Shown here one piece after another: positions 1 through 64,000 of a stretch of 64,000 nucleotides of DNA; positions within the stretch are counted from its first letter, which is position 1, and every line of letters begins with the position of its first letter. The notes beneath the pieces were generated by a model. That model saw nothing but the letters and a program-made list of their open reading frames with translations, ran no database searches and was not told the origin of the DNA. The DNA comes from Myxococcales bacterium 68-20 (GTDB lineage Bacteria; Myxococcota_A; Polyangia; Polyangiales; Polyangiaceae): NCBI GenBank assembly GCA_001899635.1, contig MKVQ01000004.1:438023-502022 (forward strand), written 5' to 3'. The position numbers and the translations under genes were made by a program.

Positions 1-834
1 TGCGTAGCCGGCTCCTGCCTCCTCGCTTGCGACGAGGAACATGCAGACTGCAACGGAATTCCTGATGACGGTTGCGAGACACTCGTCGCGGGGCCCTCGG
101 CCAACGACATCAACAACTGCGGCGCCTGCGGCAACGTCTGCACCGACATCTGTTCCCAGGGAGTGTGCGGCTGTCCGCCAGGAATGACGTTCTGCCCGGG
201 GGATGGGCAGTGCCACAACCTCAACCAAGAAGACGACAACTGCGGCGCGTGCGGCAACGTCTGTCCTCTCGACACCGAGCCTCCCTTCCCTCCCGAGTGG
301 AACGTCTTCCGCGGGTGCGTCGCCGGCCAGTGCAACAAGCCGAGGTGTCAGCCGTTCGTCCGTGATTGCAACGGTACCTTCGTCGACCCGGGGGCCGACG
401 GGTGTGAGACGTCGACGTTCTTCGACGTCAACAACTGCGGCGAGTGCGGGAAGGCTTGCGCCCCCGGCGAGAACTGCGTCTTCGGTGAGTGCCGCTGTCC
501 GTGCGGGGCGGTCTGCACCAAGGGCCTCGACTCGGACCCCAACAACTGCGGGACGTGCGGGGTGAGGTGTCCGGGCGACTGGAGGTCGGTGGAGTTCTCC
601 GCTCCGGTCTCGCTCGATCCCGCCCACGGCAAGCCCATCTGCGATCAGGGCGTCTGCGGGTACACGTGCTCCCCGCACTGGGCTGATTGCGACGGCGACA
701 TTCGCAACGGATGCGAGACCGACCTCCGAAACGATCCGCTCAACTGCGGAGGATGTGGCGTTCAGTGTGACGGCATCGAGGGCCAGCCCTGCATCGACGG
801 ACGCTGTCTCACGAAGGAGTGCGAGGTCCAATGA
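1..834 (+). CDS. Cys-rich NCGxCG-repeat secreted protein, 5'-truncated (cassette 1, gene 1)
   Basis: The open frame runs in from the left edge, so the start and any signal peptide are outside the window. The visible 277 residues are repeated modules with the pattern NNCGxCGxxC alternating with DCNG..DGCET motifs (for example NNCGACGNVC and DPLNCGGCGVQC). Such modules are common in secreted myxobacterial proteins and probably form disulfide-bonded surface repeats; no enzymatic motif is seen. The end of the protein (EGQPCIDGRCL) matches the end of the gene at 22200-23339, its paralogue in cassette 2. The stop codon overlaps the next start (ATGA), so translation is probably coupled to the four downstream lipoprotein genes. 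Ligand and function are unknown. Confidence 0.85.
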   Translation, partial: CVAGSCLLACDEEHADCNGIPDDGCETLVAGPSANDINNCGACGNVCTDICSQGVCGCPPGMTFCPGDGQCHNLNQEDDNCGACGNVCPLDTEPPFPPEWNVFRGCVAGQCNKPRCQPFVRDCNGTFVDPGADGCETSTFFDVNNCGECGKACAPGENCVFGECRCPCGAVCTKGLDSDPNNCGTCGVRCPGDWRSVEFSAPVSLDPAHGKPICDQGVCGYTCSPHWADCDGDIRNGCETDLRNDPLNCGGCGVQCDGIEGQPCIDGRCLTKECEVQ

Positions 835-2036
835 GCTCCATCAAGAAGCTCGGCACGAGCTCACTCGCGGTTCTTCTCGTCGCCGAGACTGCGCTCGCGT
901 GCGCAGGCGAGGGCGAGCTCGAGCCGGAGCGCGAGGGGGTGCCGGACGCTTCAGCTGAAGTCGCCGACGCAGGCGATGCGGGCGACGGCGCTGACGCGGC
1001 AGACGCAGCCGACGCAGACCCATGCAGTGCCTCGGGCCTGTGCATCGTCCCCGTTCCCATCGACACGCGGGTCAACGTCACCTCCGTATCGGGATCGGGC
1101 GCGAAGGACGTGTGGGCCGTGGGGACGGCTCGAACGATCCTCCACTACGACGGCGCCGTATGGGAGAAGGCCGACACGATCCCCTACGACGCAGCCCCGT
1201 TCACGATGCGCGCCGTCTGGGTCGGCGGGCCCAACGACGTCTGGGTCGCGGACGGACCGACGATCCACCACTCGACAGGATGGAAGGGCCCGAGCGCCAC
1301 GGTGTGGGAGTCGTCCGTCCTCGCCGGCACGTACACCGCGCCGACGGCGATCAGCGGCAACGACGGAAGAGTGATCATCGGACGCCAGATCTCGAATCAG
1401 TTCGACGACTACGAAGCGGCGATCGTCACGTGCAGCGGCTGGGACGCTGGCGGACTCCTCGAGCCGACGTACCTGGAAAACCGCCACTTCCGGACGAATG
1501 GAACGGACGGCCTCTGGTCGATCGCGATGACCGGACCGAATGAGGCGTGGGGAACGAGCTTTCCAACGACGAACGGGCCCGGCGCCCGAGTCGTCCGCGC
1601 GCACCTCGCGAGCCCCGGCGACGGCGGCGAACCGGACGCGGGACCGTCGTGGCAAGTCGAGGAGTACGACAGTCGTACGGAGAGAAACCTCTATGGTGTG
1701 TGGGGCGACGAGCAGGCCGTTTGGCTCGTGGGCGAAGGCGGTGTCATTCGCCGGATGACGCCGGCAAATCTTCCGTCGGGCGTCTTCGAGAACGTTCCGA
1801 GCCCGGTCATCGCCGATCTTCGCGGGATCTTCGGCTTCGGCGCAGACGACGTATGGGCCGTCGGCGACGACGCCACGGTGCTCCACTGGGACGGCAAGGT
1901 CTGGAGCAGGCTCGCGTCACCGTTCGACAGCGCTGCGGACAAGCCGCGACTCTTCTCCGTCTGGGGAAGCGCGCCGAACGACGTCTGGATCGGCGGTAAC
2001 GGAGTCATCCTCCACTTCGAAGGGAAGGCGCCATGA
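831..2036 (+). CDS. Propeller-like repeat lipoprotein A (cassette 1, gene 2)
   Basis: This 401-residue protein is exported. The N-terminus is a signal peptide ending near ALAC (Cys24), a slightly atypical lipobox, followed by an Asp/Ala-rich linker (DAGDAGDGADAADAADAD) and a CSASGLC motif. The body holds repeats of the form VWG..A.DVWAVG..G.I.H.DG.W, typical of bacterial beta-propeller-like (WD40/Kelch/BNR-like) surface proteins. ATG 831 was chosen over GTG 819 because it overlaps the upstream TGA and follows a GAAGGAG ribosome-binding site. The last repeat (NDVWIGGNGVILHF) is nearly the same as the end of the gene at 20992-22203, its paralogue in cassette 2. It is predicted to be envelope-anchored with a binding role; the partner is unknown. 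Confidence 0.85.
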   Translation: MSSIKKLGTSSLAVLLVAETALACAGEGELEPEREGVPDASAEVADAGDAGDGADAADAADADPCSASGLCIVPVPIDTRVNVTSVSGSGAKDVWAVGTARTILHYDGAVWEKADTIPYDAAPFTMRAVWVGGPNDVWVADGPTIHHSTGWKGPSATVWESSVLAGTYTAPTAISGNDGRVIIGRQISNQFDDYEAAIVTCSGWDAGGLLEPTYLENRHFRTNGTDGLWSIAMTGPNEAWGTSFPTTNGPGARVVRAHLASPGDGGEPDAGPSWQVEEYDSRTERNLYGVWGDEQAVWLVGEGGVIRRMTPANLPSGVFENVPSPVIADLRGIFGFGADDVWAVGDDATVLHWDGKVWSRLASPFDSAADKPRLFSVWGSAPNDVWIGGNGVILHFEGKAP

Positions 2037-3310
2037 GACTCACGCGCCGTACGAAGAGCCTCGCTCTTGCATTCATGTTCGCGCTTGGGCCGTCCTTCGC
2101 GTGCGCCACGGGCGACGACGAGCCCAAGGCGACACCGGCACCCGAGGTCGATCCGACTCCGCCCCTCGACGCAGCAGTCGCCGATGCCACCGATGATGGA
2201 CTGCCCCCGATGCCGAGCACGTGCAGTGCAGGAGGGTTCTGCTACGTGCGCTCGCCGTACCTCGGGCCGCTTCTCGCGGTCTCAGCGTCGAGCGTCGACG
2301 ACGCGTGGATGGTGCCCGAGCAGAGCGGTGCGCTGTTGCGGTGGGACGGGGCATCGTTGAAGCAGATCTACGAGTACGAGGGACCGACCCCGCCAAACAT
2401 CACCTTTTCGGGTGTCTGGGCGGAGACGAAAGACAACGTCTGGGCCGCGGCCATGGGGAGCGACGGTCACGTCGTCCTCGTGCGCTACTCGAGTCCCCCC
2501 GGTGGAGGCGCGCCGGCGTTCCGGGAGCTTCCGACACGAGAGTCGGCGACTGCGATCCTCGGCATCTGGGGGACGCCGGCGGGGGACACGCTCTGGATGG
2601 TGACGGATCGCGCCGTTCTTCGCGTCCGCGAAGACGAGAGCGGCGTCATCGTCGACAACCTCGTCCCATCGACCGACGCGGAGGACGCGGGGCAGTACTC
2701 GTGGCGTGGCGTCTGGGGCTTCGGTCCCGGCGATGTCTACGTAGCTGGACGGGTTTGTCCTTCCGACTACTGCGAGCCGAAGGACAGCTACGGCGCGATT
2801 GGGCACTACGACGGGACGAGCTGGTCGGTCACCACGATCGACTCCGCGAGCGATGTGCTGTCGCTTCGCGGCACGCCTCCTGGGACCGATCGCCGGCTCT
2901 GGTTCGACACCAGCGAGCCGAGCTCGCGGGAAGGAGACGGATCCATGACGACGTACGCCGAGAAAACGTACCTCGTTCCGATCACGAACGCGGGAGCGCC
3001 GGGAGCGCCTCTCTACTCGCACCCGGCGGACGTCGCCCCCGCGTGTAGCAACCGCGTGGGTCACGCGGCGGCGCCGACTTCGGCGTGGCTCTCGAGCGGC
3101 TTGCTCCTCTGCCGCTGGACGGGGACGAAGCTCGAGCCGGTGCAGACCTCTCCTGGCGCTCTTCCGGTAGTGGCGACGCTGAACGGGATCTGGGCCGGCG
3201 GTGCGGAAGACGTGTGGATCGTCGGTGCCGCCGTGACACGGGACGGTCTTCCGCCGCGAGGGTTCGCCGCGAGACGAACCGCGGCTACGGCTACGGGAGG
3301 ACAGCCATGA
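2033..3310 (+). CDS. Propeller-like repeat lipoprotein B (cassette 1, gene 3)
   Basis: This is a 425-residue exported protein with a signal peptide ending SFAC (Cys24), an acidic linker and a CSAGGFC motif, then degenerate blades such as DNVWAAAMGS, GVWGFGPGDVYVAG and GIWAGGAEDVWIVG. Repeats are fewer and longer than in the gene before it. It starts on the stop codon of gene 2 (ATGA) and its own stop overlaps the next start. The positional and sequence counterpart in cassette 2 is the gene at 19685-20995, which shares the CSA(A/G)G(F/W)C motif after the linker. It is probably a cell-surface beta-propeller-like lipoprotein. No catalytic residues are recognised and the function is unknown. Confidence 0.8.
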   Translation: MRLTRRTKSLALAFMFALGPSFACATGDDEPKATPAPEVDPTPPLDAAVADATDDGLPPMPSTCSAGGFCYVRSPYLGPLLAVSASSVDDAWMVPEQSGALLRWDGASLKQIYEYEGPTPPNITFSGVWAETKDNVWAAAMGSDGHVVLVRYSSPPGGGAPAFRELPTRESATAILGIWGTPAGDTLWMVTDRAVLRVREDESGVIVDNLVPSTDAEDAGQYSWRGVWGFGPGDVYVAGRVCPSDYCEPKDSYGAIGHYDGTSWSVTTIDSASDVLSLRGTPPGTDRRLWFDTSEPSSREGDGSMTTYAEKTYLVPITNAGAPGAPLYSHPADVAPACSNRVGHAAAPTSAWLSSGLLLCRWTGTKLEPVQTSPGALPVVATLNGIWAGGAEDVWIVGAAVTRDGLPPRGFAARRTAATATGGQP

Positions 3311-4668
3311 CCCTGCTCCGCGTCGGTCTCGGCTCTCTCTTCGTCGCTTCCTTCGTACCGCTCGGCTGCTCGTCGGCGGGTGGCGGTGCGGACAGTCCTG
3401 CATTCGATGGCGGCGTCGAGACCAGCCCGCCGCCTGCGTCCGCGCCTCCGCAAGACGCCGGTGCTCCGGATACGGGGCGAGCCGACTTCGTTCCGGCTTC
3501 ACGGCTCGCGGTCGCCTGCGCGGCGGAGCCTTGTTACGTCGCCGTCAGCGGCAACACGGGCGAGCACGTCTGCGGGCTCCTGAAGGACGGCTCCGTCCGC
3601 TGCTGGGGACGCGACACGCGGCCTCGAGCGGAGACGTCCCCGGACGAAGGCGAGCCGCAGGCTGACGGCGCGCTTGGTCGCGGCCGTGTCGTCTCGGCGC
3701 TCGAGGGCGCGACGCCCGCGCCGGTGGTCGGCTTGACCGGTGCAACGCAGATCAGCGTCGGCAAGAACCTCGGCACATGCGCGCGCACCGGAGACGGCTC
3801 CGTGTATTGCTGGGGCCGAAACGAATACGGCCAACTGGGCCGGCCTGCCGCCGAGGCAAGGCTAGCGGTGCCGACGCGCATCGAAGGATTGCCTCCCGTC
3901 TCGTCCGTCGCGCTCGGCGGAAGCACCGGCTGCGCGATCGCGTCCGCCGATGGCGCGCTCTGGTGCTGGGGCGCGCGCGATTCGAAGATCGGACGTGCGG
4001 CTGCGGAGGGCGAATCGATCTCGTTTCCGCCCCAGCTCATGACGGGGTTTCGGGCCCCCCTTCGGGAGCTAGCCATCGCTACGGTGCGCACCGCTCGGAC
4101 CATGCCGTTCGCGGACACGATCGTCGCCCTCCTCGACGGACGCATCCTCGCAAGCCTCGGCGAGCTCCCCGCGGGCGAGTCTTCTCAGCCTTGGAGCCCG
4201 GCGGTGCCGGTGCCATTCGAGCTGCACGATGTCGCGCGGATCGGCGCGTTCGGGTATCTCGGTAGCAACAGGGTGCTGTCGCGATGGGTGCCGGAGAGCC
4301 GTGCTCTCTACGTGCCGGCCCCGTACACGGTCGTCGATGTTGCGATCGCGGCCACGCAAGACGTGTGGAGCACGCTTCAAGTCGAGCAGGCAGGGGTGCT
4401 CCTCTCGAGCGGACGCCTCTTCCGCTGGGGTGTCAACGCAGCAGGTGCGCTCGGTTCCCCTGCCGACGAGCTCGATATCGCCGAGGAGCCACGCGACATG
4501 ACCCATGTCGCCGGCAATCGGGTCGTGTCGTTCGCGATGACGACCGCGTCGACGTGCGTCTCGCTCGTCGACGGCAAGGTCAAGTGTTGGGGGACGAACC
4601 AGCGCGGAGAGCTCGGACGCGGCACGATCGACGCCGAGGAGCACCCCGAAGCGGAGGAGATCCGATGA
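3307..4668 (+). CDS. RCC1-repeat lipoprotein (cassette 1, gene 4)
   Basis: This is a 453-residue lipoprotein: signal peptide, lipobox VPLGC (Cys21), Ser/Gly/Asp-rich linker, then RCC1 (regulator of chromosome condensation) repeats. They are recognised by HVCGLLKDGSVRCWGR, GDGSVYCWGRNEYGQLGR, ADGALWCWGA and DGKVKCWGTNQRGELG. RCC1 repeats form a seven-bladed propeller. In bacteria they occur on exported proteins and the nuclear role of the name giver does not apply. The frame is open further upstream, but ATG 3307 overlaps the stop of gene 3 and begins the signal peptide, so it is the start. The counterpart in cassette 2 is at 18346-19710. It is probably a surface binding module; the ligand is unknown. 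Confidence 0.87.
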   Translation: MTLLRVGLGSLFVASFVPLGCSSAGGGADSPAFDGGVETSPPPASAPPQDAGAPDTGRADFVPASRLAVACAAEPCYVAVSGNTGEHVCGLLKDGSVRCWGRDTRPRAETSPDEGEPQADGALGRGRVVSALEGATPAPVVGLTGATQISVGKNLGTCARTGDGSVYCWGRNEYGQLGRPAAEARLAVPTRIEGLPPVSSVALGGSTGCAIASADGALWCWGARDSKIGRAAAEGESISFPPQLMTGFRAPLRELAIATVRTARTMPFADTIVALLDGRILASLGELPAGESSQPWSPAVPVPFELHDVARIGAFGYLGSNRVLSRWVPESRALYVPAPYTVVDVAIAATQDVWSTLQVEQAGVLLSSGRLFRWGVNAAGALGSPADELDIAEEPRDMTHVAGNRVVSFAMTTASTCVSLVDGKVKCWGTNQRGELGRGTIDAEEHPEAEEIR

Positions 4669-6425
4669 AACGTGTCGCGTGTCCTCTTTTCGTCGTTGGA
4701 GCGATCTTCGCGTGCGGTGACCGCCAGGGCGGCTTCAATGATGACCGGCCGCCCCCCTTGGGCTCGGACGCAGGCGCGGATCCCATGCCGAGCTGCGAGG
4801 GCACTGTTCGCTGCGCGCGCGATCTTCGCTCGGTCGTCGACGGATGCGACGAGTCTCGCGTGATCAGCGCGTGTGCGCCGGACCAAGGCTGCGCCGACGG
4901 CAAGTGTCTCCCCGCTTGTGACGCTGCAGTCGGTGCCAATGCCACGATGGGCTGCGAGTTCGTCGCGCTTCCGCCGCCGCGCGTGGCCTTGACGGCCGGG
5001 TCGTGCTTCGCCGCCGTGCTCACGAACAGCTGGGAGGTCCCGGCGCAGATCGAGGCCGAGTACGAGGGCAAGCCGCTCGACATCGCGACGATCACGAAGA
5101 TCGTGCGCACGGACGGCGCAAACACCACGTACGAGCCGTTCGACGGAACGATCAAGCCGGGTGAAGTGGCAGTGGTATTCCTCGCCGAGCAGGCGAGCGG
5201 GATCGCGGCGGTCCCGTGTCCGGTCGGTACGACGGCGGCGATCAGGAAGGAAACGGCCGAGAACGGCACGCGGCGCGGCTCGACCTTCCGGATCAAGACG
5301 ACGGCGCCCGTCAGCGCCTACAGCATGTATCCGTTCGGAGGAGCAGCAAGCGCGGCTTCGACGAGCACGCTTCTCCTCCCGCTCGCATCGTGGAAGGCCG
5401 ACTACATCGTCACGAGTCCCTGGGAGATGCGCTACTTCGACGCCAACGATCCGTATTTTCCCACGACGCAGATCGTCGCGGCCGAAGACGATACGGAGAT
5501 CTCGGTCATCGGCAGCGTTCACATCGCGCAAGGCGCGGACGTCGAGAGCGCCGAGAAGGGCGTCACGAAGAAGTATCGCTTGCGACGCGGCGAGCAGATT
5601 CAGTTCTTTCAGGAGCAAGATCTGACGGGGACGCGCATCGGGGCGAACAAGCAGATCGGGGTCTGGGTCGGGCACCAGGGCATGGCCATCCCGACGACGG
5701 CCACGTGCTGCGGTGATTCCTCCCAGACGGCGCTCTTTCCCGTTCGGTCGTGGGGGCGCGAGTACGTCGCCGTTCCCTACCTGTCGCGCAGCCATGGAGA
5801 GGTCCCCGAACAGTACCTCTACAAGATCACCGGCGCCGCCGACGGCACGGTCCTCACGTACGAGCCAAGCCAACCAAAGGACGCACCGTCCTCGCTCGCA
5901 GCTGGCGAATCGCTCCTCTTCATGACGCAGGAGCCGTTCATTGTGAGGAGCCAGGACATCGAGCATCCGATTGCGCTCTTCTCGTACATGACCGGCGAAG
6001 CGTTTCCCCAAGCACAGGGCTACCAGGGAGATCCCGAGTTCGTGCCCGTGATTCCGACCGAGCAATACCTCGGAAGGTACGTCTTCTTCGCCGACACTTC
6101 GTATCCGAACTCACAGCTCGTCGTCGTGCGCTCGCGCGAAGAAGGCAAGGACTTCGAACCTGTCGTCCTCGACTGCGCCGGCCCGCTCGAAGGGTGGAAG
6201 CCCGTCGGCACGTCCGGCAAGCAAGAATACACGCGCATCTGGTTGACGAGGTTTGGGAACGCTCAACAGGTCGGCAGCGGCACGTGCGGAACCGGCCGCC
6301 GCGAGATCGACAGCCGTGGTCCGATTGCGGTCACCGTTTGGGGAACGCACCAGTTCGCGAGCTATGGCTATCCGGGTGGAGCGGCGCTCCGAACCATCAA
6401 CGCCGTCGAGTCGATCGTGAAGTGA
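4665..6425 (+). CDS. IgGFc-binding-type lipoprotein (cassette 1, gene 5)
   Basis: This is a 586-residue lipoprotein with Cys17 after IFA, a short Cys-rich region (about residues 40-90), then the domain annotated in databases as IgGFc_binding, after the N-terminal part of the human IgG Fc-binding protein. Family signatures visible are SAYSMYPFGG, SPWEMRYFDAND, AEDDTEISVIGS and GDPEFVPVIPTEQYL. Fc binding itself is not expected; in myxobacteria these are surface proteins of unknown role, plausibly adhesins. Translation is coupled to gene 4 by ATGA. No terminator hairpin was recognised in the 160 bases before the convergent gene. The paralogue in cassette 2 is at 16571-18349, and two more copies lie at 49657-53290. 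Confidence 0.88.
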   Translation: MKRVACPLFVVGAIFACGDRQGGFNDDRPPPLGSDAGADPMPSCEGTVRCARDLRSVVDGCDESRVISACAPDQGCADGKCLPACDAAVGANATMGCEFVALPPPRVALTAGSCFAAVLTNSWEVPAQIEAEYEGKPLDIATITKIVRTDGANTTYEPFDGTIKPGEVAVVFLAEQASGIAAVPCPVGTTAAIRKETAENGTRRGSTFRIKTTAPVSAYSMYPFGGAASAASTSTLLLPLASWKADYIVTSPWEMRYFDANDPYFPTTQIVAAEDDTEISVIGSVHIAQGADVESAEKGVTKKYRLRRGEQIQFFQEQDLTGTRIGANKQIGVWVGHQGMAIPTTATCCGDSSQTALFPVRSWGREYVAVPYLSRSHGEVPEQYLYKITGAADGTVLTYEPSQPKDAPSSLAAGESLLFMTQEPFIVRSQDIEHPIALFSYMTGEAFPQAQGYQGDPEFVPVIPTEQYLGRYVFFADTSYPNSQLVVVRSREEGKDFEPVVLDCAGPLEGWKPVGTSGKQEYTRIWLTRFGNAQQVGSGTCGTGRREIDSRGPIAVTVWGTHQFASYGYPGGAALRTINAVESIVK

Positions 6426-6587
6426 GGAGCGCGGGCGGCGCGCGCGGCATTGCCGCGTCCGCCGAGCGCATCGCATCCGACGTTCTGCTCGAGCCAAGCA
6501 ATGCGCGCGAGGCCGCGCCGGCTCCAGCGTCCGAACGCTGCCTTCGCGAGAGCGAGCAGCCGACCTTCCGTCCGATGACGGCCGAGG

Positions 6588-7409
6588 CTACTCGCTCTCG
6601 CGCGGCACGCGCAGTCCGGCTTCGGCTTCAGAGCGGTGCACCGTGCCGGGATGCAGCTCGAGCAGCTCGCGCCACGCGCTCGCTGCCTCGGACTTCCTAC
6701 CGAGCTTCGAAAGGATGCGTGCACGCGACGCGCGGGCCTCCTCGGCGAGAACGCTGCTCTTCCCGAGCCCGAGGTAGTGTTCGAACAGCGTCAGCGCAGC
6801 CAAAGGCTCGCGATCTTCGATCATGCGCCCGAGAACCACGTGAGAGAGCAGCGCCTCGGGAGACGAAGGCGCCTCCTGAATCAGCGTGCGATAGTCCGCC
6901 TCCGCGGCGGTGAAATCTCGCCGGCGCCGCTCCTCGTTCGCGCGCGCGAAGAGCTCTGCTGGCGAGAGCGTCGGCGCGGAAAGGGGTTGCGGAGGGGTGA
7001 GGGCCCGCTCCGAGCTCGCTCGCACGGCAGGAGCCGGCTTCGCGGCCGGTAAGTCGGCGACCGCGATCGTCGGGGGGGGCGTGGTCATCGACGTCGATGC
7101 TGCCGGTTCCGGATCGGTATCCGTCGCTTGCGGCGCGATCGGAGCAAGTGTCGCATGCTGTTCCGCAGGCGCGGCCTCTCCGGCGTTCCCGCGGTAGATC
7201 TTGGAGCCCAGGAGCGCGGCCGTGACACAGAGCACAATCCCGCTCGTCCACGTCGGGAGGATCCGATACACGGTCGGGCGGGCCCGGCTCGCGGCCAAGG
7301 CGCCCTCCGTGAGCCTTCGAACGCGCTCCTCGTCCCGGACGAGAGCGTCGCGGCTCTCCTTCCCCCAATGACGCTCGACGCGGCGCGCGAGCTCGTCGAG
7401 ATCATTCAT
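6588..7409 (-). CDS. Membrane anti-sigma-like protein with TPR-like C-terminus
   Basis: This 273-residue protein is encoded directly after the ECF sigma gene, overlapping it by eight bases; ATG 7409 sits within the last codons of the sigma gene. The N-terminal 45 residues are charged and helical (ELARRVERHWG, RRLTEGALAAS), as expected of a cytoplasmic sigma-binding segment. One membrane helix follows (about 50-70), then a Pro/Ala linker and a helical-repeat C-terminus resembling tetratricopeptide repeats (RRRDFTAAEADYRTLIQEAP). Such sigma-linked membrane proteins are common in myxobacteria and probably hold the sigma factor until an envelope signal arrives. A canonical zinc anti-sigma HxxxCxxC motif is absent. 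The counterpart in locus 2 is at 23365-24075. Confidence 0.75.
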   Translation of the reverse strand: MNDLDELARRVERHWGKESRDALVRDEERVRRLTEGALAASRARPTVYRILPTWTSGIVLCVTAALLGSKIYRGNAGEAAPAEQHATLAPIAPQATDTDPEPAASTSMTTPPPTIAVADLPAAKPAPAVRASSERALTPPQPLSAPTLSPAELFARANEERRRRDFTAAEADYRTLIQEAPSSPEALLSHVVLGRMIEDREPLAALTLFEHYLGLGKSSVLAEEARASRARILSKLGRKSEAASAWRELLELHPGTVHRSEAEAGLRVPRESE

Positions 7410-8109
7410 CGCCGTCTCCCCCTGGCTCGAGTGAATGAGTTGCACGTGCAGCGAGATCGGCGAGCCGGGGATCGGCCCCGATGCGCCGCACGAGGGCTTG
7501 GCGTGCGAGACGAATCCGGCTTCGCACGGTGTTGATTGGAGCGCCCGTGTGCCTCGCGACTTCCTCGAGGCTGTATTCGAGCACGGTACGAAGCAGGAGT
7601 GCCTCCGCCTGCTCGCGAGGAAGGTCCGCCATGAGCTCGGCGAGGAGTCTTCGCAGACCGACGTCGGCTCCTTCAGGCACGGGGCCCTCGGTGGCCTCCC
7701 GGAATTTCGAGAATCGCGCGAGCAGGCGGAAGCGTGTCTTCTCTCGGCGGAGCACGTTGAGCGTCGTGTGGACCGCGACTCCAACGGCGAATCGCTCGAT
7801 CGTGTGGTCGCGACATTCGCCGACGCGACGAATCAGCGTCACGAGGGAGCCCTGGACCGCGTCGTCGACGTCGGGGTGTCCGGCGCCGAGCATGCTGATG
7901 GCGACGCGGTAGACGATCGGTGCGACGGACTCGACGACCTCGCGGATGGCGGCCCCGTCGGCGTCCCGCACGGCTGCAGCGAACTCCTCGAGCGAGAGAG
8001 CCTTCCGCCGGTGCGCCGCATCCAGCACGCCACGAACGTTACCTCTCGGCGTGCTCTCCTGCTCGAGCCCGAGCATCTCGCCAGGGAGAGAGTGAGCCGC
8101 GCGCAGCAT
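7402..8109 (-). CDS. ECF RNA polymerase sigma factor (locus 1)
   Basis: This is a 235-residue sigma-70 family extracytoplasmic-function factor. Region 2 is seen in HPDVDDAVQGSLVTLIRRVG (core binding and -10 recognition), and region 4 in LPREQAEALLL followed by SLEEVARHTGAPINTVRSRI, the helix-turn-helix for -35 recognition. Regions 1.1 and 3 are missing, as in ECF factors. ATG 8109 is preferred to TTG 8112 because an AAAGGGGA ribosome-binding site stands six to seven bases upstream. It is followed by its overlapping anti-sigma-like partner and faces away from the barrel-like gene at 8340. Inference: it controls the adjacent surface-lipoprotein cassette and/or the divergent exported protein. 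Confidence 0.88.
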   Translation of the reverse strand: MLRAAHSLPGEMLGLEQESTPRGNVRGVLDAAHRRKALSLEEFAAAVRDADGAAIREVVESVAPIVYRVAISMLGAGHPDVDDAVQGSLVTLIRRVGECRDHTIERFAVGVAVHTTLNVLRREKTRFRLLARFSKFREATEGPVPEGADVGLRRLLAELMADLPREQAEALLLRTVLEYSLEEVARHTGAPINTVRSRIRLARQALVRRIGADPRLADLAARATHSLEPGGDGDE

Positions 8110-8339
8110 CAAGGTCCCCTTTCAAGCGCGAGCATTCCGTCGCCCGCCGGCTGCCTGGGGAACGCGGGGGAGCGAGGCATCAGCGTGTAGTGTCGGTCGA
8201 CCGTCGAGAGCGATCACTCTGCCGATCACGATTCGACGGCTTGCACTGAAGCTCTTCCGTGCTTGGCCGGGGAATTGGCTACGCCGCGCGCGACGCCTAC
8301 ACGGTCGTAAGGCGACAATCGCGACGTTAGACTCGGGGC

Positions 8340-9452
8340 GTGACGTGCCCTGGCTGGTGGAAGGCGACGCTGGCCACGCTTCTCCCTGCGCTGACCGTCT
8401 TGGCAGCGAGCCGCCGCCTCGATGCCGCTCCACCGGGCGAGGCTCCAGGAAGCGCGAAGCCCGGCGCTCGAGCCAGAGGCTCGGACACTCCTGGTCGAGC
8501 CCGAGCGACCATCGAGCTTCGGCTACCTGAGCCAGCTCGCTTTCGCGCCGTCCTCGGCGCGGCCATGGAGAGCGCTACGATCGCGTTCGACGTCGAAATC
8601 CTCGCGCTGGAAACGCCGGAAGCGCCGGCGCCGTACCGCGTGACCATCGAGGAGAGGAACGCCGGCATCGACGTCAGCGTCGTCGACGACAAGCACGACC
8701 GGGTCTACTCCCGACGAGTCGAGGCGGCATCGAGCGACGATGAAGTCGCCCTCGAGGCGACCGCGCACGTCGTCGTATATGCACTCGAAGCGCTCGGCCG
8801 CGGGGAGATCATCGGCAGTCCGCGAGCGCGACCCCCGCCTCTCGCCGCGGTGGAGCAAGCGCCCCCAATCGCCGATCGCCGATCGCCGGCGCGGCAACCC
8901 GTCTCTCCGCCGAGACTGCGCTTCTCGTTCGGGACGCGCGCGTCGGTGACGGGCTACGCCTCGAACGCTCCGGCGATCCTCGGCGTCGGCGCCATCGCCG
9001 GCGTGCGCCTACCGAGCGGGCCATCGGCGTTCGAGATCGCGGCTTCGCTCGAGCAGCGTGTCCCCGCCGTGCTTCGCACTCCGAGCCTCGCCTCCCGCTT
9101 TCAACTCCACGCCGCGCGCATCTTCGTCAGGCGCGACCTAGCGGTGACCCCCAGCGTCGATCTCGGTGCGGCCTTCGGTGTCGGGCTCGATCGGATCGGC
9201 GTGACGACAGTTCCGCGGAGGGGAAGCAGCGACCCCACGATCGTTTCGCAGGACCTCGTCGGTATCGCGGCCGTAGCGTTCGGCTTGCGAGCGACGATCG
9301 CATCACACCTGCGAGTTCAAGGCGACATCGGGATCGAGCTTCCCTGGAAAGATGTAGAGTACATCGTCCAGCGCAGTTCGGAGAACGTGACGATCCTCGC
9401 GCCGTGGCCGCTCCGGCCCTGGATGAGCGTCGCCCTCGTCGCCGAGCTTTGA
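8340..9452 (+). CDS. Exported barrel-like protein linked to the sigma locus (locus 1)
   Basis: This 370-residue protein starts at GTG with a signal peptide (TLLPALTVLAASRRLDAA). An N-terminal alpha/beta domain (about 60-155) ends in DEVALEATAHVVVYALEAL, a Pro-rich linker follows, and the C-terminal half has alternating hydrophobic strands typical of outer-membrane beta-barrels (LRFSFGTRASVTGYAS, SVDLGAAFGVGLDRIG). The last residue is not aromatic (SVALVAEL), so insertion by the usual barrel signal is uncertain. The layout and length match the gene at 24681-25778 in the second sigma locus, suggesting paralogues. It is transcribed divergently from the sigma gene across 230 bases, a likely place for an autoregulated promoter. 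Confidence 0.75.
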   Translation: MTCPGWWKATLATLLPALTVLAASRRLDAAPPGEAPGSAKPGARARGSDTPGRARATIELRLPEPARFRAVLGAAMESATIAFDVEILALETPEAPAPYRVTIEERNAGIDVSVVDDKHDRVYSRRVEAASSDDEVALEATAHVVVYALEALGRGEIIGSPRARPPPLAAVEQAPPIADRRSPARQPVSPPRLRFSFGTRASVTGYASNAPAILGVGAIAGVRLPSGPSAFEIAASLEQRVPAVLRTPSLASRFQLHAARIFVRRDLAVTPSVDLGAAFGVGLDRIGVTTVPRRGSSDPTIVSQDLVGIAAVAFGLRATIASHLRVQGDIGIELPWKDVEYIVQRSSENVTILAPWPLRPWMSVALVAEL

Positions 9453-9619
9453 CCCTCGACGTCGCGGGCGCTGAATGCCGACGTCTTCGCAGCGACGGCG
9501 AAGAGTGCCCCGACGCTGACGCCGTGGGACATCGATGCTCGGCGCACCAGACGAACGCCGCGACGATGGCACGTCGCGGCGTCACGTGGGATCGTGATCC
9601 GATCGTTCGCGCGTCGCGA

Positions 9620-11272
9620 TCAGCCGCCTGCGAGGAAGAGGCGGTATGCGGCGAAGGCGGCCGCGGCGAGCACGAGGATCCAGAGCCAGGGGATGCCCCC
9701 CTTCTTCTGGGTCGTCGTGGCGAGGCTTGCCTCGCGCTCCGACGCCTTCACCGGCTCGGCGCTCTTGGCCTTTGGCTCGGAGGAGGGCTTCTTCGACTCG
9801 CTCTTCGGCTTCGCCTCGGGCTCGCTCTTCGCGGGCTCGCTCTTCGCGGGCTCGGCCTTCGCCTCGGGCTCGCTCTTCGCGGGCTCGGCCTTCACCTCGG
9901 GCTCGCTCTTCGCGGGCTCGGCCTTCGCCTCGGGCTCGCTCTTCGCGGGCTCGGTCTTCGCAGCCGCCTCGGCCTTCGCGGGCTCGGGCTCGGCCTTCGG
10001 GGCTTCCGGCTCGGGAGCCGGCGCGGGCTTCGGCTCTTCGACGACAGCGGGCTTGGCCGCTTGCGCGGGCGCCGGAGTCGCCTCCTTCGCTGGGGTCGGC
10101 AGCGGAGTCGAGCCCGGGCGCGGCGGGTTGACCGGTCGTCCGTTCCCCGACGGAGGGACGGCCGCCGAGGCCGGCTTCGGGGTCGTGACCTTCGGCTCCG
10201 CGGCCTTCTGCGCGACGGACGCGGGTGAGGGCGTCTTCTGCGCAGCGGGCGCCGGAGCGGGAGACTTCTGCGCGACAGGCGCAGGCGCGGGAGACTTCTG
10301 CGCGACAGGCGCAGGCGCGGGAGACTTCTGCGCGACAGGCGCAGGCGCGGGAGACTTCTGCGCGACAGGAGCAGGCTGCGCCGCGGCAGGAGCAGGAGCG
10401 GGAGCAGCCTGCGCCGCGGGAGCAGGTGCGGGCGCGGCCTTCGCCGGCTCGGTGAGCGGCCCGGACGCGAGCCATCGCTCGTGGGTGACGAGGGAGACCT
10501 TCTGCTCACCGACCGTGAGCTCGAACGGTCCCTGCGAGACCTTGCGCGCATCACCGTAGAGCGGGATCTCGACCTTACGCTCGTTGGTGTCGCTGATCTT
10601 GCTGGCGATCTCCTGGAGGAACGACGCGTACTTCTCCGACGCGCCGACGAGCTGCGCGAGCTCCTTCTCGAACGACTCGAGATCGAGATCCTGCGTGCCC
10701 GTACCGTCGGCCGCCGCGCGGGGGAGCGCAGCCGCGAGCTCGAGCGAGAGCTCCGACACGCGATCCTTCGAGAGCGAGCGAAGGAGCCGATCGACCAGCC
10801 CGTCGAGGACGCGCTCGATCGCCGCGTTGTCCGCGCGCTCGCCGAGCATCGCGCCGACCGCCGCGACGAGGTCTCCCTCGACCCGGATGGGGGCCTCACC
10901 GCCACCTTCGGCGATGTAATAGAAGCTGCTCGTCACTCGATCCGCGCCCACCGTGTGAACGCGAATGCCGGCGTCGACGAGCTTCTGCGTGAGCCTGCTG
11001 GAGACGGCAACGAGCGGGCTCCTCTGCGCCGCCTGATGCGTCAACGGCATCTTCGCGGGAGGAATCTGCTCCTCCGGCATGACGATCTTCGCGTCTCGCC
11101 GGACCTGCTCGTTCAGGGACTCGCGCGCCACGACGGACACCTCGGTCGACCAGCCGAGGATGCCCTTGGGGATCATCCATCCTGCGGAAGGACCGAGATG
11201 CGCGACGAGCCGCGCACGCTCGTCCTCCCCCACGAACAACACGCCGGGGAGGGCCAAAGAAGGGCTCGCCAT
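9620..11272 (-). CDS. Repeat-rich C-tail-anchored membrane protein
   Basis: This is a 550-residue protein with three parts. The N-terminal about 275 residues are a soluble alpha/beta region (MASPSLALPGVLFVGEDERA, SRLTQKLVDAGIRVHTVGADRV, KEAQLVGASEK-like helices) without a recognised domain. A long low-complexity region follows, built from PAPVAQKSPA decapeptides and AEPAKSEPEAK undecapeptides. One hydrophobic helix at the very end (PWLWILVLAAAAFAAYRLFL) should anchor it in a membrane with the bulk in the cytoplasm. No signal peptide is seen. ATG 11272 is chosen because the frame upstream has no conserved character and overlaps the probable promoter region. The Lys/Glu/Pro stalk resembles spacers that cross or hold distance from the membrane. 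Function unknown. Confidence 0.75.
   Translation of the reverse strand: MASPSLALPGVLFVGEDERARLVAHLGPSAGWMIPKGILGWSTEVSVVARESLNEQVRRDAKIVMPEEQIPPAKMPLTHQAAQRSPLVAVSSRLTQKLVDAGIRVHTVGADRVTSSFYYIAEGGGEAPIRVEGDLVAAVGAMLGERADNAAIERVLDGLVDRLLRSLSKDRVSELSLELAAALPRAAADGTGTQDLDLESFEKELAQLVGASEKYASFLQEIASKISDTNERKVEIPLYGDARKVSQGPFELTVGEQKVSLVTHERWLASGPLTEPAKAAPAPAPAAQAAPAPAPAAAQPAPVAQKSPAPAPVAQKSPAPAPVAQKSPAPAPVAQKSPAPAPAAQKTPSPASVAQKAAEPKVTTPKPASAAVPPSGNGRPVNPPRPGSTPLPTPAKEATPAPAQAAKPAVVEEPKPAPAPEPEAPKAEPEPAKAEAAAKTEPAKSEPEAKAEPAKSEPEVKAEPAKSEPEAKAEPAKSEPAKSEPEAKPKSESKKPSSEPKAKSAEPVKASEREASLATTTQKKGGIPWLWILVLAAAAFAAYRLFLAGG
9808..9990. repeat. 33-bp tandem repeat coding AEPAKSEPEAK
   Basis: Imperfect 33-base tandem units inside the tail-anchored protein gene; each unit encodes eleven residues. 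A shortened unit near 9830-9850 shows that copy number has changed by slippage or recombination while the frame was kept. Confidence 0.8.
10261..10376. repeat. 30-bp perfect tandem repeat coding PAPVAQKSPA
   Basis: Three identical 30-base units (10261-10290, 10291-10320, 10321-10350) and a partial fourth. On the minus strand each unit encodes a decapeptide of the Pro/Ala stalk. Perfect identity indicates recent expansion; this is a variable-number tandem repeat candidate. Confidence 0.9.
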
Positions 11273-11371
11273 GAAGTCGTCGGAGGCTATCACGAAACGA
11301 CAAACGGCTGGCAAGGGCGGGTTTCGCACTTTCCAGACCTTCTCCTTCGCCTTCCTGCACGTCTCTCGAGC

Positions 11372-11419
11372 GATTTCTGGCCGGACTTCTGGCGCGATTT
11401 CCAGGACGATTTCAGGCGC
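11372..11419. repeat. Four 12-bp direct repeats in a divergent intergenic region
   Basis: Four consecutive imperfect 12-base units (11372, 11384, 11396 and 11408), each beginning GA(T/C)TTC and containing TGG or AGG, lie between the divergent genes that start at 11272 (minus) and 11555 (plus). They fall about 100 bases upstream of the minus-strand start. They could be operator iterons for a DNA-binding protein, or simple slippage products; no binding protein is known. Confidence 0.5.
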
Positions 11420-11554
11420 ACGGCTCTCCCGGCCCTCTTTTCGAGAAAATCGGCGAAGACGTGGACGGCTGACGGCCCCGTTCGGACGGGTCCGAGACCG
11501 GGGAAGGAAAACTGCGACTGTTTCCGAACGAGGGACGGATCTATAAAGAAACGC

Positions 11555-11902
11555 GTGAAGCGCGAGACCATCCAGAGGGTCGCCACGCCCACCGGCATCC
11601 TCGTGGGGCTTTCCGACGAGCTCGCTGCGGTCTGCACCGAGGCGCTCGGTGATGGCGGCTTGCGCGTGCTCCGTGCCGGTCACGTGGCCGCGGCGAGCGA
11701 GCGCATCCCCGTCGTGATGCCGCAGCTCGTGATCGTGTCGTCGACGCTCCGCCAGGAAGAGCTCGACATCTTGAACGATCGCTGCGTCGCGGTCGGTGCC
11801 GAGGTCATGCGTGTCGCGCCCGATACCGATCGCGCCGCGCTCGTCACGATGCTCCGCAGCGCTGCGAACGCCGCGCTCATCAAGGCGCTCCGCAGCGGCT
11901 GA
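11555..11902 (+). CDS. Degenerate receiver-like small protein
   Basis: This 115-residue protein has the order of secondary structure expected for a CheY-type receiver: TGILVGLSDELAAVCTEAL (strand and helix 1), GGLRVLRAG, PQLVIVSSTL (strand 3), GAEVMRVAP and a final helix. The strand-3 Asp that accepts phosphate is replaced (VIVSS), and the acidic pair after strand 1 is reduced, so if it is a receiver it cannot be phosphorylated in the usual way. GTG 11555 is the assumed start; it lacks a strong ribosome-binding site and the frame is open further upstream, but the upstream part overlaps the 12-bp repeats and the antisense gene. It is a single gene followed after 51 bases by a small zinc-ribbon gene. 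Confidence 0.65.
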   Translation: MKRETIQRVATPTGILVGLSDELAAVCTEALGDGGLRVLRAGHVAAASERIPVVMPQLVIVSSTLRQEELDILNDRCVAVGAEVMRVAPDTDRAALVTMLRSAANAALIKALRSG

Positions 11903-11953
11903 GCCGCCGCGTTTTCGACCCGCTCGGAACGGCGTGCTACCGTTCTTCGAGCC

Positions 11954-12190
11954 ATGTCCTTCGAGAAGGAGCGCAGCGGTCGTACCGCTTGCCCCGCTTG
12001 CGGCGGAGCTGGCGGCGGCCCGATCGGTCGAGCAGGCAGCGCCTGGGACACCGAGGACTACGTGTGCCCGCGCTGCAAGGGCGAAGGCATGATCCTCGCG
12101 GCGGACGTCCCCTCGCAGCGCCCTGGCATCGTGAAGACCGCCGCGGCCGCCGCGGAAGAGGTCGCGCGGAAGCGCAAGGCAACGGGCTGA
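11954..12190 (+). CDS. Small zinc-ribbon-like protein
   Basis: This is a 78-residue protein with two CxxC pairs (CPACGGAGGGP near residue 13 and CPRCKGEGMI near residue 38), the spacing seen in zinc ribbons and in the Cys-rich part of DnaJ (CxxCxGxG). The C-terminus is an Ala/Lys helix. It is too short to be a chaperone and no partner domain is present. It probably binds one zinc; it may act in protein or nucleic-acid contacts. The product's composition and its position after the receiver-like gene support it as real, but the ribosome-binding site is weak. Confidence 0.65.
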   Translation: MSFEKERSGRTACPACGGAGGGPIGRAGSAWDTEDYVCPRCKGEGMILAADVPSQRPGIVKTAAAAAEEVARKRKATG

Positions 12191-12405
12191 CACGCGGCCC
12201 GTACGTTCGTGGCCCCTGCGTTCGGCACCCTTCGCGCGCAGAGCTGGCGGCGAAGCTGCTCGACACGTCCAAGTGACGTTCATCTGTCATCCAATCACCT
12301 ATTTCGACGGCTGAATGCGGCGGGCACCATCGCGTCTCACACGGTGGCGCGCGATGGACGGGCGCCCGCAGATGCGATGGCGGACATCGCCACGAAAGGC
12401 CGACG

Positions 12406-13464
12406 ATGAGAAGCCTCCTTCGAACGTCTTCGCTCCTCCTTACGTTGTTTGGCGGGGCGACGCTCCTCAGCGCGCATGCCAGCGCTCAGCCGGTTCTTCA
12501 GAGGCCACCGGTCGTGAAGAAGGGGGAGCTGGCGGTCGAGCAGCCGAGGCCGCCAGTGACCCAGAACATCGCCAACGTACTCACCGATGCGCTCAGCGGC
12601 ACGAGCGAGATGGCGTCGAACGGGGCGCTCGACGGTGTGCCGGTGCTCAACGGCTTTCACTTTCGTTTCACCAACGGCGATCACGAGCTGCAGCGGATCT
12701 GGGCGACCGTCAGCTCGCCTTCGTCAGCCAGGATCTCTTTCCGCGACAAGAACGCCGACGACAACTACAAAGCCGGGCTGACGTGGATCAACGTCAAGGG
12801 GGCAGGCGCTCGCGGTGAGGTCTTCGCCGTCGGGGGGGGGCAGTTCGAAATTCCGCTTCCGACGCCGCGCCCCGCGAACCATCGGCTCGTCTTGTCGGGC
12901 TTCGAGCTCAACTTCGCCTCGGACGACGAGGACATCCGAATGATCGGCGTCTGGCTCGACGAGAGCCGGCACGTCGCTCGCGTCTCGTTCATGAACTGGA
13001 TCGGCGACACGTCGATCGGAGGTCAGCTCGGAAACGCTTGGGTGCCGCCGCAGCCATACTATCGAATGCGGGGCTATCTCACCAAGGTCGTGCCGACTGC
13101 GGAACGCCTCGCGTCCGAGCTCCGCGCTCACGAGAAGGACAAAGACAGCATCCGCCCCATCGGCGTCCGGGTGCAGTACGCGTTCATCCCCAACACCATG
13201 GTCGAGAGCGAAGACTATTTCACCGGGACGACGCGTGCGCCTGCGTCAGGGAAGGTGTTCAAGGCCCGTGCCGGGATTCAGGGATTCGAGTTCTGGTTCG
13301 ACAACAAAGCTCACCACATTCTCGAGCTCGGCGTCATGCCACCGCTCGCCGGATCCGCGGCGCGCTCGCGCGTGTCCGCCCCCGGCGAGTACGTCGCCTT
13401 CCAGGATCAGAACCGCGATGATCCGATCAAGTGGGCCGTGAAGCTGCTCAACTTGAAGCCGTGA
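12406..13464 (+). CDS. Secreted protein of unknown function
   Basis: This is a 352-residue protein with a clear Sec signal peptide (LLLTLFGGATLLSAHASA) and no lipobox. The mature part has two related regions in which an aromatic pattern recurs: FHFRFTNGDHELQRIW near residue 85 and FEFWFDNKAHHILELG near residue 295, each followed by ARISF/YVAFQD-type strands and a 'D(K/Q)N.DD' motif. This suggests an internal duplication of a beta-sandwich-like domain. No catalytic motif or known family was recognised. AAAGG upstream of ATG 12406 supports the start. It converges on the DUF2330 gene. Confidence 0.75.
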   Translation: MRSLLRTSSLLLTLFGGATLLSAHASAQPVLQRPPVVKKGELAVEQPRPPVTQNIANVLTDALSGTSEMASNGALDGVPVLNGFHFRFTNGDHELQRIWATVSSPSSARISFRDKNADDNYKAGLTWINVKGAGARGEVFAVGGGQFEIPLPTPRPANHRLVLSGFELNFASDDEDIRMIGVWLDESRHVARVSFMNWIGDTSIGGQLGNAWVPPQPYYRMRGYLTKVVPTAERLASELRAHEKDKDSIRPIGVRVQYAFIPNTMVESEDYFTGTTRAPASGKVFKARAGIQGFEFWFDNKAHHILELGVMPPLAGSAARSRVSAPGEYVAFQDQNRDDPIKWAVKLLNLKP

Positions 13465-13498
13465 GTTGGAGCCGTGGCAGCCGCGCGCCCGGGCGCGA

Positions 13499-14980
13499 TC
13501 ACGACGGGCGGCGGCGCCGCAGGATGCGCGAGATGACGAACGCGACGCCGAGCGTGAGCGTCGCCGAGCCGACGACGCGGCCGCGACGGAGCGGCGCGAT
13601 GCTCGCAGTGGACGACGACTCGTCACGCGCGACGTAGAAGCCGGTGACGACCTCCTGCTTCGGATGCGCCTCGAGGCGGAGATCCTCGTTCAGCGCCGCG
13701 ACGGGTAGGTTCGCGCGAAGACGCGTCACCCAGACGTCGCTTCGGTTCATGCCCTCGATCGCGAGCTCGAGATCGTCGAACGCGCAGCATGCCGACTCGA
13801 CGCACTCTCCGCCGGGCGTCTCGCCGGAGCTCTGTCCACCAGCGTCGCCGTAGGTCTCGCCCGAGGAGGGCGCGTCCGTCGCCGCGTCGGACGCGCCGCC
13901 GTCGTCGCCGTCGTCCGGAGCGTCCGCGCCGGCGTCGACGGGCTCCTCGTCGCGCGGGTCGGGCTCGGCGAACGGCGGCGGCGCCGTGCTGCCGGAGCAC
14001 TGGCTGTAGTACGCGTCGTAGAGGCTGTTCGTGACGAACGTCTGCGCTCCTCCAAGCCCGCCCGTCGTGTACCCGTAGAGCGTCGGCCGGTTCGCCCACT
14101 CGACGAGCCAGCCGCGTCCGTCGGGAGCCGCAGCCATCGCTGCGAGCGACAGCTCCTGATAGTTCGATCGGCCCTCGGCGTTCTTCCACACGAGCTTCGA
14201 CTCGTCGATCGCGACCTCGGGGAAGTTCTGCGGTCGATAGCGGCCCTCCGAGATCACGAACAGCGTGACCCCGACGTTCGCGCCGACGCCCGCGGCCACC
14301 ATCCGGAGCGGCAGCGTCGCGTCCGCCCCCGGCGTCACGATGCGCACCGGCTTCATCGCTCGCACGCCCTGACCGGGCCGGAGCTTCAGTGCGATGAAGT
14401 CGAGCTTCTCGGCGGTGTACGCCGCGATCACCGGCTCGATCACGGGCGGGATCGCGTAGCCGTTGTCGCGGAGCCACGTCTGGAGCGCCTCCGCGTCCTC
14501 CGAGCGGAGGGTCACGGTTTCGTACGGTCCGACGACGCTCTGCGCGATCACCTGGACGGGTGGAGCGCCCGACGCACTCTCAGCAGAGTCGGCGAACGCC
14601 GACCTGCTCGACCCGCACCCGATCCCGTCACAGCCGTCGCCGCCCGAGAACGGCGGCACGGGCTGCTGGATGCGGGGCTGGGTCGTCGAATCGAGGGCGG
14701 CGATCCACGCGTCGCGCGAGAGCTCCACGCGCGTCCCGCGACGCACCGGGAGCACCCACGCGAACTCCTTCGGATCGCCGCTGTACTGGATCTGGTCCCA
14801 GAGGATCGTGTGCTCCTGCGAGAGCGCGAACACCATCCGATGGTCGTTCACGACCGTCGACTCGACCTGCGGGACGAAACATCCCCCGCATGCGCGAGCC
14901 TCGTCTTCGCCCATGAGCGTCACGCCCGCGAGGGCGACCGCGACCGCAAGGGTGACCGCTGCACGGCGGCTCTTTCGCAT
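13499..14980 (-). CDS. DUF2330 family exported protein
   Basis: This is a 493-residue protein with a signal peptide ending near EARACGGCF. The CGGCF motif, the following HRMVFALSQEHTILWDQIQYSG and EFAWVLPV are signatures of the DUF2330 family, found in secreted proteins of myxobacteria and actinobacteria. An Asp/Gly-rich insertion (about 340-390) separates the domain from the C-terminus, which ends in one hydrophobic helix and an Arg cluster (SRILRRRRPS), like a sorting or membrane-stop tail. ATG 14980 has GAGG upstream and starts the signal peptide. It is divergent from the radical SAM gene. The biochemical role of DUF2330 is unknown. Confidence 0.85.
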   Translation of the reverse strand: MRKSRRAAVTLAVAVALAGVTLMGEDEARACGGCFVPQVESTVVNDHRMVFALSQEHTILWDQIQYSGDPKEFAWVLPVRRGTRVELSRDAWIAALDSTTQPRIQQPVPPFSGGDGCDGIGCGSSRSAFADSAESASGAPPVQVIAQSVVGPYETVTLRSEDAEALQTWLRDNGYAIPPVIEPVIAAYTAEKLDFIALKLRPGQGVRAMKPVRIVTPGADATLPLRMVAAGVGANVGVTLFVISEGRYRPQNFPEVAIDESKLVWKNAEGRSNYQELSLAAMAAAPDGRGWLVEWANRPTLYGYTTGGLGGAQTFVTNSLYDAYYSQCSGSTAPPPFAEPDPRDEEPVDAGADAPDDGDDGGASDAATDAPSSGETYGDAGGQSSGETPGGECVESACCAFDDLELAIEGMNRSDVWVTRLRANLPVAALNEDLRLEAHPKQEVVTGFYVARDESSSTASIAPLRRGRVVGSATLTLGVAFVISRILRRRRPS

Positions 14981-15086
14981 CCCTCTACCTCCGTCGGGCG
15001 CCGCATGCAGCGTGCATGCCGCTCGAGCCATGCCGGAGAAACCACGGCAATTCCGGGATCTCGCAGCTTGCGAGCCTCGCGCCGCC

Positions 15087-16406
15087 ATGGCATCTGCGCC
15101 ATGGGACATGACTGCCGACCCCCGACTCGAGAAGCCGTCGATCGTCGCGATGCATGTGCGCTCGGGCCTCGTCGGCCTGAACGTGGTGACCGCCGCGCTC
15201 GACGCCGATCCCCGAACCGCGGGCAGCGACGTCCGCTTCGTGAAGGACGCCGCGGGGATGATCGACGCGCTCCGCGACGCGACCTCCGACGGCCGGCGCG
15301 CCCTCGCGCTCTGGTCGTTCTACTCCCCGGACTTCGCGGCCGCGGCGAAGGACCTCGCCGAAGTGAAGGAGGCGACGGGCGATGCCGCGCTCCACCTCGC
15401 GGGCGGCGTCCACGCCACCGCCGAGCCGCTCGCGACTCTCAGGGACGGCGGCTTCGACCTCGTCGCGATCGGCGAAGGCGAGCACACGATGGTCGCGATC
15501 ACGGACGCGCTCGCGAACGGACGTGACCCGCGCGACCTCCCCGGTACGGCGCACCTCGACAAGACGAGCGGCCGCCTCGTCTCGCACGGCCCCGGCGAGC
15601 GCCACCCGCTCGATGCCTACCCGCCATTCAATGCGCGCTACCGCAAGTGGAACGCGCTCGAGATCACGCGCGGCTGCGTCTACGCGTGCTCGTTCTGCCA
15701 GACGCCGTACATGTTCAAGGCGCGCTTCCGCCACCGAAGCGTCGCCGACGTGCGCCGCCACATCGATCAGATGCGCGAGTGCGGCTCCCGCTTCGTGCGC
15801 TTCCTCACGCCGACGTCGCTCTCCTACGGCTCTCCCGATACGACGCCCGATCTCGACGCCGTCGACGCGCTCCTCGCCACGGTGCGCGAGGGCGCCGGAG
15901 CCGAAGCGAAGATCTTCTTCGGGACGTTCCCCTCCGAGATCCGGCCCGAGCACATCACGCCCCGCGCGCTCGAGATCATCGCGCGGTGGTGTGACAACCG
16001 CACGCTCGTCATCGGTGGTCAGTCCGGCTCCGACCGCGTCCTGGAGCAGACGCGCCGTGGTCACTCCGTCGACGATGTCGTGCGCGCCGTCGAGCTCTGC
16101 GTGAAGGCCGGCTTCCGCCCCGACGTCGACTTCCTCCTCGGCCTCCCGGGCGAAGAAGAGTCCGACCGCGCCCTGTCGATGGAGCTCGCAGAGCGCCTCG
16201 TCACGATGGGCGCACGGATCCACTCGCACGCGTTCATGCCGTTGCCAGGCACGCCGCTCCGCGACGCGACCCCCTCGCCGATCGAGCCCGAGACGATGCT
16301 CGCGATGGCGCGCCTCGAGTCGAAGGGCAAGGCCTACGGCCAGTGGCGGCGACAGGTCGTCACGGCCGAGGCCCTCGTCCGTTCCCGCCGCGCCCGTACG
16401 GCCTGA
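15087..16406 (+). CDS. B12-binding-type radical SAM protein
   Basis: This is a 439-residue enzyme. The N-terminal half resembles a cobalamin-binding fold (LVGLNVVTAAL, LWSFYSPDF, HLAGGVHATAEP, LVAIGEGEHTM). The radical SAM core starts at about residue 190 with CxxxCxxC at Cys197, Cys201 and Cys204 (RGCVYACSFCQTP), which binds the 4Fe-4S cluster that cleaves S-adenosylmethionine. RDLPGTAHLD and LLGLPGEEESD are typical of the B12-radical SAM group related to MJ_1487. The DxHxxG cobalamin ligand motif is not evident, so B12 binding is uncertain. ATG 15087 or ATG 15108 could be the start; neither has a good ribosome-binding site. Substrate unknown. Confidence 0.82.
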   Translation: MASAPWDMTADPRLEKPSIVAMHVRSGLVGLNVVTAALDADPRTAGSDVRFVKDAAGMIDALRDATSDGRRALALWSFYSPDFAAAAKDLAEVKEATGDAALHLAGGVHATAEPLATLRDGGFDLVAIGEGEHTMVAITDALANGRDPRDLPGTAHLDKTSGRLVSHGPGERHPLDAYPPFNARYRKWNALEITRGCVYACSFCQTPYMFKARFRHRSVADVRRHIDQMRECGSRFVRFLTPTSLSYGSPDTTPDLDAVDALLATVREGAGAEAKIFFGTFPSEIRPEHITPRALEIIARWCDNRTLVIGGQSGSDRVLEQTRRGHSVDDVVRAVELCVKAGFRPDVDFLLGLPGEEESDRALSMELAERLVTMGARIHSHAFMPLPGTPLRDATPSPIEPETMLAMARLESKGKAYGQWRRQVVTAEALVRSRRARTA

Positions 16407-16570
16407 CCGGAAGCCGTGTCGCTCAAGACTTCCGTCGAGCCAGGCGGGTCACTCGCCGATCGTCACGAACGACCTGAGAGCCACGCGGGCGGTCCTTGAC
16501 AAGCTGGACCGTGAGGCAGTCGTCGCTAGCATCCACGACGGTTGTCCGAACGTGAGTAGGATCGCGATGC

Positions 16571-18349
16571 TCAGCGAATGGGATCGAGCGGTGTCTTCAC
16601 AAGCCTGCGCTGCGCCATGCCCCCGGGATAGGCGTAGCTGGCGGCGAGGTCCCAACCCCACAAGGTCGCGGTGAACGGTCCCTCGCTCTTCATGCGCTGG
16701 AGCCCGTTCGTGCACGTGCTTTCGCCGAACTTCTGGCCGGGGCCCTTGTCCTTGGCGAGGTCGACGCGCGTGAACTCGAAGTCGCCCCGCGTCCCCACGG
16801 GGCGGAAGTCGGTCAGGTCACCTGCGCACTCGAGCCAAACGTTTTTGAATACACCGTTCGTCTTCGCGCGCACGATGACGAGCGACGTGTCTCCGTAAGT
16901 CGGATCCGCATAGAACGAGTAAGAGTCGAGATACTGCCCCGTCGGGATGACGTTGACGAACTCCGGGTCGCCGCGCCCCCCGTAGGACAGTCGCACGCCG
17001 TCACACCCGGTCATGTACGCGGCGAGATAAACTGGATGATCGGCGTCTTGCGTGCGAACGACGAAAGCATCGCCTGTCCCCGAACGAAACGTTACGACCT
17101 CGCCGGCGGACATCGTCGTGGGCGCGCCAGGGGGGACCGCAGGGTCGTACTCGAGGCGAGTTTCGTCGCGCGCGGCGAGGATGCGATACAGCATAGGCTC
17201 GTGCTCATTGCCGAGGCGAGGGCGATAGCCGACGCCCACGTACTCGGATCCCCATTGCTCGAAGGCGGGAATCTGCTGCTGGAGAGTGTCGCATGCCTTG
17301 TCGGAGCTCGGGACGTACGCGCAAGCGTGCCCGCCGAAGACCGTGGTCGGTTTGGTCGACGAGACGGTGCTGCCCGAGAGCTCCTCGAACTGGGTGATCT
17401 GGAGGTACTGCCCCTTGTCGATCCGATACGTCACTGGCACCTGACTCACGGTGCCCTTGATACCGACGCCGTCCTGGATGTCGCGCGTCGGCAGGATCGT
17501 CACCTCGGTGTCGTCCTCCGACGCGAGAATCTGCACCCCCGCGTTGCGTACATTCGACTCCCAGCCGTTCACCAGGATGTGCTGTCTCCCCCACGTGGCG
17601 ACTGGCAGGAGGAGCGACGCCGACGGAAGATAGCTCGACGCGCCGCCGAATGGGTACATCTGCGTGAGCCCCACAGGCACGTTCGTCTTCAATCTAAAGG
17701 CCGAGCCAACGCCCGTGGAGACGCTGACGTCTGCGAGGAGCGCGGGGACGACGCCATCGGGACACGCTGTGTGCGTGGAATCCAAGTCGCCCGCAGCACG
17801 CGTGACGTTCGGATCGCGATCGGATACGAAGAGAATCGCGCTCTCGCCCGGAGCGATTGGCCCCGCGTGACGGATCAACCTCGCTTCTCCCGGATTCGTT
17901 CGAAACATCGCTCCCGAGACGTCAAGTGCTTTGCCTTCGAGCTCGAGCGCAACCTCGACCGGTTGAGTCGACGTGTTCACGATGAACGTGGCAAAGCAAG
18001 ACTGCGGGATGGTCTGCGGGTCATACCGCGGTATTTGGAAATAGAACTCGCAGCCGTTCGAGCTCCGTGCGGCCGCCGCCGCCGCGCAGGGCTCCTGGCA
18101 CCCTCCCCCGCCGCAGGCCTTGTCCACCGCACATGTCTCGACGACCGCGCCGGTGCAACCGTCGATCACGGCGCGCCCGTCGAGCGAGCACTGGTGGGGA
18201 CAACCGGGAGGGCCGGCGTCGAGATCGAAGCCAGCGGGTGGCGGAGTGAATCCACCGCGCTCTTCCTTTTTGTTGCACGCGCCGGCGACTGCGAAGAGCG
18301 CCACCCCAAGGGCAGAGAGCCTCGCCGCACGAGGGACCCAGGAAATCAT
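16571..18349 (-). CDS. IgGFc-binding-type lipoprotein (cassette 2, gene 5)
   Basis: This is a 592-residue lipoprotein with lipobox AGAC (Cys25), a Cys-rich segment, then the IgGFc_binding-type domain with GLTQMYPFGG, LASEDDTEVTILPT and GDPEFVNVIPTGQYLD. It is the paralogue of the gene at 4665-6425: both have C..R.VIDGC-type Cys spacing before a GCEF motif, then (S)CFA(A/T)(V/F)(L/I), EGK.LD and the same final domain, ending in a SYGYPGG/SYAYPGG motif. ATG 18349 overlaps the stop codon of the RCC1 gene. It is the last gene of the minus-strand cassette and faces the radical SAM gene; no clear terminator hairpin was found in 16407-16570. Likely a surface protein; ligand unknown. Confidence 0.88.
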   Translation of the reverse strand: MISWVPRAARLSALGVALFAVAGACNKKEERGGFTPPPAGFDLDAGPPGCPHQCSLDGRAVIDGCTGAVVETCAVDKACGGGGCQEPCAAAAAARSSNGCEFYFQIPRYDPQTIPQSCFATFIVNTSTQPVEVALELEGKALDVSGAMFRTNPGEARLIRHAGPIAPGESAILFVSDRDPNVTRAAGDLDSTHTACPDGVVPALLADVSVSTGVGSAFRLKTNVPVGLTQMYPFGGASSYLPSASLLLPVATWGRQHILVNGWESNVRNAGVQILASEDDTEVTILPTRDIQDGVGIKGTVSQVPVTYRIDKGQYLQITQFEELSGSTVSSTKPTTVFGGHACAYVPSSDKACDTLQQQIPAFEQWGSEYVGVGYRPRLGNEHEPMLYRILAARDETRLEYDPAVPPGAPTTMSAGEVVTFRSGTGDAFVVRTQDADHPVYLAAYMTGCDGVRLSYGGRGDPEFVNVIPTGQYLDSYSFYADPTYGDTSLVIVRAKTNGVFKNVWLECAGDLTDFRPVGTRGDFEFTRVDLAKDKGPGQKFGESTCTNGLQRMKSEGPFTATLWGWDLAASYAYPGGMAQRRLVKTPLDPIR

Positions 18350-19710
18350 GGAAGCACCACCTCCTCGGGAACGAGGCTCTCGCCCCTCGATTTGCCGTTC
18401 CCGAGCTGACCGTAGAAGTTACTGCCCCAACAATAGACTTTGCCGCTCGTCGTGAGCGCGCACGTCGTATTCCAGGTCGTTTGCACGCTCGCGACGGGTT
18501 CGGGCAACGCGACGACGCGCACTGGCTCATGAACATAGTCCTTATTTCCGCTACCGACCTGACCGCTCTCGTTGAATCCAACGCAATACACCGCTCCCGA
18601 GAGCGTAGTTGCACACCATCGATAGGGTTGGATGATCCCACGATCGGTGGCGAGCGTGCGAGTCGTGCTTGTCGTCGCGATCTGGACTACGGGCTCGGGC
18701 ACGACGACGGGCTCCGGAAGCGCGCGGCCGATGGGAGGGTACGGGATGGGCTCCTCGGTAGATTTCGGAACGACTGCACCCCAACAGTACGCCGTGCCGC
18801 CCGCAGTCGCGCAGACGTCCGGGCCCGCGACGTCGACCGTCGAGACGCCAGGCACGCTCATCGGCGCCGGATACGGATCGGGGAACAGCGACGAGACGCG
18901 CCCGAGAGAAGGATTGTAGCCCCACGTGACCATCGCGCCGTCCTCGCGCAGGACGAACGTCGCGTAGCCGACCGCGATCCGGCGAACGGGCGCGCCCGGA
19001 GGCAGCGCGACCTGTCGTGGTGGATGTGTCCCCGCAAACGGCATCGCGGGACGCGGCCCCACCTGCCCCCACAAATTCTCGCCCCAGCACAGGATCCCAC
19101 CATCGACCGCTGCGCAGGCCGCCGTGCTGCCGACGCCGACGTGGGTGGCGGGCGGGATTGGAAGCTTCACCGGCACGCGCTCGGTGGACACCGCGCCGGC
19201 GTCGTCGCGAAGAAACGGACCCGTTCCCCAGCACCAGGTCGCGCCGTCCTCGTCGAGTGCACAGGTATGATCGAGCGCGACGACCTTCACGAGGCCATCG
19301 ACGCGCGCCGGCCTCGAACCGCTCCCGGCATCTTCGCCGCGCCCGAGCCGTCCCGAGCTGCTTGCCCCCCAGCACGCGACCGTTCCGTCGCGGAGGAGCG
19401 CGCAGAATCCCTCTCCGCGGTCGGAGTCCGTTTCGAGTGTCGTCACGAGCGCCGTCGCGCACGCGCCTGCTCCGCACACGATCGGGAGGGGGCTGGCGTC
19501 GACCACCCCCGCGTCGGACGCCACCGCAGGCTCGGAGCCGGCATCTTTCGGCGATCCGTCCAAGGAGGCAGCGTCGAGGCCCTCCTCGGTGCGCGCGCCG
19601 TCGTCATCGTCGTCGCTCGCGCAACTCGCAACCACGCCAGCCGCCGGGATCACGACGAACGCGAGGGTGACAGGCAAGCCCCGATCAAGGAGTCGTCTTG
19701 TGAAGTGCAT
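18346..19710 (-). CDS. RCC1-repeat lipoprotein (cassette 2, gene 4)
   Basis: This is a 454-residue lipoprotein. The signal peptide ends at VVASC (Cys30), followed by DDDDDG and an acidic linker. RCC1 repeats are visible as FCALLRDGTVACWGAS, DEDGATWCWG, VDGGILCWGENLWGQVG and SGKVYCWGSNFYGQLGNG, which should fold as a beta-propeller. ATG 19710 is favoured over TTG 19722 because GGAG lies six bases upstream; it overlaps the end of the preceding gene by 26 bases. It is the paralogue of the gene at 3307-4668. As there, it sits between propeller-like lipoprotein B and the IgGFc-binding-type gene, so the order has been conserved. Confidence 0.87.
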   Translation of the reverse strand: MHFTRRLLDRGLPVTLAFVVIPAAGVVASCASDDDDDGARTEEGLDAASLDGSPKDAGSEPAVASDAGVVDASPLPIVCGAGACATALVTTLETDSDRGEGFCALLRDGTVACWGASSSGRLGRGEDAGSGSRPARVDGLVKVVALDHTCALDEDGATWCWGTGPFLRDDAGAVSTERVPVKLPIPPATHVGVGSTAACAAVDGGILCWGENLWGQVGPRPAMPFAGTHPPRQVALPPGAPVRRIAVGYATFVLREDGAMVTWGYNPSLGRVSSLFPDPYPAPMSVPGVSTVDVAGPDVCATAGGTAYCWGAVVPKSTEEPIPYPPIGRALPEPVVVPEPVVQIATTSTTRTLATDRGIIQPYRWCATTLSGAVYCVGFNESGQVGSGNKDYVHEPVRVVALPEPVASVQTTWNTTCALTTSGKVYCWGSNFYGQLGNGKSRGESLVPEEVVLP

Positions 19711-20995
19711 AGCGAGCTCCAACCGCCCAGATGTTGTCCTTGGAAGTGCCCCGCACGCGGTAGATCGGATGGTCGAGCGGCGCGCCGGTCAGCGAGACGC
19801 TCGAGATCGCAAAGTCGGCTCTCTCGGCGCCGTCCGGAACGCCAAGTCCGCCGTGAACAACGAAGCCCCAGCCGCTGAGCCACGCCTCGTCTTGCTGAAA
19901 CCAGAGGGAGTTGAACCGAGGGTCCGCGTTCCGATTCGGAACCGAAGGAGGGGCGAGCGGCGTCAAATCAGCGGTGTAGCCGCCGTCTCCGGCCTCGATC
20001 TGCACGAGCGTCATCCTGTCCCAAAGACCGACGACGCTGCCTGGCCCGACCGACTGGACGTCGGTCAGCCAGCCGCGTCCGAGCCCCAAGACTCCGTCGC
20101 GCGGTAGACAAACTTGGGGGTCGAAGATCGAGACCACGCTGTCGACGACACGCCGATAGCCGTCGGCGGTCTTGCGACCGACGACACTACAAGAAAACCA
20201 GGTAATGAAGTCTCGGGCGCCGACAAACCACACATCGTCCTTGCCCGAGCCGCCCATTCCGAAGATCAAGACGTTGTCGAAATACCCCGGAGCAGGCGAC
20301 TCCGTATCATCCGCAACGTGATCTGCGACCCACACAAACTGTCCTTCCACGTGCGTCCGACGGAAGATCGTGTTCGCGTGCCACGCATAGACGTCGTCGG
20401 GCCCCGTGCCCCAAACGCCGAGCGTAGGATACGTTTGGATGGGCGCCCAGACGAAGTCTTCGCCAGGGGCGGGATGGTGGCTGTTGTCGGGCAGCCGAGC
20501 TCGCTCCCAGGACCACGTCGCCGAGGGATTCGCGCGCTTTCCGTAATAAATAAATCCCGGCGAGATACCGTAATAGACCTCATTTTCGTTCGGCGCCCAG
20601 ATCCTGCCTAGTTGTGGACCGAACCCGTCTTCGTTCTGTGTATCGTCGTCGATGTACTGCCACGTCGAGTCGTCAGCGCTCCACTCGAGAACCTTGACGC
20701 CGAGAGTGGGGCTCTCGGCGATCGCGAAGGCGTGGTCCGCGAGCGGCCACATGTCTCTCAGCGTCAGATTGCCGTCCGGCAATGCAGTGGCGCACCAACC
20801 GGCTGCGCTGCACGCCGGGGCGGGCCGCTCGGCGTCTTCCGACCGCGCATCCTTCGGCAGGGGCTGGGCCCCGCCGTCCGTCGATGGCGTGTCCGACTGC
20901 GCGCTCGGCGACAGAGGGTCGTCCTCTGCCGATGCGCAGGCAACGCCCGCGCCGAGCGCGACCGACACGCAGATGAGGATGAAGAGGCCTCTCAT
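19685..20995 (-). CDS. Propeller-like repeat lipoprotein B (cassette 2, gene 3)
   Basis: This is a 436-residue lipoprotein: signal peptide ending GVAC (Cys20), acidic linker, CSAAGWC motif, then weak repeats (RIWAPNENEVYYG, GVWGTGPDDVYAW, MGGSGKDDVWFVGA, VRGTSKDNIWAVGA). The pattern matches gene 3 of cassette 1, though sequence divergence is greater than for the other members. ATG 20995 overlaps the stop of the upstream gene (ATGA). The final residues overlap the next gene by 26 bases, the only long overlap in the cassette. It is predicted to be a surface propeller-like protein; binding partner unknown. Confidence 0.8.
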   Translation of the reverse strand: MRGLFILICVSVALGAGVACASAEDDPLSPSAQSDTPSTDGGAQPLPKDARSEDAERPAPACSAAGWCATALPDGNLTLRDMWPLADHAFAIAESPTLGVKVLEWSADDSTWQYIDDDTQNEDGFGPQLGRIWAPNENEVYYGISPGFIYYGKRANPSATWSWERARLPDNSHHPAPGEDFVWAPIQTYPTLGVWGTGPDDVYAWHANTIFRRTHVEGQFVWVADHVADDTESPAPGYFDNVLIFGMGGSGKDDVWFVGARDFITWFSCSVVGRKTADGYRRVVDSVVSIFDPQVCLPRDGVLGLGRGWLTDVQSVGPGSVVGLWDRMTLVQIEAGDGGYTADLTPLAPPSVPNRNADPRFNSLWFQQDEAWLSGWGFVVHGGLGVPDGAERADFAISSVSLTGAPLDHPIYRVRGTSKDNIWAVGARYALHKTTP

Positions 20996-22203
20996 GGATT
21001 TCCTCCGAGCGACAGAATGACGCCGTGGCCGCCGATCCAGACGTGACCCGGGCCCGGCGACCATACGGTGTAGAGGTCCGGCCGGCGCCGGCCGAGACCG
21101 GCGATCTTCACGCGCGACCAGGTGTCGCCGTCGTAGTGGAGGACGACGCCGGCGTTGCCGACAGCCCAGACGTCGGACGCCGAGGTGCCCCACACCGCGT
21201 TGAGATCCTCCGCCGTCGGAACGTCGACGATGTCCCAGACGACGGAATCTCCGCGGTAGTGCCTGACCACGCCGCTCGCGCCGACCGACCACACGTCGGA
21301 CGCCGAAGCAGCCCAGACGCCGTAGAGCGCGTTCCACGTCTGCGAGTTGAACGAGGTCACGGTCGTGGCGTCGCCGTCCGCGCCATCGACGCGAACGTTG
21401 GCGCCGACGTCGCCGACGGCCCAGATGGTGTCGACGGACAGACCGTAAACGCTCGAGAGTTGATTGCACGCGTGCGGGCAGTCGTCGCCCCGCACACCCG
21501 CTACGATCTCGAACCCCGAAGCCCCCGTCTTGCGCAAGCGCCAGAGGCCACTCGGGCGCGTCGGGGACGGGCTCGACCACTCTTCTTCATCCCACGTCGC
21601 AAGCCACAGCGAGCTCGCGGAAGGCGGCGCCCACGCTGCACGGAGCTGCTTCGGCCAGGCCCGCCTGAACTCCGCCGGCAAGGGAGGTACGGCGCGAAGC
21701 GTCCATCCTCCTGCGGACACACCTGCGTCGAGATCGCCGGTATCGAGGCCGCGCGTGTAGAGCCGCGCGAACGACCCGAGCACGATCTCGCCCGTGTCCG
21801 AGAGCCAGAGAGCGCGCTGCGTCTCATGCGAACCGAGATCGGACGTGCGCCACGACGTACCGTCGAAGTGAGCGACCGTACCGACGGCTCCCACCGCCCA
21901 GACGTCGTTCGCTCCACGACCACGAATGGCTCGGATCTGCGTGCGTAGGTCGATGCCGTCGGCGCCGCCGAAGAGCCCGTTCGGGCAGAGCACGTCCGCG
22001 CTGCACGTATCGGGGAAGAGCTCGCAGTCTTCGCACGGCGCATCGGGTTCGTCTTGCGCAACCTCCGAAGCGGCGTCCTCGAGCGTCACGGGAGGCACGA
22101 GAGGCACGAGGTCTCCGCTCTCGTCGGCGGCCGCGCACGCGCCGACCGTCGAAGCCGACGCAGCGACGCTCGCCGCGACGAACAGCCATCTTCGTCTCAT
22201 CAT
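20992..22203 (-). CDS. Propeller-like repeat lipoprotein A (cassette 2, gene 2)
   Basis: This is a 403-residue lipoprotein with lipobox VGAC (Cys23), an acidic linker and CSADVLC, then clear repeats: GRGANDVWAVGAVGTVAHF, VYGLSVDTIWAVGDVG, VWAASASDVWSVGASGV, VWGTSASDVWAVGNAGV and a closing GHVWIGGHGVILSL. The regular spacing fits blades of a beta-propeller. It is the counterpart of 831-2036, with the same closing repeat. Two adjacent ATG codons stand at the start; the first overlaps the stop of the Cys-rich gene. Probably envelope-anchored; function unknown. Confidence 0.86.
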   Translation of the reverse strand: MMRRRWLFVAASVAASASTVGACAAADESGDLVPLVPPVTLEDAASEVAQDEPDAPCEDCELFPDTCSADVLCPNGLFGGADGIDLRTQIRAIRGRGANDVWAVGAVGTVAHFDGTSWRTSDLGSHETQRALWLSDTGEIVLGSFARLYTRGLDTGDLDAGVSAGGWTLRAVPPLPAEFRRAWPKQLRAAWAPPSASSLWLATWDEEEWSSPSPTRPSGLWRLRKTGASGFEIVAGVRGDDCPHACNQLSSVYGLSVDTIWAVGDVGANVRVDGADGDATTVTSFNSQTWNALYGVWAASASDVWSVGASGVVRHYRGDSVVWDIVDVPTAEDLNAVWGTSASDVWAVGNAGVVLHYDGDTWSRVKIAGLGRRRPDLYTVWSPGPGHVWIGGHGVILSLGGNP

Positions 22204-23339
22204 CGCGTAATGCCTCCGGCGTCCGGATCACAAGGCTCGACCATACATTTGCCCCCGACACAGGCCTGGCCAGCGACCGCGTCGCAAGTGTTACCGCAAG
22301 CCCCACAGTTGTTCGGGTCCGCGTCCGTATCGGTCTCGCAGCCGTCGGCGGTGTTGCCATTGCAGTCAGCCTTGCCGCTCCAGCATTGCAAAGTGCAGAC
22401 GCCGTAGAGGCACGCCTCGGCGCCGCCCTTCTTGGTGAGGAACCTGCAGCTGTTCCCACATGCGCCGCAATTGAAGAAGTCCGACTTGAGATCGTAGCAC
22501 TCGCCGTTGCAGAACGTCTTGCCCGGCTCGCACATGCACGTGCCCACCCCCTGGTAGAGCCGGCACTCCTGCCCCGCTGGACACGCGAGCCCGCAGCCTC
22601 CGCAGTTCTGATTCGTCATGAGCGACGCCTCACATCCGTTGGTCACGTCGCCATCGCAGTTACCCATTCTCTCGACGCATTTGAGCGCGCCACATTGACC
22701 ACTGCTGCAACCGTAGTAGGCGTTCGGATACGAAGGCGCCCCTCCGTTCGTCGAGTCGCAGACGTTCCCGCACCCGCCACAGTTCTTGTCGTCCGCCTTC
22801 GGATTTACGCAGGGGATTGGGCTGTTCGCGCAGTAGACTTGAGGTGACTTGCAGCCACAAACGAACTCGGACGATATGTTGAGGCACGGCTTGTCGGGGT
22901 CGGGGCATTTCTTCCCGCACCCGCCGCAGTTATCGTTATCGCTCTTGGCCTCGCATCCGTTGTCTGGAATGCCGTCGCAGTCGTAGTTTCCTTCTTGGCA
23001 TGACAGCACGCACGCACCGCCAAGGCACTCGTAGCTTTCCTTGGTCGTTTCCTTCGGACACGCCGCGCCGCAGGCGCCGCAGTTGTTCATATCCGTGTTC
23101 AGATCGACGTCGCACCGGAAGCGCGAGGTCGGGCAGGTCGTGTGACCTGCGGGACATGCGCTCGACGGGCAGTACGTGATGAGCCCGGCATCGGCTTCGC
23201 CCGACGCACCACCGTCCGTCGGAATCTGGAACGAAGGCTGTTCGGGCGGCAGCGTGAACTCGACCGTCTGTCTTTGGCAGGCAATGAGCGCAACGAATGC
23301 GGCCACGACCCATGCTGAGCCATGAATGGGTAGTTTCAT
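22200..23339 (-). CDS. Cys-rich NCGxCG-repeat lipoprotein (cassette 2, gene 1)
   Basis: This is a 379-residue lipoprotein, complete, with signal peptide and lipobox LIAC (Cys21). The mature protein is a run of modules with NNCGACG, NDNCGGCG, DKNCGGCG and NPNNCGACG-type motifs, interspersed with DCDGIPDNGCE and NCDGDVTNGCE. It carries well over forty cysteines, so an extracytoplasmic, disulfide-bonded fold is expected. It supplies the complete version of the truncated paralogue at 1-834; both end EGQ/AGQ.C..G.C. It starts 25 bases after the anti-sigma-like gene and ends on the start of the propeller A gene, so it links the regulatory and lipoprotein parts of the locus into one transcription unit. 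Confidence 0.88.
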   Translation of the reverse strand: MKLPIHGSAWVVAAFVALIACQRQTVEFTLPPEQPSFQIPTDGGASGEADAGLITYCPSSACPAGHTTCPTSRFRCDVDLNTDMNNCGACGAACPKETTKESYECLGGACVLSCQEGNYDCDGIPDNGCEAKSDNDNCGGCGKKCPDPDKPCLNISSEFVCGCKSPQVYCANSPIPCVNPKADDKNCGGCGNVCDSTNGGAPSYPNAYYGCSSGQCGALKCVERMGNCDGDVTNGCEASLMTNQNCGGCGLACPAGQECRLYQGVGTCMCEPGKTFCNGECYDLKSDFFNCGACGNSCRFLTKKGGAEACLYGVCTLQCWSGKADCNGNTADGCETDTDADPNNCGACGNTCDAVAGQACVGGKCMVEPCDPDAGGITR

Positions 23340-23364
23340 GTTGTGACAATCCAGGTCCGAGAGT

Positions 23365-24075
23365 TCACCGATTGCAGGAGCGCAGGAGCCTCGAGACCCG
23401 CGTTCGATGTGCCGACGTCGGATGAGCGTCGAGGAACGCTCGCCCCAGGGCGCAAGCCCTCTCCTCCTGGCCCAGCCCTTGGTGCGCCTCGATCTCGAGG
23501 ACCGTCACTTCCTGCGCGAGAAGCCCGTGTGGAAAGGATGCGCGATGCGCGCGCACGCCTGACAGCGCTTCCGCGAAATCGTGCGCGGCGAGCTTCGATC
23601 GAATCCTCGAGACGCTCGTCGCCTCCTTCGCAAGATCGTCCTCGTCCGAACGGCGGGCCGAGCCGACCTCGACCGGGCGCTGTACGTCCGCGCGCCGCGG
23701 CACGGCCGGCAGCGCGTCGACCGACACCGTCGGGATCGACGCTTCCGCGGACACGGAATGGTGCTCGCCGGCGCTCGAGGAAGGAGCCGGAACGACCGAG
23801 GGGACCGCAGCCTCGCGAGCGTCCGGGAGATTCGTGGCGTAGACGGTTGCCAGGACGCCGGCGGCGGCGAGCGCCAGCCCCGCCACCCCCAGCGTGGACC
23901 GCTGCGCTCGGATGAACGGCCCGAACGCAGCAGATGCGCGCGCCACCAACATGGCTGCTCCGCCGCCGAGGCCCAAGCGAAGAAACAGCTGTCGCTGCGC
24001 CTGCCATCGGCCGCGCGGTCGCTCCGCGCGTGCGGAGCGGACCAGCGCGTCGAGCTCTCCTTGATGACCACTCAT
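23365..24075 (-). CDS. Membrane anti-sigma-like protein (locus 2)
   Basis: This is a 236-residue protein translationally coupled to the upstream sigma gene (ATGA). A basic cytoplasmic N-terminus (LDALVRSARAERPRGRWQAQ) leads to one or two hydrophobic segments (about 32-50 and 62-82), a Ser/Pro/Ala linker, and a helical C-terminal part (RIRSKLAAHDFAEALSGVRAH, ALGRAFLDAHPTSAH) that resembles TPR-like helices. The layout matches the protein at 6588-7409 though identity is low. It is likely to sequester the sigma factor at the inner membrane. No HxxxCxxC zinc motif is seen. Confidence 0.75.
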   Translation of the reverse strand: MSGHQGELDALVRSARAERPRGRWQAQRQLFLRLGLGGGAAMLVARASAAFGPFIRAQRSTLGVAGLALAAAGVLATVYATNLPDAREAAVPSVVPAPSSSAGEHHSVSAEASIPTVSVDALPAVPRRADVQRPVEVGSARRSDEDDLAKEATSVSRIRSKLAAHDFAEALSGVRAHRASFPHGLLAQEVTVLEIEAHQGLGQEERACALGRAFLDAHPTSAHRTRVSRLLRSCNR

Positions 24076-24650
24076 GGCTCGTCCTTCCTTGATTCGGAGG
24101 AGCAGACCTCCATCGATGCGAGAAGCTGCGCGCGCGCGCGACGCAGCCGCGAGGCCACGGTCCCTTGAGGGATCTCGAGCATCGAGGCCGCCTCCGCGAG
24201 TGTGGTGCTCTCGATCTCGCAGAGGATGAAGACCGAACGCAGGTCGTCCGGGAGCCTCGCGAGCAACTCGTCGAGGCGCCTCCAGCGCTGGTTCGCGTCC
24301 GCGAGCGACTCCGGCGTAGGACTCGGATCCGGGTGGGCATCCAGCTCTCCGTCGCCGGCCTGGACGGGCAAGCGCGCGCGGCGACGCCGGACGTTCGATG
24401 CGAGGCGGCTCGCGGTCTGAAACAGGTAGGTCTTCTCCGCGCCCGGCTCGACCGCCGCGATCTTCGAGGCGAGCACCGCGAACACCTCTTGGGTCGCATC
24501 GTCCGCTTCGTCGCTGGAGAGCCCGAAACGTCGGAGCACGCGCCAGGCGAAGTCGTAGTACGCGACGACGGCGGACTTCAGACGCGCGCGATCGCTCCGG
24601 GAGGAAAGCTCTAGCGCAGTCACGCTAGCCAGCGAAGCGAGGGGCGGCAC
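24072..24650 (-). CDS. ECF RNA polymerase sigma factor (locus 2)
   Basis: This is a 192-residue ECF sigma factor. Region 2 is visible as SSDEADDATQEVFAVLASKI, region 4 as LPDDLRSVFILCEIE with the helix-turn-helix TLAEAASMLEIPQGTVASRL. The GTG at 24650 gives the whole conserved part but its AGAGG is too close to be an ideal ribosome-binding site; GTG at codon 10 is an alternative. It begins 30 bases after the stop of the barrel-like gene at 24681 and is coupled to the anti-sigma-like gene, then to the five-gene cassette. Inference: it drives transcription of this locus, including itself. It belongs to a different ECF subgroup from 7402-8109 judging by region-4 differences. Confidence 0.88.
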   Translation of the reverse strand: MPPLASLASVTALELSSRSDRARLKSAVVAYYDFAWRVLRRFGLSSDEADDATQEVFAVLASKIAAVEPGAEKTYLFQTASRLASNVRRRRARLPVQAGDGELDAHPDPSPTPESLADANQRWRRLDELLARLPDDLRSVFILCEIESTTLAEAASMLEIPQGTVASRLRRARAQLLASMEVCSSESRKDEP

Positions 24651-24680
24651 CCTCTAGAATGTCTGTCGCCGGAAAATTGA

Positions 24681-25778
24681 TCACGGCAGGTCGAACGAAT
24701 GTCCGAATCCGAGGCCGATCTCGCCGATCCCGCGCGGGACCTCATGGCTCACCGCGGTATGGTCGCGCGCGACCGTGGCGTAGACCGTCGGCACATAGCT
24801 CACGGTGCCGAAAAGCTCGGCATGGAATGCTCTGCCGACGTGCCACCTCGTGCGCAGGCCAGGGCCGACGGTGAGCCACGGCCGGACGTCGTCGCGCGCC
24901 GCGACGCCGTCACTGTAGGAATGATAGGCGCCGGCCGTCGCGCCGAGACACGCCTCGACGGAGAGGGGCGCGAGCAGCCGGCGACTCGCACAGCCTTCAA
25001 GGCGTGCCGTCCAGGTCTGGACGAACACGTTGAGCTGCGACGTGCCTGGCAGCTGAGCCCGCGCGAACGCGAACGACGCCCTCACGCCGCCGTCGAGCAC
25101 GCCGAGCCGTCGTTGCGCCTCGACGTACCCCCGGTACCCCATGGTCGCGCGAGGAAGCGCGCCGAGAACGAGCTCGGTTCCTGCGCCGGCCCCCAGCGTG
25201 ATCGAGGGCGTCGGGCGTGGGGCTCCTGGTGGTCTCCTGCGCGACGTTTCCCGCGCAGGAGCGGTAGGAGCGGGTGGCGCGGATGGGGGGTGTTCGACGA
25301 TTGGAGGCGTGTCGGCGGCGGGTGGCTCCTCGGCCGCGGGTGGCTCCTCGCGCGCGGACGGCTCCTCACCCGTGGGCGCGACGTCGCTCGCGACGGCGGT
25401 GACGACCGCAAGCGCTCGGACGAGCGTGCGGCAATCGCGGGCAGCGACGCTCCGGGTGCTCGCTGCTCCGTCGAGCTCGGAAATGACGACCTCTCCTGCG
25501 AGCCCCTTCTTCGGCTCTCGCCGAATTCGAACGTTGAAGCTTCTTGCGTTCGCGCCGTCCGGGGCGAGGGAGAGTCGAGGCCGCTCCGCGATCAGCAGCT
25601 CGACGAAGCGCGCGCGATCCGGGCACTGGCTCACGAGCCGTTCTTCGACCTCGAAGCGAAGATGGATGGCCTCCGGCCTGGCCTCCTCGGCGGATGCCCG
25701 CGGCGCCGCGCCGATGGACGCGGCGAAGCTCCCCCCAAGGAGCCACAATCGACAGGGAGAACGCTGGGCCAGCCGCAC
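24681..25778 (-). CDS. Exported barrel-like protein linked to the sigma locus (locus 2)
   Basis: This is a 365-residue protein (start uncertain; the frame stays open upstream without an ATG, and GTG 25778 precedes a good signal peptide ending ASA). An N-terminal alpha/beta region (about 35-125, with FNVRIRREP and CRTLVRALAVVTAVA) is followed by a repetitive Pro/Glu linker (EEPPAAEEPPAADTPP) and a C-terminal half of amphipathic strands (SITLGAGAGTELVLG, GIGEIGLGFGHSFDLP) that looks like an outer-membrane barrel. Length and layout parallel 8340-9452. It is the first gene of the minus-strand run that continues into the sigma factor 30 bases later. Its upstream side carries the insertion element at 25975, which may have altered its promoter. 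Confidence 0.7.
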   Translation of the reverse strand: MRLAQRSPCRLWLLGGSFAASIGAAPRASAEEARPEAIHLRFEVEERLVSQCPDRARFVELLIAERPRLSLAPDGANARSFNVRIRREPKKGLAGEVVISELDGAASTRSVAARDCRTLVRALAVVTAVASDVAPTGEEPSAREEPPAAEEPPAADTPPIVEHPPSAPPAPTAPARETSRRRPPGAPRPTPSITLGAGAGTELVLGALPRATMGYRGYVEAQRRLGVLDGGVRASFAFARAQLPGTSQLNVFVQTWTARLEGCASRRLLAPLSVEACLGATAGAYHSYSDGVAARDDVRPWLTVGPGLRTRWHVGRAFHAELFGTVSYVPTVYATVARDHTAVSHEVPRGIGEIGLGFGHSFDLP

Positions 25779-25971
25779 GTGCGAGCATGGTATGCGAATC
25801 CGTTCCGCTGGAGCTGTCAGCGAGCACCGCACCGGCGGTCCGCTTGAGCTCAAAGGGGCGGGTGGAGCTCCGCGCCCCTCGTACGCGAGCGCGACAAGCG
25901 AGCCGAGCAGCGGCGACGTGCGCCTACCAGGATGGAGACGGAAAGGCGACCAGGGTAAGCTGGGTCGCACT

Positions 25972-27408
25972 CTACAGCGTGTTGACAGTACCTGCCACCA
26001 CCACCCTTCTCGGGTGTCGGGCATAAGCCCTTCCTGCCTCAACGAGGGAAGTTTCACGGATGACGAGGAGTCGTCCGTCAGCGCTTCCCTCTCCACAGGC
26101 GTTTCGCGTCTCCGCGTGCTTCGCGGCGACGTGAGACCGACAGCCTGGCGCGGCCACGGACGCGGTCGCGCCATAGCTCGCCAGGTTCGCTGCAGCGTTG
26201 GTGTCGCGGTCGGCCTCGTGCCCGCAACGGCCGCAGCGAAACGTGCGCTCGCTGAGCGCGAGCTTCTCTCCGACGTGACCACAAGTGTTGCAGCGGCGGG
26301 TGCTGGGAAAGAATCGGTCGGCGACCATCAGCTCTGCTCCGCGCCACTTCATCTTGTAGGCCAGCACCGACGCAAACATCGCCCAGGCGCTGTCGGCCAA
26401 AGAGCGTGCGAGCGTCGTCTTCATCAGCCCCTTCGTGCAGAGGTCCTCAAGCACCAAGCGGCCGTGAGTCTTGGCCAGTCGGGTCGACTCCCGATGCACG
26501 AAGTCGCGACGAATCGCGCCGATGCGGGCGTGCATTTTCGCGAGCGCAGCGCGGGCACGAGCGCGATTTCTCGAGTCTCCTTTCTTGCGGCTGAGAGATT
26601 GGCTCGCCTTGCGAAGCGCCGGCAGAGAGTTGCGGAGAGGCTTCGGAGCGTCGATGCGCTCGACCTCGCGACCGCTCGCCTCCGCGAGCACGGCGAAGGT
26701 CGTGAGCCCCCGGTCGATGCCCACGACGGGACTGTCCAGCGGGCTCGCGTGCCGTAGCGCCGAGTGGAGCTCTTGCGCCGCGACGTTCATGCTCACCATC
26801 CAGCGTCCGCTCGAGCGGAGCGCGACGGTCGCGAACAGGATCTTCGCCCGCCCCTTCGCGAGCATCCTGCGAAGGCGACGCGTGCATTCGCGGACCGCCA
26901 GGTCTCCGAGCTTCGGCAATCGCAGCATCCGAGGGTCGTCGCCGACGCCGAGACGGATCGCACTCTTTGCGCCGTGTCCCTTGTTGCGCAGGCGGAACGA
27001 AGGACGGTCGCGCGTCTTCTTCTTGAAGCGAGGGAACCGCGCACGCTTGCCCTTGCGCTCTCCCTTTCGTCCCGCCGAGAAGGCAGCGAGCGCACTCCCG
27101 AGATCGACCGCGGCTTCCTCGAAGACCTGCTGGCAGACTTGCGTGCGCCACGGCAACCCGGGAGCGCCTGACTCATCCGCACCGGCCGCTGCGGTCGTCT
27201 TCCACCGGTTGAACGCGTTGATGAGGTCGAAGCCGGACCACGGCACGAACGGCGACGGCCCCTCGTCCGACTTCGACGCCAGCGCGTCGCGGACGAACGC
27301 CAGGCACTGGTTGAACGCGAAGCGCGCCGCGCCGACATGCCGCGCGAGCGCCTCGGCTTGCGACGGCGTCGGCTTCAGCGTGAAGCAGAACGTCGTGTGC
27401 CGCGTCAT
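25972..27408 (-). CDS. tnpB: TnpB RNA-guided nuclease (IS605/IS1341 OrfB)
   Basis: This is a 478-residue TnpB with a complete RuvC-type site: Asp232 (VVGIDRGLTTFAVL), Glu321 (GRLVLEDL) and Asp402 (ADRDTNAAANLA). The zinc finger has Cys373, Cys376, Cys392 and Cys395. The N-terminal part (SQAEALARHVGAARFAFNQCL) is the usual helix-turn-helix region. TnpB proteins are transposon-encoded nucleases guided by a right-end RNA. The protein is longer than most (often near 400 residues) because about 65 extra residues are read through the right end of the element. ATG 27408 overlaps the stop of the DDE transposase fragment, an unusual coupling. No TnpA (Y1 transposase) gene is nearby, so it would need help in trans for movement. 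Confidence 0.9.
   Translation of the reverse strand: MTRHTTFCFTLKPTPSQAEALARHVGAARFAFNQCLAFVRDALASKSDEGPSPFVPWSGFDLINAFNRWKTTAAAGADESGAPGLPWRTQVCQQVFEEAAVDLGSALAAFSAGRKGERKGKRARFPRFKKKTRDRPSFRLRNKGHGAKSAIRLGVGDDPRMLRLPKLGDLAVRECTRRLRRMLAKGRAKILFATVALRSSGRWMVSMNVAAQELHSALRHASPLDSPVVGIDRGLTTFAVLAEASGREVERIDAPKPLRNSLPALRKASQSLSRKKGDSRNRARARAALAKMHARIGAIRRDFVHRESTRLAKTHGRLVLEDLCTKGLMKTTLARSLADSAWAMFASVLAYKMKWRGAELMVADRFFPSTRRCNTCGHVGEKLALSERTFRCGRCGHEADRDTNAAANLASYGATASVAAPGCRSHVAAKHAETRNACGEGSADGRLLVIRETSLVEAGRAYARHPRRVVVAGTVNTL
25975..25989 (+). repeat. Terminal inverted repeat, tnpB end
   Basis: CAGCGTGTTGACAGT, inverted copy of 28130-28144. Read on the minus strand it also encodes the last five residues of TnpB (TVNTL); the TAG stop codon is completed by the TA target duplication and the next flanking base. 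Confidence 0.75.
25976..26060 (-). ncRNA. Putative TnpB guide RNA (omega RNA) scaffold
   Basis: The last part of tnpB can fold on the minus strand into successive small hairpins: CTTCC/GGAAG (26030-26051, with an inner CCTC/GAGG), GGGC/GCCC (26019-26030) and CACCC/GGGTG (26002-26016). Overlap of the guide RNA with the 3' end of tnpB is typical of this family. The exact 3' end and guide boundary cannot be fixed from one copy. Here the inverted repeat of the host element follows 13 bases after the last hairpin. Confidence 0.4.
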
Positions 27409-27962
27409 CCTCGCCCCCCCGTCAGCGCAACGAGCATCGCCGCGGTCGCGACGCCCCCCACGCCCACACCGTCGCGGCTCGCCACGAGCGTCTCCGCCTG
27501 CGTGATGTCGTGCGCTTCTCCTCCCGTGAGCACGTACCGAACGAGGCTCCCCCTCTCACTCACGACCGCGTGCAGCTTCGTCGTGAAGCCACCACGCGAG
27601 CGACCGAGTCCTTCGCTCTTTGCGAGACCTCCTTCGCGCCGCGCTCCCGCGGCATGCGGATGCGCCTTCACGATCGTGCTGTCGATGAGAAGAAAGCCGC
27701 GTTGTTCGACGGGGGACATCCGCGTGCGAAGCGACTCCCATCGACCTGCAACGGCCCACCGTCGATAGCGGCGGCAGATTCGACCCCACGGGCCGAAGCG
27801 TTTCGCCAAGTCGCGCCATGGAGCGCCCGTGCGCAAGATCCAGGCGACCGCTTCGAGAAACGATCGGAGATCGCCCTTCGATCCTCGGCGCGCGAGCGAC
27901 GTCACCACCGGCGCGATGCGTCGCCAGCGTTGCGCGTCGAAGAACTGCCTCGCGCCCCCCAT
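27405..27962 (-). pseudogene. IS5-family (IS427-like) DDE transposase, C-terminally truncated
   Basis: This is a 185-residue remnant. The N-terminal DUF4096-type region (DAQRWRRIAPVV, ILRTGAPWRDLAKRFGPW) and the first part of the DDE domain are present: the first catalytic Asp in LLIDSTIVKAHPHA, then GRSRGGFTTKLHAVV and GGEAHDITQAETL. After that the family normally continues to a second Asp (ADxxYD) and a Glu about 250 residues in; here the frame diverges and stops, and no such half is found downstream. It therefore lacks two catalytic residues and should be inactive. The stop TGA overlaps the tnpB start. Programmed frameshifting, common in this group, cannot rescue it because tnpB occupies the following DNA. 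Confidence 0.8.
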
Positions 27963-28129
27963 TTCCTAGGCACCGTAGCGCGCACTGAACATATGTCAAG
28001 GCAACTTGTCCCGTCTTCGATCGCCCTCAATCGCGTCTGCATCGCGGGCTCGCGTCGCGCTTCGATCTCATCACGCACGGAGCTCGAACGCGGCCGTAGT
28101 GAGCGAATCGCGCAGAGTAGATCCCTAGA

Positions 28130-28144
28130 ACTGTCAACACGCTC
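28130..28144 (-). repeat. Terminal inverted repeat, transposase end
   Basis: ACTGTCAACACGCTC on the plus strand, inverted copy of 25975-25989 with one mismatch. TA follows immediately at 28145, matching TA at 25973-25974. Confidence 0.75.
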
Positions 28145-28157
28145 TAGGATCGAACCC

Positions 28158-29330
28158 GTGGACCCGCTCTCGTGCACCGTCATGCCGTACGCGTGGGGCT
28201 CGCGCACGGCCATCGCGTCGCTCACCGGACGGCCGCCGAGCAACGGCCCCGAGGCGGAGCTGTGGATGGGCGCGCACCCCGTCGCGCCGTCGTTCGTCGC
28301 GCGTGACGGCGTTCGCGCGTCGCTCGAGGACGTCGTCGGGCGGGCTCCCCATCGCGAGCTCGGAGAAGTGGTCGTGCGCGAGCTCGGGCCGCGCCTTCCC
28401 TTCCTGCTCAAGGTGCTCGCCGCCGACGAGCCGCTCTCGCTTCAGGCGCACCCGGCGCTCGAGCAGGCGCACGCGGGGTTCGACGACGAAGATGCGCGCG
28501 GCGTCCCGGTCGACGCTCCGCACCGCAACTACAAGGACCGTTCGCACAAGCCCGAGCTCCTCTGCGCGCTCGGACCGTTCGAGGCGCTCTCCGGCTTTCG
28601 CCGCGTCGAGGAGACGCTCCGCCTCTTCGACGCGCTCGCGGTGCCCGAGCTCGAGCCGACGCTCGCGCCCCTGCGCGCATCTCCCGACGCACGCGGCCTC
28701 GCCGCGACGTTTCGCGCGCTCATGACGATGCCCGCCCCAAAGCGTGCGGGCGTGATCGACACCACACTCGCGGCGTGCCGTCGTCCCGGAGGCGCATTCG
28801 TCCGCGAGCGCGCCCTCGCGGTGCGGCTCGCGGCGATCCATCCCGGTGACATCGGCATCGTGAGCGCGCTCCTGCTCGAGCTGGTGCACCTCGAGGCCGG
28901 CGACGCGATCTACCTCGGGGCCGGCAACCTCCACGCGTACGTCCAGGGCACGGGCATCGAGATCATGGCGAGCTCGGACAACGTCCTCCGCGGCGGCCTG
29001 ACGAAGAAGCACGTCGACGTGCCAGAGCTCCTCCGCGTGCTCGACTTCGGCGCAGGACCGGCGGAGGTCCTCCGCGCCCGCGTGGTCGACGAGCACGAGT
29101 CCGTCTACGACACGCCCGCCCGCGAGTTCCGTCTCTCGCGGCTCCACGTCCGCGGCTCGATCAGGCGAACGACGAGCGGCCCCGAGATCCTCCTCGTGAC
29201 CGATGGCACGGCAACGGCGAACGGGGTCGCGCTCGCGAAGGGAGGCTCGGTCTTCGTCCCCGCCACGACGTCGAGCTACACGCTCGAGGGCGACGCGACG
29301 ATCTTCCGTGCCACGACCAACCTTCCGTAG
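28158..29330 (+). CDS. manA: Mannose-6-phosphate isomerase, class I
   Basis: This is a 390-residue enzyme that interconverts fructose 6-phosphate and mannose 6-phosphate, feeding GDP-mannose and exopolysaccharide synthesis in the cytoplasm. The conserved zinc-site residues are visible: Gln96 and His98 (LSLQAHPALEQA), Glu133 (HKPELL), His259 (GAGNLHAYVQG), with the catalytic Arg278 (NVLRGGLTKKHVDVPELL). The N-terminal PYAWGSRTAIA is the family signature. GTG 28158 has AGGA eight bases upstream. Only 13 bases separate the start from the end of the insertion element, so the original promoter has been displaced. Confidence 0.95.
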   Translation: MDPLSCTVMPYAWGSRTAIASLTGRPPSNGPEAELWMGAHPVAPSFVARDGVRASLEDVVGRAPHRELGEVVVRELGPRLPFLLKVLAADEPLSLQAHPALEQAHAGFDDEDARGVPVDAPHRNYKDRSHKPELLCALGPFEALSGFRRVEETLRLFDALAVPELEPTLAPLRASPDARGLAATFRALMTMPAPKRAGVIDTTLAACRRPGGAFVRERALAVRLAAIHPGDIGIVSALLLELVHLEAGDAIYLGAGNLHAYVQGTGIEIMASSDNVLRGGLTKKHVDVPELLRVLDFGAGPAEVLRARVVDEHESVYDTPAREFRLSRLHVRGSIRRTTSGPEILLVTDGTATANGVALAKGGSVFVPATTSSYTLEGDATIFRATTNLP

Positions 29331-29383
29331 CGCGATGCGAACACTCGAAGCGTCCGGCAAACCGACGTAGTAGCCTCTGCGCC

Positions 29384-30616
29384 ATGGCGTCCGTTCCCTT
29401 GCGACGAGATCCCGAGGCCACGCGCCGGACGATCGGCATCGTCCTCTACGTGCTCGGCATGCTCCTCGGAGGCTTTCTCCTCGTCGTGATGCTCTTCTTC
29501 CCCGCGCTGCTCTCGAAGCACGCCGATGTGGAGCTGGCCTCGCTCCTCCTCGGAGCGCTCTTCGCGCTGCCGATGCTCGTCGTCTACCTGTGGATCCCGT
29601 GGATCGTCGATCGCTACGATCCGGAACCGACGTGGGCGCTCGCGATGACGCTGGCCTGGGGAGGCATCGCGGCGTGCGGGTTCTCGGCGCTCGTGAACAC
29701 GACGGTGCACGCGTTCGGCGACGCGATGGGAGGTCCCGAGGTCGGCGACATCCTCTCCGCGTGCATCAGCGCGCCGCTCATCGAAGAGCTCACGAAGGGG
29801 ATGGCCGTCTTCTTCATGTTCTACTTCATGCGCCGCCAGTTCGACGGCGTCGTGGATGGCGTCATCTACGCGACGTTCGCTGCGCTCGGCTTCGCGGCGG
29901 TGGAGAACATCCTCTACTACGGCAACGCCGCCAAAGCGGAGATCCTCCAGAACAAGGAGGGCCTCTTCATCGGCACGTTCCTCGTGCGCGGCATCCTCGC
30001 GCCGTGGGGCCATCCGCTCTACACGTCGATGACGGGCCTCGGGTTCGGCATCGCCCGCGAGACGAACAAGACCTGGCTGAAGTGGATCGCGCCGCTCGGC
30101 GGCTACGCCTTCGCTGTGTTCCTCCACTCGGTCTGGAACACCGCCGCCACGCTCTCCGGCGATCTCGTGGCGCTGATGCTGCCGCTCTGGTTCCTCTTCG
30201 TCTTCGCGTTCTTTTGCCTCGTCATCTACATGGTCGTCCGCAAGGGACGGATCATCCGCGACCACCTCAAGGACGAGGTGCTCATGGGAAACCTGACGCA
30301 ATGGGAGCTCCAGCTCGTCACGTCTCCCGTCGGCCGCTGGCGCGCGACCTTCTCGTGGGGCGGCGGAGCGGGCCGCCGCTTCATCGACGCCGCCGCTCGC
30401 CTCGCGCTCAGCAAGTGGCACACGGGGCGCGCCACGCAGGGCCGCAAGCTCACCGTCAGCGCCGACATGATCTACCCGCTCCGCCAGGAGCTCGCGAAGC
30501 TCCGGGCCGAGGTCTCGCGCGCCCTCGGTCGCCCCGTGCAGCAGCCACAGCCCTGGAGCCCGGGCCAGCCACCGCCGTGGCAGCCCCCCGCGCAGCAGCA
30601 CCACTGGCGCCGCTGA
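29384..30616 (+). CDS. PrsW family intramembrane metalloprotease
   Basis: This is a 410-residue membrane protein with about eight hydrophobic helices in the first 290 residues. The PrsW motifs are present: EE at 134-135 (APLIEELTKG), Glu174 (FAAVENILYY), His210 (WGHPLYTSMTGLG) and His248 (FLHSVWN). Members cleave membrane-bound substrates such as anti-sigma factors; PrsW of Bacillus removes RsiW. The C-terminal 110 residues are cytoplasmic, ending in a Pro/Gln-rich tail. A role in processing one of the two membrane anti-sigma-like proteins in this window is possible but is only inference. Confidence 0.9.
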   Translation: MASVPLRRDPEATRRTIGIVLYVLGMLLGGFLLVVMLFFPALLSKHADVELASLLLGALFALPMLVVYLWIPWIVDRYDPEPTWALAMTLAWGGIAACGFSALVNTTVHAFGDAMGGPEVGDILSACISAPLIEELTKGMAVFFMFYFMRRQFDGVVDGVIYATFAALGFAAVENILYYGNAAKAEILQNKEGLFIGTFLVRGILAPWGHPLYTSMTGLGFGIARETNKTWLKWIAPLGGYAFAVFLHSVWNTAATLSGDLVALMLPLWFLFVFAFFCLVIYMVVRKGRIIRDHLKDEVLMGNLTQWELQLVTSPVGRWRATFSWGGGAGRRFIDAAARLALSKWHTGRATQGRKLTVSADMIYPLRQELAKLRAEVSRALGRPVQQPQPWSPGQPPPWQPPAQQHHWRR

Positions 30617-30875
30617 CGGACCAGCTCTCGAACGACGACCGACCGCCCGCGGGCTCGTCTCCGGCAACGAGGGGGCCGATGATCACCGACCGACTCCCGC
30701 CCGGCCCCGCCCCGGTGTGAGAACCGCGCGAGAGCGGCGGACGCCCCACGTCCTCGACGCACCGCGAAACCACGAAAACGCCACGGTTCCAGCAGACCGA
30801 AACGAGACGCGAAGGGACCTTGCCAGTCTTCGAATGGAGGCGTACCCGGACTCTTTCTTCCACGAAAGGGCTTCG

Positions 30876-33398
30876 ATGAGCATCCTCCTTCGCCGCCTCG
30901 GTCTCGCCTCCTTGGCCGTTGTCACCCTTCCCGTCTTGTTCGCCGCGTGCGGCGACGACGACTCCAACGCTGCTGGACCTGGACCGAACCCGGTCGAGGG
31001 CGGCACGCCCGATGGAGAGGCACCGCTCGAACCGTTCAAGGCATCGGTCCGGCGCACGTCGATGGGCGTCCCGCACGTGAAGGCCGATGACCTCGGCGGT
31101 GTCGGCTACGGCTACGGCTACGTCTTCGCCGAAGACAACCTCTGCATCCTCGAGGAGGAGATCCTCACCGTACGCGGCGAGCGCGCGAAGTACTTCGGCG
31201 ACGTCGCCTACGACCTCGGCAACACGGGCTCACGGAGCAACGTGAACAGCGACGCCGTCTATCGGATGCTCGCCACGCCGGAGGTCATCGCGAAGTCGCG
31301 CGCCACCCTCGACACCGAGATGCAGGCGATGGTCCGTGGCTATGCCGCAGGCGTCTCGCGCTACGTGCGCGAGATCAAGGCGGGCCAGCACGAGGGCCGC
31401 CATGCCGCCTGCCGGAACGAGCCGTGGGTGCGCACGATCAACGACGAGGACATGTACCTCCGCTTCTACAAGCTCGCCCTCCTCGGGAGCTCGGCGAACT
31501 TCATCGACGGCATCGCCGCGGCGCAGCCACTCAACGCTCACGTGGCTCCGCCGCCCGCGAACCTCGAGAAGGCCAAGACCGAGGTCGGGAAGGGCCTCGC
31601 CGAGATCGCGCCGAAGTTCATGGCGTATCGAAACGGCGAGGTCGGCAGCAACATGTACGCTTTCGGCAGCGAGGTCACCGGCGGCGGCGGGATCCAGTTC
31701 GGCAATCCGCACTTCCCCTGGTTCGGCGGCGAGCGCCTCTATCAGGTCCATCTCACCGTCCCGGGCAAGATGGACATCCAGGGCGCGTCGCTCTACGGCG
31801 TCCCGATCGTCTTGATCGGCTTCAACGAGAACTTCGCGTGGAGCCACACGGTGTCGACCGCGTATCGCTTCACGCCCTACGCGCTCACGCTCAAGGCAGG
31901 CGATCAGCTCACGTACATCCAGGATGACGTCGAGAAGAAGATCACCCCGGTGGACCTCTCGATCGAGGTGAAGGGCGAGGGCGCGCCCCGCGCGGTGCGT
32001 CTCTACAAGTCCGAATACGGGCCGATGATCTACCTCGGCAACTCGGCCTTCGACTGGACGCTGGAGAAGGCGTTCACGATCCGCGACGCGAACGCGGAGA
32101 ACTTCCGGCTCATCAAGCACTACGCCCGCTGGAACATGGCGAAGAACCTCGAGGAGTTCGCCAAGATCCAGGCCGAGGAGGTCGCGGTTCCGTGGGTCAA
32201 CACGACGGCCGCGGACAAGGAGGGCAACACCTACTACGCGGACATCACCGTCGTCCCCAACGTCACCGACACGCACGCGAAGAGCTGCGAGGTGTTCCTC
32301 CTCTCCGGGCTCCTCTCGGCGAACGCTCCGGGGCTCCCCCTCCTCGACGGCTCGAAGAAGGAATGTGACTGGAAGATCGATCCGGCCTCTCCACAGCCCG
32401 GCATCTTCCCCGCGTCGCAGCTCCCGAAGGTCGAGCGCAAGGACTGGGTCGTCAACTGCAACGACAGCTACTGGCTCACGAACACGAAGGCGCCCGTCAC
32501 CGGCTTCCCGAAGATCGTCGGCCGAGAGCAGTACCAGCAGACGCTCCGGTCGCGCCTCTGCCACCAGCAGGTCCTCGACCGCGTCGCGGGCACCGACGGC
32601 CTCGCCGGCACGAACGTGACCGCGGATCTGGTGAAGCAGATCGTCCTCGGATCGCGCGTCTTCTCGGCAGAGAAGTTCAAGGAGGAGGTCCTCCTCTCCG
32701 TCTGCGCCCAGCCGACGATCAGCCTCACCCGCGATCCGCTGACCGGCAAGGACGTCACCCCCGCGGAGAACATCTCGACCGCCGCCGCCTGCAGCGCGCT
32801 TCAGGCCTGGGACAACCGGAACAACCCCGACAGCAAGGGCAGCCTCGTCTGGGACGAGCTGTGGTTCCGGCTCGAGGCGCTCATCACCTCGACCAAGATC
32901 AGCTTCACGGTCCCGTTCAACGCGGCCGATCCGGTCAACACGCCGAACACGATGAACCTCGGGGCGCCCGAGGTGCAGCAGGCCTTCGCGGCGGCGATCC
33001 GCTCGGTGACGAAGGCGGGCTTCGCGGTCGACGCGCCGCGCTCGGCGTTCTCATGGCGCGCGGGCAAGGGCGGCCTCGGTGACCGCATCCCGGTCCCGGG
33101 CGGCTTCCAGCGCACGGGCAACTTCACGATCGCGCAGGTCGACGGCGTTCCGACGCTGCAACCCGACACGGGCTACGGCCCGATGCTCTACGGCAACAGC
33201 TACATGCAGGTCATCGCGTTCACGCCGAGCGGGCTCGATGCGAGCACGTTCGTGACCTACAGCCTGTCGACCGACCCGGCATCACCGCAGTACGACGACT
33301 ACTCGCGCGCCTACTCGCAGAAGCAGTGGCTCAAGGCCGCCTTCGTCGAGGCGGACATCGCGGCGGACACGAAGACGACGCTCGATCTCCAGCAGTAG
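30876..33398 (+). CDS. Penicillin acylase family lipoprotein
   Basis: This is an 840-residue precursor of an N-terminal nucleophile amidase. Lipobox VLFAAC marks lipid attachment. The small-subunit region (GVPHVKADDLGGVGYGYGYV, EDNLCILEEEILTVRGERAK) is followed by the autoprocessing site at Gly257-Ser258-Asn259 (GEVGSNMYAFG); Ser258 would become the nucleophile. GNPHFPWFGGERLYQVHLT and FAWSHTVSTAYRF belong to the large subunit. The closest groups are acyl-homoserine-lactone and lipopeptide (aculeacin) acylases, so cleavage of acyl chains from signals or antibiotics is likely. ATG 30876 has AAGGG upstream. A strong hairpin terminator follows. Confidence 0.92.
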   Translation: MSILLRRLGLASLAVVTLPVLFAACGDDDSNAAGPGPNPVEGGTPDGEAPLEPFKASVRRTSMGVPHVKADDLGGVGYGYGYVFAEDNLCILEEEILTVRGERAKYFGDVAYDLGNTGSRSNVNSDAVYRMLATPEVIAKSRATLDTEMQAMVRGYAAGVSRYVREIKAGQHEGRHAACRNEPWVRTINDEDMYLRFYKLALLGSSANFIDGIAAAQPLNAHVAPPPANLEKAKTEVGKGLAEIAPKFMAYRNGEVGSNMYAFGSEVTGGGGIQFGNPHFPWFGGERLYQVHLTVPGKMDIQGASLYGVPIVLIGFNENFAWSHTVSTAYRFTPYALTLKAGDQLTYIQDDVEKKITPVDLSIEVKGEGAPRAVRLYKSEYGPMIYLGNSAFDWTLEKAFTIRDANAENFRLIKHYARWNMAKNLEEFAKIQAEEVAVPWVNTTAADKEGNTYYADITVVPNVTDTHAKSCEVFLLSGLLSANAPGLPLLDGSKKECDWKIDPASPQPGIFPASQLPKVERKDWVVNCNDSYWLTNTKAPVTGFPKIVGREQYQQTLRSRLCHQQVLDRVAGTDGLAGTNVTADLVKQIVLGSRVFSAEKFKEEVLLSVCAQPTISLTRDPLTGKDVTPAENISTAAACSALQAWDNRNNPDSKGSLVWDELWFRLEALITSTKISFTVPFNAADPVNTPNTMNLGAPEVQQAFAAAIRSVTKAGFAVDAPRSAFSWRAGKGGLGDRIPVPGGFQRTGNFTIAQVDGVPTLQPDTGYGPMLYGNSYMQVIAFTPSGLDASTFVTYSLSTDPASPQYDDYSRAYSQKQWLKAAFVEADIAADTKTTLDLQQ

Positions 33399-33432
33399 AC
33401 ACGACTCGAGCGACGACTCGACGATGCGTAGA

Positions 33433-33470
33433 CGAAGCCCCCGCCTCTACCGTTGGAGGCGGGGGCTTCG
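33433..33470 (+). terminator. Rho-independent-type terminator after the acylase gene
   Basis: A perfect 15-bp stem (CGAAGCCCCCGCCTC) with an eight-base loop, 34 bases past the acylase stop and followed by TCGTTT. Confidence 0.8.
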
Positions 33471-33553
33471 TCGTTTCGCGCGACTCACGACCGACGGCCG
33501 CGAGTGCCCGATCGAAGAGGCGCGCTTCTCGGCGACGCGTTAGAGTTGCGCGG

Positions 33554-33979
33554 GTGATTCATCAGGCGACGCCCGAGCGCGCGGGAACGATCGACAAGCT
33601 GGCGTGGGTCCACATCGAGGGGGGCCGACTGCTCGCGGTCCGGTCGCGCGGCAAGGACGCCTTCTTCCTCCCCGGCGGCAAGCGCGAGCCCGGAGAGTCG
33701 GACGAGCAAGCGCTCGTCCGCGAAGTCCAGGAGGAGCTCGGCGTCGATCTTCGGACCGAGACACTGAAGCCGCTGCACGTGTTCGAGGCCCAAGCACACG
33801 GCCAACCGGAAGGCGTGTTCGTGCGAATGACCTGCTTCACGGGCAACTACGTCGGCGAGCTGAAACCCTGCGCCGAGATCGAGGAGCTCGCGTGGCTCAC
33901 GAGCGCCGATCGCGAGCGGATGTCTCTCGTCACCCAGATCATCTTCGATTGGCTCCGCAAGCAGCAGCTACTGCCCTGA
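33554..33979 (+). CDS. Nudix hydrolase
   Basis: This is a 141-residue hydrolase with a complete Nudix box: GGKREPGESDEQALV followed by REVQEELGV, the GX5EX7REUXEEXGU pattern that binds the metal and a nucleoside-diphosphate-linked substrate. The N-terminal VHIEGGRLLAVRSRGKDAFFLPGG fits MutT-like members. Candidate substrates are oxidised or modified NTPs or NDP derivatives; the sequence does not decide. GTG 33554 gives the standard length, but a ribosome-binding site is not obvious. It stands alone between the acylase terminator and a convergent gene. Confidence 0.9.
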   Translation: MIHQATPERAGTIDKLAWVHIEGGRLLAVRSRGKDAFFLPGGKREPGESDEQALVREVQEELGVDLRTETLKPLHVFEAQAHGQPEGVFVRMTCFTGNYVGELKPCAEIEELAWLTSADRERMSLVTQIIFDWLRKQQLLP

Positions 33980-34059
33980 GTCCGGCGGATCGGGATGAGA
34001 CGAAGCGTTGGTCCGAAACACCAGACGGCTGGCAAACCTACTGAATCCAAAATCATGCG

Positions 34060-34800
34060 TCAGCGGCCGAGGAGCTGGCGCGCGCCTTCGAGCAAGGGCG
34101 CCAGCGTCTTCTCCGTGTGCCGCGACTGCCCGAACGGCGTGACGGAGAGCAGAACGCCGCCGTCGTCGAGGCGTGTGACGCGCGTGTTGACGCGACGGTG
34201 TGGCGGCATCTCGGATGCAGCGAGCTCGAGCGCCGCTACGACGTCGGCGCCCGACGCATCGACGCCGAGATCGGTCGCGAGGTCCGTGTCGCGCGCGTAG
34301 TAGGCCGCGTACGCGTCGCGCACCGACGGTACCGTCCCCCCTTCGAGCCCACAGAAGGCGCGCGGTATGCGCGCTTCGCCCTCACCGCTACCAACGAGGC
34401 CGAGGACCAACGCATCGAAGTCGGTGTGCCCCATGCTCGGCTCTGCCGGAGTGACCAACTCGGGCGGGTCAAAGTACAGCTGGAGCGGCTTCGAGTCGTA
34501 GAGTTTCACGTATTCACCGCTGAGCGCTTGAAGGAATAAACCGATCGGGCGGCCCGACGGCAGCAAGGCGCCGAAGCTCGTAGTGAGCTTGCTCCCGAGC
34601 GCGAGCTCTGCGCGCACGATCGCAGTCGCGTCGTCCGCGGCGAGGTCGTTCCATCGGCGCTCGACCACCGGAGTGCCCACACGTTCGAGGTCGATGCGGT
34701 GGACGACGCCCCCGCGCACGAGCGTCGCTACGGCGAGCGCGGTGGCCTCGGCGACGTCCCAGGGCGCACAGTCCGCACGCACAATCCAACTTTCGCCCAC
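34060..34800 (-). CDS. Hypothetical cytoplasmic protein
   Basis: This is a 246-residue protein without signal peptide, membrane helix or known motif. GTG 34800 is preceded by AGGAG. A distinctive stretch is LSGEYVKLYDSKPLQLYFDPPELVTPAEPSMGH-like (residues about 93-125), rich in aromatic and Pro residues, and the C-terminus is helical. Codon use is like that of neighbours, so the gene is native. No neighbour suggests a role. Confidence 0.65.
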   Translation of the reverse strand: MGESWIVRADCAPWDVAEATALAVATLVRGGVVHRIDLERVGTPVVERRWNDLAADDATAIVRAELALGSKLTTSFGALLPSGRPIGLFLQALSGEYVKLYDSKPLQLYFDPPELVTPAEPSMGHTDFDALVLGLVGSGEGEARIPRAFCGLEGGTVPSVRDAYAAYYARDTDLATDLGVDASGADVVAALELAASEMPPHRRVNTRVTRLDDGGVLLSVTPFGQSRHTEKTLAPLLEGARQLLGR

Positions 34801-34981
34801 GACACGATACTCCTATTCAGACCTTCAGGCTTTCACGAACCATACGAATCCGTGTTCGTCGCCCCGTTCCCCGGCGTTTGCGAGTCGTCGGGCGGCGGAA
34901 GATAGCTGAGGTGCGGGAGTCGTTGCATCACGTCGAAGGCGCTTCCGCGCAAAGCCGTCCCGAAGTAACCAGGCGAGCTCG

Positions 34982-35311
34982 ATGCCTCCGCACGGTCCCG
35001 CCGAGCGCCAACTCGTGGCCTACAACGCTCGCGACATCGACGCCTTCGTGGCCTGTTTCACCGAGGACGTCGTCGTCGAGGGAGCGCTCGGCGAGCCGAT
35101 CCTGAAGGGACGCGAGGAGCTCCGCGCACAGTACGGCGCGATGTTCGCGACGTACCCGGAGCTCCACTGCGAGATCGTCTCGCGGGTCCACGTCGGTGAC
35201 TTCGTGCTGCACGAGGAGCGGATCACCGGACGCAAGCCGGAGGGCGAGCACGCCGTCGCGATCTACCAGGTCGCGGGCGATCTTATCCGCCACGTCCGCT
35301 TCTTGCGCTGA
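34982..35311 (+). CDS. SnoaL-like / NTF2-fold polyketide-cyclase-type protein
   Basis: This is a 109-residue protein with the NTF2-like pattern: helix 1 with RQLVAYNARDIDAFVACFTED, the strand VVVEGA, GREELRAQYGAMFATYPELHCEIVSRVHVGDFV and ending AIYQVAGDLIRHVRFLR. Families with this fold include SnoaL-like and steroid isomerase-like proteins; most uncharacterised members are annotated as nuclear transport factor 2 family. Active-site residues cannot be assigned. It is a short stand-alone gene; the enzyme reaction is unknown. Confidence 0.82.
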   Translation: MPPHGPAERQLVAYNARDIDAFVACFTEDVVVEGALGEPILKGREELRAQYGAMFATYPELHCEIVSRVHVGDFVLHEERITGRKPEGEHAVAIYQVAGDLIRHVRFLR

Positions 35312-35736
35312 CGTCCACGCCGGCCGTCGGGGACGATTCGTGCAATTCTGCAAACATGAAGATCTCGTGGGGCGGCGCGGTCATTCCGACTGCGCCTTGT
35401 CGCGTCGCCACGCGCCGAAGACATGAGGTCGACGGCATCGTGGGAGGCCGCTCCATTCCATAGAGGAGCGGCCCGCCCCGGGCCACCTGGCGAGATCCAT
35501 CGCGAGGCATGGTGGCGGCTGAGCTCCAGCTCTGTCCGGCGCGACCGACACGCTGCACCGGCCATCGCCGTACGTGGCCCTGCACCGCTCACTCTCGCGT
35601 TCGTGCTCTGAGCCTCGGTTCTCGAGAAAGGTCCGAAGAAAGTTTCGTCGGCGAAGTTAGTTTGATCGATCGCACGACTCACGACATCCATGGCGGAGGG
35701 CCAGATGCCCTCGTCGATAGCTTCGGAAGGTGACGA
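35312..35736. other. Gene-free interval
   Basis: About 425 bases between the SnoaL-like gene and the lipoprotein at 35737. Open frames here are short, Arg-rich and antisense-like, with no ribosome-binding site or recognisable product. The lower edge has GGAAGG, the ribosome-binding site of the next gene. No structured RNA was recognised. Confidence 0.5.
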
Positions 35737-36804
35737 ATGCGAAACTGGTCCTTCGTAAGCCCCCTGCAGTGCGCAATGGCTGGGCTCGTCTGCGCTGCGA
35801 TGCTCGCCGCCGCGTGCAGCGACGACGAGGCAGCGCCTCGGTCAACGGACAACGTCGACGCAGGCGAGGCTCGCCCCGATGCGGCTCCTCCTTCGGAGGC
35901 GACCGACGCGGGCGACGCAGGCGACGCGGGCGATGTCATCGAGCCTTGCAGCCCGGGAGATGAGCGCAAAGCTACGGTTGGCGCCGGAGGTGCGAAACTG
36001 AGCCTTTGCGGGGCCACCCTGGAGGTCCCCGAAGGTGCGCTCGAAGCCGGCACGCCGGTGGCGATCACGGTCGTTGCGCCACCGGGCGCGCCCTGGTTCG
36101 AGCACGAGCTCAGCGGCCCCGTGTTTCGCTTCACGCCGGACACCGGCCCCCTCGATCTGCCTGCCAAGATCAGCTTCACACGCGACACGACCAAGACGCG
36201 TGGCCCGGTGCTCGCACAATGGTTCCCGGAAGAGAACGGATGGGGCGAGTACGAGGCCTGCTTCAAGGACGACCAGCTCTCGCTCAACACCGTCCACCTC
36301 GGCACCTTCGGCCTGATGCAGGACGTGAATTCTTATCCGCCTTCGGCCAGCGACCAAGGCGCCGCCAACGTCTCGCTCACGCTCGGTGACGTCACAACGT
36401 CTTGGACGGTCCCCGGCAACGGCGGCTACTCGGTGTACGAGCCGAGCGCCGACTCGCGCTCGTTCATCCTCGTCGCCCGCCGCGAAGAGGGCGAGCACAC
36501 CCAGCAGCTCGACATCCGCGGCTCCCTCCGAAACGGCGAGCCCGCCACGGTCGTGCAGGTCAGCTGGCTGACGACCGATTTCGAGAACGGCAAGAGCTGG
36601 TCCTGGGTCGAGCCGATCCATGGACCGCCCACGTCGTTCACGATGACGGAGACCTCGCCGGGGGTGTTCTCCGGGGAGATCCACGTGATCGGCCACTACG
36701 GTGAAGAGACCACGAACATCGACGTGACCTTCACGACGACCCCCGTCAAGTACCGGCCTCCGCCGTCGTATTCGTGCGGTCGCCCCGAAGGCGACCCGCG
36801 CTGA
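35737..36804 (+). CDS. Lipoprotein with ZU5-like domain
   Basis: This is a 355-residue lipoprotein: signal peptide with AAAC (Cys27), then an acidic linker with DAGDAGDAGD. Residues about 75-170 (GGAKLSLCGATLEVPEGALEAGTPVAI, FRFTPDTGPLDLPAKISF) have the order seen in ZU5-like beta domains, which are widespread in secreted myxobacterial proteins. The C-terminal half has beta-sandwich character without a recognised family. GGAAGG six bases upstream of ATG 35737 supports the start. It is a single transcription unit with its own hairpin terminator. The role at the surface is unknown. Confidence 0.82.
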   Translation: MRNWSFVSPLQCAMAGLVCAAMLAAACSDDEAAPRSTDNVDAGEARPDAAPPSEATDAGDAGDAGDVIEPCSPGDERKATVGAGGAKLSLCGATLEVPEGALEAGTPVAITVVAPPGAPWFEHELSGPVFRFTPDTGPLDLPAKISFTRDTTKTRGPVLAQWFPEENGWGEYEACFKDDQLSLNTVHLGTFGLMQDVNSYPPSASDQGAANVSLTLGDVTTSWTVPGNGGYSVYEPSADSRSFILVARREEGEHTQQLDIRGSLRNGEPATVVQVSWLTTDFENGKSWSWVEPIHGPPTSFTMTETSPGVFSGEIHVIGHYGEETTNIDVTFTTTPVKYRPPPSYSCGRPEGDPR

Positions 36805-36812
36805 CACGGTAC

Positions 36813-36845
36813 GAGGGCCGCACGTCCTCGGTCCGTGCGGCCCTC
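36813..36845 (+). terminator. Hairpin terminator after the ZU5-like lipoprotein
   Basis: An 11-bp perfect stem (GAGGGCCGCAC) with an 11-base loop, eight bases past the stop, followed by a T/C-rich stretch. Confidence 0.7.
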
Positions 36846-36882
36846 TTGCTCGCTCTCGTGAGAACGAGCTCGAGGGAGCTCG

Positions 36883-37104
36883 TCAGGCGCTCTTGCGACG
36901 ATCGCCGGTGATGGCGCGAAGCTCTTCGATGCTTCGCGCGATCATCTCGGAGCGATGATGCGCCGTCTTGTGTGATCCGCACACGGTGACGCGCTCGCCC
37001 TGGAGGAGGCGGGTGAACGAGAGCACCCGCGCGTCGGTCGAGCCGCACACGACGCACGCGCCGACCTCCGGCGCAGTCCTTCGATCCCGGTTTCCCATCC
37101 GCAT
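36883..37104 (-). CDS. Small zinc-finger-like protein
   Basis: This is a 73-residue protein with CVVCGS and, 24 residues on, VCGSHKTAHH; Cys and His spacing suggests one zinc site. The C-terminus is a helix (MIARSIEELRAIT). Such mini-proteins are common in myxobacteria and may be nucleic-acid or protein adaptors. It lies convergent to the lipoprotein gene. No strong ribosome-binding site is seen, which lowers confidence. Confidence 0.55.
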   Translation of the reverse strand: MRMGNRDRRTAPEVGACVVCGSTDARVLSFTRLLQGERVTVCGSHKTAHHRSEMIARSIEELRAITGDRRKSA

Positions 37105-37280
37105 GCCCGCGAAGGTGCGCCGCCGCGGGCCCGGAGGCCAAGTTTCGCGCCGTCGGCGCGTACGCCGCCGGCCGGAATGCGACCCGAGGCGCCCAGCAGG
37201 CTCCGCCCCTCCCCTCCGGACGCGACATCCACGAGCGGTCCGGCTTGCTCCGCCGACGTCCGCCCCTAAGCTTCGATGCC

Positions 37281-37754
37281 GTGAGCGACGACGAGCATGA
37301 CGGCCCCGCCCCTCGGGACCAGAACAGCCCCAGCGCGTTGAACAGCGCCGACCCGATCCGCAACTTCAGCCTCGGCGTCGACGAGCGCATCCGAGCCCTG
37401 ACGATCGGCGTCCCGGCGTGGGCCGCACGCAAGCGCAAGATCGAGGATGACGAGGCTCGTTACGTGGCCGAGCTGCTCGAGCTCCACGACGAGCTCATGG
37501 CCAAGAAGCGTCGCAGCGAAGAGATCGAAGACGCCCTGCTCGCCGCAGCGAGCGCGCTCGACCTCTCGAAGCTCAACGAGCTCGTGAGGACGCACAATCG
37601 CTACTACCCGATCGAGGCGAACCTGCCGATGGACCGCGCCACGGGAGGCTACCTCGTCTATGGCCGCGTCTGGACGCCGGAGGCGACGTACACCGCGGCT
37701 CGCCTCGTCGCGACGGTCCGCACCACGATCGAGCGGCGCCGGGACGAGGGCTGA
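37281..37754 (+). CDS. Hypothetical helical cytoplasmic protein
   Basis: This is a 157-residue protein starting at GTG 37281. The middle (IEDDEARYVAELLELHDELMAKKRRSEEI) is strongly helical and charged, with coiled-coil potential. The C-terminal region has HNRYYPIEANLPMDRATGGYLVYGR, probably a small beta part. No domain is recognised. It is followed 127 bases on by the prepilin-peptidase-like gene in the same direction. Function unknown. Confidence 0.65.
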   Translation: MSDDEHDGPAPRDQNSPSALNSADPIRNFSLGVDERIRALTIGVPAWAARKRKIEDDEARYVAELLELHDELMAKKRRSEEIEDALLAAASALDLSKLNELVRTHNRYYPIEANLPMDRATGGYLVYGRVWTPEATYTAARLVATVRTTIERRRDEG

Positions 37755-37881
37755 GACGACAGCGCCCTCGTCGCGGGCCGATCGCGACGGCGCTCCTCCT
37801 CGACGCGATCGAACCGAGCGCGCCGGAGCCGAGAGCTCTCCTCCTCGCGAGGCACCGTCATCGCGTAGGATCACGGGCCAG

Positions 37882-38730
37882 ATGCGGGTCGCCGATCTCG
37901 ATGCCAACCTGCTCCGCGCCGGCGGCGCCGTCGTCGGTGCGCTCCTCGGCCTCGTCGCGGCCAAGCTCGCGGACACACTTCCACGACGCTACGGGATCAC
38001 CCACCTCGTCACCGGCCCGCGCCGCGCTCGACGGAACGTCGTGCTCGTCGTGCTCTCGACGCTCTGCGCTCTCGGGATCGCCCAGGTCCTCACCGGCGCC
38101 GAGGACGTGTCGATCGCGCACGCAGCGCTCTTGCTCGCGACGAACGCGATCGTCGCGGCCTCCGTCCTCGCGGCGGCCGCGATCGATCTCGAGCACATGA
38201 TCCTCCCGAACGAGCTCACGCTCGGTCCCACCATCCTCTGCCTCGTGACCTCTCCGCTGCGCTCGATCGGGCTCACCGGATCCGTCATCGGGGCCCTCGT
38301 CGGGCTCGCCATCGCGTACCTGCCGTTCGTCCTCTACAAGCGACTCCGCGGGCAGAGCGGGATGGGCCTCGGCGATGCCAAGCTCGCCCTGATGGCGGGT
38401 GCCTGGCACGGGATCGCCGGCGCGCCGTTCGTCCTCTTCCTCGGCGCGCTCCAGTCGACCCTCGCCGCCGTCGTCATGCGCGTCTTCGGGATCGTCTACG
38501 AAGAGCCGGAGAGCGTGAAGGCCGAGATCCGAGAGCTCCGCGCGCGGGCAGAGGCGGGCGACGAAGACGCGAAGCATGAGCTCGAGGACGACCCGATGGC
38601 AGGCGAGGCACGCGAGGGGACACTCGGCATGCGCCTGCCGCTCGGTCCATTCCTCGCGCTCGGATGCATCGAGGTCCTGTTCCTCCGCCGATGGCTCGTC
38701 GAGCACGTGCTCGACTGGCTGATGCGTTGA
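37882..38730 (+). CDS. Prepilin peptidase-like aspartic membrane protease (A24 family)
   Basis: This is a 282-residue membrane protein. The two catalytic Asp of the A24 family are present: Asp102 in AAAIDLEHMILPN and Asp165 in GMGLGDAKLAL (GxGD). About seven hydrophobic helices are seen. The N-terminal methyltransferase domain with paired CxxC is missing, so it would cleave leader peptides but not N-methylate. A charged loop (about 215-255) lies between helices. The family processes type IV pilins and type II secretion pseudopilins; no pilin gene is nearby. Confidence 0.85.
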   Translation: MRVADLDANLLRAGGAVVGALLGLVAAKLADTLPRRYGITHLVTGPRRARRNVVLVVLSTLCALGIAQVLTGAEDVSIAHAALLLATNAIVAASVLAAAAIDLEHMILPNELTLGPTILCLVTSPLRSIGLTGSVIGALVGLAIAYLPFVLYKRLRGQSGMGLGDAKLALMAGAWHGIAGAPFVLFLGALQSTLAAVVMRVFGIVYEEPESVKAEIRELRARAEAGDEDAKHELEDDPMAGEAREGTLGMRLPLGPFLALGCIEVLFLRRWLVEHVLDWLMR

Positions 38731-38735
38731 CGAGC

Positions 38736-39617
38736 TCAGAGATCGCGCACGATCCGGCGGAGAGCGAACGTACCGCGCTCCAAAGCGCTGTCATTCGTCG
38801 GAACGTACGTCCCGTCGAGCGAGATCCGAGATAGGCGCGCGTCACGCAGGCGAACCCGCGCTTCGCCGGTCACGTCCATGCGAAGGCCGTTCGTGCCGGT
38901 GGCGTCGATCGCGATCGTGAACACCGCTTCTTGGCCGTCCGTGCGTGCGAGGACGGCGGTGCCTGCGTTCAGTGTCCACGCACGCGGATGGATCACGCGC
39001 AGGACGGCCCCCGCGAGCTCGTTCCGCGAGTCGCCGATCTCCATCGCCGCGTCGGGAAGGACCTGATCGATCTGCGTGCGTGTGCCGAGGTCAGGGAACA
39101 TGTCGAGCACGCGCTGCGCCTCGTCCTCTGAGGCCGCCCCGCCGGCGTCGTCGCGCACGTGCGGCGGGGCATCGACGACGACATAGCTCTTCCCTTCGAC
39201 CGCGGTGGCCTTGTCGATGCCCTGGTACCGCTGGACGTTCTTGTCGAACGCGAGCCTCACCCGCGAGGGTGCCGGTCCGTTCGTGGCGAGGACCTCGACG
39301 GTGTAGGACGAGATGTACTCGGAGACCTGCGTGCCCCCCTGGGGATCCGCAAGCGCACTGCGCGCCTCGACGGAGACGCCCCACCGCGCGCCGACGACCG
39401 GCGGAACGCGCCCGAAACGGATACCGCCCGTCGAAGGCGAGACGCTCCCACCATCCAGGCGGGGTACGTCGAGGGCGGGCTCCACGACGGGCGGCGAGCT
39501 CGCGGCCGGGGAACAGGCCGACAGCGCGAGCCCGAGCGCCAGCCAGCTCGCCCACCGAACTGAACGGACGACGCCCCCGATCGTTTCACTGCGTGAGATC
39601 ACTGCCACGAGGAGCAC
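38736..39617 (-). CDS. Lipoprotein of unknown function
   Basis: This is a 293-residue lipoprotein starting at GTG 39617 with lipobox LALSAC (Cys35) and a Pro/Ser linker. The mature part is mostly beta (WGVSVEARSAL, YTVEVLATN, SRVRLAFDKNV, and a GEARVRLRDARLSRISLDGTY stretch near the end). No family was recognised. It is convergent with the prepilin peptidase, only five bases apart, so no terminator fits between them. Probably periplasmic or surface-exposed. Confidence 0.75.
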   Translation of the reverse strand: MLLVAVISRSETIGGVVRSVRWASWLALGLALSACSPAASSPPVVEPALDVPRLDGGSVSPSTGGIRFGRVPPVVGARWGVSVEARSALADPQGGTQVSEYISSYTVEVLATNGPAPSRVRLAFDKNVQRYQGIDKATAVEGKSYVVVDAPPHVRDDAGGAASEDEAQRVLDMFPDLGTRTQIDQVLPDAAMEIGDSRNELAGAVLRVIHPRAWTLNAGTAVLARTDGQEAVFTIAIDATGTNGLRMDVTGEARVRLRDARLSRISLDGTYVPTNDSALERGTFALRRIVRDL

Positions 39618-39695
39618 GCCTCAGGTGTACCCTTTGTTTCCCACGAGAGCGCCCGTCCCTGCATGGGAAAGGAAACGTGTGGGAGGAGACAGCGT

Positions 39696-40835
39696 TTGGC
39701 CAAGCCGAGGAACGATCGCAACCAGGCCGTGACGAAGTTCTGCCTTGCGATGGAAGAACACCGGCGCACGGAGGTGGGACGCGTCCGCACCGCCCGGGAG
39801 TTCGTCACGAACTTCTTCCCGTACGACGAGAACGGCGCGACCGACAAGGTCTTCAACGCGATGCCGAACGACGTGCGCGGCCCCATCCTTTCGAGCTGGG
39901 GGATCCGCGGCGGGAAGGCGGCGTTGAAGGACAACGACGAGAAGGTCAAAGACGTCGTCCAAGATGCGCTCGTTGCCGGTGACATCGACGAAAACAACTT
40001 CGAGGAAGGTGTGACCGCCCAGATCCTCGTGGATTGGATCGCGCTGTCGGAGTGGTGGAAGTTCTGGCGTAACGGCAGGCTGACCGGGGTCGCGATCCAG
40101 AAGGCGCTCGCCACCGCGCGCGAGCTCGAGCTCATCGACGATCGCTGGTTCTTCGCCAACGTCCAGGGTCGCGGCGGAAAGCTGAAGGGCACCGACGTCA
40201 TCTGCGACACGTTGAGCAAGGACCAGATCGTCGCCTGGATCCGCAAGCTCCACGAGTCCGGCGACGGCTCGCCGGCAGGCCTCGTCTCCGCGCTCGGATG
40301 GGAGATGATCCTCGCGAAGACGGCGCAGGATGCGCTTCTCTTCGCGCTCGATGCCTTCGCAAAGAAGGCCGGGCTCGTCCCCGACGCGCCGACCGAGAAC
40401 AAGGACAAGGACCAGAACAAGAAGGACGAGCCGGCATCCGCGCGCACGGTGCACGAGGCCCGCACCGACGCGCCCGCCGCGGCCGCCGAGGAGCAGGGCC
40501 CGGATTCCGGCCTCCCCGTTGCGATCCCGGACATCCCGGCGATCGACGCGGCCGACGGCGACCCGGACGACGTTGCGCCGGCTCCGCTCGCGACGAGCGC
40601 GCAGGAGGTGGGGCCGTGGCGCGACTCGGAGAGCCCGAAGCTCGTCGAGGCTCGCACGAAGATGATCGAGATGCTGGGGCAGCCCAGCGGCGCACCGGCG
40701 TCGCTCCAGGAGGCCTGGGCGGTGTCAGAGGTCCCGGAGAAGCCCTCGTCGCTCGAGTGGCCGGAGCCGCCGCCGATCGTCGCCGCCGAGCCGTCCAAGG
40801 CGCCGGCGTCGCCGACGATGCCGAAGAAGGTCTGA
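39696..40835 (+). CDS. Hypothetical protein with long disordered C-terminus
   Basis: This is a 379-residue cytoplasmic protein. TTG 39696 is preferred because GGAGGAG lies seven bases upstream; ATG 39663 is the alternative. The N-terminal about 225 residues are folded and helical (REFVTNFFPYDENGATDK, LVDWIALSEWWKFWRNG, DQIVAWIRKLHESG). Residues about 240-379 are low-complexity, rich in Ala, Pro, Asp and Glu, presumably disordered. No domain is recognised. It converges on the cytochrome-fused dehydrogenase gene. Confidence 0.7.
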   Translation: MAKPRNDRNQAVTKFCLAMEEHRRTEVGRVRTAREFVTNFFPYDENGATDKVFNAMPNDVRGPILSSWGIRGGKAALKDNDEKVKDVVQDALVAGDIDENNFEEGVTAQILVDWIALSEWWKFWRNGRLTGVAIQKALATARELELIDDRWFFANVQGRGGKLKGTDVICDTLSKDQIVAWIRKLHESGDGSPAGLVSALGWEMILAKTAQDALLFALDAFAKKAGLVPDAPTENKDKDQNKKDEPASARTVHEARTDAPAAAAEEQGPDSGLPVAIPDIPAIDAADGDPDDVAPAPLATSAQEVGPWRDSESPKLVEARTKMIEMLGQPSGAPASLQEAWAVSEVPEKPSSLEWPEPPPIVAAEPSKAPASPTMPKKV

Positions 40836-40846
40836 GCGGCGAGGGC

Positions 40847-42976
40847 TCACGGACAGCCGCTCAGCTCTCGGATCCACGCCTCGACCACCGAAGCACCGGC
40901 CTCGTCGACGACGCGCGTCGCGAGCGGCGGCATCCGGTCGTCGTCGGGTGCGCGCATGCGCAGCGCGAGCGTCGAGCGACCGGGATCGCCGGGCACGACG
41001 AGCTTCGAATCGACGACACCGAGATCACCTGCCTGCGGAGCGACGTTGCACGTCCGCGTGTCGAGAAGCGAGCGGTCGATGCGCAGGTCGAGCGTGGCTG
41101 CGCCTGCTCCGCTTCCCTGCCGGTGACACATCGAGCAGTTCGCGTGGAGGTAGCCGCGCGCTCGCTCTTCGCTCGAGGCACCTGCCGTGTCCGCAGCGGC
41201 CAGCGGTGGGAAGGCCTCCTTCGCGATCGGCGTCTCGAGCACGGCGGCGAACCGGTCGAGCACGTTGCCGCGCTCGTCTCGATTCAGCTGCCTCGCCTCG
41301 AGGCCGAGCGTGAAACCCGCCGACGGCGTGTGGCACGCGAAGCACTCGCTACGTGACGGGAACGTCCACGTGCCGCCGCCGGGCAGCTCCTTCGTCTTCC
41401 CCTCGGCGAGGAGGAGGGCGTCGCTCTGATCGTCGGTCCACTCGTACGAGTAGCCAGCCCACGAGCCGTCGTCGTAGCGCACGAAGAGACGCGTCTCGAC
41501 CTTCTTGCCGGCGACGGTGAACGTCTTCACCGCCACGCTCCCCGGCGGCACGTCGAAGTCACCGTCGGGCTTCACACCGATCTTCTTGCCCTCGGGAACG
41601 AACAGCCAGCGGTCCTTCTGCGCGCCGTCGGACCAGAGCGGGCTGTTCACGCTGTAAGCGATCGCTCTCGTCGGCGCACGTGTGGGGTACCTCGGATCGA
41701 CGCAGCCGGTCTCCGCGAGACGCTCGCCGGCGACGCTCGCCGGAGCCGATGTGTCGTCGCCCGCGGCGATCAGCTGCTTCACCGTCCCCGACGCATAATC
41801 GACGACGTAGACCTCGCCGTCGCTGTCCTGGCCGAAAGAGGAGATCTTGAGGTTGGACGGAGTGAGGAGCGTCCCCTTCGTCTCTCCGAATCCGTCGACG
41901 CTCCAGATGTTGCCGGTGCCGAAGTCGCCGTAGACGAACCTGCCCGCGAGCGCCGGGACCTTGCTGCCGCGATAGACGTAGCCGCCCGTGACGCTGATCC
42001 CCTCCGAACGCGGATACTCGGCGACCGGATCGATGAATCCGTCCGTCGGGCAGGTCCTCGCCTCGAAGCAGTGTTTTCCCTCGCGGATGTTCCAGCCGTA
42101 GTTACCGCCGAGGACGATGCGATTGATCTCCTCGTACTTGTTCTGCCCGACATCGGCGAGCCAGAGGTCGCCGGTGAGCCTGTCGAAGCTGAACTTCCAT
42201 GGGTTGCGAAGGCCGTACGCGTAGATCTCGGGGCGCCCTCCGCCGGCCGCGAATGGATTGGTCGGCGGGATGCCGTAAGGGTCGCCACCATGCGGGTCGA
42301 TCCGGAGGAGCTTTCCGAGGAGCACGTCCTTGTTCTGTCCGTTGCCATGCGGGTCGCCACCCGAGCCTCCGTCGCCCATCCCGACGTAGAGCATGCCATC
42401 GGGACCGAACGCGATGTGCCCACCGTTGTGGTTCGCGAACGGGTCGTCGACCGCGAGCAGGGTCTTCAGCGTCGAGGGATCGAACGTGGCGCCGCCATCG
42501 GAGCTCGTGATGCGCGCGACTACATCTTGAAAGACGACCCCGGGCTTGCCCTCGGCGTTAGCTGTAAAATACACATAGACGAAGCCGTTCTCCGAGAACT
42601 TCGGATCGAACGCGAGTCCGAGGAGCCCGGCTTCACCGCCGGAGACGATTTGCTCCGAGACGTCGAGCGCGATCGTCGGATCGCCGCCGTTCGGTGACAC
42701 CACCTTCACGATCCCCCGCTGCTCGACGACATAGAACCGGCGGCCCGGCCCTTCGACGAGATCGACGGGGGCGGAGAACTTCACGTCGCCGAGCGCGGGA
42801 GCGAGGGTGACGCTCGCGCCACCCGGGCGCGGCGGCGGAATACACGGACCAGATGCCAGCGGCGGGGACGGGGCATCACCGCTGCAGGCCGCGACGACGG
42901 CGAGCACGAGTGCGAAGGAGAGCCCCAGACTGCGAGGACGAAGCACGGCACGAGGATAGACGAGCGGGCTCCTCAT
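40847..42976 (-). CDS. PQQ-type sugar dehydrogenase fused to diheme cytochrome
   Basis: This is a 709-residue lipoprotein (AVVAAC lipobox). Residues about 55-415 form the six-bladed GSDH domain of soluble glucose/sorbosone dehydrogenases (FSAPVDLVEGPGRRFYVVEQ, AFDPKFSENGFVYVYFT, HNGGHIAFGPDGMLYVGMGD, RNPWKFSFDRLTGDLWLADV). The C-terminal about 285 residues resemble the SO2930-type diheme cytochrome region, with two haem-binding motifs, CFACH and CSMCH. Substrate oxidation with PQQ in the first domain could pass electrons to the haems. Acting at the periplasmic or outer face is implied by the lipid anchor. Neighbours give no pathway. Confidence 0.87.
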   Translation of the reverse strand: MRSPLVYPRAVLRPRSLGLSFALVLAVVAACSGDAPSPPLASGPCIPPPRPGGASVTLAPALGDVKFSAPVDLVEGPGRRFYVVEQRGIVKVVSPNGGDPTIALDVSEQIVSGGEAGLLGLAFDPKFSENGFVYVYFTANAEGKPGVVFQDVVARITSSDGGATFDPSTLKTLLAVDDPFANHNGGHIAFGPDGMLYVGMGDGGSGGDPHGNGQNKDVLLGKLLRIDPHGGDPYGIPPTNPFAAGGGRPEIYAYGLRNPWKFSFDRLTGDLWLADVGQNKYEEINRIVLGGNYGWNIREGKHCFEARTCPTDGFIDPVAEYPRSEGISVTGGYVYRGSKVPALAGRFVYGDFGTGNIWSVDGFGETKGTLLTPSNLKISSFGQDSDGEVYVVDYASGTVKQLIAAGDDTSAPASVAGERLAETGCVDPRYPTRAPTRAIAYSVNSPLWSDGAQKDRWLFVPEGKKIGVKPDGDFDVPPGSVAVKTFTVAGKKVETRLFVRYDDGSWAGYSYEWTDDQSDALLLAEGKTKELPGGGTWTFPSRSECFACHTPSAGFTLGLEARQLNRDERGNVLDRFAAVLETPIAKEAFPPLAAADTAGASSEERARGYLHANCSMCHRQGSGAGAATLDLRIDRSLLDTRTCNVAPQAGDLGVVDSKLVVPGDPGRSTLALRMRAPDDDRMPPLATRVVDEAGASVVEAWIRELSGCP

Positions 42977-43047
42977 GCCGCTTCCTTATCGCGCCTTGCG
43001 CCCGCGTCGGGGTTTCCGCGACGAGCAAGCCGGAGTAGACGAGTCCG

Positions 43048-45093
43048 ATGCGCCACCGGAACCTGACCCTCGCGCTCGTCGTCCCGATCCTCGCGGCTTG
43101 CGGCAACGGCACCTCGACTCCGCCCGCTGCGTCGCCGTCCACCAGCACCGCGCCTCCGCGTGAGACGCAGGCCGGCGTCGAGCCGAAGGTGCTCGACGCG
43201 GACACGCCGATCACGACCGGGTCCGGGGCGACGTTCGAGGGCCCGAAGGGTTGGACCGTCACGAAGCGGATCGATGGCGTCATCGTCCTGACGGCGCCGG
43301 AGAAGGACCTCACCCTCGCCTTCGTCGAGAGCGACGGCAACGACGGCGACGCGGCGATCGCCGCAGCATGGAAGAAGCTCGACCCCGGCTTCGCACGCTC
43401 GGTCGAGACGCGCGCGGCGCTGCCCCCGCGTGACGGATGGGATGCGCTCACGCAGATCGCCTACGTGACGCCCGCGGCGGAGAGCCGGGCCGTCGTCGCG
43501 GTCGCGATGCGCAAGGGGGAGAAGCAATACGTCGCGCTGATCGACGGCTCGACCGCAGGCTTGAGCCGCCGAGGCGCGCAGCTCCAGACGACCATCAACA
43601 CCTTCAAGGCGAAGGGCGTCGAGGAGGAGTCGTTCGCGGGGAAGAAGGCAAACGTCCTCGACGCCGAACGGCTGTCCGCATTCGCGGCCTTCATCGAGGA
43701 AGCGCGCGCGACCGCCGACGTTCCGGGGGTCGCCATCGCGGTCGTTCAGGGCGACAAGGTCGTCATGGCGAAGGGCTTCGGCGTCCGTGAGACCGGGAAG
43801 AAGGCCGCCGTGACGCCGAAGAGCCTGTTCCTCGTCGGCTCGACGACGAAGTCGCTGACGACCCTCATGATGGCGAAGCTCGTCGACGAGAAGAAGGTCG
43901 CGTGGACGACGCCGATGACCGAGCTGCTCCCGACCTTCGCGCTCGGCGATGCCGACGCGACGAAGAGGCTCACGCTCGCCGACACCGTCTGCGCATGCAC
44001 CGGCCTTCCGCGGCAGGACATGGAGATGTTCTTCCACTACCGCGCGCGGAGCGCCGAGAAGACGCTCGAATCGATGCGCACGATGAAGCCGACGACCGCG
44101 TTCGGCGAGACCTTCCAGTACTCGAACACGATGGTCCTCGCAGGTGGTCTCGCCGCGGCGCACGTGACCGAGCCGAAGCGCCCCCTCTCGGCCGCCTACG
44201 ACGCGACGCTCCGCTCACGCATCCTGGACCCGCTCGGGATGCGCGCAACGACGCTCGATTTCGCCGCGGCGACGAGGTCCGACTACGCTTCGCCGCACGG
44301 CAGGAAGATGGACCTCGCTGCACAAGCGATGCCCCCGTCGGCCGACGACTTCGTCGCTTGGGTCGCGCCTTCGGGCGGCGCCTGGTCGAACGCGGAGGAC
44401 ATGGCGAAGGTGCTTCGCCTCGAACTCGCACGCGGTCAGCTCGACGGGAAGCGCATCATCTCGGAAGAGAACCTGCTCGCCCGCCGCGCCCCGCGCGTGA
44501 AGATCACCGACAAGGCGAGCTACGGCCTCGGCCTCTTCGTGGAGAAGGACCACGGAGTGCCCGTCCTCCACCACGGCGGCAACACGCTCGGGTTCACGAG
44601 CGACATGTTCTTCCTCCCCGATCACGACGTCGGAGTGGTCGTCCTCGCCAACGCGGGCTCGGCAAACGCGTTCCGCAGCTCCGTGCGGCGCCGCTTCCTC
44701 GAGATCCTCTTCGACGGGCGCGCCGAGGCGAAGGAGAACCTGAAGTGGGCAATCGAACGCCGCAAGGAAGCCTACGCAAAGGACGCCGCGCGCGTCACGA
44801 CGCCCCCCAACAGCGCGTGGGTCACCTCACTCGCCGGGAGGTGGACGAACGCGAGCCTCGGCACGATCACGATCCGGAAGGACAAGGAGCTCGCCCTGCT
44901 CGACGCCGGTGACTTCAAGATCCACTTCGGCGAGAAGGCCGGCGAGGACGGCGCGAAGAGCATCTTCGGCGTCGATCCGCCCTGGATGGGGCTCGAGCTC
45001 CTCGTCGAGCAGAAGGAGGGAGCGACGACGCTCCTCCTCGACGCCGCTCAGCAGAAGTACGTCTTCACGCGCGAGGGTGCCACGAGCAAGTGA
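43048..45093 (+). CDS. Serine beta-lactamase-like hydrolase lipoprotein
   Basis: This is a 681-residue lipoprotein (lipobox ILAAC). Residues about 60-195 are an extra N-terminal domain of unknown kind; the class C beta-lactamase/esterase domain follows (about 220-560). It has the three active-site motifs: Ser265-x-x-Lys268 (GSTTKSLTTL), Tyr358-Ser-Asn360 (FQYSNTMV) and His509-Gly-Gly (HHGGNTLGF). The last about 100 residues form a further beta domain. Members act as D-aminopeptidases, esterases or carboxypeptidases, so antibiotic hydrolysis cannot be assumed. The stop overlaps the MFS start (GTGA), so the two are co-translated. Confidence 0.9.
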   Translation: MRHRNLTLALVVPILAACGNGTSTPPAASPSTSTAPPRETQAGVEPKVLDADTPITTGSGATFEGPKGWTVTKRIDGVIVLTAPEKDLTLAFVESDGNDGDAAIAAAWKKLDPGFARSVETRAALPPRDGWDALTQIAYVTPAAESRAVVAVAMRKGEKQYVALIDGSTAGLSRRGAQLQTTINTFKAKGVEEESFAGKKANVLDAERLSAFAAFIEEARATADVPGVAIAVVQGDKVVMAKGFGVRETGKKAAVTPKSLFLVGSTTKSLTTLMMAKLVDEKKVAWTTPMTELLPTFALGDADATKRLTLADTVCACTGLPRQDMEMFFHYRARSAEKTLESMRTMKPTTAFGETFQYSNTMVLAGGLAAAHVTEPKRPLSAAYDATLRSRILDPLGMRATTLDFAAATRSDYASPHGRKMDLAAQAMPPSADDFVAWVAPSGGAWSNAEDMAKVLRLELARGQLDGKRIISEENLLARRAPRVKITDKASYGLGLFVEKDHGVPVLHHGGNTLGFTSDMFFLPDHDVGVVVLANAGSANAFRSSVRRRFLEILFDGRAEAKENLKWAIERRKEAYAKDAARVTTPPNSAWVTSLAGRWTNASLGTITIRKDKELALLDAGDFKIHFGEKAGEDGAKSIFGVDPPWMGLELLVEQKEGATTLLLDAAQQKYVFTREGATSK

Positions 45094-46352
45094 GCGGCAC
45101 GTTCCGTTCGCTGAGGGGCTTCAACTATCGGACCTGGGCGTGCGGATCGATCGTGTCCAACGTCGGCACGTGGATGCAGCGCACCGCCCAGGACTGGCTC
45201 GTCCTCACCCAGCTGACCCACAACGATGCGACCGCGGTCGGCGCGGTCATGGCGCTCCAGTTCGCACCGCAGGTCCTCCTCTTGCCGCTGACCGGTTTCG
45301 CGGCCGACCATCTCGATCGGCGAAAGCTACTGGTCGCCACGCACGCAGCGATGGGGGTACTGGCCCTGGGCCTGGGCGGCCTCACCATCCTCGGGCTCGT
45401 CCAGGTGTGGCACGTCTACGTGTTTGCTCTGCTGCACGGCTGCGTCTCTGCGTTCGATGCGCCGGCGCGCCAGTCGTTCGTGTCCGAGCTGGTCGATGAG
45501 GCCGACCTCTCGAACGCGGTCGCGCTGAACTCCACCTCGTTCCACGCCGCACGCATGATCGGCCCCGCCACCGCCGGCATCCTCATCGCGGCCATTGGTT
45601 CCGGGTGGGTCTTCTTGCTCAACGCGGCCTCGTTCGCCGCGGTGCTCTGCTCGCTCAGGTTCCTTCGCGTCGGTGAGCTCCATCGGAAGGACCGACCGCG
45701 CCGAACGCGGGGCAGTCTCGTCGAGGGTTTCACCTACGTGTGGAGACGGCCCGATCTCAAGGTCGTCCTTCTCATGACGTTCTTGATCGGCACGTTCGGC
45801 CTGAACTTCCCGATCTTCATCTCGACGATGACGGTGAGCGTCTTCCACGAGGGCGCGGGCAAATACGGGCTCCTCTCGTCCACGATGGCGATCGGCTCGG
45901 TCGCGGGTGCCCTCCTCGCGGCCAGGCGAGCGAATCCCCGCTTCACCTTCCTGCTCTCGGGAGCCGCGATCTTCGGCATCGGGCTGACCTTGGCGGCGCT
46001 CATGCCCAGCTACGGGCTCTTCAGCATCGCGCTCGTCCTCATCGGCATTGCCGCGCAGACCTTCACCACCACGGCGAACAGCTCCGTGCAGCTATCGACG
46101 GAGCCGGCCATGCGCGGGCGCGTGCTCGCCATCCTCCTTGCGATCACGCTAGGCGGTACGCCGATCGGCGCGCCGATCGCCGGCTGGGTCGCCGATACGT
46201 TCGGCCCACGCTGGGCGCTGGGCGTCGGCGCCGCGGCGGGGTTCGCCGCGGCGTTGATCGGGATCGTGTATCTCGCGAAGTACCGCAGCCTGCGCCTGCG
46301 CGTCGACGCTGGCCGGCTTCGTTTCACCTTCGACGACCGGCGCCCCGCGTGA
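45090..46352 (+). CDS. MFS transporter (EntS-like, MFS_3)
   Basis: This is a 420-residue permease with 11-12 hydrophobic helices. The N-terminal signature TWACGSIVSNVGTWMQRTAQDWLV, the loop DHLDRRKLL and ARQSFVSELVDEADLSNAVALNS are typical of the MFS_3 group that includes enterobactin exporter EntS. GTG 45090 overlaps the upstream stop codon. Coupling with a lipid-anchored serine hydrolase suggests a shared small-molecule substrate, such as a siderophore or peptide, but no biosynthetic genes are nearby. Confidence 0.9.
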   Translation: MSGTFRSLRGFNYRTWACGSIVSNVGTWMQRTAQDWLVLTQLTHNDATAVGAVMALQFAPQVLLLPLTGFAADHLDRRKLLVATHAAMGVLALGLGGLTILGLVQVWHVYVFALLHGCVSAFDAPARQSFVSELVDEADLSNAVALNSTSFHAARMIGPATAGILIAAIGSGWVFLLNAASFAAVLCSLRFLRVGELHRKDRPRRTRGSLVEGFTYVWRRPDLKVVLLMTFLIGTFGLNFPIFISTMTVSVFHEGAGKYGLLSSTMAIGSVAGALLAARRANPRFTFLLSGAAIFGIGLTLAALMPSYGLFSIALVLIGIAAQTFTTTANSSVQLSTEPAMRGRVLAILLAITLGGTPIGAPIAGWVADTFGPRWALGVGAAAGFAAALIGIVYLAKYRSLRLRVDAGRLRFTFDDRRPA

Positions 46353-46371
46353 ACGCGCAGCGCGGGAGCGA

Positions 46372-47610
46372 TCAGTAGCCCGGAGGCAGGACGACGTTCT
46401 GGAGCGGCGTGTGGTCGTACGGGCAGTTCGACGTGTCCGTCGAGCCGGACGCGGTCGTCGTGCAGCGCTTCACCGGACCGTTGAGGTAGTCCAGGTAGAG
46501 GTCGTGATAGCCGGGCATGCCGGGCGCGGCCGCGCGGTCCGGGCGCGCGCTGCCCCAGGAGTTCTTCACGCGGAGGAACTGGATCTGCGTGCTCGGCTCG
46601 AGCGCGCGATCGAGGAGCGCCTTGTCCTCGGCGTCCTGCGGATCGAGCGTCACGCCTGCCTTCAGCAGCGTCCCGTCGGCGAGCTTCGCCTGGTAGTCCT
46701 CGAGAACGGTCATGTGACCGCCCTGGCTGCCCGGCCCGAGCCGGCCGAGCGTCGTCATGTTGAAGGAGCCGCGAAGCTCGTTCTGCCCGCTCTCCATCGC
46801 GTTGAAGTCGACGAACCAGGTGATGATGACGGGCTGCTCCGCGTGGAGCGCCTTCTGGACGCGGAGAAGGAACCCACGCCGATCACCGGTCGAGTAGTAG
46901 ACCTGACGCCAGTCGCTCATCGCCTGCGAGAGCTTGCGCTCGACGCGCGGCCGCCCCGGGGCGGGGGAGTAGCTCACCACGAAATCCTGCGCGCGGATGA
47001 TCGGCGTGCCGGTCGCGTTCGCGGACGCCGTGAAGGTCTTGGTCACCCGCTCGCCGAAGACCCGATCGAGCATCGCGCTCTGCTCGGCGGAGAGCCCCCA
47101 CGCACGGTCCATCTCCCGGCGGAGCACCTTCCGGTCGCGGCGCGCGGCGGTGTCCTTCAGGGCGCCGTTCTTGAGCGACTCGTTGAGGGTGTCGAGCGCC
47201 TGCTTCTGGCGGTTCGACATCTCGTTCAGGGTGTCCGCGAAGATGAAGTCCTCCTCTGCCATGAGGCCGTACTTGCGGACGATGTTGTTCGCCGTCGTCC
47301 AGTTGCCGCCGGTCGAGATCTGCGAGGAGTACCCGCCCGCGATCTGATCGAACCAGTGCCAGTAGGTCCAGTACGACTGCGAGACGTCGAAGTCCGTACC
47401 CGTCGCCGACTTGTTCATCGACTCGATCCAGCTCGCGTGCGCGTACAGCCAGCAATTGCCGATCGACTGTCGCTCCACGTCGGTCTGCGCGACGTTGACG
47501 ATCTCGTTCTCGTCGTTGGTCGTCGCGTTGTCGGCGACCTCGGTCGCGCAGCCGGTGGCTGCAGCGGCGAGGGAGAGAAGGAGGGCGAAGGAGAGGCTTC
47601 GAAGCTTCAT
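46372..47610 (-). CDS. Papain-like (C1) cysteine protease lipoprotein
   Basis: This is a 412-residue lipoprotein (AAATGC, Cys21). The catalytic set of the C1 family is recognisable: Cys53 in SIGNCWLYAHASW, His299 in GSQGGHMTVLEDY and Asn350 in RVKNSWGSA. The usual QGxCGSCW is reduced to IGNCW, as in bleomycin-hydrolase-like C1B enzymes, where Gln precedes less strictly. Only 31 residues separate the lipid Cys from the catalytic Cys, so there is no space for an inhibitory propeptide. Probably a surface-tethered peptidase, possibly used in predation. Confidence 0.88.
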   Translation of the reverse strand: MKLRSLSFALLLSLAAAATGCATEVADNATTNDENEIVNVAQTDVERQSIGNCWLYAHASWIESMNKSATGTDFDVSQSYWTYWHWFDQIAGGYSSQISTGGNWTTANNIVRKYGLMAEEDFIFADTLNEMSNRQKQALDTLNESLKNGALKDTAARRDRKVLRREMDRAWGLSAEQSAMLDRVFGERVTKTFTASANATGTPIIRAQDFVVSYSPAPGRPRVERKLSQAMSDWRQVYYSTGDRRGFLLRVQKALHAEQPVIITWFVDFNAMESGQNELRGSFNMTTLGRLGPGSQGGHMTVLEDYQAKLADGTLLKAGVTLDPQDAEDKALLDRALEPSTQIQFLRVKNSWGSARPDRAAAPGMPGYHDLYLDYLNGPVKRCTTTASGSTDTSNCPYDHTPLQNVVLPPGY

Positions 47611-47927
47611 GTTGTTGGCGAGTTCCGTTCGATGGACGAGCTAGGGCTCATTCATGACCCACATGTAGGAACGTGCAACCGATTCCTGCTGAGGTCCGAG
47701 CTCGAAGCTACAGAAGAGATTGGAACTCCACGATTTTCAACACCTCATCCGTACCGGTGCTCGAATGAGACGGCACCGGGTCCCCCCCGGGGGATCGCCC
47801 CGAGGCTCGCGGGTACCCCGCTGCCCCACGAAGGAACGCCGAGCGAGGACCGACGATCCTTCTCGTCTTCCCCCGCCCCTTGCTCGTCGTCGCCTCGAGC
47901 GCCGCAGGATGGCTGCGATGCGCGCGA
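47611..47927. other. Gene-free interval
   Basis: About 317 bases between two minus-strand genes. It should contain the promoter of the C1 protease gene (upper part of its 5' side). A GC-rich stretch with CCCCCCGGGGG near 47786 can fold, but without a T tract. No ORF with a credible product was seen. Confidence 0.45.
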
Positions 47928-49448
47928 TCAGCCGAAGACGATGCCCTGCGCGAGCGGGAGGTCCTTCGAGTAGTTCACCGTGTTGGTCGCGCGGCGCATG
48001 TAGCTTCGCCACGCGTCCGATCCGGACTCGCGCCCGCTGCCCGTCTCCTTCTCGCCGCCGAACGCGCCGCCGATCTCGGCGCCGCTCGGTCCGATGTTCA
48101 CGTTCGCGATCCCGCAGTCGCTTCCTTCCGCGGAGACGAAGCGCTCCGCCTCGCGGAGGTCGTTCGTGAAGATGCACGACGAGAGCCCCTGCGGGACGTC
48201 GTTCTGCATCGCGATCGCCTCCTCGATCGCGCGGTAGCCCATCACGTAGAGGATCGGCGCGAACGTCTCCTCCTTCACGACGGCCGTCTGCGCGGGCATG
48301 CGAGCGATCGCGGGACGAACGTAGAAGCCGCCGTCGGCGCCCGGAACGGCGACGCGCTCTCCACCGACCACCTCGCCGCCCTCCTTCCTCGCACGGGCGA
48401 GCGCGGACTGCATCGCCTCGAACGACGCTCCGTCGATGAGCGGGCCGACGAGCGTCGCCGCCTCGCGCGGGTCGCCCACGCGGATCTGCGCGTAGGCACG
48501 CTCGACGCGCGAGGCGAGCTCGGCGCGGATGCTCTCGTGCGCGATCAAACGGCGAAGCGTGGTGCAGCGCTGCCCGCACGTGCCGGCAGCGCTGAAGAGC
48601 ACCGCGCGTGTCGCGAGCTCGAGGTCGGCCGACGGCGCGACGATCATCGCGTTGTTTCCACCCAGCTCGAGGAGCGAGCGCCCGAAGCGCGCGGCGACAC
48701 GCGGAGCGACCGCACGTCCCATGCGCGTCGATCCGGTGGCGCTCACGAGCGCGACGCGACGATCGTCGACGAGGCGTTCGCCGACGGCCGCCGTTCCCTG
48801 CACGACCTCCGAGAGCCCCTCCGGCGCGGGCGCACCGCCTTCCGCGAATCGCTTGCACGCGCGGAGGAAGAGCGACTGACACGCGGCCGCCGTGAGCGGC
48901 GTCTTCTCCGACGGCTTCCACACGACCGAGTTCCCGCACACGACCGCGAGCGCGAAGTTCCACGCCCAGACGGCGACCGGGAAGTTGAACGCGCTGATGA
49001 CACCGACGACCCCGAGCGGATGCCACGTCTCGCTCATGCGATGCCCGGGCCGCTCCGAAGCGATCGTCAGACCGTAGAGCTGGCGCGAGAGACCGCAGGC
49101 GAAGTCGCAGATGTCGATCATCTCCTGCACTTCACCTCGCGCTTCGGCGACGATCTTTCCCGCTTCGATCGTCACGATGCTCGCAAGCGCGTCCTTCTCC
49201 TTGCGGAGCTCCTCGCCGAACAGGCGAATGAGCTCACCGCGCCTCGGCGCCGGCACGCTCCGCCATGCGAGGAACGCGGCATGCGCGCGGCCGATCGCGG
49301 CGTCGACACCGGACGAGTCATGGGCCGCGATCCGAGCCGTGACCGAACCGTCGATCGGCGAGCGGGCCACGAGGTCCCCACTGCTGAAGGTCTTCGGGTC
49401 GAGGTCGAGCGCCGCGAGCTGCTTGCCGATGTCCATGCGCGGGCTCAT
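47928..49448 (-). CDS. Antiquitin-type (ALDH7) aldehyde dehydrogenase
   Basis: This is a 506-residue cytoplasmic NAD-dependent aldehyde dehydrogenase. General base Glu261 is in SLLELGGNNAMI; the nucleophile Cys295 is in GTCGQRCTTLRRL. These, together with ISAFNFPVAVWAWN and the closing GGEKETGSGRESGSDAW, are characteristic of ALDH7 (antiquitin), which oxidises alpha-aminoadipic semialdehyde in lysine catabolism. An isolated gene; no other lysine-degradation gene is seen in the window. Start ATG 49448; an inner ATG at codon 5 is possible. Confidence 0.92.
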   Translation of the reverse strand: MSPRMDIGKQLAALDLDPKTFSSGDLVARSPIDGSVTARIAAHDSSGVDAAIGRAHAAFLAWRSVPAPRRGELIRLFGEELRKEKDALASIVTIEAGKIVAEARGEVQEMIDICDFACGLSRQLYGLTIASERPGHRMSETWHPLGVVGVISAFNFPVAVWAWNFALAVVCGNSVVWKPSEKTPLTAAACQSLFLRACKRFAEGGAPAPEGLSEVVQGTAAVGERLVDDRRVALVSATGSTRMGRAVAPRVAARFGRSLLELGGNNAMIVAPSADLELATRAVLFSAAGTCGQRCTTLRRLIAHESIRAELASRVERAYAQIRVGDPREAATLVGPLIDGASFEAMQSALARARKEGGEVVGGERVAVPGADGGFYVRPAIARMPAQTAVVKEETFAPILYVMGYRAIEEAIAMQNDVPQGLSSCIFTNDLREAERFVSAEGSDCGIANVNIGPSGAEIGGAFGGEKETGSGRESGSDAWRSYMRRATNTVNYSKDLPLAQGIVFG

Positions 49449-49656
49449 ACCCCTTCACTCCGGCGGTTTCCAGAGTCGGCGGCGTGAGCAGCCCCGGCGC
49501 GAAGAACGCTCGGGGCTACATCTGGATCGCCTCCCAGCGATCCGGACCACCGACGCGAACGGTCAGCGCGAGATCGCATCTCGGCGATGAGGCACGACAG
49601 GCACACGTCCCCCGCATGTGACGTGCCGTGCACGTGCCCTCGAAGCTGCCCGTGGG

Positions 49657-51390
49657 CTACTTCGGCGGGGGCGGCGGCGGCGCGATGATGTTCAGGTTGA
49701 GGCCGGCGGGATACTGGAAGCTCGTGTTGTCGCCGAAGCCGACGACCTGGACGCCGACCGGCTTCTTCGCGGTGAGCGTGTGCGCGCCGTCCTGACCGCT
49801 CTTCGTGAGATCGACGCGATGGACGCCGAACGGACCATTGCCAATCTTCGTCCACGGCGCGGAGACCGGCGCCCCGTCGATCTCGATCTCCGCGTCCTCC
49901 GTCGCGGTGATGTCGGCCCGCCGGACCGGGTAATCCTTCGGCGCGAGGAAGACGTACTTCGTACGGAACTGCTCCACCGCCGCGACGTTGGTCTGCGACG
50001 GATCGCCTTTCGGATCGCTGTACACGGTCGCGCCGAGAAGGAACGTCGAGACGCCAAACTCCTTGTCGCCGGTGACATCGAAGGTCTCGCTGACGACCTC
50101 GCAATCGGCCACCTGCCCCGCGTTCAACGTGTCCGGGCATTTCGCCGGCTTCGACGGCGCATAGGTGAGCGTCGTGCCGTCCTGGTTTCCGTAGAGACGC
50201 ACGTTGTGACCGACCGGCTGTCCCTTCGGGCCGGTCGGGTGCGTGACGATGTAGTGCTTGCCGAGCGTCTCGGCGGGGAGAACCGTCTCCTCGATGTGGT
50301 CGCAGGCCGCCTTGTCGGACGGGATGCTGATGCACGGGTTGCTGGCGATGACCTGGACGGGCTTGTTCGTCTGGACGAGCGAGCCGCTGAAGTCGAACTG
50401 CTTCCCTTTGTCGGAGACGAACTGAGCGACGTCACCCGCCTTGTCGAGCGTCAGCGTGATCTTTCCGCCGCCCGCGGTGGCCTTCACCTCCTGACCGCTC
50501 ACGGACGCCACGACCTTCGCGGTCGACGAGAGCGTCACGGTGACCTCGGTCCCCGGCTGCGTGGCCGTGACCGAGAGGACGGCCGCGATGATGCCGCGCT
50601 CGGCGCCGATGAGCGGCTTGCCCGAGGCGCCCTTGTAACCCGTCACGCGGTAGTTGTTCGTCATCGCCGTGCTCGGGAGGAGGAGCGATGCGTCGTTCGA
50701 GAACGAGGAGCAGCCGACGAACGACGAGCCGAAGATGCCCGCACACGCGACCGTCGTACCGGGACAGGTCGACCAGTCCTTCGCCCCACCGTCCGGGCCC
50801 TCGCCACCCTCGCCTTTGTACTGGAGCGCGTTGAACTGGTAGACGATGACCGGCGTGCTGCTGACGAGGTGATAGGCGCCCTCGCTCGCGATCACGGAGT
50901 TGTTGAGCTCGGGTGAGCTCGTGCACTCGTCGAAGTCGGCGCCCTTCAGCGTCGGCACCCACGGAAGGAAGATCTTCCGGAGCTGCCCTGCGGGCACCGT
51001 CACCTGCTTGTTCACCGCGTTCGGGCCCGTCACGGTGACGTCCGCGTCCTTCGTGCCCGTGTTCGCGACGACGACCGCGTAGTCGAAGATCGACCACACC
51101 GGGTTCGGCGTGACGGTCGGCCAATAGTCGCAGCCGACGTAGGACTTCGAGGTCTTCGCCTCCTCGCAGTCGACGGGATCGCGAGTCTCCCCCGGCGGGA
51201 GGTCCGGATCGCCGGCATCGTCGTTGCCGAAGCCGCCGTCGAAGGGCAACGACCCGCTGCTCCCACCGCCGTCGGTGCCCGCATCGTTCGCGTCTTCGTC
51301 GAACCCGTCGCGTCCGGAGCCGCACGCGACGACCGCCGTCAGCCCGAGAACGAACGTGGAAGCGACGACGCCGAGTACGGATGCCCTCAT
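49657..51390 (-). CDS. IgGFc-binding-type lipoprotein (third copy)
   Basis: This is a 577-residue lipoprotein with Cys23 after VVA, an Asn/Asp/Gly linker (NDAGTDGGGSS) and the IgGFc_binding-type domain, recognised by SIFDYAVVVANTG, LPWVPTLKG, VSSTPVIVYQFNAL, FSNDASLLLPSTAM, NPCISIPSDKAACDHIEE and FGDNTSFQYPAGLN. The C-terminus is a Pro run (PPPPPPK). It is close to its neighbour at 51539-53290 over the whole length, indicating recent tandem duplication, and more distant from the cassette members. A 148-base gap separates the two, with a hairpin at 51456-51488 that may end or attenuate transcription of the upstream copy. Confidence 0.87.
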   Translation of the reverse strand: MRASVLGVVASTFVLGLTAVVACGSGRDGFDEDANDAGTDGGGSSGSLPFDGGFGNDDAGDPDLPPGETRDPVDCEEAKTSKSYVGCDYWPTVTPNPVWSIFDYAVVVANTGTKDADVTVTGPNAVNKQVTVPAGQLRKIFLPWVPTLKGADFDECTSSPELNNSVIASEGAYHLVSSTPVIVYQFNALQYKGEGGEGPDGGAKDWSTCPGTTVACAGIFGSSFVGCSSFSNDASLLLPSTAMTNNYRVTGYKGASGKPLIGAERGIIAAVLSVTATQPGTEVTVTLSSTAKVVASVSGQEVKATAGGGKITLTLDKAGDVAQFVSDKGKQFDFSGSLVQTNKPVQVIASNPCISIPSDKAACDHIEETVLPAETLGKHYIVTHPTGPKGQPVGHNVRLYGNQDGTTLTYAPSKPAKCPDTLNAGQVADCEVVSETFDVTGDKEFGVSTFLLGATVYSDPKGDPSQTNVAAVEQFRTKYVFLAPKDYPVRRADITATEDAEIEIDGAPVSAPWTKIGNGPFGVHRVDLTKSGQDGAHTLTAKKPVGVQVVGFGDNTSFQYPAGLNLNIIAPPPPPPK

Positions 51391-51538
51391 GATGAGGAGA
51401 TCCCTACCATCGGCGGTCGAGCTAGCCCCGTCTCAGAAGAGCGTCAGGGCGGAGCGAAGGGAGCCTGCCGGCGGCCGACTCCCTTCGTTCACGCGGTCCT
51501 TTTCGCGTTTTCGCGCTCTCGCGACTTCGCGCGTGCGG

Positions 51539-53290
51539 CTACTTCGTGATCGGGGGAGCTGCGATGATTTTCAGATTCAGCCCCGCCGGGTACTGGAAGC
51601 TGGTGTTGTCGCCGTAGCCGATGACCTGAACACCGACGGGCTGCTTCGCCTTCAGCGAGTGGGCGCCGTCCTTGCCGCTCTTCGTCAGGTCGACGCGGAA
51701 CACGCCGTACGGCCCCTCGCCGATCATCGTCCACGGCGCGTCCAGCGGCGCGCCATCGAGCTGGATGTCCGCATCCACCGGCGCGGTGATGTCCGCGAAT
51801 TGGACCGGATAGTCGTTCGGCGCGAGGAAGACGTAGCTCGTACGGAACTGCTCGACGCTGGGGACGAAGCTCTGGTCCGGGTCGCCGCGGCGATCCCGAC
51901 CCGACGGGTCGGCCACGGTGGCGCCGAGGAGGAACGTCGCGACCCCGAACTCATTCGTTCCGGTCACCTCGAACGCATCGGCCAGGAGCTCACACTCGAC
52001 CGTCTCGCCGACGCCGAGCGTCTCGGGGCACCCCTCCGGCTTCGACGGCTTGTACGTGAGCACGGTGCCGTCCTTGTTCCCGTAGAGCCGCACCTTGTGC
52101 TTCATGGGGCCGCCCTTCGGAGCCGACGGAGGCGCCACGACGTAGCGCCGGCCGAGCGTCTCCGCGGGGAGGACCGTCTCCTCGATGTGATCGCAGGCCT
52201 GCTTGTTCGACGGGATGGAGATGCACGGAACGCTCGTGATGACCTGAACGGGCTTGTTCGTCTTCACGAGCGAGCCGCTGAAGTCGAACGAGTCGCCCTT
52301 CTCCGAGACGAGCTGCACGACGTCACCCGCGTTCGGGAGCGAGATCGTGAGCGTCTGGCCGCCCTCGGTCTGCGCGATCGTCTCTCCATCACGCGATGCG
52401 ACGACGCTCGCGGAAGATGCGAGGTGCACCATGGCCGTCGTCCCCGGCTGCGTGGCCGTGACCGTCATCACGGTGGGGACGAGACCGATCCTCGAGACGC
52501 CAGGCACCGACGCGCCGTTGTGGCCCATGACGCGATAGGTGCTCGTCATCGCCGTGCTCGGAAGGAGCAGCGAGGCGTCGTTCGAGAACGAGAAGCACCC
52601 CGACTTCACCGGCGGCCTACCAATGCCTTGGCTGCACCCGATCGTGGTGCCGGGGCACTGCGACCAGTCCTTCGGGCTTCCATCGAGCTCCTCGCCGCCC
52701 TCGCCTTTGTATTCGAGCGCGTTGAACTGGTAGACGATGACCGGGCTCGAGCTCACGAGGTGAAACGCGCCTCCGGGCACGACGGTGGAGACGTCCACCG
52801 GGATACCCGCGGTGCACTCGTTGAAGTCCGAGCCTTTGAGCTCGCGAACCCACGGCAGATAGATCTTCTTCAGCTCGCCCGCTTTGACGACGGCAGTCTT
52901 GTGCGTTCCGCTCGGGCCGGTGACCTGCACGTCCGCGTCCTGCTCACCCGTGTTCGCGACGACGACCGCAAAGTCGAAGATCGACCAGACCGGGTTCGGC
53001 GTGACGGTCGGCCAGTAGTCGCAACCGACATACGACTTCCGCTCCTCGGCCTCCTTGCAGTCGACGGGATCGCGCGTCTCGTCGAACGGCTTGTCGGTGC
53101 TCGGCCCACCGAAACCACCGCCGGGCGGCGGCTGTCCACCAGTCTCTTCGCCTCCCCCTCCCGGTCCCCCACCACCACCCGGGGCTTCGTCGTCGAAGCC
53201 GCTCCGGTTCGAACTGCTGCAAGCAACGAGCGCCGTCAGTGCGAGCACGAACGACGCCGAGGCCTTCCCCAGGACTCCAACCCTCTCCAT
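51539..53290 (-). CDS. IgGFc-binding-type lipoprotein (fourth copy)
   Basis: This is a 583-residue lipoprotein (lipobox ALVAC, Cys24), with a glycine-rich linker (PGGGGGPGGGGEE) and the same domain as the next gene downstream: SKVGCDYWPTVTPNP-like start, SIFDFAVVVANTG, SSPVIVYQFNALEYKGEGGE, VPCISIPSNKQACDHIEE and YGDNTSFQYPAGLNLKI. ATG 53290 is close to the plus-strand gene at 53434, so a divergent promoter lies in 53291-53433. Probably a cell-surface protein; the 'IgG Fc' name is historical and gives no function. Confidence 0.87.
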   Translation of the reverse strand: MERVGVLGKASASFVLALTALVACSSSNRSGFDDEAPGGGGGPGGGGEETGGQPPPGGGFGGPSTDKPFDETRDPVDCKEAEERKSYVGCDYWPTVTPNPVWSIFDFAVVVANTGEQDADVQVTGPSGTHKTAVVKAGELKKIYLPWVRELKGSDFNECTAGIPVDVSTVVPGGAFHLVSSSPVIVYQFNALEYKGEGGEELDGSPKDWSQCPGTTIGCSQGIGRPPVKSGCFSFSNDASLLLPSTAMTSTYRVMGHNGASVPGVSRIGLVPTVMTVTATQPGTTAMVHLASSASVVASRDGETIAQTEGGQTLTISLPNAGDVVQLVSEKGDSFDFSGSLVKTNKPVQVITSVPCISIPSNKQACDHIEETVLPAETLGRRYVVAPPSAPKGGPMKHKVRLYGNKDGTVLTYKPSKPEGCPETLGVGETVECELLADAFEVTGTNEFGVATFLLGATVADPSGRDRRGDPDQSFVPSVEQFRTSYVFLAPNDYPVQFADITAPVDADIQLDGAPLDAPWTMIGEGPYGVFRVDLTKSGKDGAHSLKAKQPVGVQVIGYGDNTSFQYPAGLNLKIIAAPPITK

Positions 53291-53433
53291 GTTCGGTGCT
53301 TAGCATCGCGACCTAAACCACGAGAAGGTCTGCGAAATGCTGAGATTGGGCGCGCCTTCATCGGCTGAGATCGGACGCGCGAGCACCATGCTAACGTCCG
53401 CGCCTTCTGCATGCAGGCGCAGGGATCGACGAC

Positions 53434-54636
53434 ATGAGCTCTTCGTCCGACAAGAGCTCGACAGCGGAGCCGATCCTCGTCCGGCTCGGCATCCGCTACT
53501 TCCACAACCTTTCGCGCACCGGCGGGAAGCCATCCGAAGGCGGCGACGCGATCCATCTGCTCAATGCGAACGAGCGCAAGGCACTGCGCAGAATCGAGCG
53601 CGGCGCAATCGTCCGCGCCGCGCTCGCCGGAGCGCTCTCGACGGTGATCGCCGGTGCGGTCGAGATCGGAATCGCGCTTCCGCTCCTCGGTCCGCATCCG
53701 TTGCATGCACCCCTCGCCGCTCAGATTCGCTTCTACGCCGTCGTCGGCGTGGCGACGATCATCACGTCGGTGATCGAGATTGCCTATCTGTACTGGGACG
53801 GCCTCCGCGCAGTGCACGGGCTCTCCCGCGAAGCGGGGCTCGATCTCTTTCCGGATCAAGACGACGACAAGGCGCTCGCAGGAGCGATGGCGCGCGCAGC
53901 CCTCGAGCTCCCGAACCCGACGGCGACCCTCTTCGGCGTCGATCCGAGACGCGAGGCCTCGAAGCTCCGGCTGCTCGTCGCGTCGCTCGTCTACAAGCTG
54001 AAGGTCAGCGTCACGAACTTCCTCATCAAGGCGCTCGTGCGACGCATGCTCGGTCGCGCCTTCGTGCGCGGGTGGCTCCCGTTCGTCGCAGTCCCGATCA
54101 CCGCGGGTTGGAACGCGTTCGTCTGCCGCCTCATCATGCGCGAGGCACGCATCCGAGCGATGGGCCCGTCGGCGGCGCGCGAGATGATCGACATCGTCTT
54201 CGGCGGTGGCGTCACGCTCTCCGCCGAAGGCAAGTCCGCCGTCCTCCGGGCAGTCGCGAGCTCGATCGTCCGCACGGAAGATCTCCACCCCAACCTCGGT
54301 GCGCTGCTCCGCGAGCTCGCTCGGCGCGTGGGCGAAGCGGCGAGCCTGAATCCGCACGATCGCCTCCTGACCGCGGACGCAGACGGCGATCTCGATGACA
54401 GCCGCGCGTTCCTCCGTTGCCTCTCCCGACTCGATCGCACCGAGCAGACGCTCGTGCTCCGCGTCCTGGCGATCGCCTCGATCATCGATGGCCGGCTGAC
54501 GCGCGCCGAGCGACGCCTCCTCGCCGAGGCTCGCGCGGTGTGCGCGTTGCCCCACGACCTGGCCGCAATCGAGCGCCTGCGCCGATCGTTCATCGACGGC
54601 GATCCCATCGATCCTCGGCAGATCCAGGCGCTCTGA
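53434..54636 (+). CDS. Integral membrane protein with TerB-like C-terminus
   Basis: This is a 400-residue protein with two hydrophobic hairpins: helices about 60-85 and 98-120, and two more about 190-235 (LPFVAVPITAGWNAFVCRL). The first 50 residues are cytoplasmic-like (LVRLGIRYFHNLSR). The C-terminal 80 residues (FLRCLSRLDRTEQTLVLRVLAIASIIDGRLTRAERRLL) resemble TerB-type helical domains in which Asp and Glu pairs may bind metal. The layout recalls the LBF_2804 family known from Leptospira; this match is from memory. Function unknown. Confidence 0.75.
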   Translation: MSSSSDKSSTAEPILVRLGIRYFHNLSRTGGKPSEGGDAIHLLNANERKALRRIERGAIVRAALAGALSTVIAGAVEIGIALPLLGPHPLHAPLAAQIRFYAVVGVATIITSVIEIAYLYWDGLRAVHGLSREAGLDLFPDQDDDKALAGAMARAALELPNPTATLFGVDPRREASKLRLLVASLVYKLKVSVTNFLIKALVRRMLGRAFVRGWLPFVAVPITAGWNAFVCRLIMREARIRAMGPSAAREMIDIVFGGGVTLSAEGKSAVLRAVASSIVRTEDLHPNLGALLRELARRVGEAASLNPHDRLLTADADGDLDDSRAFLRCLSRLDRTEQTLVLRVLAIASIIDGRLTRAERRLLAEARAVCALPHDLAAIERLRRSFIDGDPIDPRQIQAL

Positions 54637-54932
54637 CGACGAGCGGGGCCTGATATCGGCTGGGCCGTCCTTGTCGGGCCGCCTTCCGCTGCTAGAGTGC
54701 GCGCGCGTCACACGACGTACGGGGTGTGCACACAGTGACGCCGGGTCCAGCGCCGGACTCGAAGCTACGTAATTTGGGCCTCGCGCCCGATCACCGGCAG
54801 TGGTGCGTCTTCGGCGCTCGTTGAATTTCATTCGGTTTCACGCGTCGTCTGCCTGGCTGACCTCTTGCCAGGCGCGGTCTCGCCGGCGGTCTTCGAACCG
54901 TGGCGGCCTTTGATCCTCAGCGGAGCAACTTC

Positions 54933-56813
54933 ATGAGGCGTGTACCCCGCATCTTCCTGTTCAGCGCCCTCTTCCTCGTCGCTTGCGGTGTGGAGACGGC
55001 CCCCGCCGACTCGAACGGCTCCTCCTCGCCGGAGCCGTCGGGGCAGGGAACGGGGGCGGACCAAACGGAGCCCGGGACGAGCGATTCGACGGATCCGGAC
55101 GAGGACGTCGACGAGGAGCTGCCGGGCGCCATCGTCGCCGACCTCCGCGCCGACACGAATCGCGACGGCACCATCTCCTTCGACGGCAAAGCGGACGACG
55201 ACGGCGAAGACCTTTGGGACGGCAAGCACGGGGCCGTGTTCCTCGCGAACATCGACGACGACGAGGGGGCGTGCAACCCGAACCTCGACGATACGCAGGT
55301 CGCGAAGTGCAACGACGCCGCGGACGACGAGATCAACGGTCCGGATGATGCGCTCGACCTCGCACGCATCAAGACGAAGCCGTGGAGCGCGGCTCCGAAC
55401 GGAGCGTCCGCGACGATCACGTGGAACGCAGAAGCGCACGTCCACCTCTTCAAGGTGAAGGGCTCGTCGTTCACTCTCGTCGAGAGCGGAATGGAGCTCG
55501 ACGAGTCCGAGATCAAGAGCGGCATCGAGCTCGCGATCGAAGGCAAGGACATCGTGCGCGATCCAGACGAGTGGGACGGCTTCGTCGACATCACGCTCGC
55601 GGTCGACGCCGAGGGCAAGAGCAAGTCGGACAAGATCCGGATGCGCGTCGCGCCACTGCTCACGTACCACCACCTGCTCCCGACCGAACAGACGTGGGTC
55701 TCCGTCATGAACAATCAGGGCAACCAGGCCATGCGCGCGGACCTCGCGACCGCGCTCACCGCCGCCGGGTTGCCCGCGGTCCGCGGCGTCAACACGCAGG
55801 ACTCTTGGAACCAGGACTACTTCGAGACCGGCTTCATGTCGATGCCGGCGGCGGGCGGAAAGCAGCACGTCATCCGCGTCAACATCCGCTCGGCCAACAT
55901 CTACAACCAGAGCGCGTCCAACCCGCTCCGCACGGCCGGCCGCATCGTCTGGCAGCTCCGCGGCAAGGACACCGCCGGCATCCAGGAGTACAAGCCGCAG
56001 GCATCGCGCACGCAGGCGGAGCGGAGCTACGACTCGCTGAACTCGTTCGGCAACCTCGAGACGGTCCCGCCGTACAAGTTCAACGGACAGAGCTACCCGA
56101 TGGGTCGCGTCGTCCGCGGCTCGAGCTCCCAGGCGTACCCGGACAAGAACTTCACCAAGATGATGGAGGCGCAGAAGGTCCAGCCTCCGATCTACGTCGA
56201 CACGTCCTGGCTCGCCGTCAGTCACATCGACGAGACGGTGTCGTTCGTGAAGGCGAACAACGCGCGCGGCTGGGTGATGCTCGCCAACGACGCGACGATG
56301 GCGAAGAACATGCTCCAGGCGCGAGCGAACGCCGGCCAGGGCAGCACGCAGCTCCATGTCGGCAAGTTCTGGACGACCGGAAACGCGCAGGTGTCGATCA
56401 ACCAGGTCCTCTCCGACACCGACGTCATGAGCGCCAGTGCCGAGGCGGCCGTCGAGGTCGCCGCGCAGATCGCGATCATCAAGGCAGAGACGGGCCTCAC
56501 CGATGCCGAGATCGTCAAGGTCCCGTTCCTCCACCAGAGCACCGACGGCTACTCCGTCGCGTACCAGCCGGGCATGGTGAACGGCATCTACCTCTCCAAC
56601 GGGCACTTCGTCTCGCCCGATCCCCACGGACCGGTGATCGGCGGACAGGACATCTTCAAGCAGGCGATGACCGCCGCGCTCGCGCCGTTCAACATCACCG
56701 TGCACTACGCCGAGGACTGGGACACGTATCACCGCCAGCTCGGTGAGGTTCATTGCGGAACGAACTCGACCCGGCAGATCCCTCAGGCCAAATGGTGGGA
56801 GAGCGGACGATGA
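54933..56813 (+). CDS. Secreted protein-arginine deiminase (PAD) homologue
   Basis: This is a 626-residue lipoprotein (LFLVAC, Cys18; Ser/Pro/Asp linker to about residue 65). Residues about 66-225 correspond to the central PAD domain: ADTNRDGTISFDG, GAVFLANIDDDEGACN and DDEINGPDDALDL align with the calcium-binding region of vertebrate PADs. Residues about 225-626 are the catalytic domain, with the full catalytic set: Asp295 (WNQDYFETGF), His431 and Asp433 (VSHIDETVSFV) and Cys608 (GEVHCGTNSTRQ). PADs convert peptidyl arginine to citrulline with calcium. ATG 54933 has GGAG eight bases upstream. The stop overlaps the HEAT-repeat gene, so the pair is co-translated. Extracellular action is likely. 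Confidence 0.9.
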   Translation: MRRVPRIFLFSALFLVACGVETAPADSNGSSSPEPSGQGTGADQTEPGTSDSTDPDEDVDEELPGAIVADLRADTNRDGTISFDGKADDDGEDLWDGKHGAVFLANIDDDEGACNPNLDDTQVAKCNDAADDEINGPDDALDLARIKTKPWSAAPNGASATITWNAEAHVHLFKVKGSSFTLVESGMELDESEIKSGIELAIEGKDIVRDPDEWDGFVDITLAVDAEGKSKSDKIRMRVAPLLTYHHLLPTEQTWVSVMNNQGNQAMRADLATALTAAGLPAVRGVNTQDSWNQDYFETGFMSMPAAGGKQHVIRVNIRSANIYNQSASNPLRTAGRIVWQLRGKDTAGIQEYKPQASRTQAERSYDSLNSFGNLETVPPYKFNGQSYPMGRVVRGSSSQAYPDKNFTKMMEAQKVQPPIYVDTSWLAVSHIDETVSFVKANNARGWVMLANDATMAKNMLQARANAGQGSTQLHVGKFWTTGNAQVSINQVLSDTDVMSASAEAAVEVAAQIAIIKAETGLTDAEIVKVPFLHQSTDGYSVAYQPGMVNGIYLSNGHFVSPDPHGPVIGGQDIFKQAMTAALAPFNITVHYAEDWDTYHRQLGEVHCGTNSTRQIPQAKWWESGR

Positions 56814-57760
56814 GGACCATGAACATTGCACGCAAGTCGTTCGCTGGCATCGCCCTCTCGCTCGCCCTTCTCGGCATGAGCACCACCGCCTCCGCCGCCG
56901 GCGCCGGGCTCGACGCGAGCGTTCTCCCAAAGGCGACGCAGCAGGAGCTCCGGACGGAGATCGAGAAGGCCCGCGCCGCAACGCCCGAGCTGTTCAAGGC
57001 CGTCGCGGACGTCGCCGCGCGGGCGAAGGAGCTCGAGGCCGGTGCGCGCGCTCGGGGGATCCCGCTCACGATGCACTTCAAGCCCCTCGGCAACCGGGCG
57101 CTCTATCCGCTGATCGACGCGCTCGTATTCGACTCGCACGCTCCGGCGGACCTCCCGCCGATCGCGGCCTCTGCGCTTCGCCTCGGCCTCATCGAGGCGG
57201 TCGGCAGCATCCGCGACGCGCGCGCGATCCCCGTCCTCGCGAAGCTCCTCGAGCTCGGGCGTGACGACAAGACGGTCCGCGCCTCTTCGGAGGCCCTCGC
57301 TCGCATCGGCACCGACGACGCGCTGACGCTCCTCACGACGGCCGTGGCCTTGGCCACTCCCGACAGTGACCGTGAGCGAGCGATCCTCGCCGGGATGCAC
57401 GACGCCCGCCGCGAGAGCGCAGCCCATTTCCTCGCCAAGCGGCTCGAGCAGACCCCCGACGGCGAGACCGCCCGCGTGATCGTCAAGTCGCTCGGCGGCG
57501 TCGGCAACTCGTGGGCCTGGAAGACGCTCAGCGACCAGCGCGAGGCATCGGCGACGCGCGCCATCGCGGCGAACGCCCTCGTCGATGCGTACGTCCGCTT
57601 CGGCGGCGAGGTGCGCGAGCAGGCCGCAAAGGCGATCCTCGTCGTCGACGACGCGAGCACGCCGACGTTGATCGCACAGGCGAGGAAGGGCGCGTCCACC
57701 GACATCGCGGCCGCGCTCGACGCGCTCGATCGTCGCTTCGCGGCCAACCCGATCCGCTGA
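56810..57760 (+). CDS. Secreted HEAT-repeat protein coupled to the PAD homologue
   Basis: This is a 316-residue protein with a Sec signal peptide (IALSLALLGMSTTASA) and no lipobox. The mature part is made of helical repeats typical of HEAT/PBS-lyase-like scaffolds: GLIEAVGSIRDARAIPVLAKLLEL, EALARIGTDDALTLLTTA and HFLAKRLEQTPDGETARVIVKSLGGVG. ATG 56810 overlaps the PAD stop (ATGA); ATG 56819 is an alternative. Such scaffolds bind proteins, so a role as partner, activator or inhibitor of the deiminase is a natural inference. A hairpin terminator follows. Confidence 0.85.
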   Translation: MRTMNIARKSFAGIALSLALLGMSTTASAAGAGLDASVLPKATQQELRTEIEKARAATPELFKAVADVAARAKELEAGARARGIPLTMHFKPLGNRALYPLIDALVFDSHAPADLPPIAASALRLGLIEAVGSIRDARAIPVLAKLLELGRDDKTVRASSEALARIGTDDALTLLTTAVALATPDSDRERAILAGMHDARRESAAHFLAKRLEQTPDGETARVIVKSLGGVGNSWAWKTLSDQREASATRAIAANALVDAYVRFGGEVREQAAKAILVVDDASTPTLIAQARKGASTDIAAALDALDRRFAANPIR

Positions 57761-58176
57761 TCGAGACGCGCGACACATCGCCCAGCGGGAGCGTCTCGAG
57801 AGGCGCTCCCGCTTTGCTTTTCGTGCTCCGCATGGATTGAGTGGGATTCATGCGAAAAGGCGCACGTGTCGCGAAAGCTCGAGCCGTGGTAGCTGCTTGG
57901 ACCGACGGCGGACGTTCGCGGACGTGGCATGCCCGATGCGAGGTCCGCTGATGCGAAGGCGGTCCACCGCTTTCGCCCGCGAGCTCGACCGAGACCTTCC
58001 ATGTTCGCACCGGGAAACCTCTCCGCCACCTGGCCCGTACCGCTGAACCAGACAGCTTCGCCCCAGAGCGTCGAAACGAGAGGCCGACTCGAGCGCACGC
58101 TCGACACGATCGACGACCGGACGAAGGGAGGCATCGCCCCTCGGCCGGAGCGCGGGCTCACCCGAGGAAGCCACCG
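57761..58176. other. Gene-free interval with terminator
   Basis: About 416 bases. The left edge has the terminator of the PAD/HEAT operon; the rest has only short Arg-rich frames without ribosome-binding sites. The right part must hold the promoter of the TauE-like gene; GAGGAAGCC is seen just before ATG 58177. Confidence 0.5.
57784..57813 (+). terminator. Terminator of the PAD/HEAT operon
   Basis: A 10-bp stem (AGCGGGAGCG) with a 10-base loop followed by TTGCTTTTCG, 24 bases past the stop. Confidence 0.75.
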
Positions 58177-59007
58177 ATGCCGTTCGTGCTAGCGCTCTCC
58201 GCGCTCCTCGCGCTCCTCATCGGCGTCGTGCTCGGGATGCTCGGCGGCGGCGGCGCGATCCTCACACTCCCGCTGCTCGTCTACGTGCTGCACCTCGAGC
58301 CGAAGACGGCGATCGCAACCTCGCTGTTCGTCGTCGGCACGACGAGCGCCGTGGCGACCGTGATGCACGCACGTGCAGGCGCCGTCCGCTGGAAGATCGC
58401 CGCCATCTTCGGGCTCGCGGCGGTCGCGGGAGCGTATTCGGGTGGACGCCTGGCACGCCACATCCCGGCCACCGCCCTGCTCGTGCTCTTCGGGGTCGTG
58501 ATGGTCACGACCTCTCTCGCGATGTTGAGAGCGAAGACGGCGCCCGAGCCCACGACGACCGAGCGTGCACTCCGTCTCGGTCGCATGGTCGTGCTCGGCG
58601 CAGCCGTAGGTGTCCTGTCCGGCCTCATCGGCGCCGGCGGAGGCTTCCTCATCGTGCCCGTGCTGTCGCTGTTCGGTGGGCTCTCGCTACGAGAAGCGAT
58701 CGGGACCTCGATCTTCGTCATCACGTTCCAGTCGTTCGCAGGCTTCGTCGGTCACACCGCTCACGTCGAGCTCGACTGGACACTCGTGCTCGAGCTCAGC
58801 GGCGCAGCCGCCGTCGGCAGCATCGTCGGCTCGGCCGCCGGGGCGAAGGTCCCCACGAACTTGCTCCGCCGCGCGTTCGCATGGCTCGTCCTCGCGATGG
58901 GGCTCTTCATGTTCGCCACCAACCTCCAGCCCCGGCTCGCCATCGTCGCGAGCGGCCTGACGCTGCTCGCGATCGCGATCGTGAGGCCGTGGCGCTCCCG
59001 GTCGTGA
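58177..59007 (+). CDS. TauE/SafE family sulfite/anion exporter
   Basis: This is a 276-residue membrane protein with eight hydrophobic helices in two related halves; each half begins with a Gly-rich motif (GMLGGGGAILTLPLLV at residue 20; GLIGAGGGFLIVPVLS near 150), the TauE/SafE signature. Family members move sulfite, sulfonates or sulfoacetate across the inner membrane. It converges on the fused APS kinase/ATP sulfurylase gene 20 bases away, so a link to sulfur metabolism is plausible. Confidence 0.9.
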   Translation: MPFVLALSALLALLIGVVLGMLGGGGAILTLPLLVYVLHLEPKTAIATSLFVVGTTSAVATVMHARAGAVRWKIAAIFGLAAVAGAYSGGRLARHIPATALLVLFGVVMVTTSLAMLRAKTAPEPTTTERALRLGRMVVLGAAVGVLSGLIGAGGGFLIVPVLSLFGGLSLREAIGTSIFVITFQSFAGFVGHTAHVELDWTLVLELSGAAAVGSIVGSAAGAKVPTNLLRRAFAWLVLAMGLFMFATNLQPRLAIVASGLTLLAIAIVRPWRSRS

Positions 59008-59027
59008 GTCGGCGCTCGCTCGCCGGC

Positions 59028-60860
59028 TCACCCGCCCCGGCGTGATGCCAGGAGCCGGTCGAGCGTTCGGGATGCGGCGTCGAAGACTCTGCGCGCGCCC
59101 CCCGCTCTGCGCGGCGCTCGCGCTACCGGAATGGCAGGCCTCCTTCCTCCGCGCGCTTCGTCGAGAAGGATCTGCGCGACCTCGGGACGACTGAACTCGG
59201 GCGGCGGCATCTCACCGGCTCGGAGCAGCTCGCGCACCTGGGTGCCGGAGAGAGAGATGCGTGTCGATGCATCGCCAGGAGCAGTCTTGTCGGTGGCCAT
59301 CCCGCCAACGACGGTCGACCAGAACGCGGCGTCGAAGTCGAGCGGCTCGATCCCGAGCTCGCTCGGAGAGAAATCATCGAAGGCCTTCTGCGCGTCATAG
59401 ACACCGTAGTAGTGACCGACCCCCGCGTGATCGCGTCCCACGATGAAGTGCGAGCAGCCGTAGTTCTTGCGAACGAGCGCGTGGAAGATCGCTTCGCGCG
59501 GCCCCGCGTAGCGCATCGCAGCCGGATAGAGCGCGAGGAGGACGCGTGAGCGCGGATAGTAGTTTTCGATCAGGACCTCGTAGCAGCGCATCCGGACGGA
59601 CGCCGGGATGTCGCCTTTCTTCGTCGCTCCGACGAGGGGGTGCAGCAGTAGCCCATCGCAGATCTCGAGCGCGCACTTGGTGATGTACTCGTGCGCCCGG
59701 TGGATGGGATTGCGCGTCTGGAATCCCACGATGCGCCGCCAGCCCCGCTCCTCGAAGATCGCACGCGTCTCCGCCGGATCCCGCGGATAGCCCGGCAGCT
59801 CGGAGGCGAGCGGGCGATCGAGCAGTCGGACCTCGCCGCCGAGATACACGTCGCCCGACGACATGAGGTAGGCCACGCCCGGATGCGACTCGTCGTCCGT
59901 GCGGTACACCTCGCGTGCCTCGAGCGCCTTGTCCGGGCTCCAGCGATCGGCGATCTCCATCACCGCGACGAGGCGACCGTCGGGCACCGCGAGCGCAACC
60001 TCGGAGCCCGGAGCGAGCTCTTCTGCCTCGTCACGCGCCACCGCGAGGGTGATCGGGATCGACCAGACGAGGCCGTTCTCGAGCCGTCGCTCGCGGACCA
60101 CGCGCAGGTAGTCGCGCGCCGTCATGAACCCCTTCAGCGGCGAATAGGCTCCAGTCCCGATGAGCTCCAGATCGCTTGCGCCGCGGTCGTCGAGCGTCAC
60201 TCGGGGTAGCCCGGCGGCGCGCTCGAGGAGGCGCTCCCTCGCGGAGCCGCGAGCGAAACGGTCGACGAGCTCACCGCCATGCGGCGGCACGAGCCCCCTC
60301 TTCGCGACTGCCACGGCCAGCGCGCCGCGACCGACGTAGCCGAGCTCCTCGAGCTTCGCGAGGATCTTGCCGAGGCTCTCCTCTGGAGACTCGCGATCGC
60401 TCCGTACGACGACCTCGGGCGCGAGGGGAGCCTCGTACGGATCGTCGACCCCCGTGAACTCCTTGATCTCGCCGGCGCGCGCGCGAGCGTAGAGGCCTTT
60501 GACGTCGCGACGCTCCAGCACCTCGATCGGACACTCACAGTAGACCTCGCAGAAGCGGCCGATCGATCTCCGCTGCTCGTCGCGAATCTCACGGTAGGGG
60601 CTGATCGCAGCAGTGATCGCGCACCCACCGGACCGAGCGACGAGCTTGGCGACGAAGCCGATGCGCCGGATGTTCGTGTCACGGTCCTCGCGCGAGAAGC
60701 CGAGCCCCTTCGACAGATGTGTCCGGACGACGTCGCCGTCGAGCGACTCGACGTGCACGCCGCGCTTCGGGAGCTCCGCAGACAGCATGGCCGCCAGCGT
60801 CGATTTTCCGGAGCCCGAGAGCCCCGTGAACCAGACGACGAAACCCTCCGACGAGGTCAT
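59028..60860 (-). CDS. cysC-sat: Bifunctional APS kinase / ATP sulfurylase
   Basis: This is a 610-residue fusion. The N-terminal about 190 residues are APS kinase: P-loop [35 protein letters not shown]-like [14 protein letters not shown], and [14 protein letters not shown]. The C-terminal about 400 residues are ATP sulfurylase: [25 protein letters not shown] (the HxxH-type nucleotide site) and [12 protein letters not shown]. Sulfurylase makes APS from sulfate and ATP; the kinase makes PAPS. The kinase-first order is that of animal PAPS synthetases and of some bacteria. ATG 60860 is preceded by GAGGAG. It could serve sulfate assimilation or sulfation. Confidence 0.93.
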
Positions 60861-61084
60861 CGTTCTCCTCTCCTCCAGTCGCGCGACCACCGAGACGAAC
60901 GCACGCGTCGTGCCTCCGCTCAGGGCACGACGGCACGGTTAGCGGGTCGACCTATCGACGTCAGGCGTGCGCAGCCGAGGACGCCCGTGCGCTCGACGCG
61001 CATCGTCTGCGCTCACGCTCCCGGTTCCGGCCACCGCTACGGTGCATGCAAACGCGCCCAGCGCGGAACGCACGCGCACGAAAA

Positions 61085-61110
61085 AGGGGAGCGACGCTTG
61101 CCGCTCCCCT
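61085..61110 (-). terminator. Rho-independent terminator of the outer-membrane protein gene
   Basis: A nine-bp stem (AGGGGAGCG / CGCTCCCCT), eight-base loop, then five T on the minus strand; about 35 bases after the stop at 61145. Confidence 0.85.
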
Positions 61111-61144
61111 CGTCGGGTCGATCTGGACCTGAGCGCTTAGGAGC

Positions 61145-62398
61145 TCAGAAGGTCCACATCGGCTGCTTGGTGTTCTTCGCGCGAACGACGCCGGCTTCGC
61201 CCTTGTCGCCGCCCTGGACGGCCTTCACGAGGTTGTCGAGCTGGATGCTCGCGCCGAGATAGACGCGCGCGTCGCCGTACTGGCTGAAGAGCGGATTCGT
61301 ACGCGAGCCCGCTCCGGAGATCATGCTGATTCGATGGAAGTAGCCAACTTCACCCGTAATCCACGAGTTGAAGTTGTAGTCGAGCCAGGCGCTGAAATAG
61401 TGGGTCTGCCTGACCGTCGTCGGCTGGAAGCCATCCGGGCTTCCGACCGGCGTGCCATCCACCGGATTCCGGATCTCGCTCGGCTGATAGGTCCACTGCG
61501 AGGCGCCCATATAGTAGAGGGCGGGGCTCCAGTGCCCCCACTCCATGGCGAGCAGAATCGCGTAGGCGAGGGTGTCCGACGGATTCATCGTGCCCGAGAG
61601 GAGGTCCGAGCAGTTGTTCCCGCCGACGCAGGAGAGCGCCCTGGACGGCCTCGGGTCCAGTACCACCGGGTTCCGCGACTCGTAGAACGGGTGGGAGTAG
61701 ATCAGGTTGCCCATGAGCAGGCCGCCGTCGGAACCGAGGATGTTCTCGATCGGCTTGACCAGCTGCAGGGTCGCTCCCGGGGTGACGACCATCGTGCGCG
61801 ACCGCGAGTTCTTCGACGTCGGAAGGCCGGCGTTGAGCGCGAGGCTCGGGATGATGCCGAGCGGGAGCTTCGGGAGCTTCCTGTAGAAGAGCGAAAGCGT
61901 CGTATCGCTGAGCATCGGCTCGTTGCGATACGTCGTGTCGTCGGCGTTCGTGAGCTCGTAGCTCATGATGACGCGGCCACGAAGCTGGAAGGCGTCGTTG
62001 ATCGCGTAGCGTGGCAGGAAGAAGAAGCTCGTATCGATCGTCGGGTTGTAGTCCTGCGTCTGACCGCGGAAGACCGTCCCGGTCGTCATGCTGCTCTGGA
62101 CGAACAACGCCGAGCCGGCGAACGGGCGCGGCGCGGGCTTGGCCGCCGGCGCAGGGGCGGACTCGGCCGGCGTGTCGGATGCCGGCGGCGTCGTTCCCGT
62201 CCCCGTTCCGACCGACACGGCGGGCTGCGCGGTCGGCGTCGCCCCATCGCCCGAACCGGCGCTCGGAGCCGGCTGAGCCTGCGCGACCTGCTTGACCGGC
62301 TGGTTGTCGGTCGCGGTCGGCGGAGCCGCAAGGGCTGCGGTGGCGGTGGTCAGCGACAGGCCAACCAGCAACGCCGACAGACAGGACGAACGCTTCAT
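61145..62398 (-). CDS. Outer-membrane beta-barrel-like protein
   Basis: This is a 417-residue protein with a Sec signal peptide (LLVGLSLTTATAALA), a Pro/Ala/Thr-rich disordered linker (about 25-90) and a barrel-like domain from about residue 95: PFAGSALFVQSSMTTGTVF, RYAINDAFQLRGRVIMSYEL, SPALYYMGASQWTY and HYFSAWLDYNFNSWITGEVGYF, with the terminal Phe (PMWTF) expected for barrel assembly. The pattern is like transporters or porins of unknown substrate. ATG 62398 has GGAG seven bases upstream. A strong terminator follows. Confidence 0.82.
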   Translation of the reverse strand: MKRSSCLSALLVGLSLTTATAALAAPPTATDNQPVKQVAQAQPAPSAGSGDGATPTAQPAVSVGTGTGTTPPASDTPAESAPAPAAKPAPRPFAGSALFVQSSMTTGTVFRGQTQDYNPTIDTSFFFLPRYAINDAFQLRGRVIMSYELTNADDTTYRNEPMLSDTTLSLFYRKLPKLPLGIIPSLALNAGLPTSKNSRSRTMVVTPGATLQLVKPIENILGSDGGLLMGNLIYSHPFYESRNPVVLDPRPSRALSCVGGNNCSDLLSGTMNPSDTLAYAILLAMEWGHWSPALYYMGASQWTYQPSEIRNPVDGTPVGSPDGFQPTTVRQTHYFSAWLDYNFNSWITGEVGYFHRISMISGAGSRTNPLFSQYGDARVYLGASIQLDNLVKAVQGGDKGEAGVVRAKNTKQPMWTF

Positions 62399-62839
62399 TT
62401 CGGGCTCCGCAAACAGACGATGGGGTGATCGATCGAGGGCTCGAGCCCAGGAACGCATTGGCGCCTATGCAAACAGCGTGCTCGACAGCGACAGGGCCAA
62501 GTGGTTGATTTCAGTTACAAGTTTCTGACCCGAAGCGCCTCGTCAGCTTGTTGACGGGCGCGCCCGCGCCATCCCGAACGGAGAACGCACCAGGGAGCGG
62601 CCTCGAAGGACACCCCCATGCTGCACCCCCTCCCAGGGGCACGCCGCATCTACTGCCGGAGCCGTCCCCGCGCAACACTGAACCCCTCTCGAGGGGCGCC
62701 TTGCTCGAGCTTCGCCCGGGAGGGCCCCCTCCCCCGGACGGGAAGCGCTCCCGACCGCTCGGATGACCGCGGCCGGGACGTCGGGAACTGCGCCCGAGCG
62801 GCGCCGTGCAGCGCCTTCCTCTGGCGAACCTCCCGCTCC
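62399..62839. other. Gene-free interval
   Basis: About 441 bases between two minus-strand genes. The upper part is very rich in C and G runs with small inverted repeats (for example CCCCT/AGGGG at 62683-62696). The lower part should hold the promoter for the outer-membrane protein gene. ORFs here are Arg/Gly-rich and not credible. Confidence 0.45.
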
Positions 62840-64000
62840 TCATTCCGGCTCTTCCCACCACTCCTTCCGGCGGGTGGGCGGCTTCTCCTCCTTCTTCGGT
62901 GGAGGCGGCGGCGGCGGCCTCTTCACCACCGGCTCGTCGTCGTCCTCTTCCTCCTCGTCATCATCGGTCGAGGACGGCGGGGGCGGCGGCGGCGGTTTCG
63001 GAGGCTTCTTCACCTCCGGCTTCTCCTCGACCGGGGGCGGCGGCTTCTTCTCCTCCGGAGCGTCGGCCTTCTTCGCTTCGTCGGCCTTCTTCGCTTCGTC
63101 GTCGGCCTTCTTCGCTTCGTCGTCCTTCTTTTCCGTGCTCTCCGCCGGCTTGCTCTCCTCGCCGTCTTCGATGGGGCCGGCGTAGCCCGGCTCGTAGGAG
63201 TTACCGTAGTGGACCGGACGCGGCGGCCCGAAGAAGCCGTCGAACGAGACCGAGATTCCGAGCGAGAGGATGTGCGTGAAGCCTCGGTAGCTTCCCTCGT
63301 TCACCGCGGGGAGCAGGTCGCCGTCGGCGCCCTCGGAGGTCCCGTTCGCGGCGCCGTTCACCGGCCGGATGTCGCCCTGGCCCGTTCCGACCGTACGCGG
63401 AATGGAAGCGACGGCCGCGTAGCCGAGGTCGAAGCCGATCGAGCCGAGCTTGTATCCGATGCCGAACGTGCCAGCGACCTTCGCGAGGGTGTCGAAGTCG
63501 AGCCGCGTGAACTTGAAGTCGCTCGCCGACGAATCGAAGTAGGCGCCTCCGCGCACGGAGAGGATCCCGTCGCCGGTGTCGATGTTGTACGCGCCGCCGG
63601 CGCGGAGACCGATCGTGTTCTTGTAGCCGTGCTGAACGATGGTCTGGATGTCCTTGAAGACGCCAAGATCGGGCACCGACACGATCGGACCGAGCTTCTG
63701 CGCCGTTCCCCATCCCTCGTAGGTGACGTCGAGCTCGAGGTCGTAGAGCTCGAAGTCGGCGTCCATCCCGACGTAGCGTCCGCCGACGCGAAGCGCCCAC
63801 GGGAGCTGGAGCGCGAGGTTCGCCGCGCCGGGCTCGAGCTCCTGGCCTTCAGGCAGCGCGCGCGGTGCACGCGGCGAGAGCGTACCGTTCGCGCTGATGT
63901 TCGTCGGCGTGCGGAAGGACGCGCCGAATGCGAGCGAGGGCTTTGGACGGGCCATCACGCCGAACGTCGCGGCAAACGACGATCCGGATGCCTGGAGGGT
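62840..64000 (-). CDS. FadL-like outer-membrane protein with charged C-terminal tail, 5'-truncated
   Basis: The frame continues to the right edge, so the start is outside. The visible 386 residues begin inside a FadL/TodX-type barrel (LQASGSSFAATFGVMARP, SLAFGASFRTPTNISANGTL, LPWALRVGGRYVGMD, GLRAGGAYNIDTG, TFGIGYKLGSIGFDLGY). FadL proteins carry hydrophobic compounds such as long-chain fatty acids across the outer membrane. After the last strand comes a roughly 120-residue tail with KKDDEAKKADDEAKKADEAKKAD, Pro runs and a DDDEEEEDDDE block, ending RRKEWWEEPE. Such a tail is not part of FadL and would lie in the periplasm or at the surface. It may interact with another component. Confidence 0.83.
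   Translation of the reverse strand, partial: TLQASGSSFAATFGVMARPKPSLAFGASFRTPTNISANGTLSPRAPRALPEGQELEPGAANLALQLPWALRVGGRYVGMDADFELYDLELDVTYEGWGTAQKLGPIVSVPDLGVFKDIQTIVQHGYKNTIGLRAGGAYNIDTGDGILSVRGGAYFDSSASDFKFTRLDFDTLAKVAGTFGIGYKLGSIGFDLGYAAVASIPRTVGTGQGDIRPVNGAANGTSEGADGDLLPAVNEGSYRGFTHILSLGISVSFDGFFGPPRPVHYGNSYEPGYAGPIEDGEESKPAESTEKKDDEAKKADDEAKKADEAKKADAPEEKKPPPPVEEKPEVKKPPKPPPPPPPSSTDDDEEEEDDDEPVVKRPPPPPPPKKEEKPPTRRKEWWEEPE
63061..63129. repeat. 18-21-bp repeats coding (D)EAKKAD
   Basis: Tandem, slightly irregular units in the tail of the FadL-like gene; alternate units have an extra Asp codon (GTC on the plus strand). Likely slippage-prone. Confidence 0.75.

Follow-up and report, generated by a model that had tools for sequence, protein, structure and literature searches.

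The five-gene lipoprotein cassette that occurs in a 64,000-nucleotide stretch of contig MKVQ01000004.1 (the window) from the 11.9 Mb genome of Myxococcales bacterium 68-20 is best explained as a single member of an extensive repertoire of blocks that encode predicted surface lipoproteins. Sequence comparison makes it clear that the history of the five-gene block differs from that of the gene pair in front of it, encoding an ECF sigma factor and a TPR-like protein, and that sigma and block have been reassorted. We denote the block genes C (Cys-rich), A and B (first and second propeller), R (RCC1 protein) and I (IgGFc-domain protein). An earlier note on this DNA had described the cassette as present twice in the order C-A-B-R-I. 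Both copies are there, cassette 1 on the plus and cassette 2 on the minus strand (Table 1), but "twice" does not hold, the genome total being about 128. The extent given for cassette 2, 23339-16571, is correct for its five genes; the longer row of genes reaches 24650 and includes sigma and putative anti-sigma genes.

Table 1. Features of the two window cassettes and adjoining genes (positions in the window)
Feature	Position	Strand	Basis
Cassette 1 gene C, Cys-rich STIG1-like lipoprotein	1..834; true start 347 bases before window	+	Pfam, lipoprotein score
Cassette 1 gene A, beta-propeller lipoprotein	831..2036	+	motifs; fold via relation to modelled A
Cassette 1 gene B, second beta-propeller lipoprotein	2033..3310	+	motifs; fold via relation to modelled B
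Cassette 1 gene R, RCC1-repeat lipoprotein	3307..4668	+	PF00415, PF13540
Cassette 1 gene I, IgGFc_binding lipoprotein	4665..6425	+	PF17517 E 1.5e-84
TPR-like protein, pairs with adjoining ECF sigma gene; start read from ORF translation	6588..7409	-	TPR families
ECF sigma factor, opposite strand, downstream of cassette 1	7402..8112	-	PF08281, PF04542, TIGR02937
Cassette 2 gene I, IgGFc_binding lipoprotein; stop codon is right end of exchangeable block	16571..18349	-	PF17517 E 1.1e-103; boundary from family
Cassette 2 gene R, RCC1-repeat lipoprotein, overlaps B by 26 bases	18346..19710	-	Pfam
Cassette 2 gene B, Ycf48-like beta-propeller lipoprotein	19685..20995	-	model pLDDT 85.1, Foldseek Ycf48 E 7.8e-9
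Cassette 2 gene A, Ycf48-like beta-propeller lipoprotein	20992..22203	-	model pLDDT 86.7, Foldseek Ycf48 E 2.8e-10
Cassette 2 gene C, Cys-rich lipoprotein	22200..23339	-	Stig1; NF041328 87 bits (cut-off 100)
C segment ahead of first domain cysteine (signal peptide, linker), assigned by inference to sigma/anti-sigma module	23172..23339	-	Cys57; whole-family module membership
Inferred exchangeable block of cassette 2, from C domain to stop codon of I	16571..23171	-	boundaries inferred from family's 60 closest block pairs
Putative anti-sigma factor with a membrane span and, by inspection, a TPR-like C-terminus; 4-base overlap with sigma gene	23365..24075	-	no Pfam match
ECF sigma factor upstream of cassette 2	24072..24650	-	TIGR02937 E 2.4e-23, PF08281 E 7.8e-15

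The details reported earlier for the two copies were mostly borne out. Seven of the eight junctions are four-base overlaps and the eighth, B-R of cassette 2, overlaps by 26 bases; the A end motifs VWIGGNGVIL and VWIGGHGVIL were both found, while the end motif CSAxGxC fails in A of cassette 2, which reads CSADVLC. The large divergence claimed between the copies is evident from identities of 30% (A) and 19% (B). R and I score far over the Pfam cut-offs for RCC1 and IgGFc_binding in both cassettes, and the propeller-like character of A and B, which have no Pfam match in either cassette, is supported by the Ycf48-like fold that Foldseek assigns to the models of cassette 2. C resembles Pfam Stig1 only weakly (under the cut-off in cassette 1, just over it in cassette 2), and in cassette 2 it matches the profile of MXAN_6577-like cysteine-rich proteins (NF041328), yet below that profile's cut-off. 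No solved structure related to C or I was found by sequence. The sigma factor of cassette 2 scores 82.6 bits against TIGR02937 (cut-off 42.9), with PF04542 and PF08281 both over cut-off, so that regions 2 and 4 are present.

All ten cassette proteins are lipoproteins by our own scoring rule, as the earlier note had supposed, and the same score finds a lipoprotein-like start in 597 of 645 block genes. One report gives Lys at +2 as the inner-membrane retention residue of Myxococcus xanthus lipoproteins (PMC3222651); here the +2 position is Lys in only 2 and Asp in 3 of 566. With a lipobox and no retention residue, the five block proteins are predicted to be outer-membrane lipoproteins, although their location is unmeasured, and their co-location at the surface, for which lipoprotein signals are the only support, has not been shown.

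Clusters starting with C number 128, together make up about 7.5% of the genome, and carry an uninterrupted C-A-B-R-I in 120 cases. The earlier note proposed asking whether the families co-occur in fixed order and whether their trees agree. They do on both counts: the order C-P-P-R-I (P, propeller) is kept in 120 of 128 clusters here and in 18 of the 20 loci read from a second species (one exception is cut off by a contig end, the other is short of a propeller), and the five gene trees are congruent, with Mantel r of 0.82-0.94 and only 0-5 of 36-48 supported splits contradicted per gene pair. The agreement of the five trees indicates that the block moves as a unit, and congruence together with fixed order in two species supports the suggestion of an old duplication whose order was kept by selection. 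Chance clustering of abundant lipoproteins is ruled out by the copy number and by the fixed order, seen also in the second species. A strain mixture or duplicated contigs are an unlikely source of the copies, the highest identity between any two in a single gene being 0.91; the assembly is listed at 4.2% contamination. Purifying selection acts on the block genes, whose median omega is 0.32-0.42 over the 24 closest pairs, and the closest pairs have dS of about 0.3, compared with 0.29-0.76 between the species.

An ECF sigma gene lies upstream on the same strand in 121 of the 128 clusters (one of the seven exceptions is at a contig end), each time with a gene for a single-span TPR-like protein. 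Cassette 1 is a copy for which no upstream sigma gene was found. In its usual complete form, as read from the sequence, the unit comprises seven consecutive genes on one strand, most of which overlap at their ends: ECF sigma, TPR-like protein and C-A-B-R-I. When the second species is included, a TPR-like gene follows sigma in all 137 sigma-bearing loci (121 here and 16 there), overlapping it by four bases in 111 and encoding a hydrophobic segment in 123. The TPR-like protein is probably the anti-sigma factor of the adjoining sigma, although there are no binding data; for cassette 2, the only copy scanned, the protein has no Pfam or NCBIfam match at E 0.01, FecR type included, and the role rests on position and membrane span only. 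A common ECF promoter upstream of sigma was not found.

Trees of sigma plus TPR protein and of A+B+R+I share only one of 42 supported splits and contradict each other in 41, whereas trees of A+B and R+I share 50 of 55 and contradict each other in one. All 18 pairs of blocks at least 80% identical have sigma identities of at most 0.38, so that blocks 80-89% alike sit behind unrelated sigmas. It could be argued that nothing was reassorted, and that sigma and anti-sigma, once duplicated along with the block, simply diverged much faster. The sigma and TPR proteins are indeed short and diverged (median identity among copies 0.32 and 0.28), and a weak association of sigma with block remains (r 0.04-0.10, a few values exceeding the largest of 200 permutations). 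But the phylogenetic signal of the pair is not lost, since the sigma and TPR trees largely agree (they share 21 of 33 and 14 of 21 supported splits, with four contradicted each way), and sigma is not the faster-evolving partner, since in five second-species loci with matching partners it is 79-89% identical where the block is 70-85%. In these loci the TPR protein, at 52-74%, has indeed diverged faster. Faster divergence in place of exchange is largely rejected by these loci and by the tree comparison, and we regard it as scarcely tenable.

The decoupling is incomplete: sigma identities of 0.6-0.7 go with a median block identity of 0.47, against 0.33 for distant sigmas, and in the second species 9 of 16 loci have the same partner for sigma as for the block. 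One case, L252, suggests replacement of the block at an orthologous locus. Exchange looks slow, because no very recent copies were seen, although identical ones could have been collapsed in the assembly.

The 60 closest block pairs usually show sharp ends of the exchanged segment. The left end falls immediately ahead of the domain's first cysteine in C (Cys57, the same in all 25 sequences aligned), and the right end coincides with the I stop codon. C's N-terminal segment is associated mainly with the sigma/TPR pair. Its local score per residue is 1.38 for 37 sigma-close pairs, compared with 0.57 for 8 pairs with blocks at least 80% identical, 0.78 for 21 pairs with blocks at least 70% identical, and 0.61 where sigma and block are both distant; its correlation is 0.28 with sigma identity and 0.17 with block identity. 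At one second-species locus this segment tracks sigma (77%) and the block is nearest to one at another address. Of 98 N-termini of C, 63 contain a motif [LIVYF]G; for A, B, R and I the figures are 7-14 of 111-119, and shuffling gave at most 29. In sister genomes, where the same sigma/TPR module precedes other lipoprotein-like genes, 11 of 19 such genes carry it. The motif is loose, was picked after inspection of the sequences, and is missing from 35 of 98 C N-termini here and from 4 of 8 in the second species.

We think it reasonably probable, in the absence of expression, localisation or binding data, that the blocks are surface receptors which can be exchanged among about 120 private ECF addresses. 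The seven-gene row would be one operon, the roughly 120 sigma/TPR loci would be stable addresses, and the block would be the moving part. The five displayed proteins, which supply three propellers, a disulfide-rich protein and an IgGFc-type domain, would form a complex that binds cells or polymers, its function in recognition or sensing being inferred; C may contact the TPR protein through its N-terminal segment, whose mature motif is near Cys-x(3-7)-V-x-[LI]-G, and so relay a surface event, and sigma, once released, would turn on its own operon. Block exchange would in this way wire a new recognition surface to an existing private switch.

Such an arrangement recalls FecI-FecR-FecA, in which a surface protein signals to the membrane anti-sigma factor of an ECF sigma. 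Cell-surface signalling of this type is covered in PMC11637429. The block system likewise has an ECF sigma and a putative anti-sigma in the membrane, together with a surface protein that would pass a signal to the latter; it differs in that no TonB-dependent receptor was found among the five window proteins by Pfam and NCBIfam, and in the lack of a FecR-type match in the TPR protein of cassette 2.

Another parallel is offered by the SusCD polysaccharide-utilisation loci of Bacteroidota, which have ECF/anti-sigma pairs and many paralogous surface-lipoprotein operons, each with its own regulator. Each operon here might likewise be switched on by its own substrate and encode a complex that binds a polymer or nutrient, with sigma as the substrate sensor; the many copies of ECF sigma and membrane protein ahead of lipoprotein genes speak for this. 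We nevertheless hold it to be unlikely: SusC, SusD and glycan enzymes, like any enzyme, porin or transporter, are absent from the five block families of the window (Pfam, NCBIfam), genes downstream of I recur in at most 6 of 128 clusters, and the disagreement of sigma and cargo phylogenies, implying wide reassortment, fits poorly with strict substrate-specific induction.

Exchangeable coding blocks with fixed junctions are also the mark of antigenic variation (VSG, pilin, vlsE), in which silent donors supply one or few expression sites. The blocks might thus form a variable surface coat that changes what phages, predators or kin see, with sigma switches picking the coat; the large, diverged repertoire, in-frame exchange between fixed ends and omega values given above would agree. 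We judge this rather improbable, given that no silent library is evident (sigma stands ahead of 121 of 128 copies) and that very recent copies were not seen. The unit here also differs in having five genes. None of the seven proteins of cassette 2 matched a PADLOC model of anti-phage defence.

The precise ends, and the scatter of 128 copies over 35 of 52 contigs and both strands, could be those of a selfish or neutral element, spreading by its own mobility or by drift without coordinated function. This we consider very improbable, as the block holds no mobility gene (Pfam), is under purifying selection and follows a sigma/TPR pair in nearly all cases, and as 11 of 18 second-species cassettes have a single sister cassette in this genome at support of at least 0.99. 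A mobile element carrying the block found no support either: one TnpB-like and one transposase-like ORF beside cassette 2, used as seeds, match only themselves in 1.95 Mb of downstream flanks and so have no relatives near other cassettes within that search. Terminal repeats at the block ends were judged by eye only.

Returning to receptor blocks at private addresses, a stronger form, in which more than 100 ECF switches with a matched C tag could each recombine in frame with any of more than 100 blocks, is possible but remains tentative. If it is true, sensing specificity and transcriptional switch evolve independently, so that any switch can be rewired to a new recognition surface. The repertoire itself, whichever form holds, offers naturally occurring sigma/anti-sigma pairs and interchangeable receptors as a library. 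It would also open to experiment the long-standing question of what use myxobacteria, as social predators, make of their many ECF sigma factors and lipoproteins. The components, and ECF-controlled surface operons as a theme, are already known; to our knowledge there is no case of a multi-gene block exchanged between sigma addresses at a junction within a gene. A five-gene unit in some 128 copies with reassorted switch and cargo and with sigma ahead of 121 of them was not found in the open-access literature searched, most subscription papers not being covered. Polymorphic lipoproteins of a social predator are also a feature of TraA/SitA, described in PMC5562445 and PMC8546572 as myxobacterial outer-membrane exchange with polymorphic lipoprotein toxins; the block proteins differ in having no toxin or TraA family among their Pfam and NCBIfam matches.

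Outside the genus, near full-length matches to A were found only in genome G061, where a propeller gene precedes an RCC1 gene at a contig start, and more weakly in G092. Matches to A occur in 47 of 377 genomes, those beyond these two being mostly partial propeller repeats; the out-of-genus negatives are weak, because only the best 13 or best 5 candidates per genome were scored. A scan of genome contigs with one protein gave one strong match, in Labilithrix sp. ACE_MYX5, and four weak ones.

The earlier note had described two copies of a five-gene lipoprotein cassette, coding for a Cys-rich protein (C), two propeller-like proteins (A and B), an RCC1 protein (R) and an IgGFc-binding protein (I). 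Both were found as it said, with four-base overlaps at seven of the eight claimed junctions and a 26-base overlap at the eighth, and with 10/10 products scoring as lipoproteins by our own rule. Cassette 1 starts 347 bases ahead of the window's first base; genes found around the two cassettes are collected in the table.

Genes in the neighbourhood of the two cassettes (window coordinates)
Feature	Position	Strand	Domains	Remark
DUF2330 protein gene	13499-15109	-		between cassettes 1 and 2
TPR-like protein gene of cassette 2	23365-24075	-		between sigma gene and C, same strand
ECF sigma-like gene of cassette 2	24072-24650	-		upstream, same strand
TnpB/IS605 OrfB-like gene	25972-27408	-	PF01385, PF07282	just upstream of cassette 2 sigma gene
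ORF that we take to resemble a transposase	27405-27962	-		adjoins TnpB/IS605 OrfB-like gene
Two more IgGFc-family genes	49663-53293	-		tandem, low-scoring, without cassette

The window's genome (11.9 Mb in 52 contigs, 98.4% complete, 4.2% contamination) gave 141 matches to PF17517, and in the surroundings of all of them (1.95 Mb) ORFs were called, profiles of the five families built and same-strand matches clustered. Because the A and B profiles cross-match, both were counted as propellers (P); within each cluster A is the name given to the first P, and B to the second. Clusters starting with C number 128, lie on 35 of the 52 contigs (67 on one strand, 61 on the other) and together span 895 kb, or 7.5% of the genome. 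The co-occurrence in fixed order that the earlier note had put up for checking was borne out: C-P-P-R-I is unbroken in 120 of the 128 (CPPRI 111, CPPRIR 6, CPPRII 2, CPPRIRR 1), while two have an extra gene inside (CPPPRI 1, CPPRRI 1) and six are short of a gene (CPRI 3, CPPI 2, CPI 1). Clusters not starting with C were seven lone I, two II, two R and one P. Where a gene follows I (nine clusters), it is RCC1-type, single or double, in seven and a second I match in two. Four-base overlaps join C to A in 116/128, A to B in 117/125 and R to I in 83/125; the B-R junction overlaps by 4 bases in 37/125 and by 26 bases in 38/125, so that the window's odd overlap is one of two common forms.

The same order is found in Labilithrix sp. 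ACE_MYX5 (G003), a metagenome-assembled second species, where 20 loci were read (45 scored earlier) and comprised 18 CPPRI, one PPRI cut by a contig end and one CPRI. The A profile has at least 145 matches among the 150 candidates scored from the window's genome. It has 46 matches in G003, 13, 2 and 1 in the further members of the genus G006, G009 and G011, and zero in the seven other genomes of the genus; on short loci the order C-P-P was seen in 9/9 read of the 13 in G006, in 2/2 in G009 and in 1/1 in G011. Eleven of 18 G003 cassettes have a single window-genome cassette as sister at support of at least 0.99, and much of the repertoire is therefore older than the species split. Beyond the genus, the A profile matched at near full length in G061 (at E 6e-40) and in G092 (at E 1e-29), with no such match among the best five candidates of each of the other genomes of the 377 sampled from the phylum. 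At locus L175 of G004, a genome of the genus that is 72% complete and in which the A profile finds nothing, R adjoins I, which may be a partial block or a matter of missing data.

The five-gene block appears, from sequence comparison, to be one unit with one history. The five gene trees, whose comparison the earlier note had also called for, are congruent: over 120 cassettes, the distance matrices of the five families correlate with r between 0.82 and 0.94 (in 500 permutations for each pair, r never rose above 0.16), and of 36-48 strongly supported splits 27-42 are recovered and 0-5 contradicted, though the single nearest neighbour agrees between block genes less often (55-76/120). Pairwise identity among these cassettes has a median of 27-44% and a maximum of 91%. 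Median omega in the 24 closest pairs is 0.32 for A and I, 0.40 for R and 0.42 for B, so the genes are maintained under rather loose constraint.

Ahead of the block stands what we call its address, an ECF sigma-like gene on the same strand (121/128 cassettes; 16/18 in G003) followed in every such case (121/121 and 16/16) by a gene for a protein of median 255 residues, a putative anti-sigma factor whose C-terminus is TPR-like by inspection. In 111/137 cases this gene and the sigma gene share 4 bases, and in 123/137 its product has a hydrophobic segment. Seven cassettes lack such a sigma gene; one of them begins at a contig end and another is the window's cassette 1, downstream of which a sigma/TPR pair lies on the opposite strand. 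A family of ~350-residue proteins (seed C33:76127-77167 in the window's genome, G000) recurs in the flanks of 47 of 146 cassettes (128 and 18 from the two species), with 45 of its 52 matches upstream on the same strand.

Block and address have largely separate histories. Measured over 113 cassettes, sigma distances go with TPR distances (r 0.65), and both show only r 0.04-0.10 with block distances, some values lying just over the largest of 200 permutations. Of 42 strongly supported splits in the sigma+TPR tree, the A+B+R+I tree shares 1 and contradicts 41; in contrast, A+B and R+I share 50/55 (one contradicted), C and A+B+R+I 27/31 (two contradicted), and sigma and TPR 21/33 (four contradicted). 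Where two blocks are at least 80% identical (18 pairs), sigma identity never exceeds 0.38; where two sigmas are at least 70% identical (six pairs), block identity ranges from 31% to 72%. Some weak association persists, with median block identity of 0.47 at sigma 0.6-0.7 against 0.33 for distant sigmas. Faster divergence of sigma was considered as an explanation and largely rejected, since at five partner-matched G003 loci identities are 79-89% for sigma, 70-85% for the block and 52-74% for TPR. Sigma and block partners coincide in 9/16 G003 loci. At the G003 locus L252, sigma (87%), TPR protein (68%), C N-terminus (77% over 62 residues) and an upstream neighbour match one address, and the block closest to its lipoproteins (82%) stands at another. 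That block and the one at the first address fall in one group of close copies, and dS to each is much the same, so L252 is suggestive, not final, evidence for block exchange at an orthologous sigma locus. Within the genome, dS between the closest copies is near 0.3, similar to the 0.29-0.76 of orthologues between the species; exchange thus looks slow or old.

To map the ends of the exchanged unit, the 60 closest pairs were compared, with block identities reaching down to 0.67. Homology at the DNA level sets in, at the median, 15 bases ahead of the codon of C's first domain cysteine (quartiles -46, -4; extreme -1498) and breaks off at the I stop codon (median 0, quartiles -4, +4; extreme +1500). 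C therefore looks chimeric. Its N-terminus, readable in 77/113 cassettes, is alike where the sigmas are alike but not where the blocks are most alike: it scores 1.38 per residue where sigma identity is at least 0.6 (37 pairs), 0.57 and 0.78 where block identity is at least 0.8 (8 pairs) and 0.7 (21 pairs), and 0.61 where both are distant. Overall, its similarity correlates more with sigma identity (0.28) than with block identity (0.17). No gene recurs downstream of the block in more than 6 of 128 clusters, and the TnpB/IS605 OrfB-like and transposase-like genes near cassette 2 each match only themselves in the fetched cassette neighbourhoods. We infer homologous recombination between copies as the simplest mechanism of exchange.

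The address also occurs without the block. TPR-family matches are present in 11/12 genomes of the genus, including genomes without A (in G005, 8 at E 0.001 and 4 at E 1e-10). Six sister genomes have 38 such matches, and up to 1.5 kb was read behind 28 of the genes (28/30 loci): a sigma-like ORF lies ahead in 24/28. In 22/28 a lipoprotein-like start follows within 500 bases, 3 of these being C-type and some others propeller-like. In the window's genome there are at least 147 TPR-family matches (best 150 of 557 candidates) against the 121 ahead of a cassette, and at least 150 to Sigma70_r4_2 (best 150 of 443 candidates); its ECF repertoire appears to be very large, with some members standing before other cargo. 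The motif [LIVYF]G at mature positions 3-14, a pattern picked after viewing the sequences, occurs in 63/98 C N-termini (the tag), and in only 7-14 of 111-119 for the other four block proteins; none of 200 shuffles gave more than 29; it is found in 4/8 G003 C N-termini and in 11/19 non-C cargo lipoproteins of the sister genomes. In our reading the tag is part of the sigma/TPR system rather than of the block.

Structure models of A (pLDDT 86.7) and B (pLDDT 85.1) are both beta-propellers with Ycf48 as best PDB match by Foldseek (E 2.8e-10 and 7.8e-9), and with RCC1 there are thus three propellers per block. C has 47 cysteines invariant across 25 aligned copies, the fifth component is an IgGFc-type domain, and a sequence search found no solved structure related to C or I. 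The gene row, the repertoire, the exchange unit and its usual ends are established at the level of sequence; how the system works is inferred. The TPR protein may hold sigma, with the tag of C as its outside contact; a surface event would free sigma, which would switch on its own operon, and the displayed block may recognise cells or polymers. Such self-regulation is untested, as no ECF promoter common to the loci was found. Exchange of blocks while the tag stays in place would allow recognition to evolve independently of switching.

FecIRA, SusCD and antigenic variation are the systems for comparison. No comparable block was recognised in full-text searches of open-access literature, in which most subscription papers are missing. 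Sorangium cellulosum So0157-2 has 109 sigma factors, and the largest groups of paralogues reported for it are kinases (648), sigma and related (188), transporters (113) and, in fourth place, secondary metabolism (97) (PMC3696898); Haliangium is credited with 15 RCC1-type genes (PMC3035250). Lipoprotein-like starts are present in 597/645 cassette genes by our own score, which is not SignalP and was also used in choosing starts. According to PMC3222651, 8/12 inner-membrane lipoproteins of Myxococcus xanthus have lysine at +2; among cassette lipoproteins +2 lysine occurs in 2/566 and +2 aspartate in 3/566.
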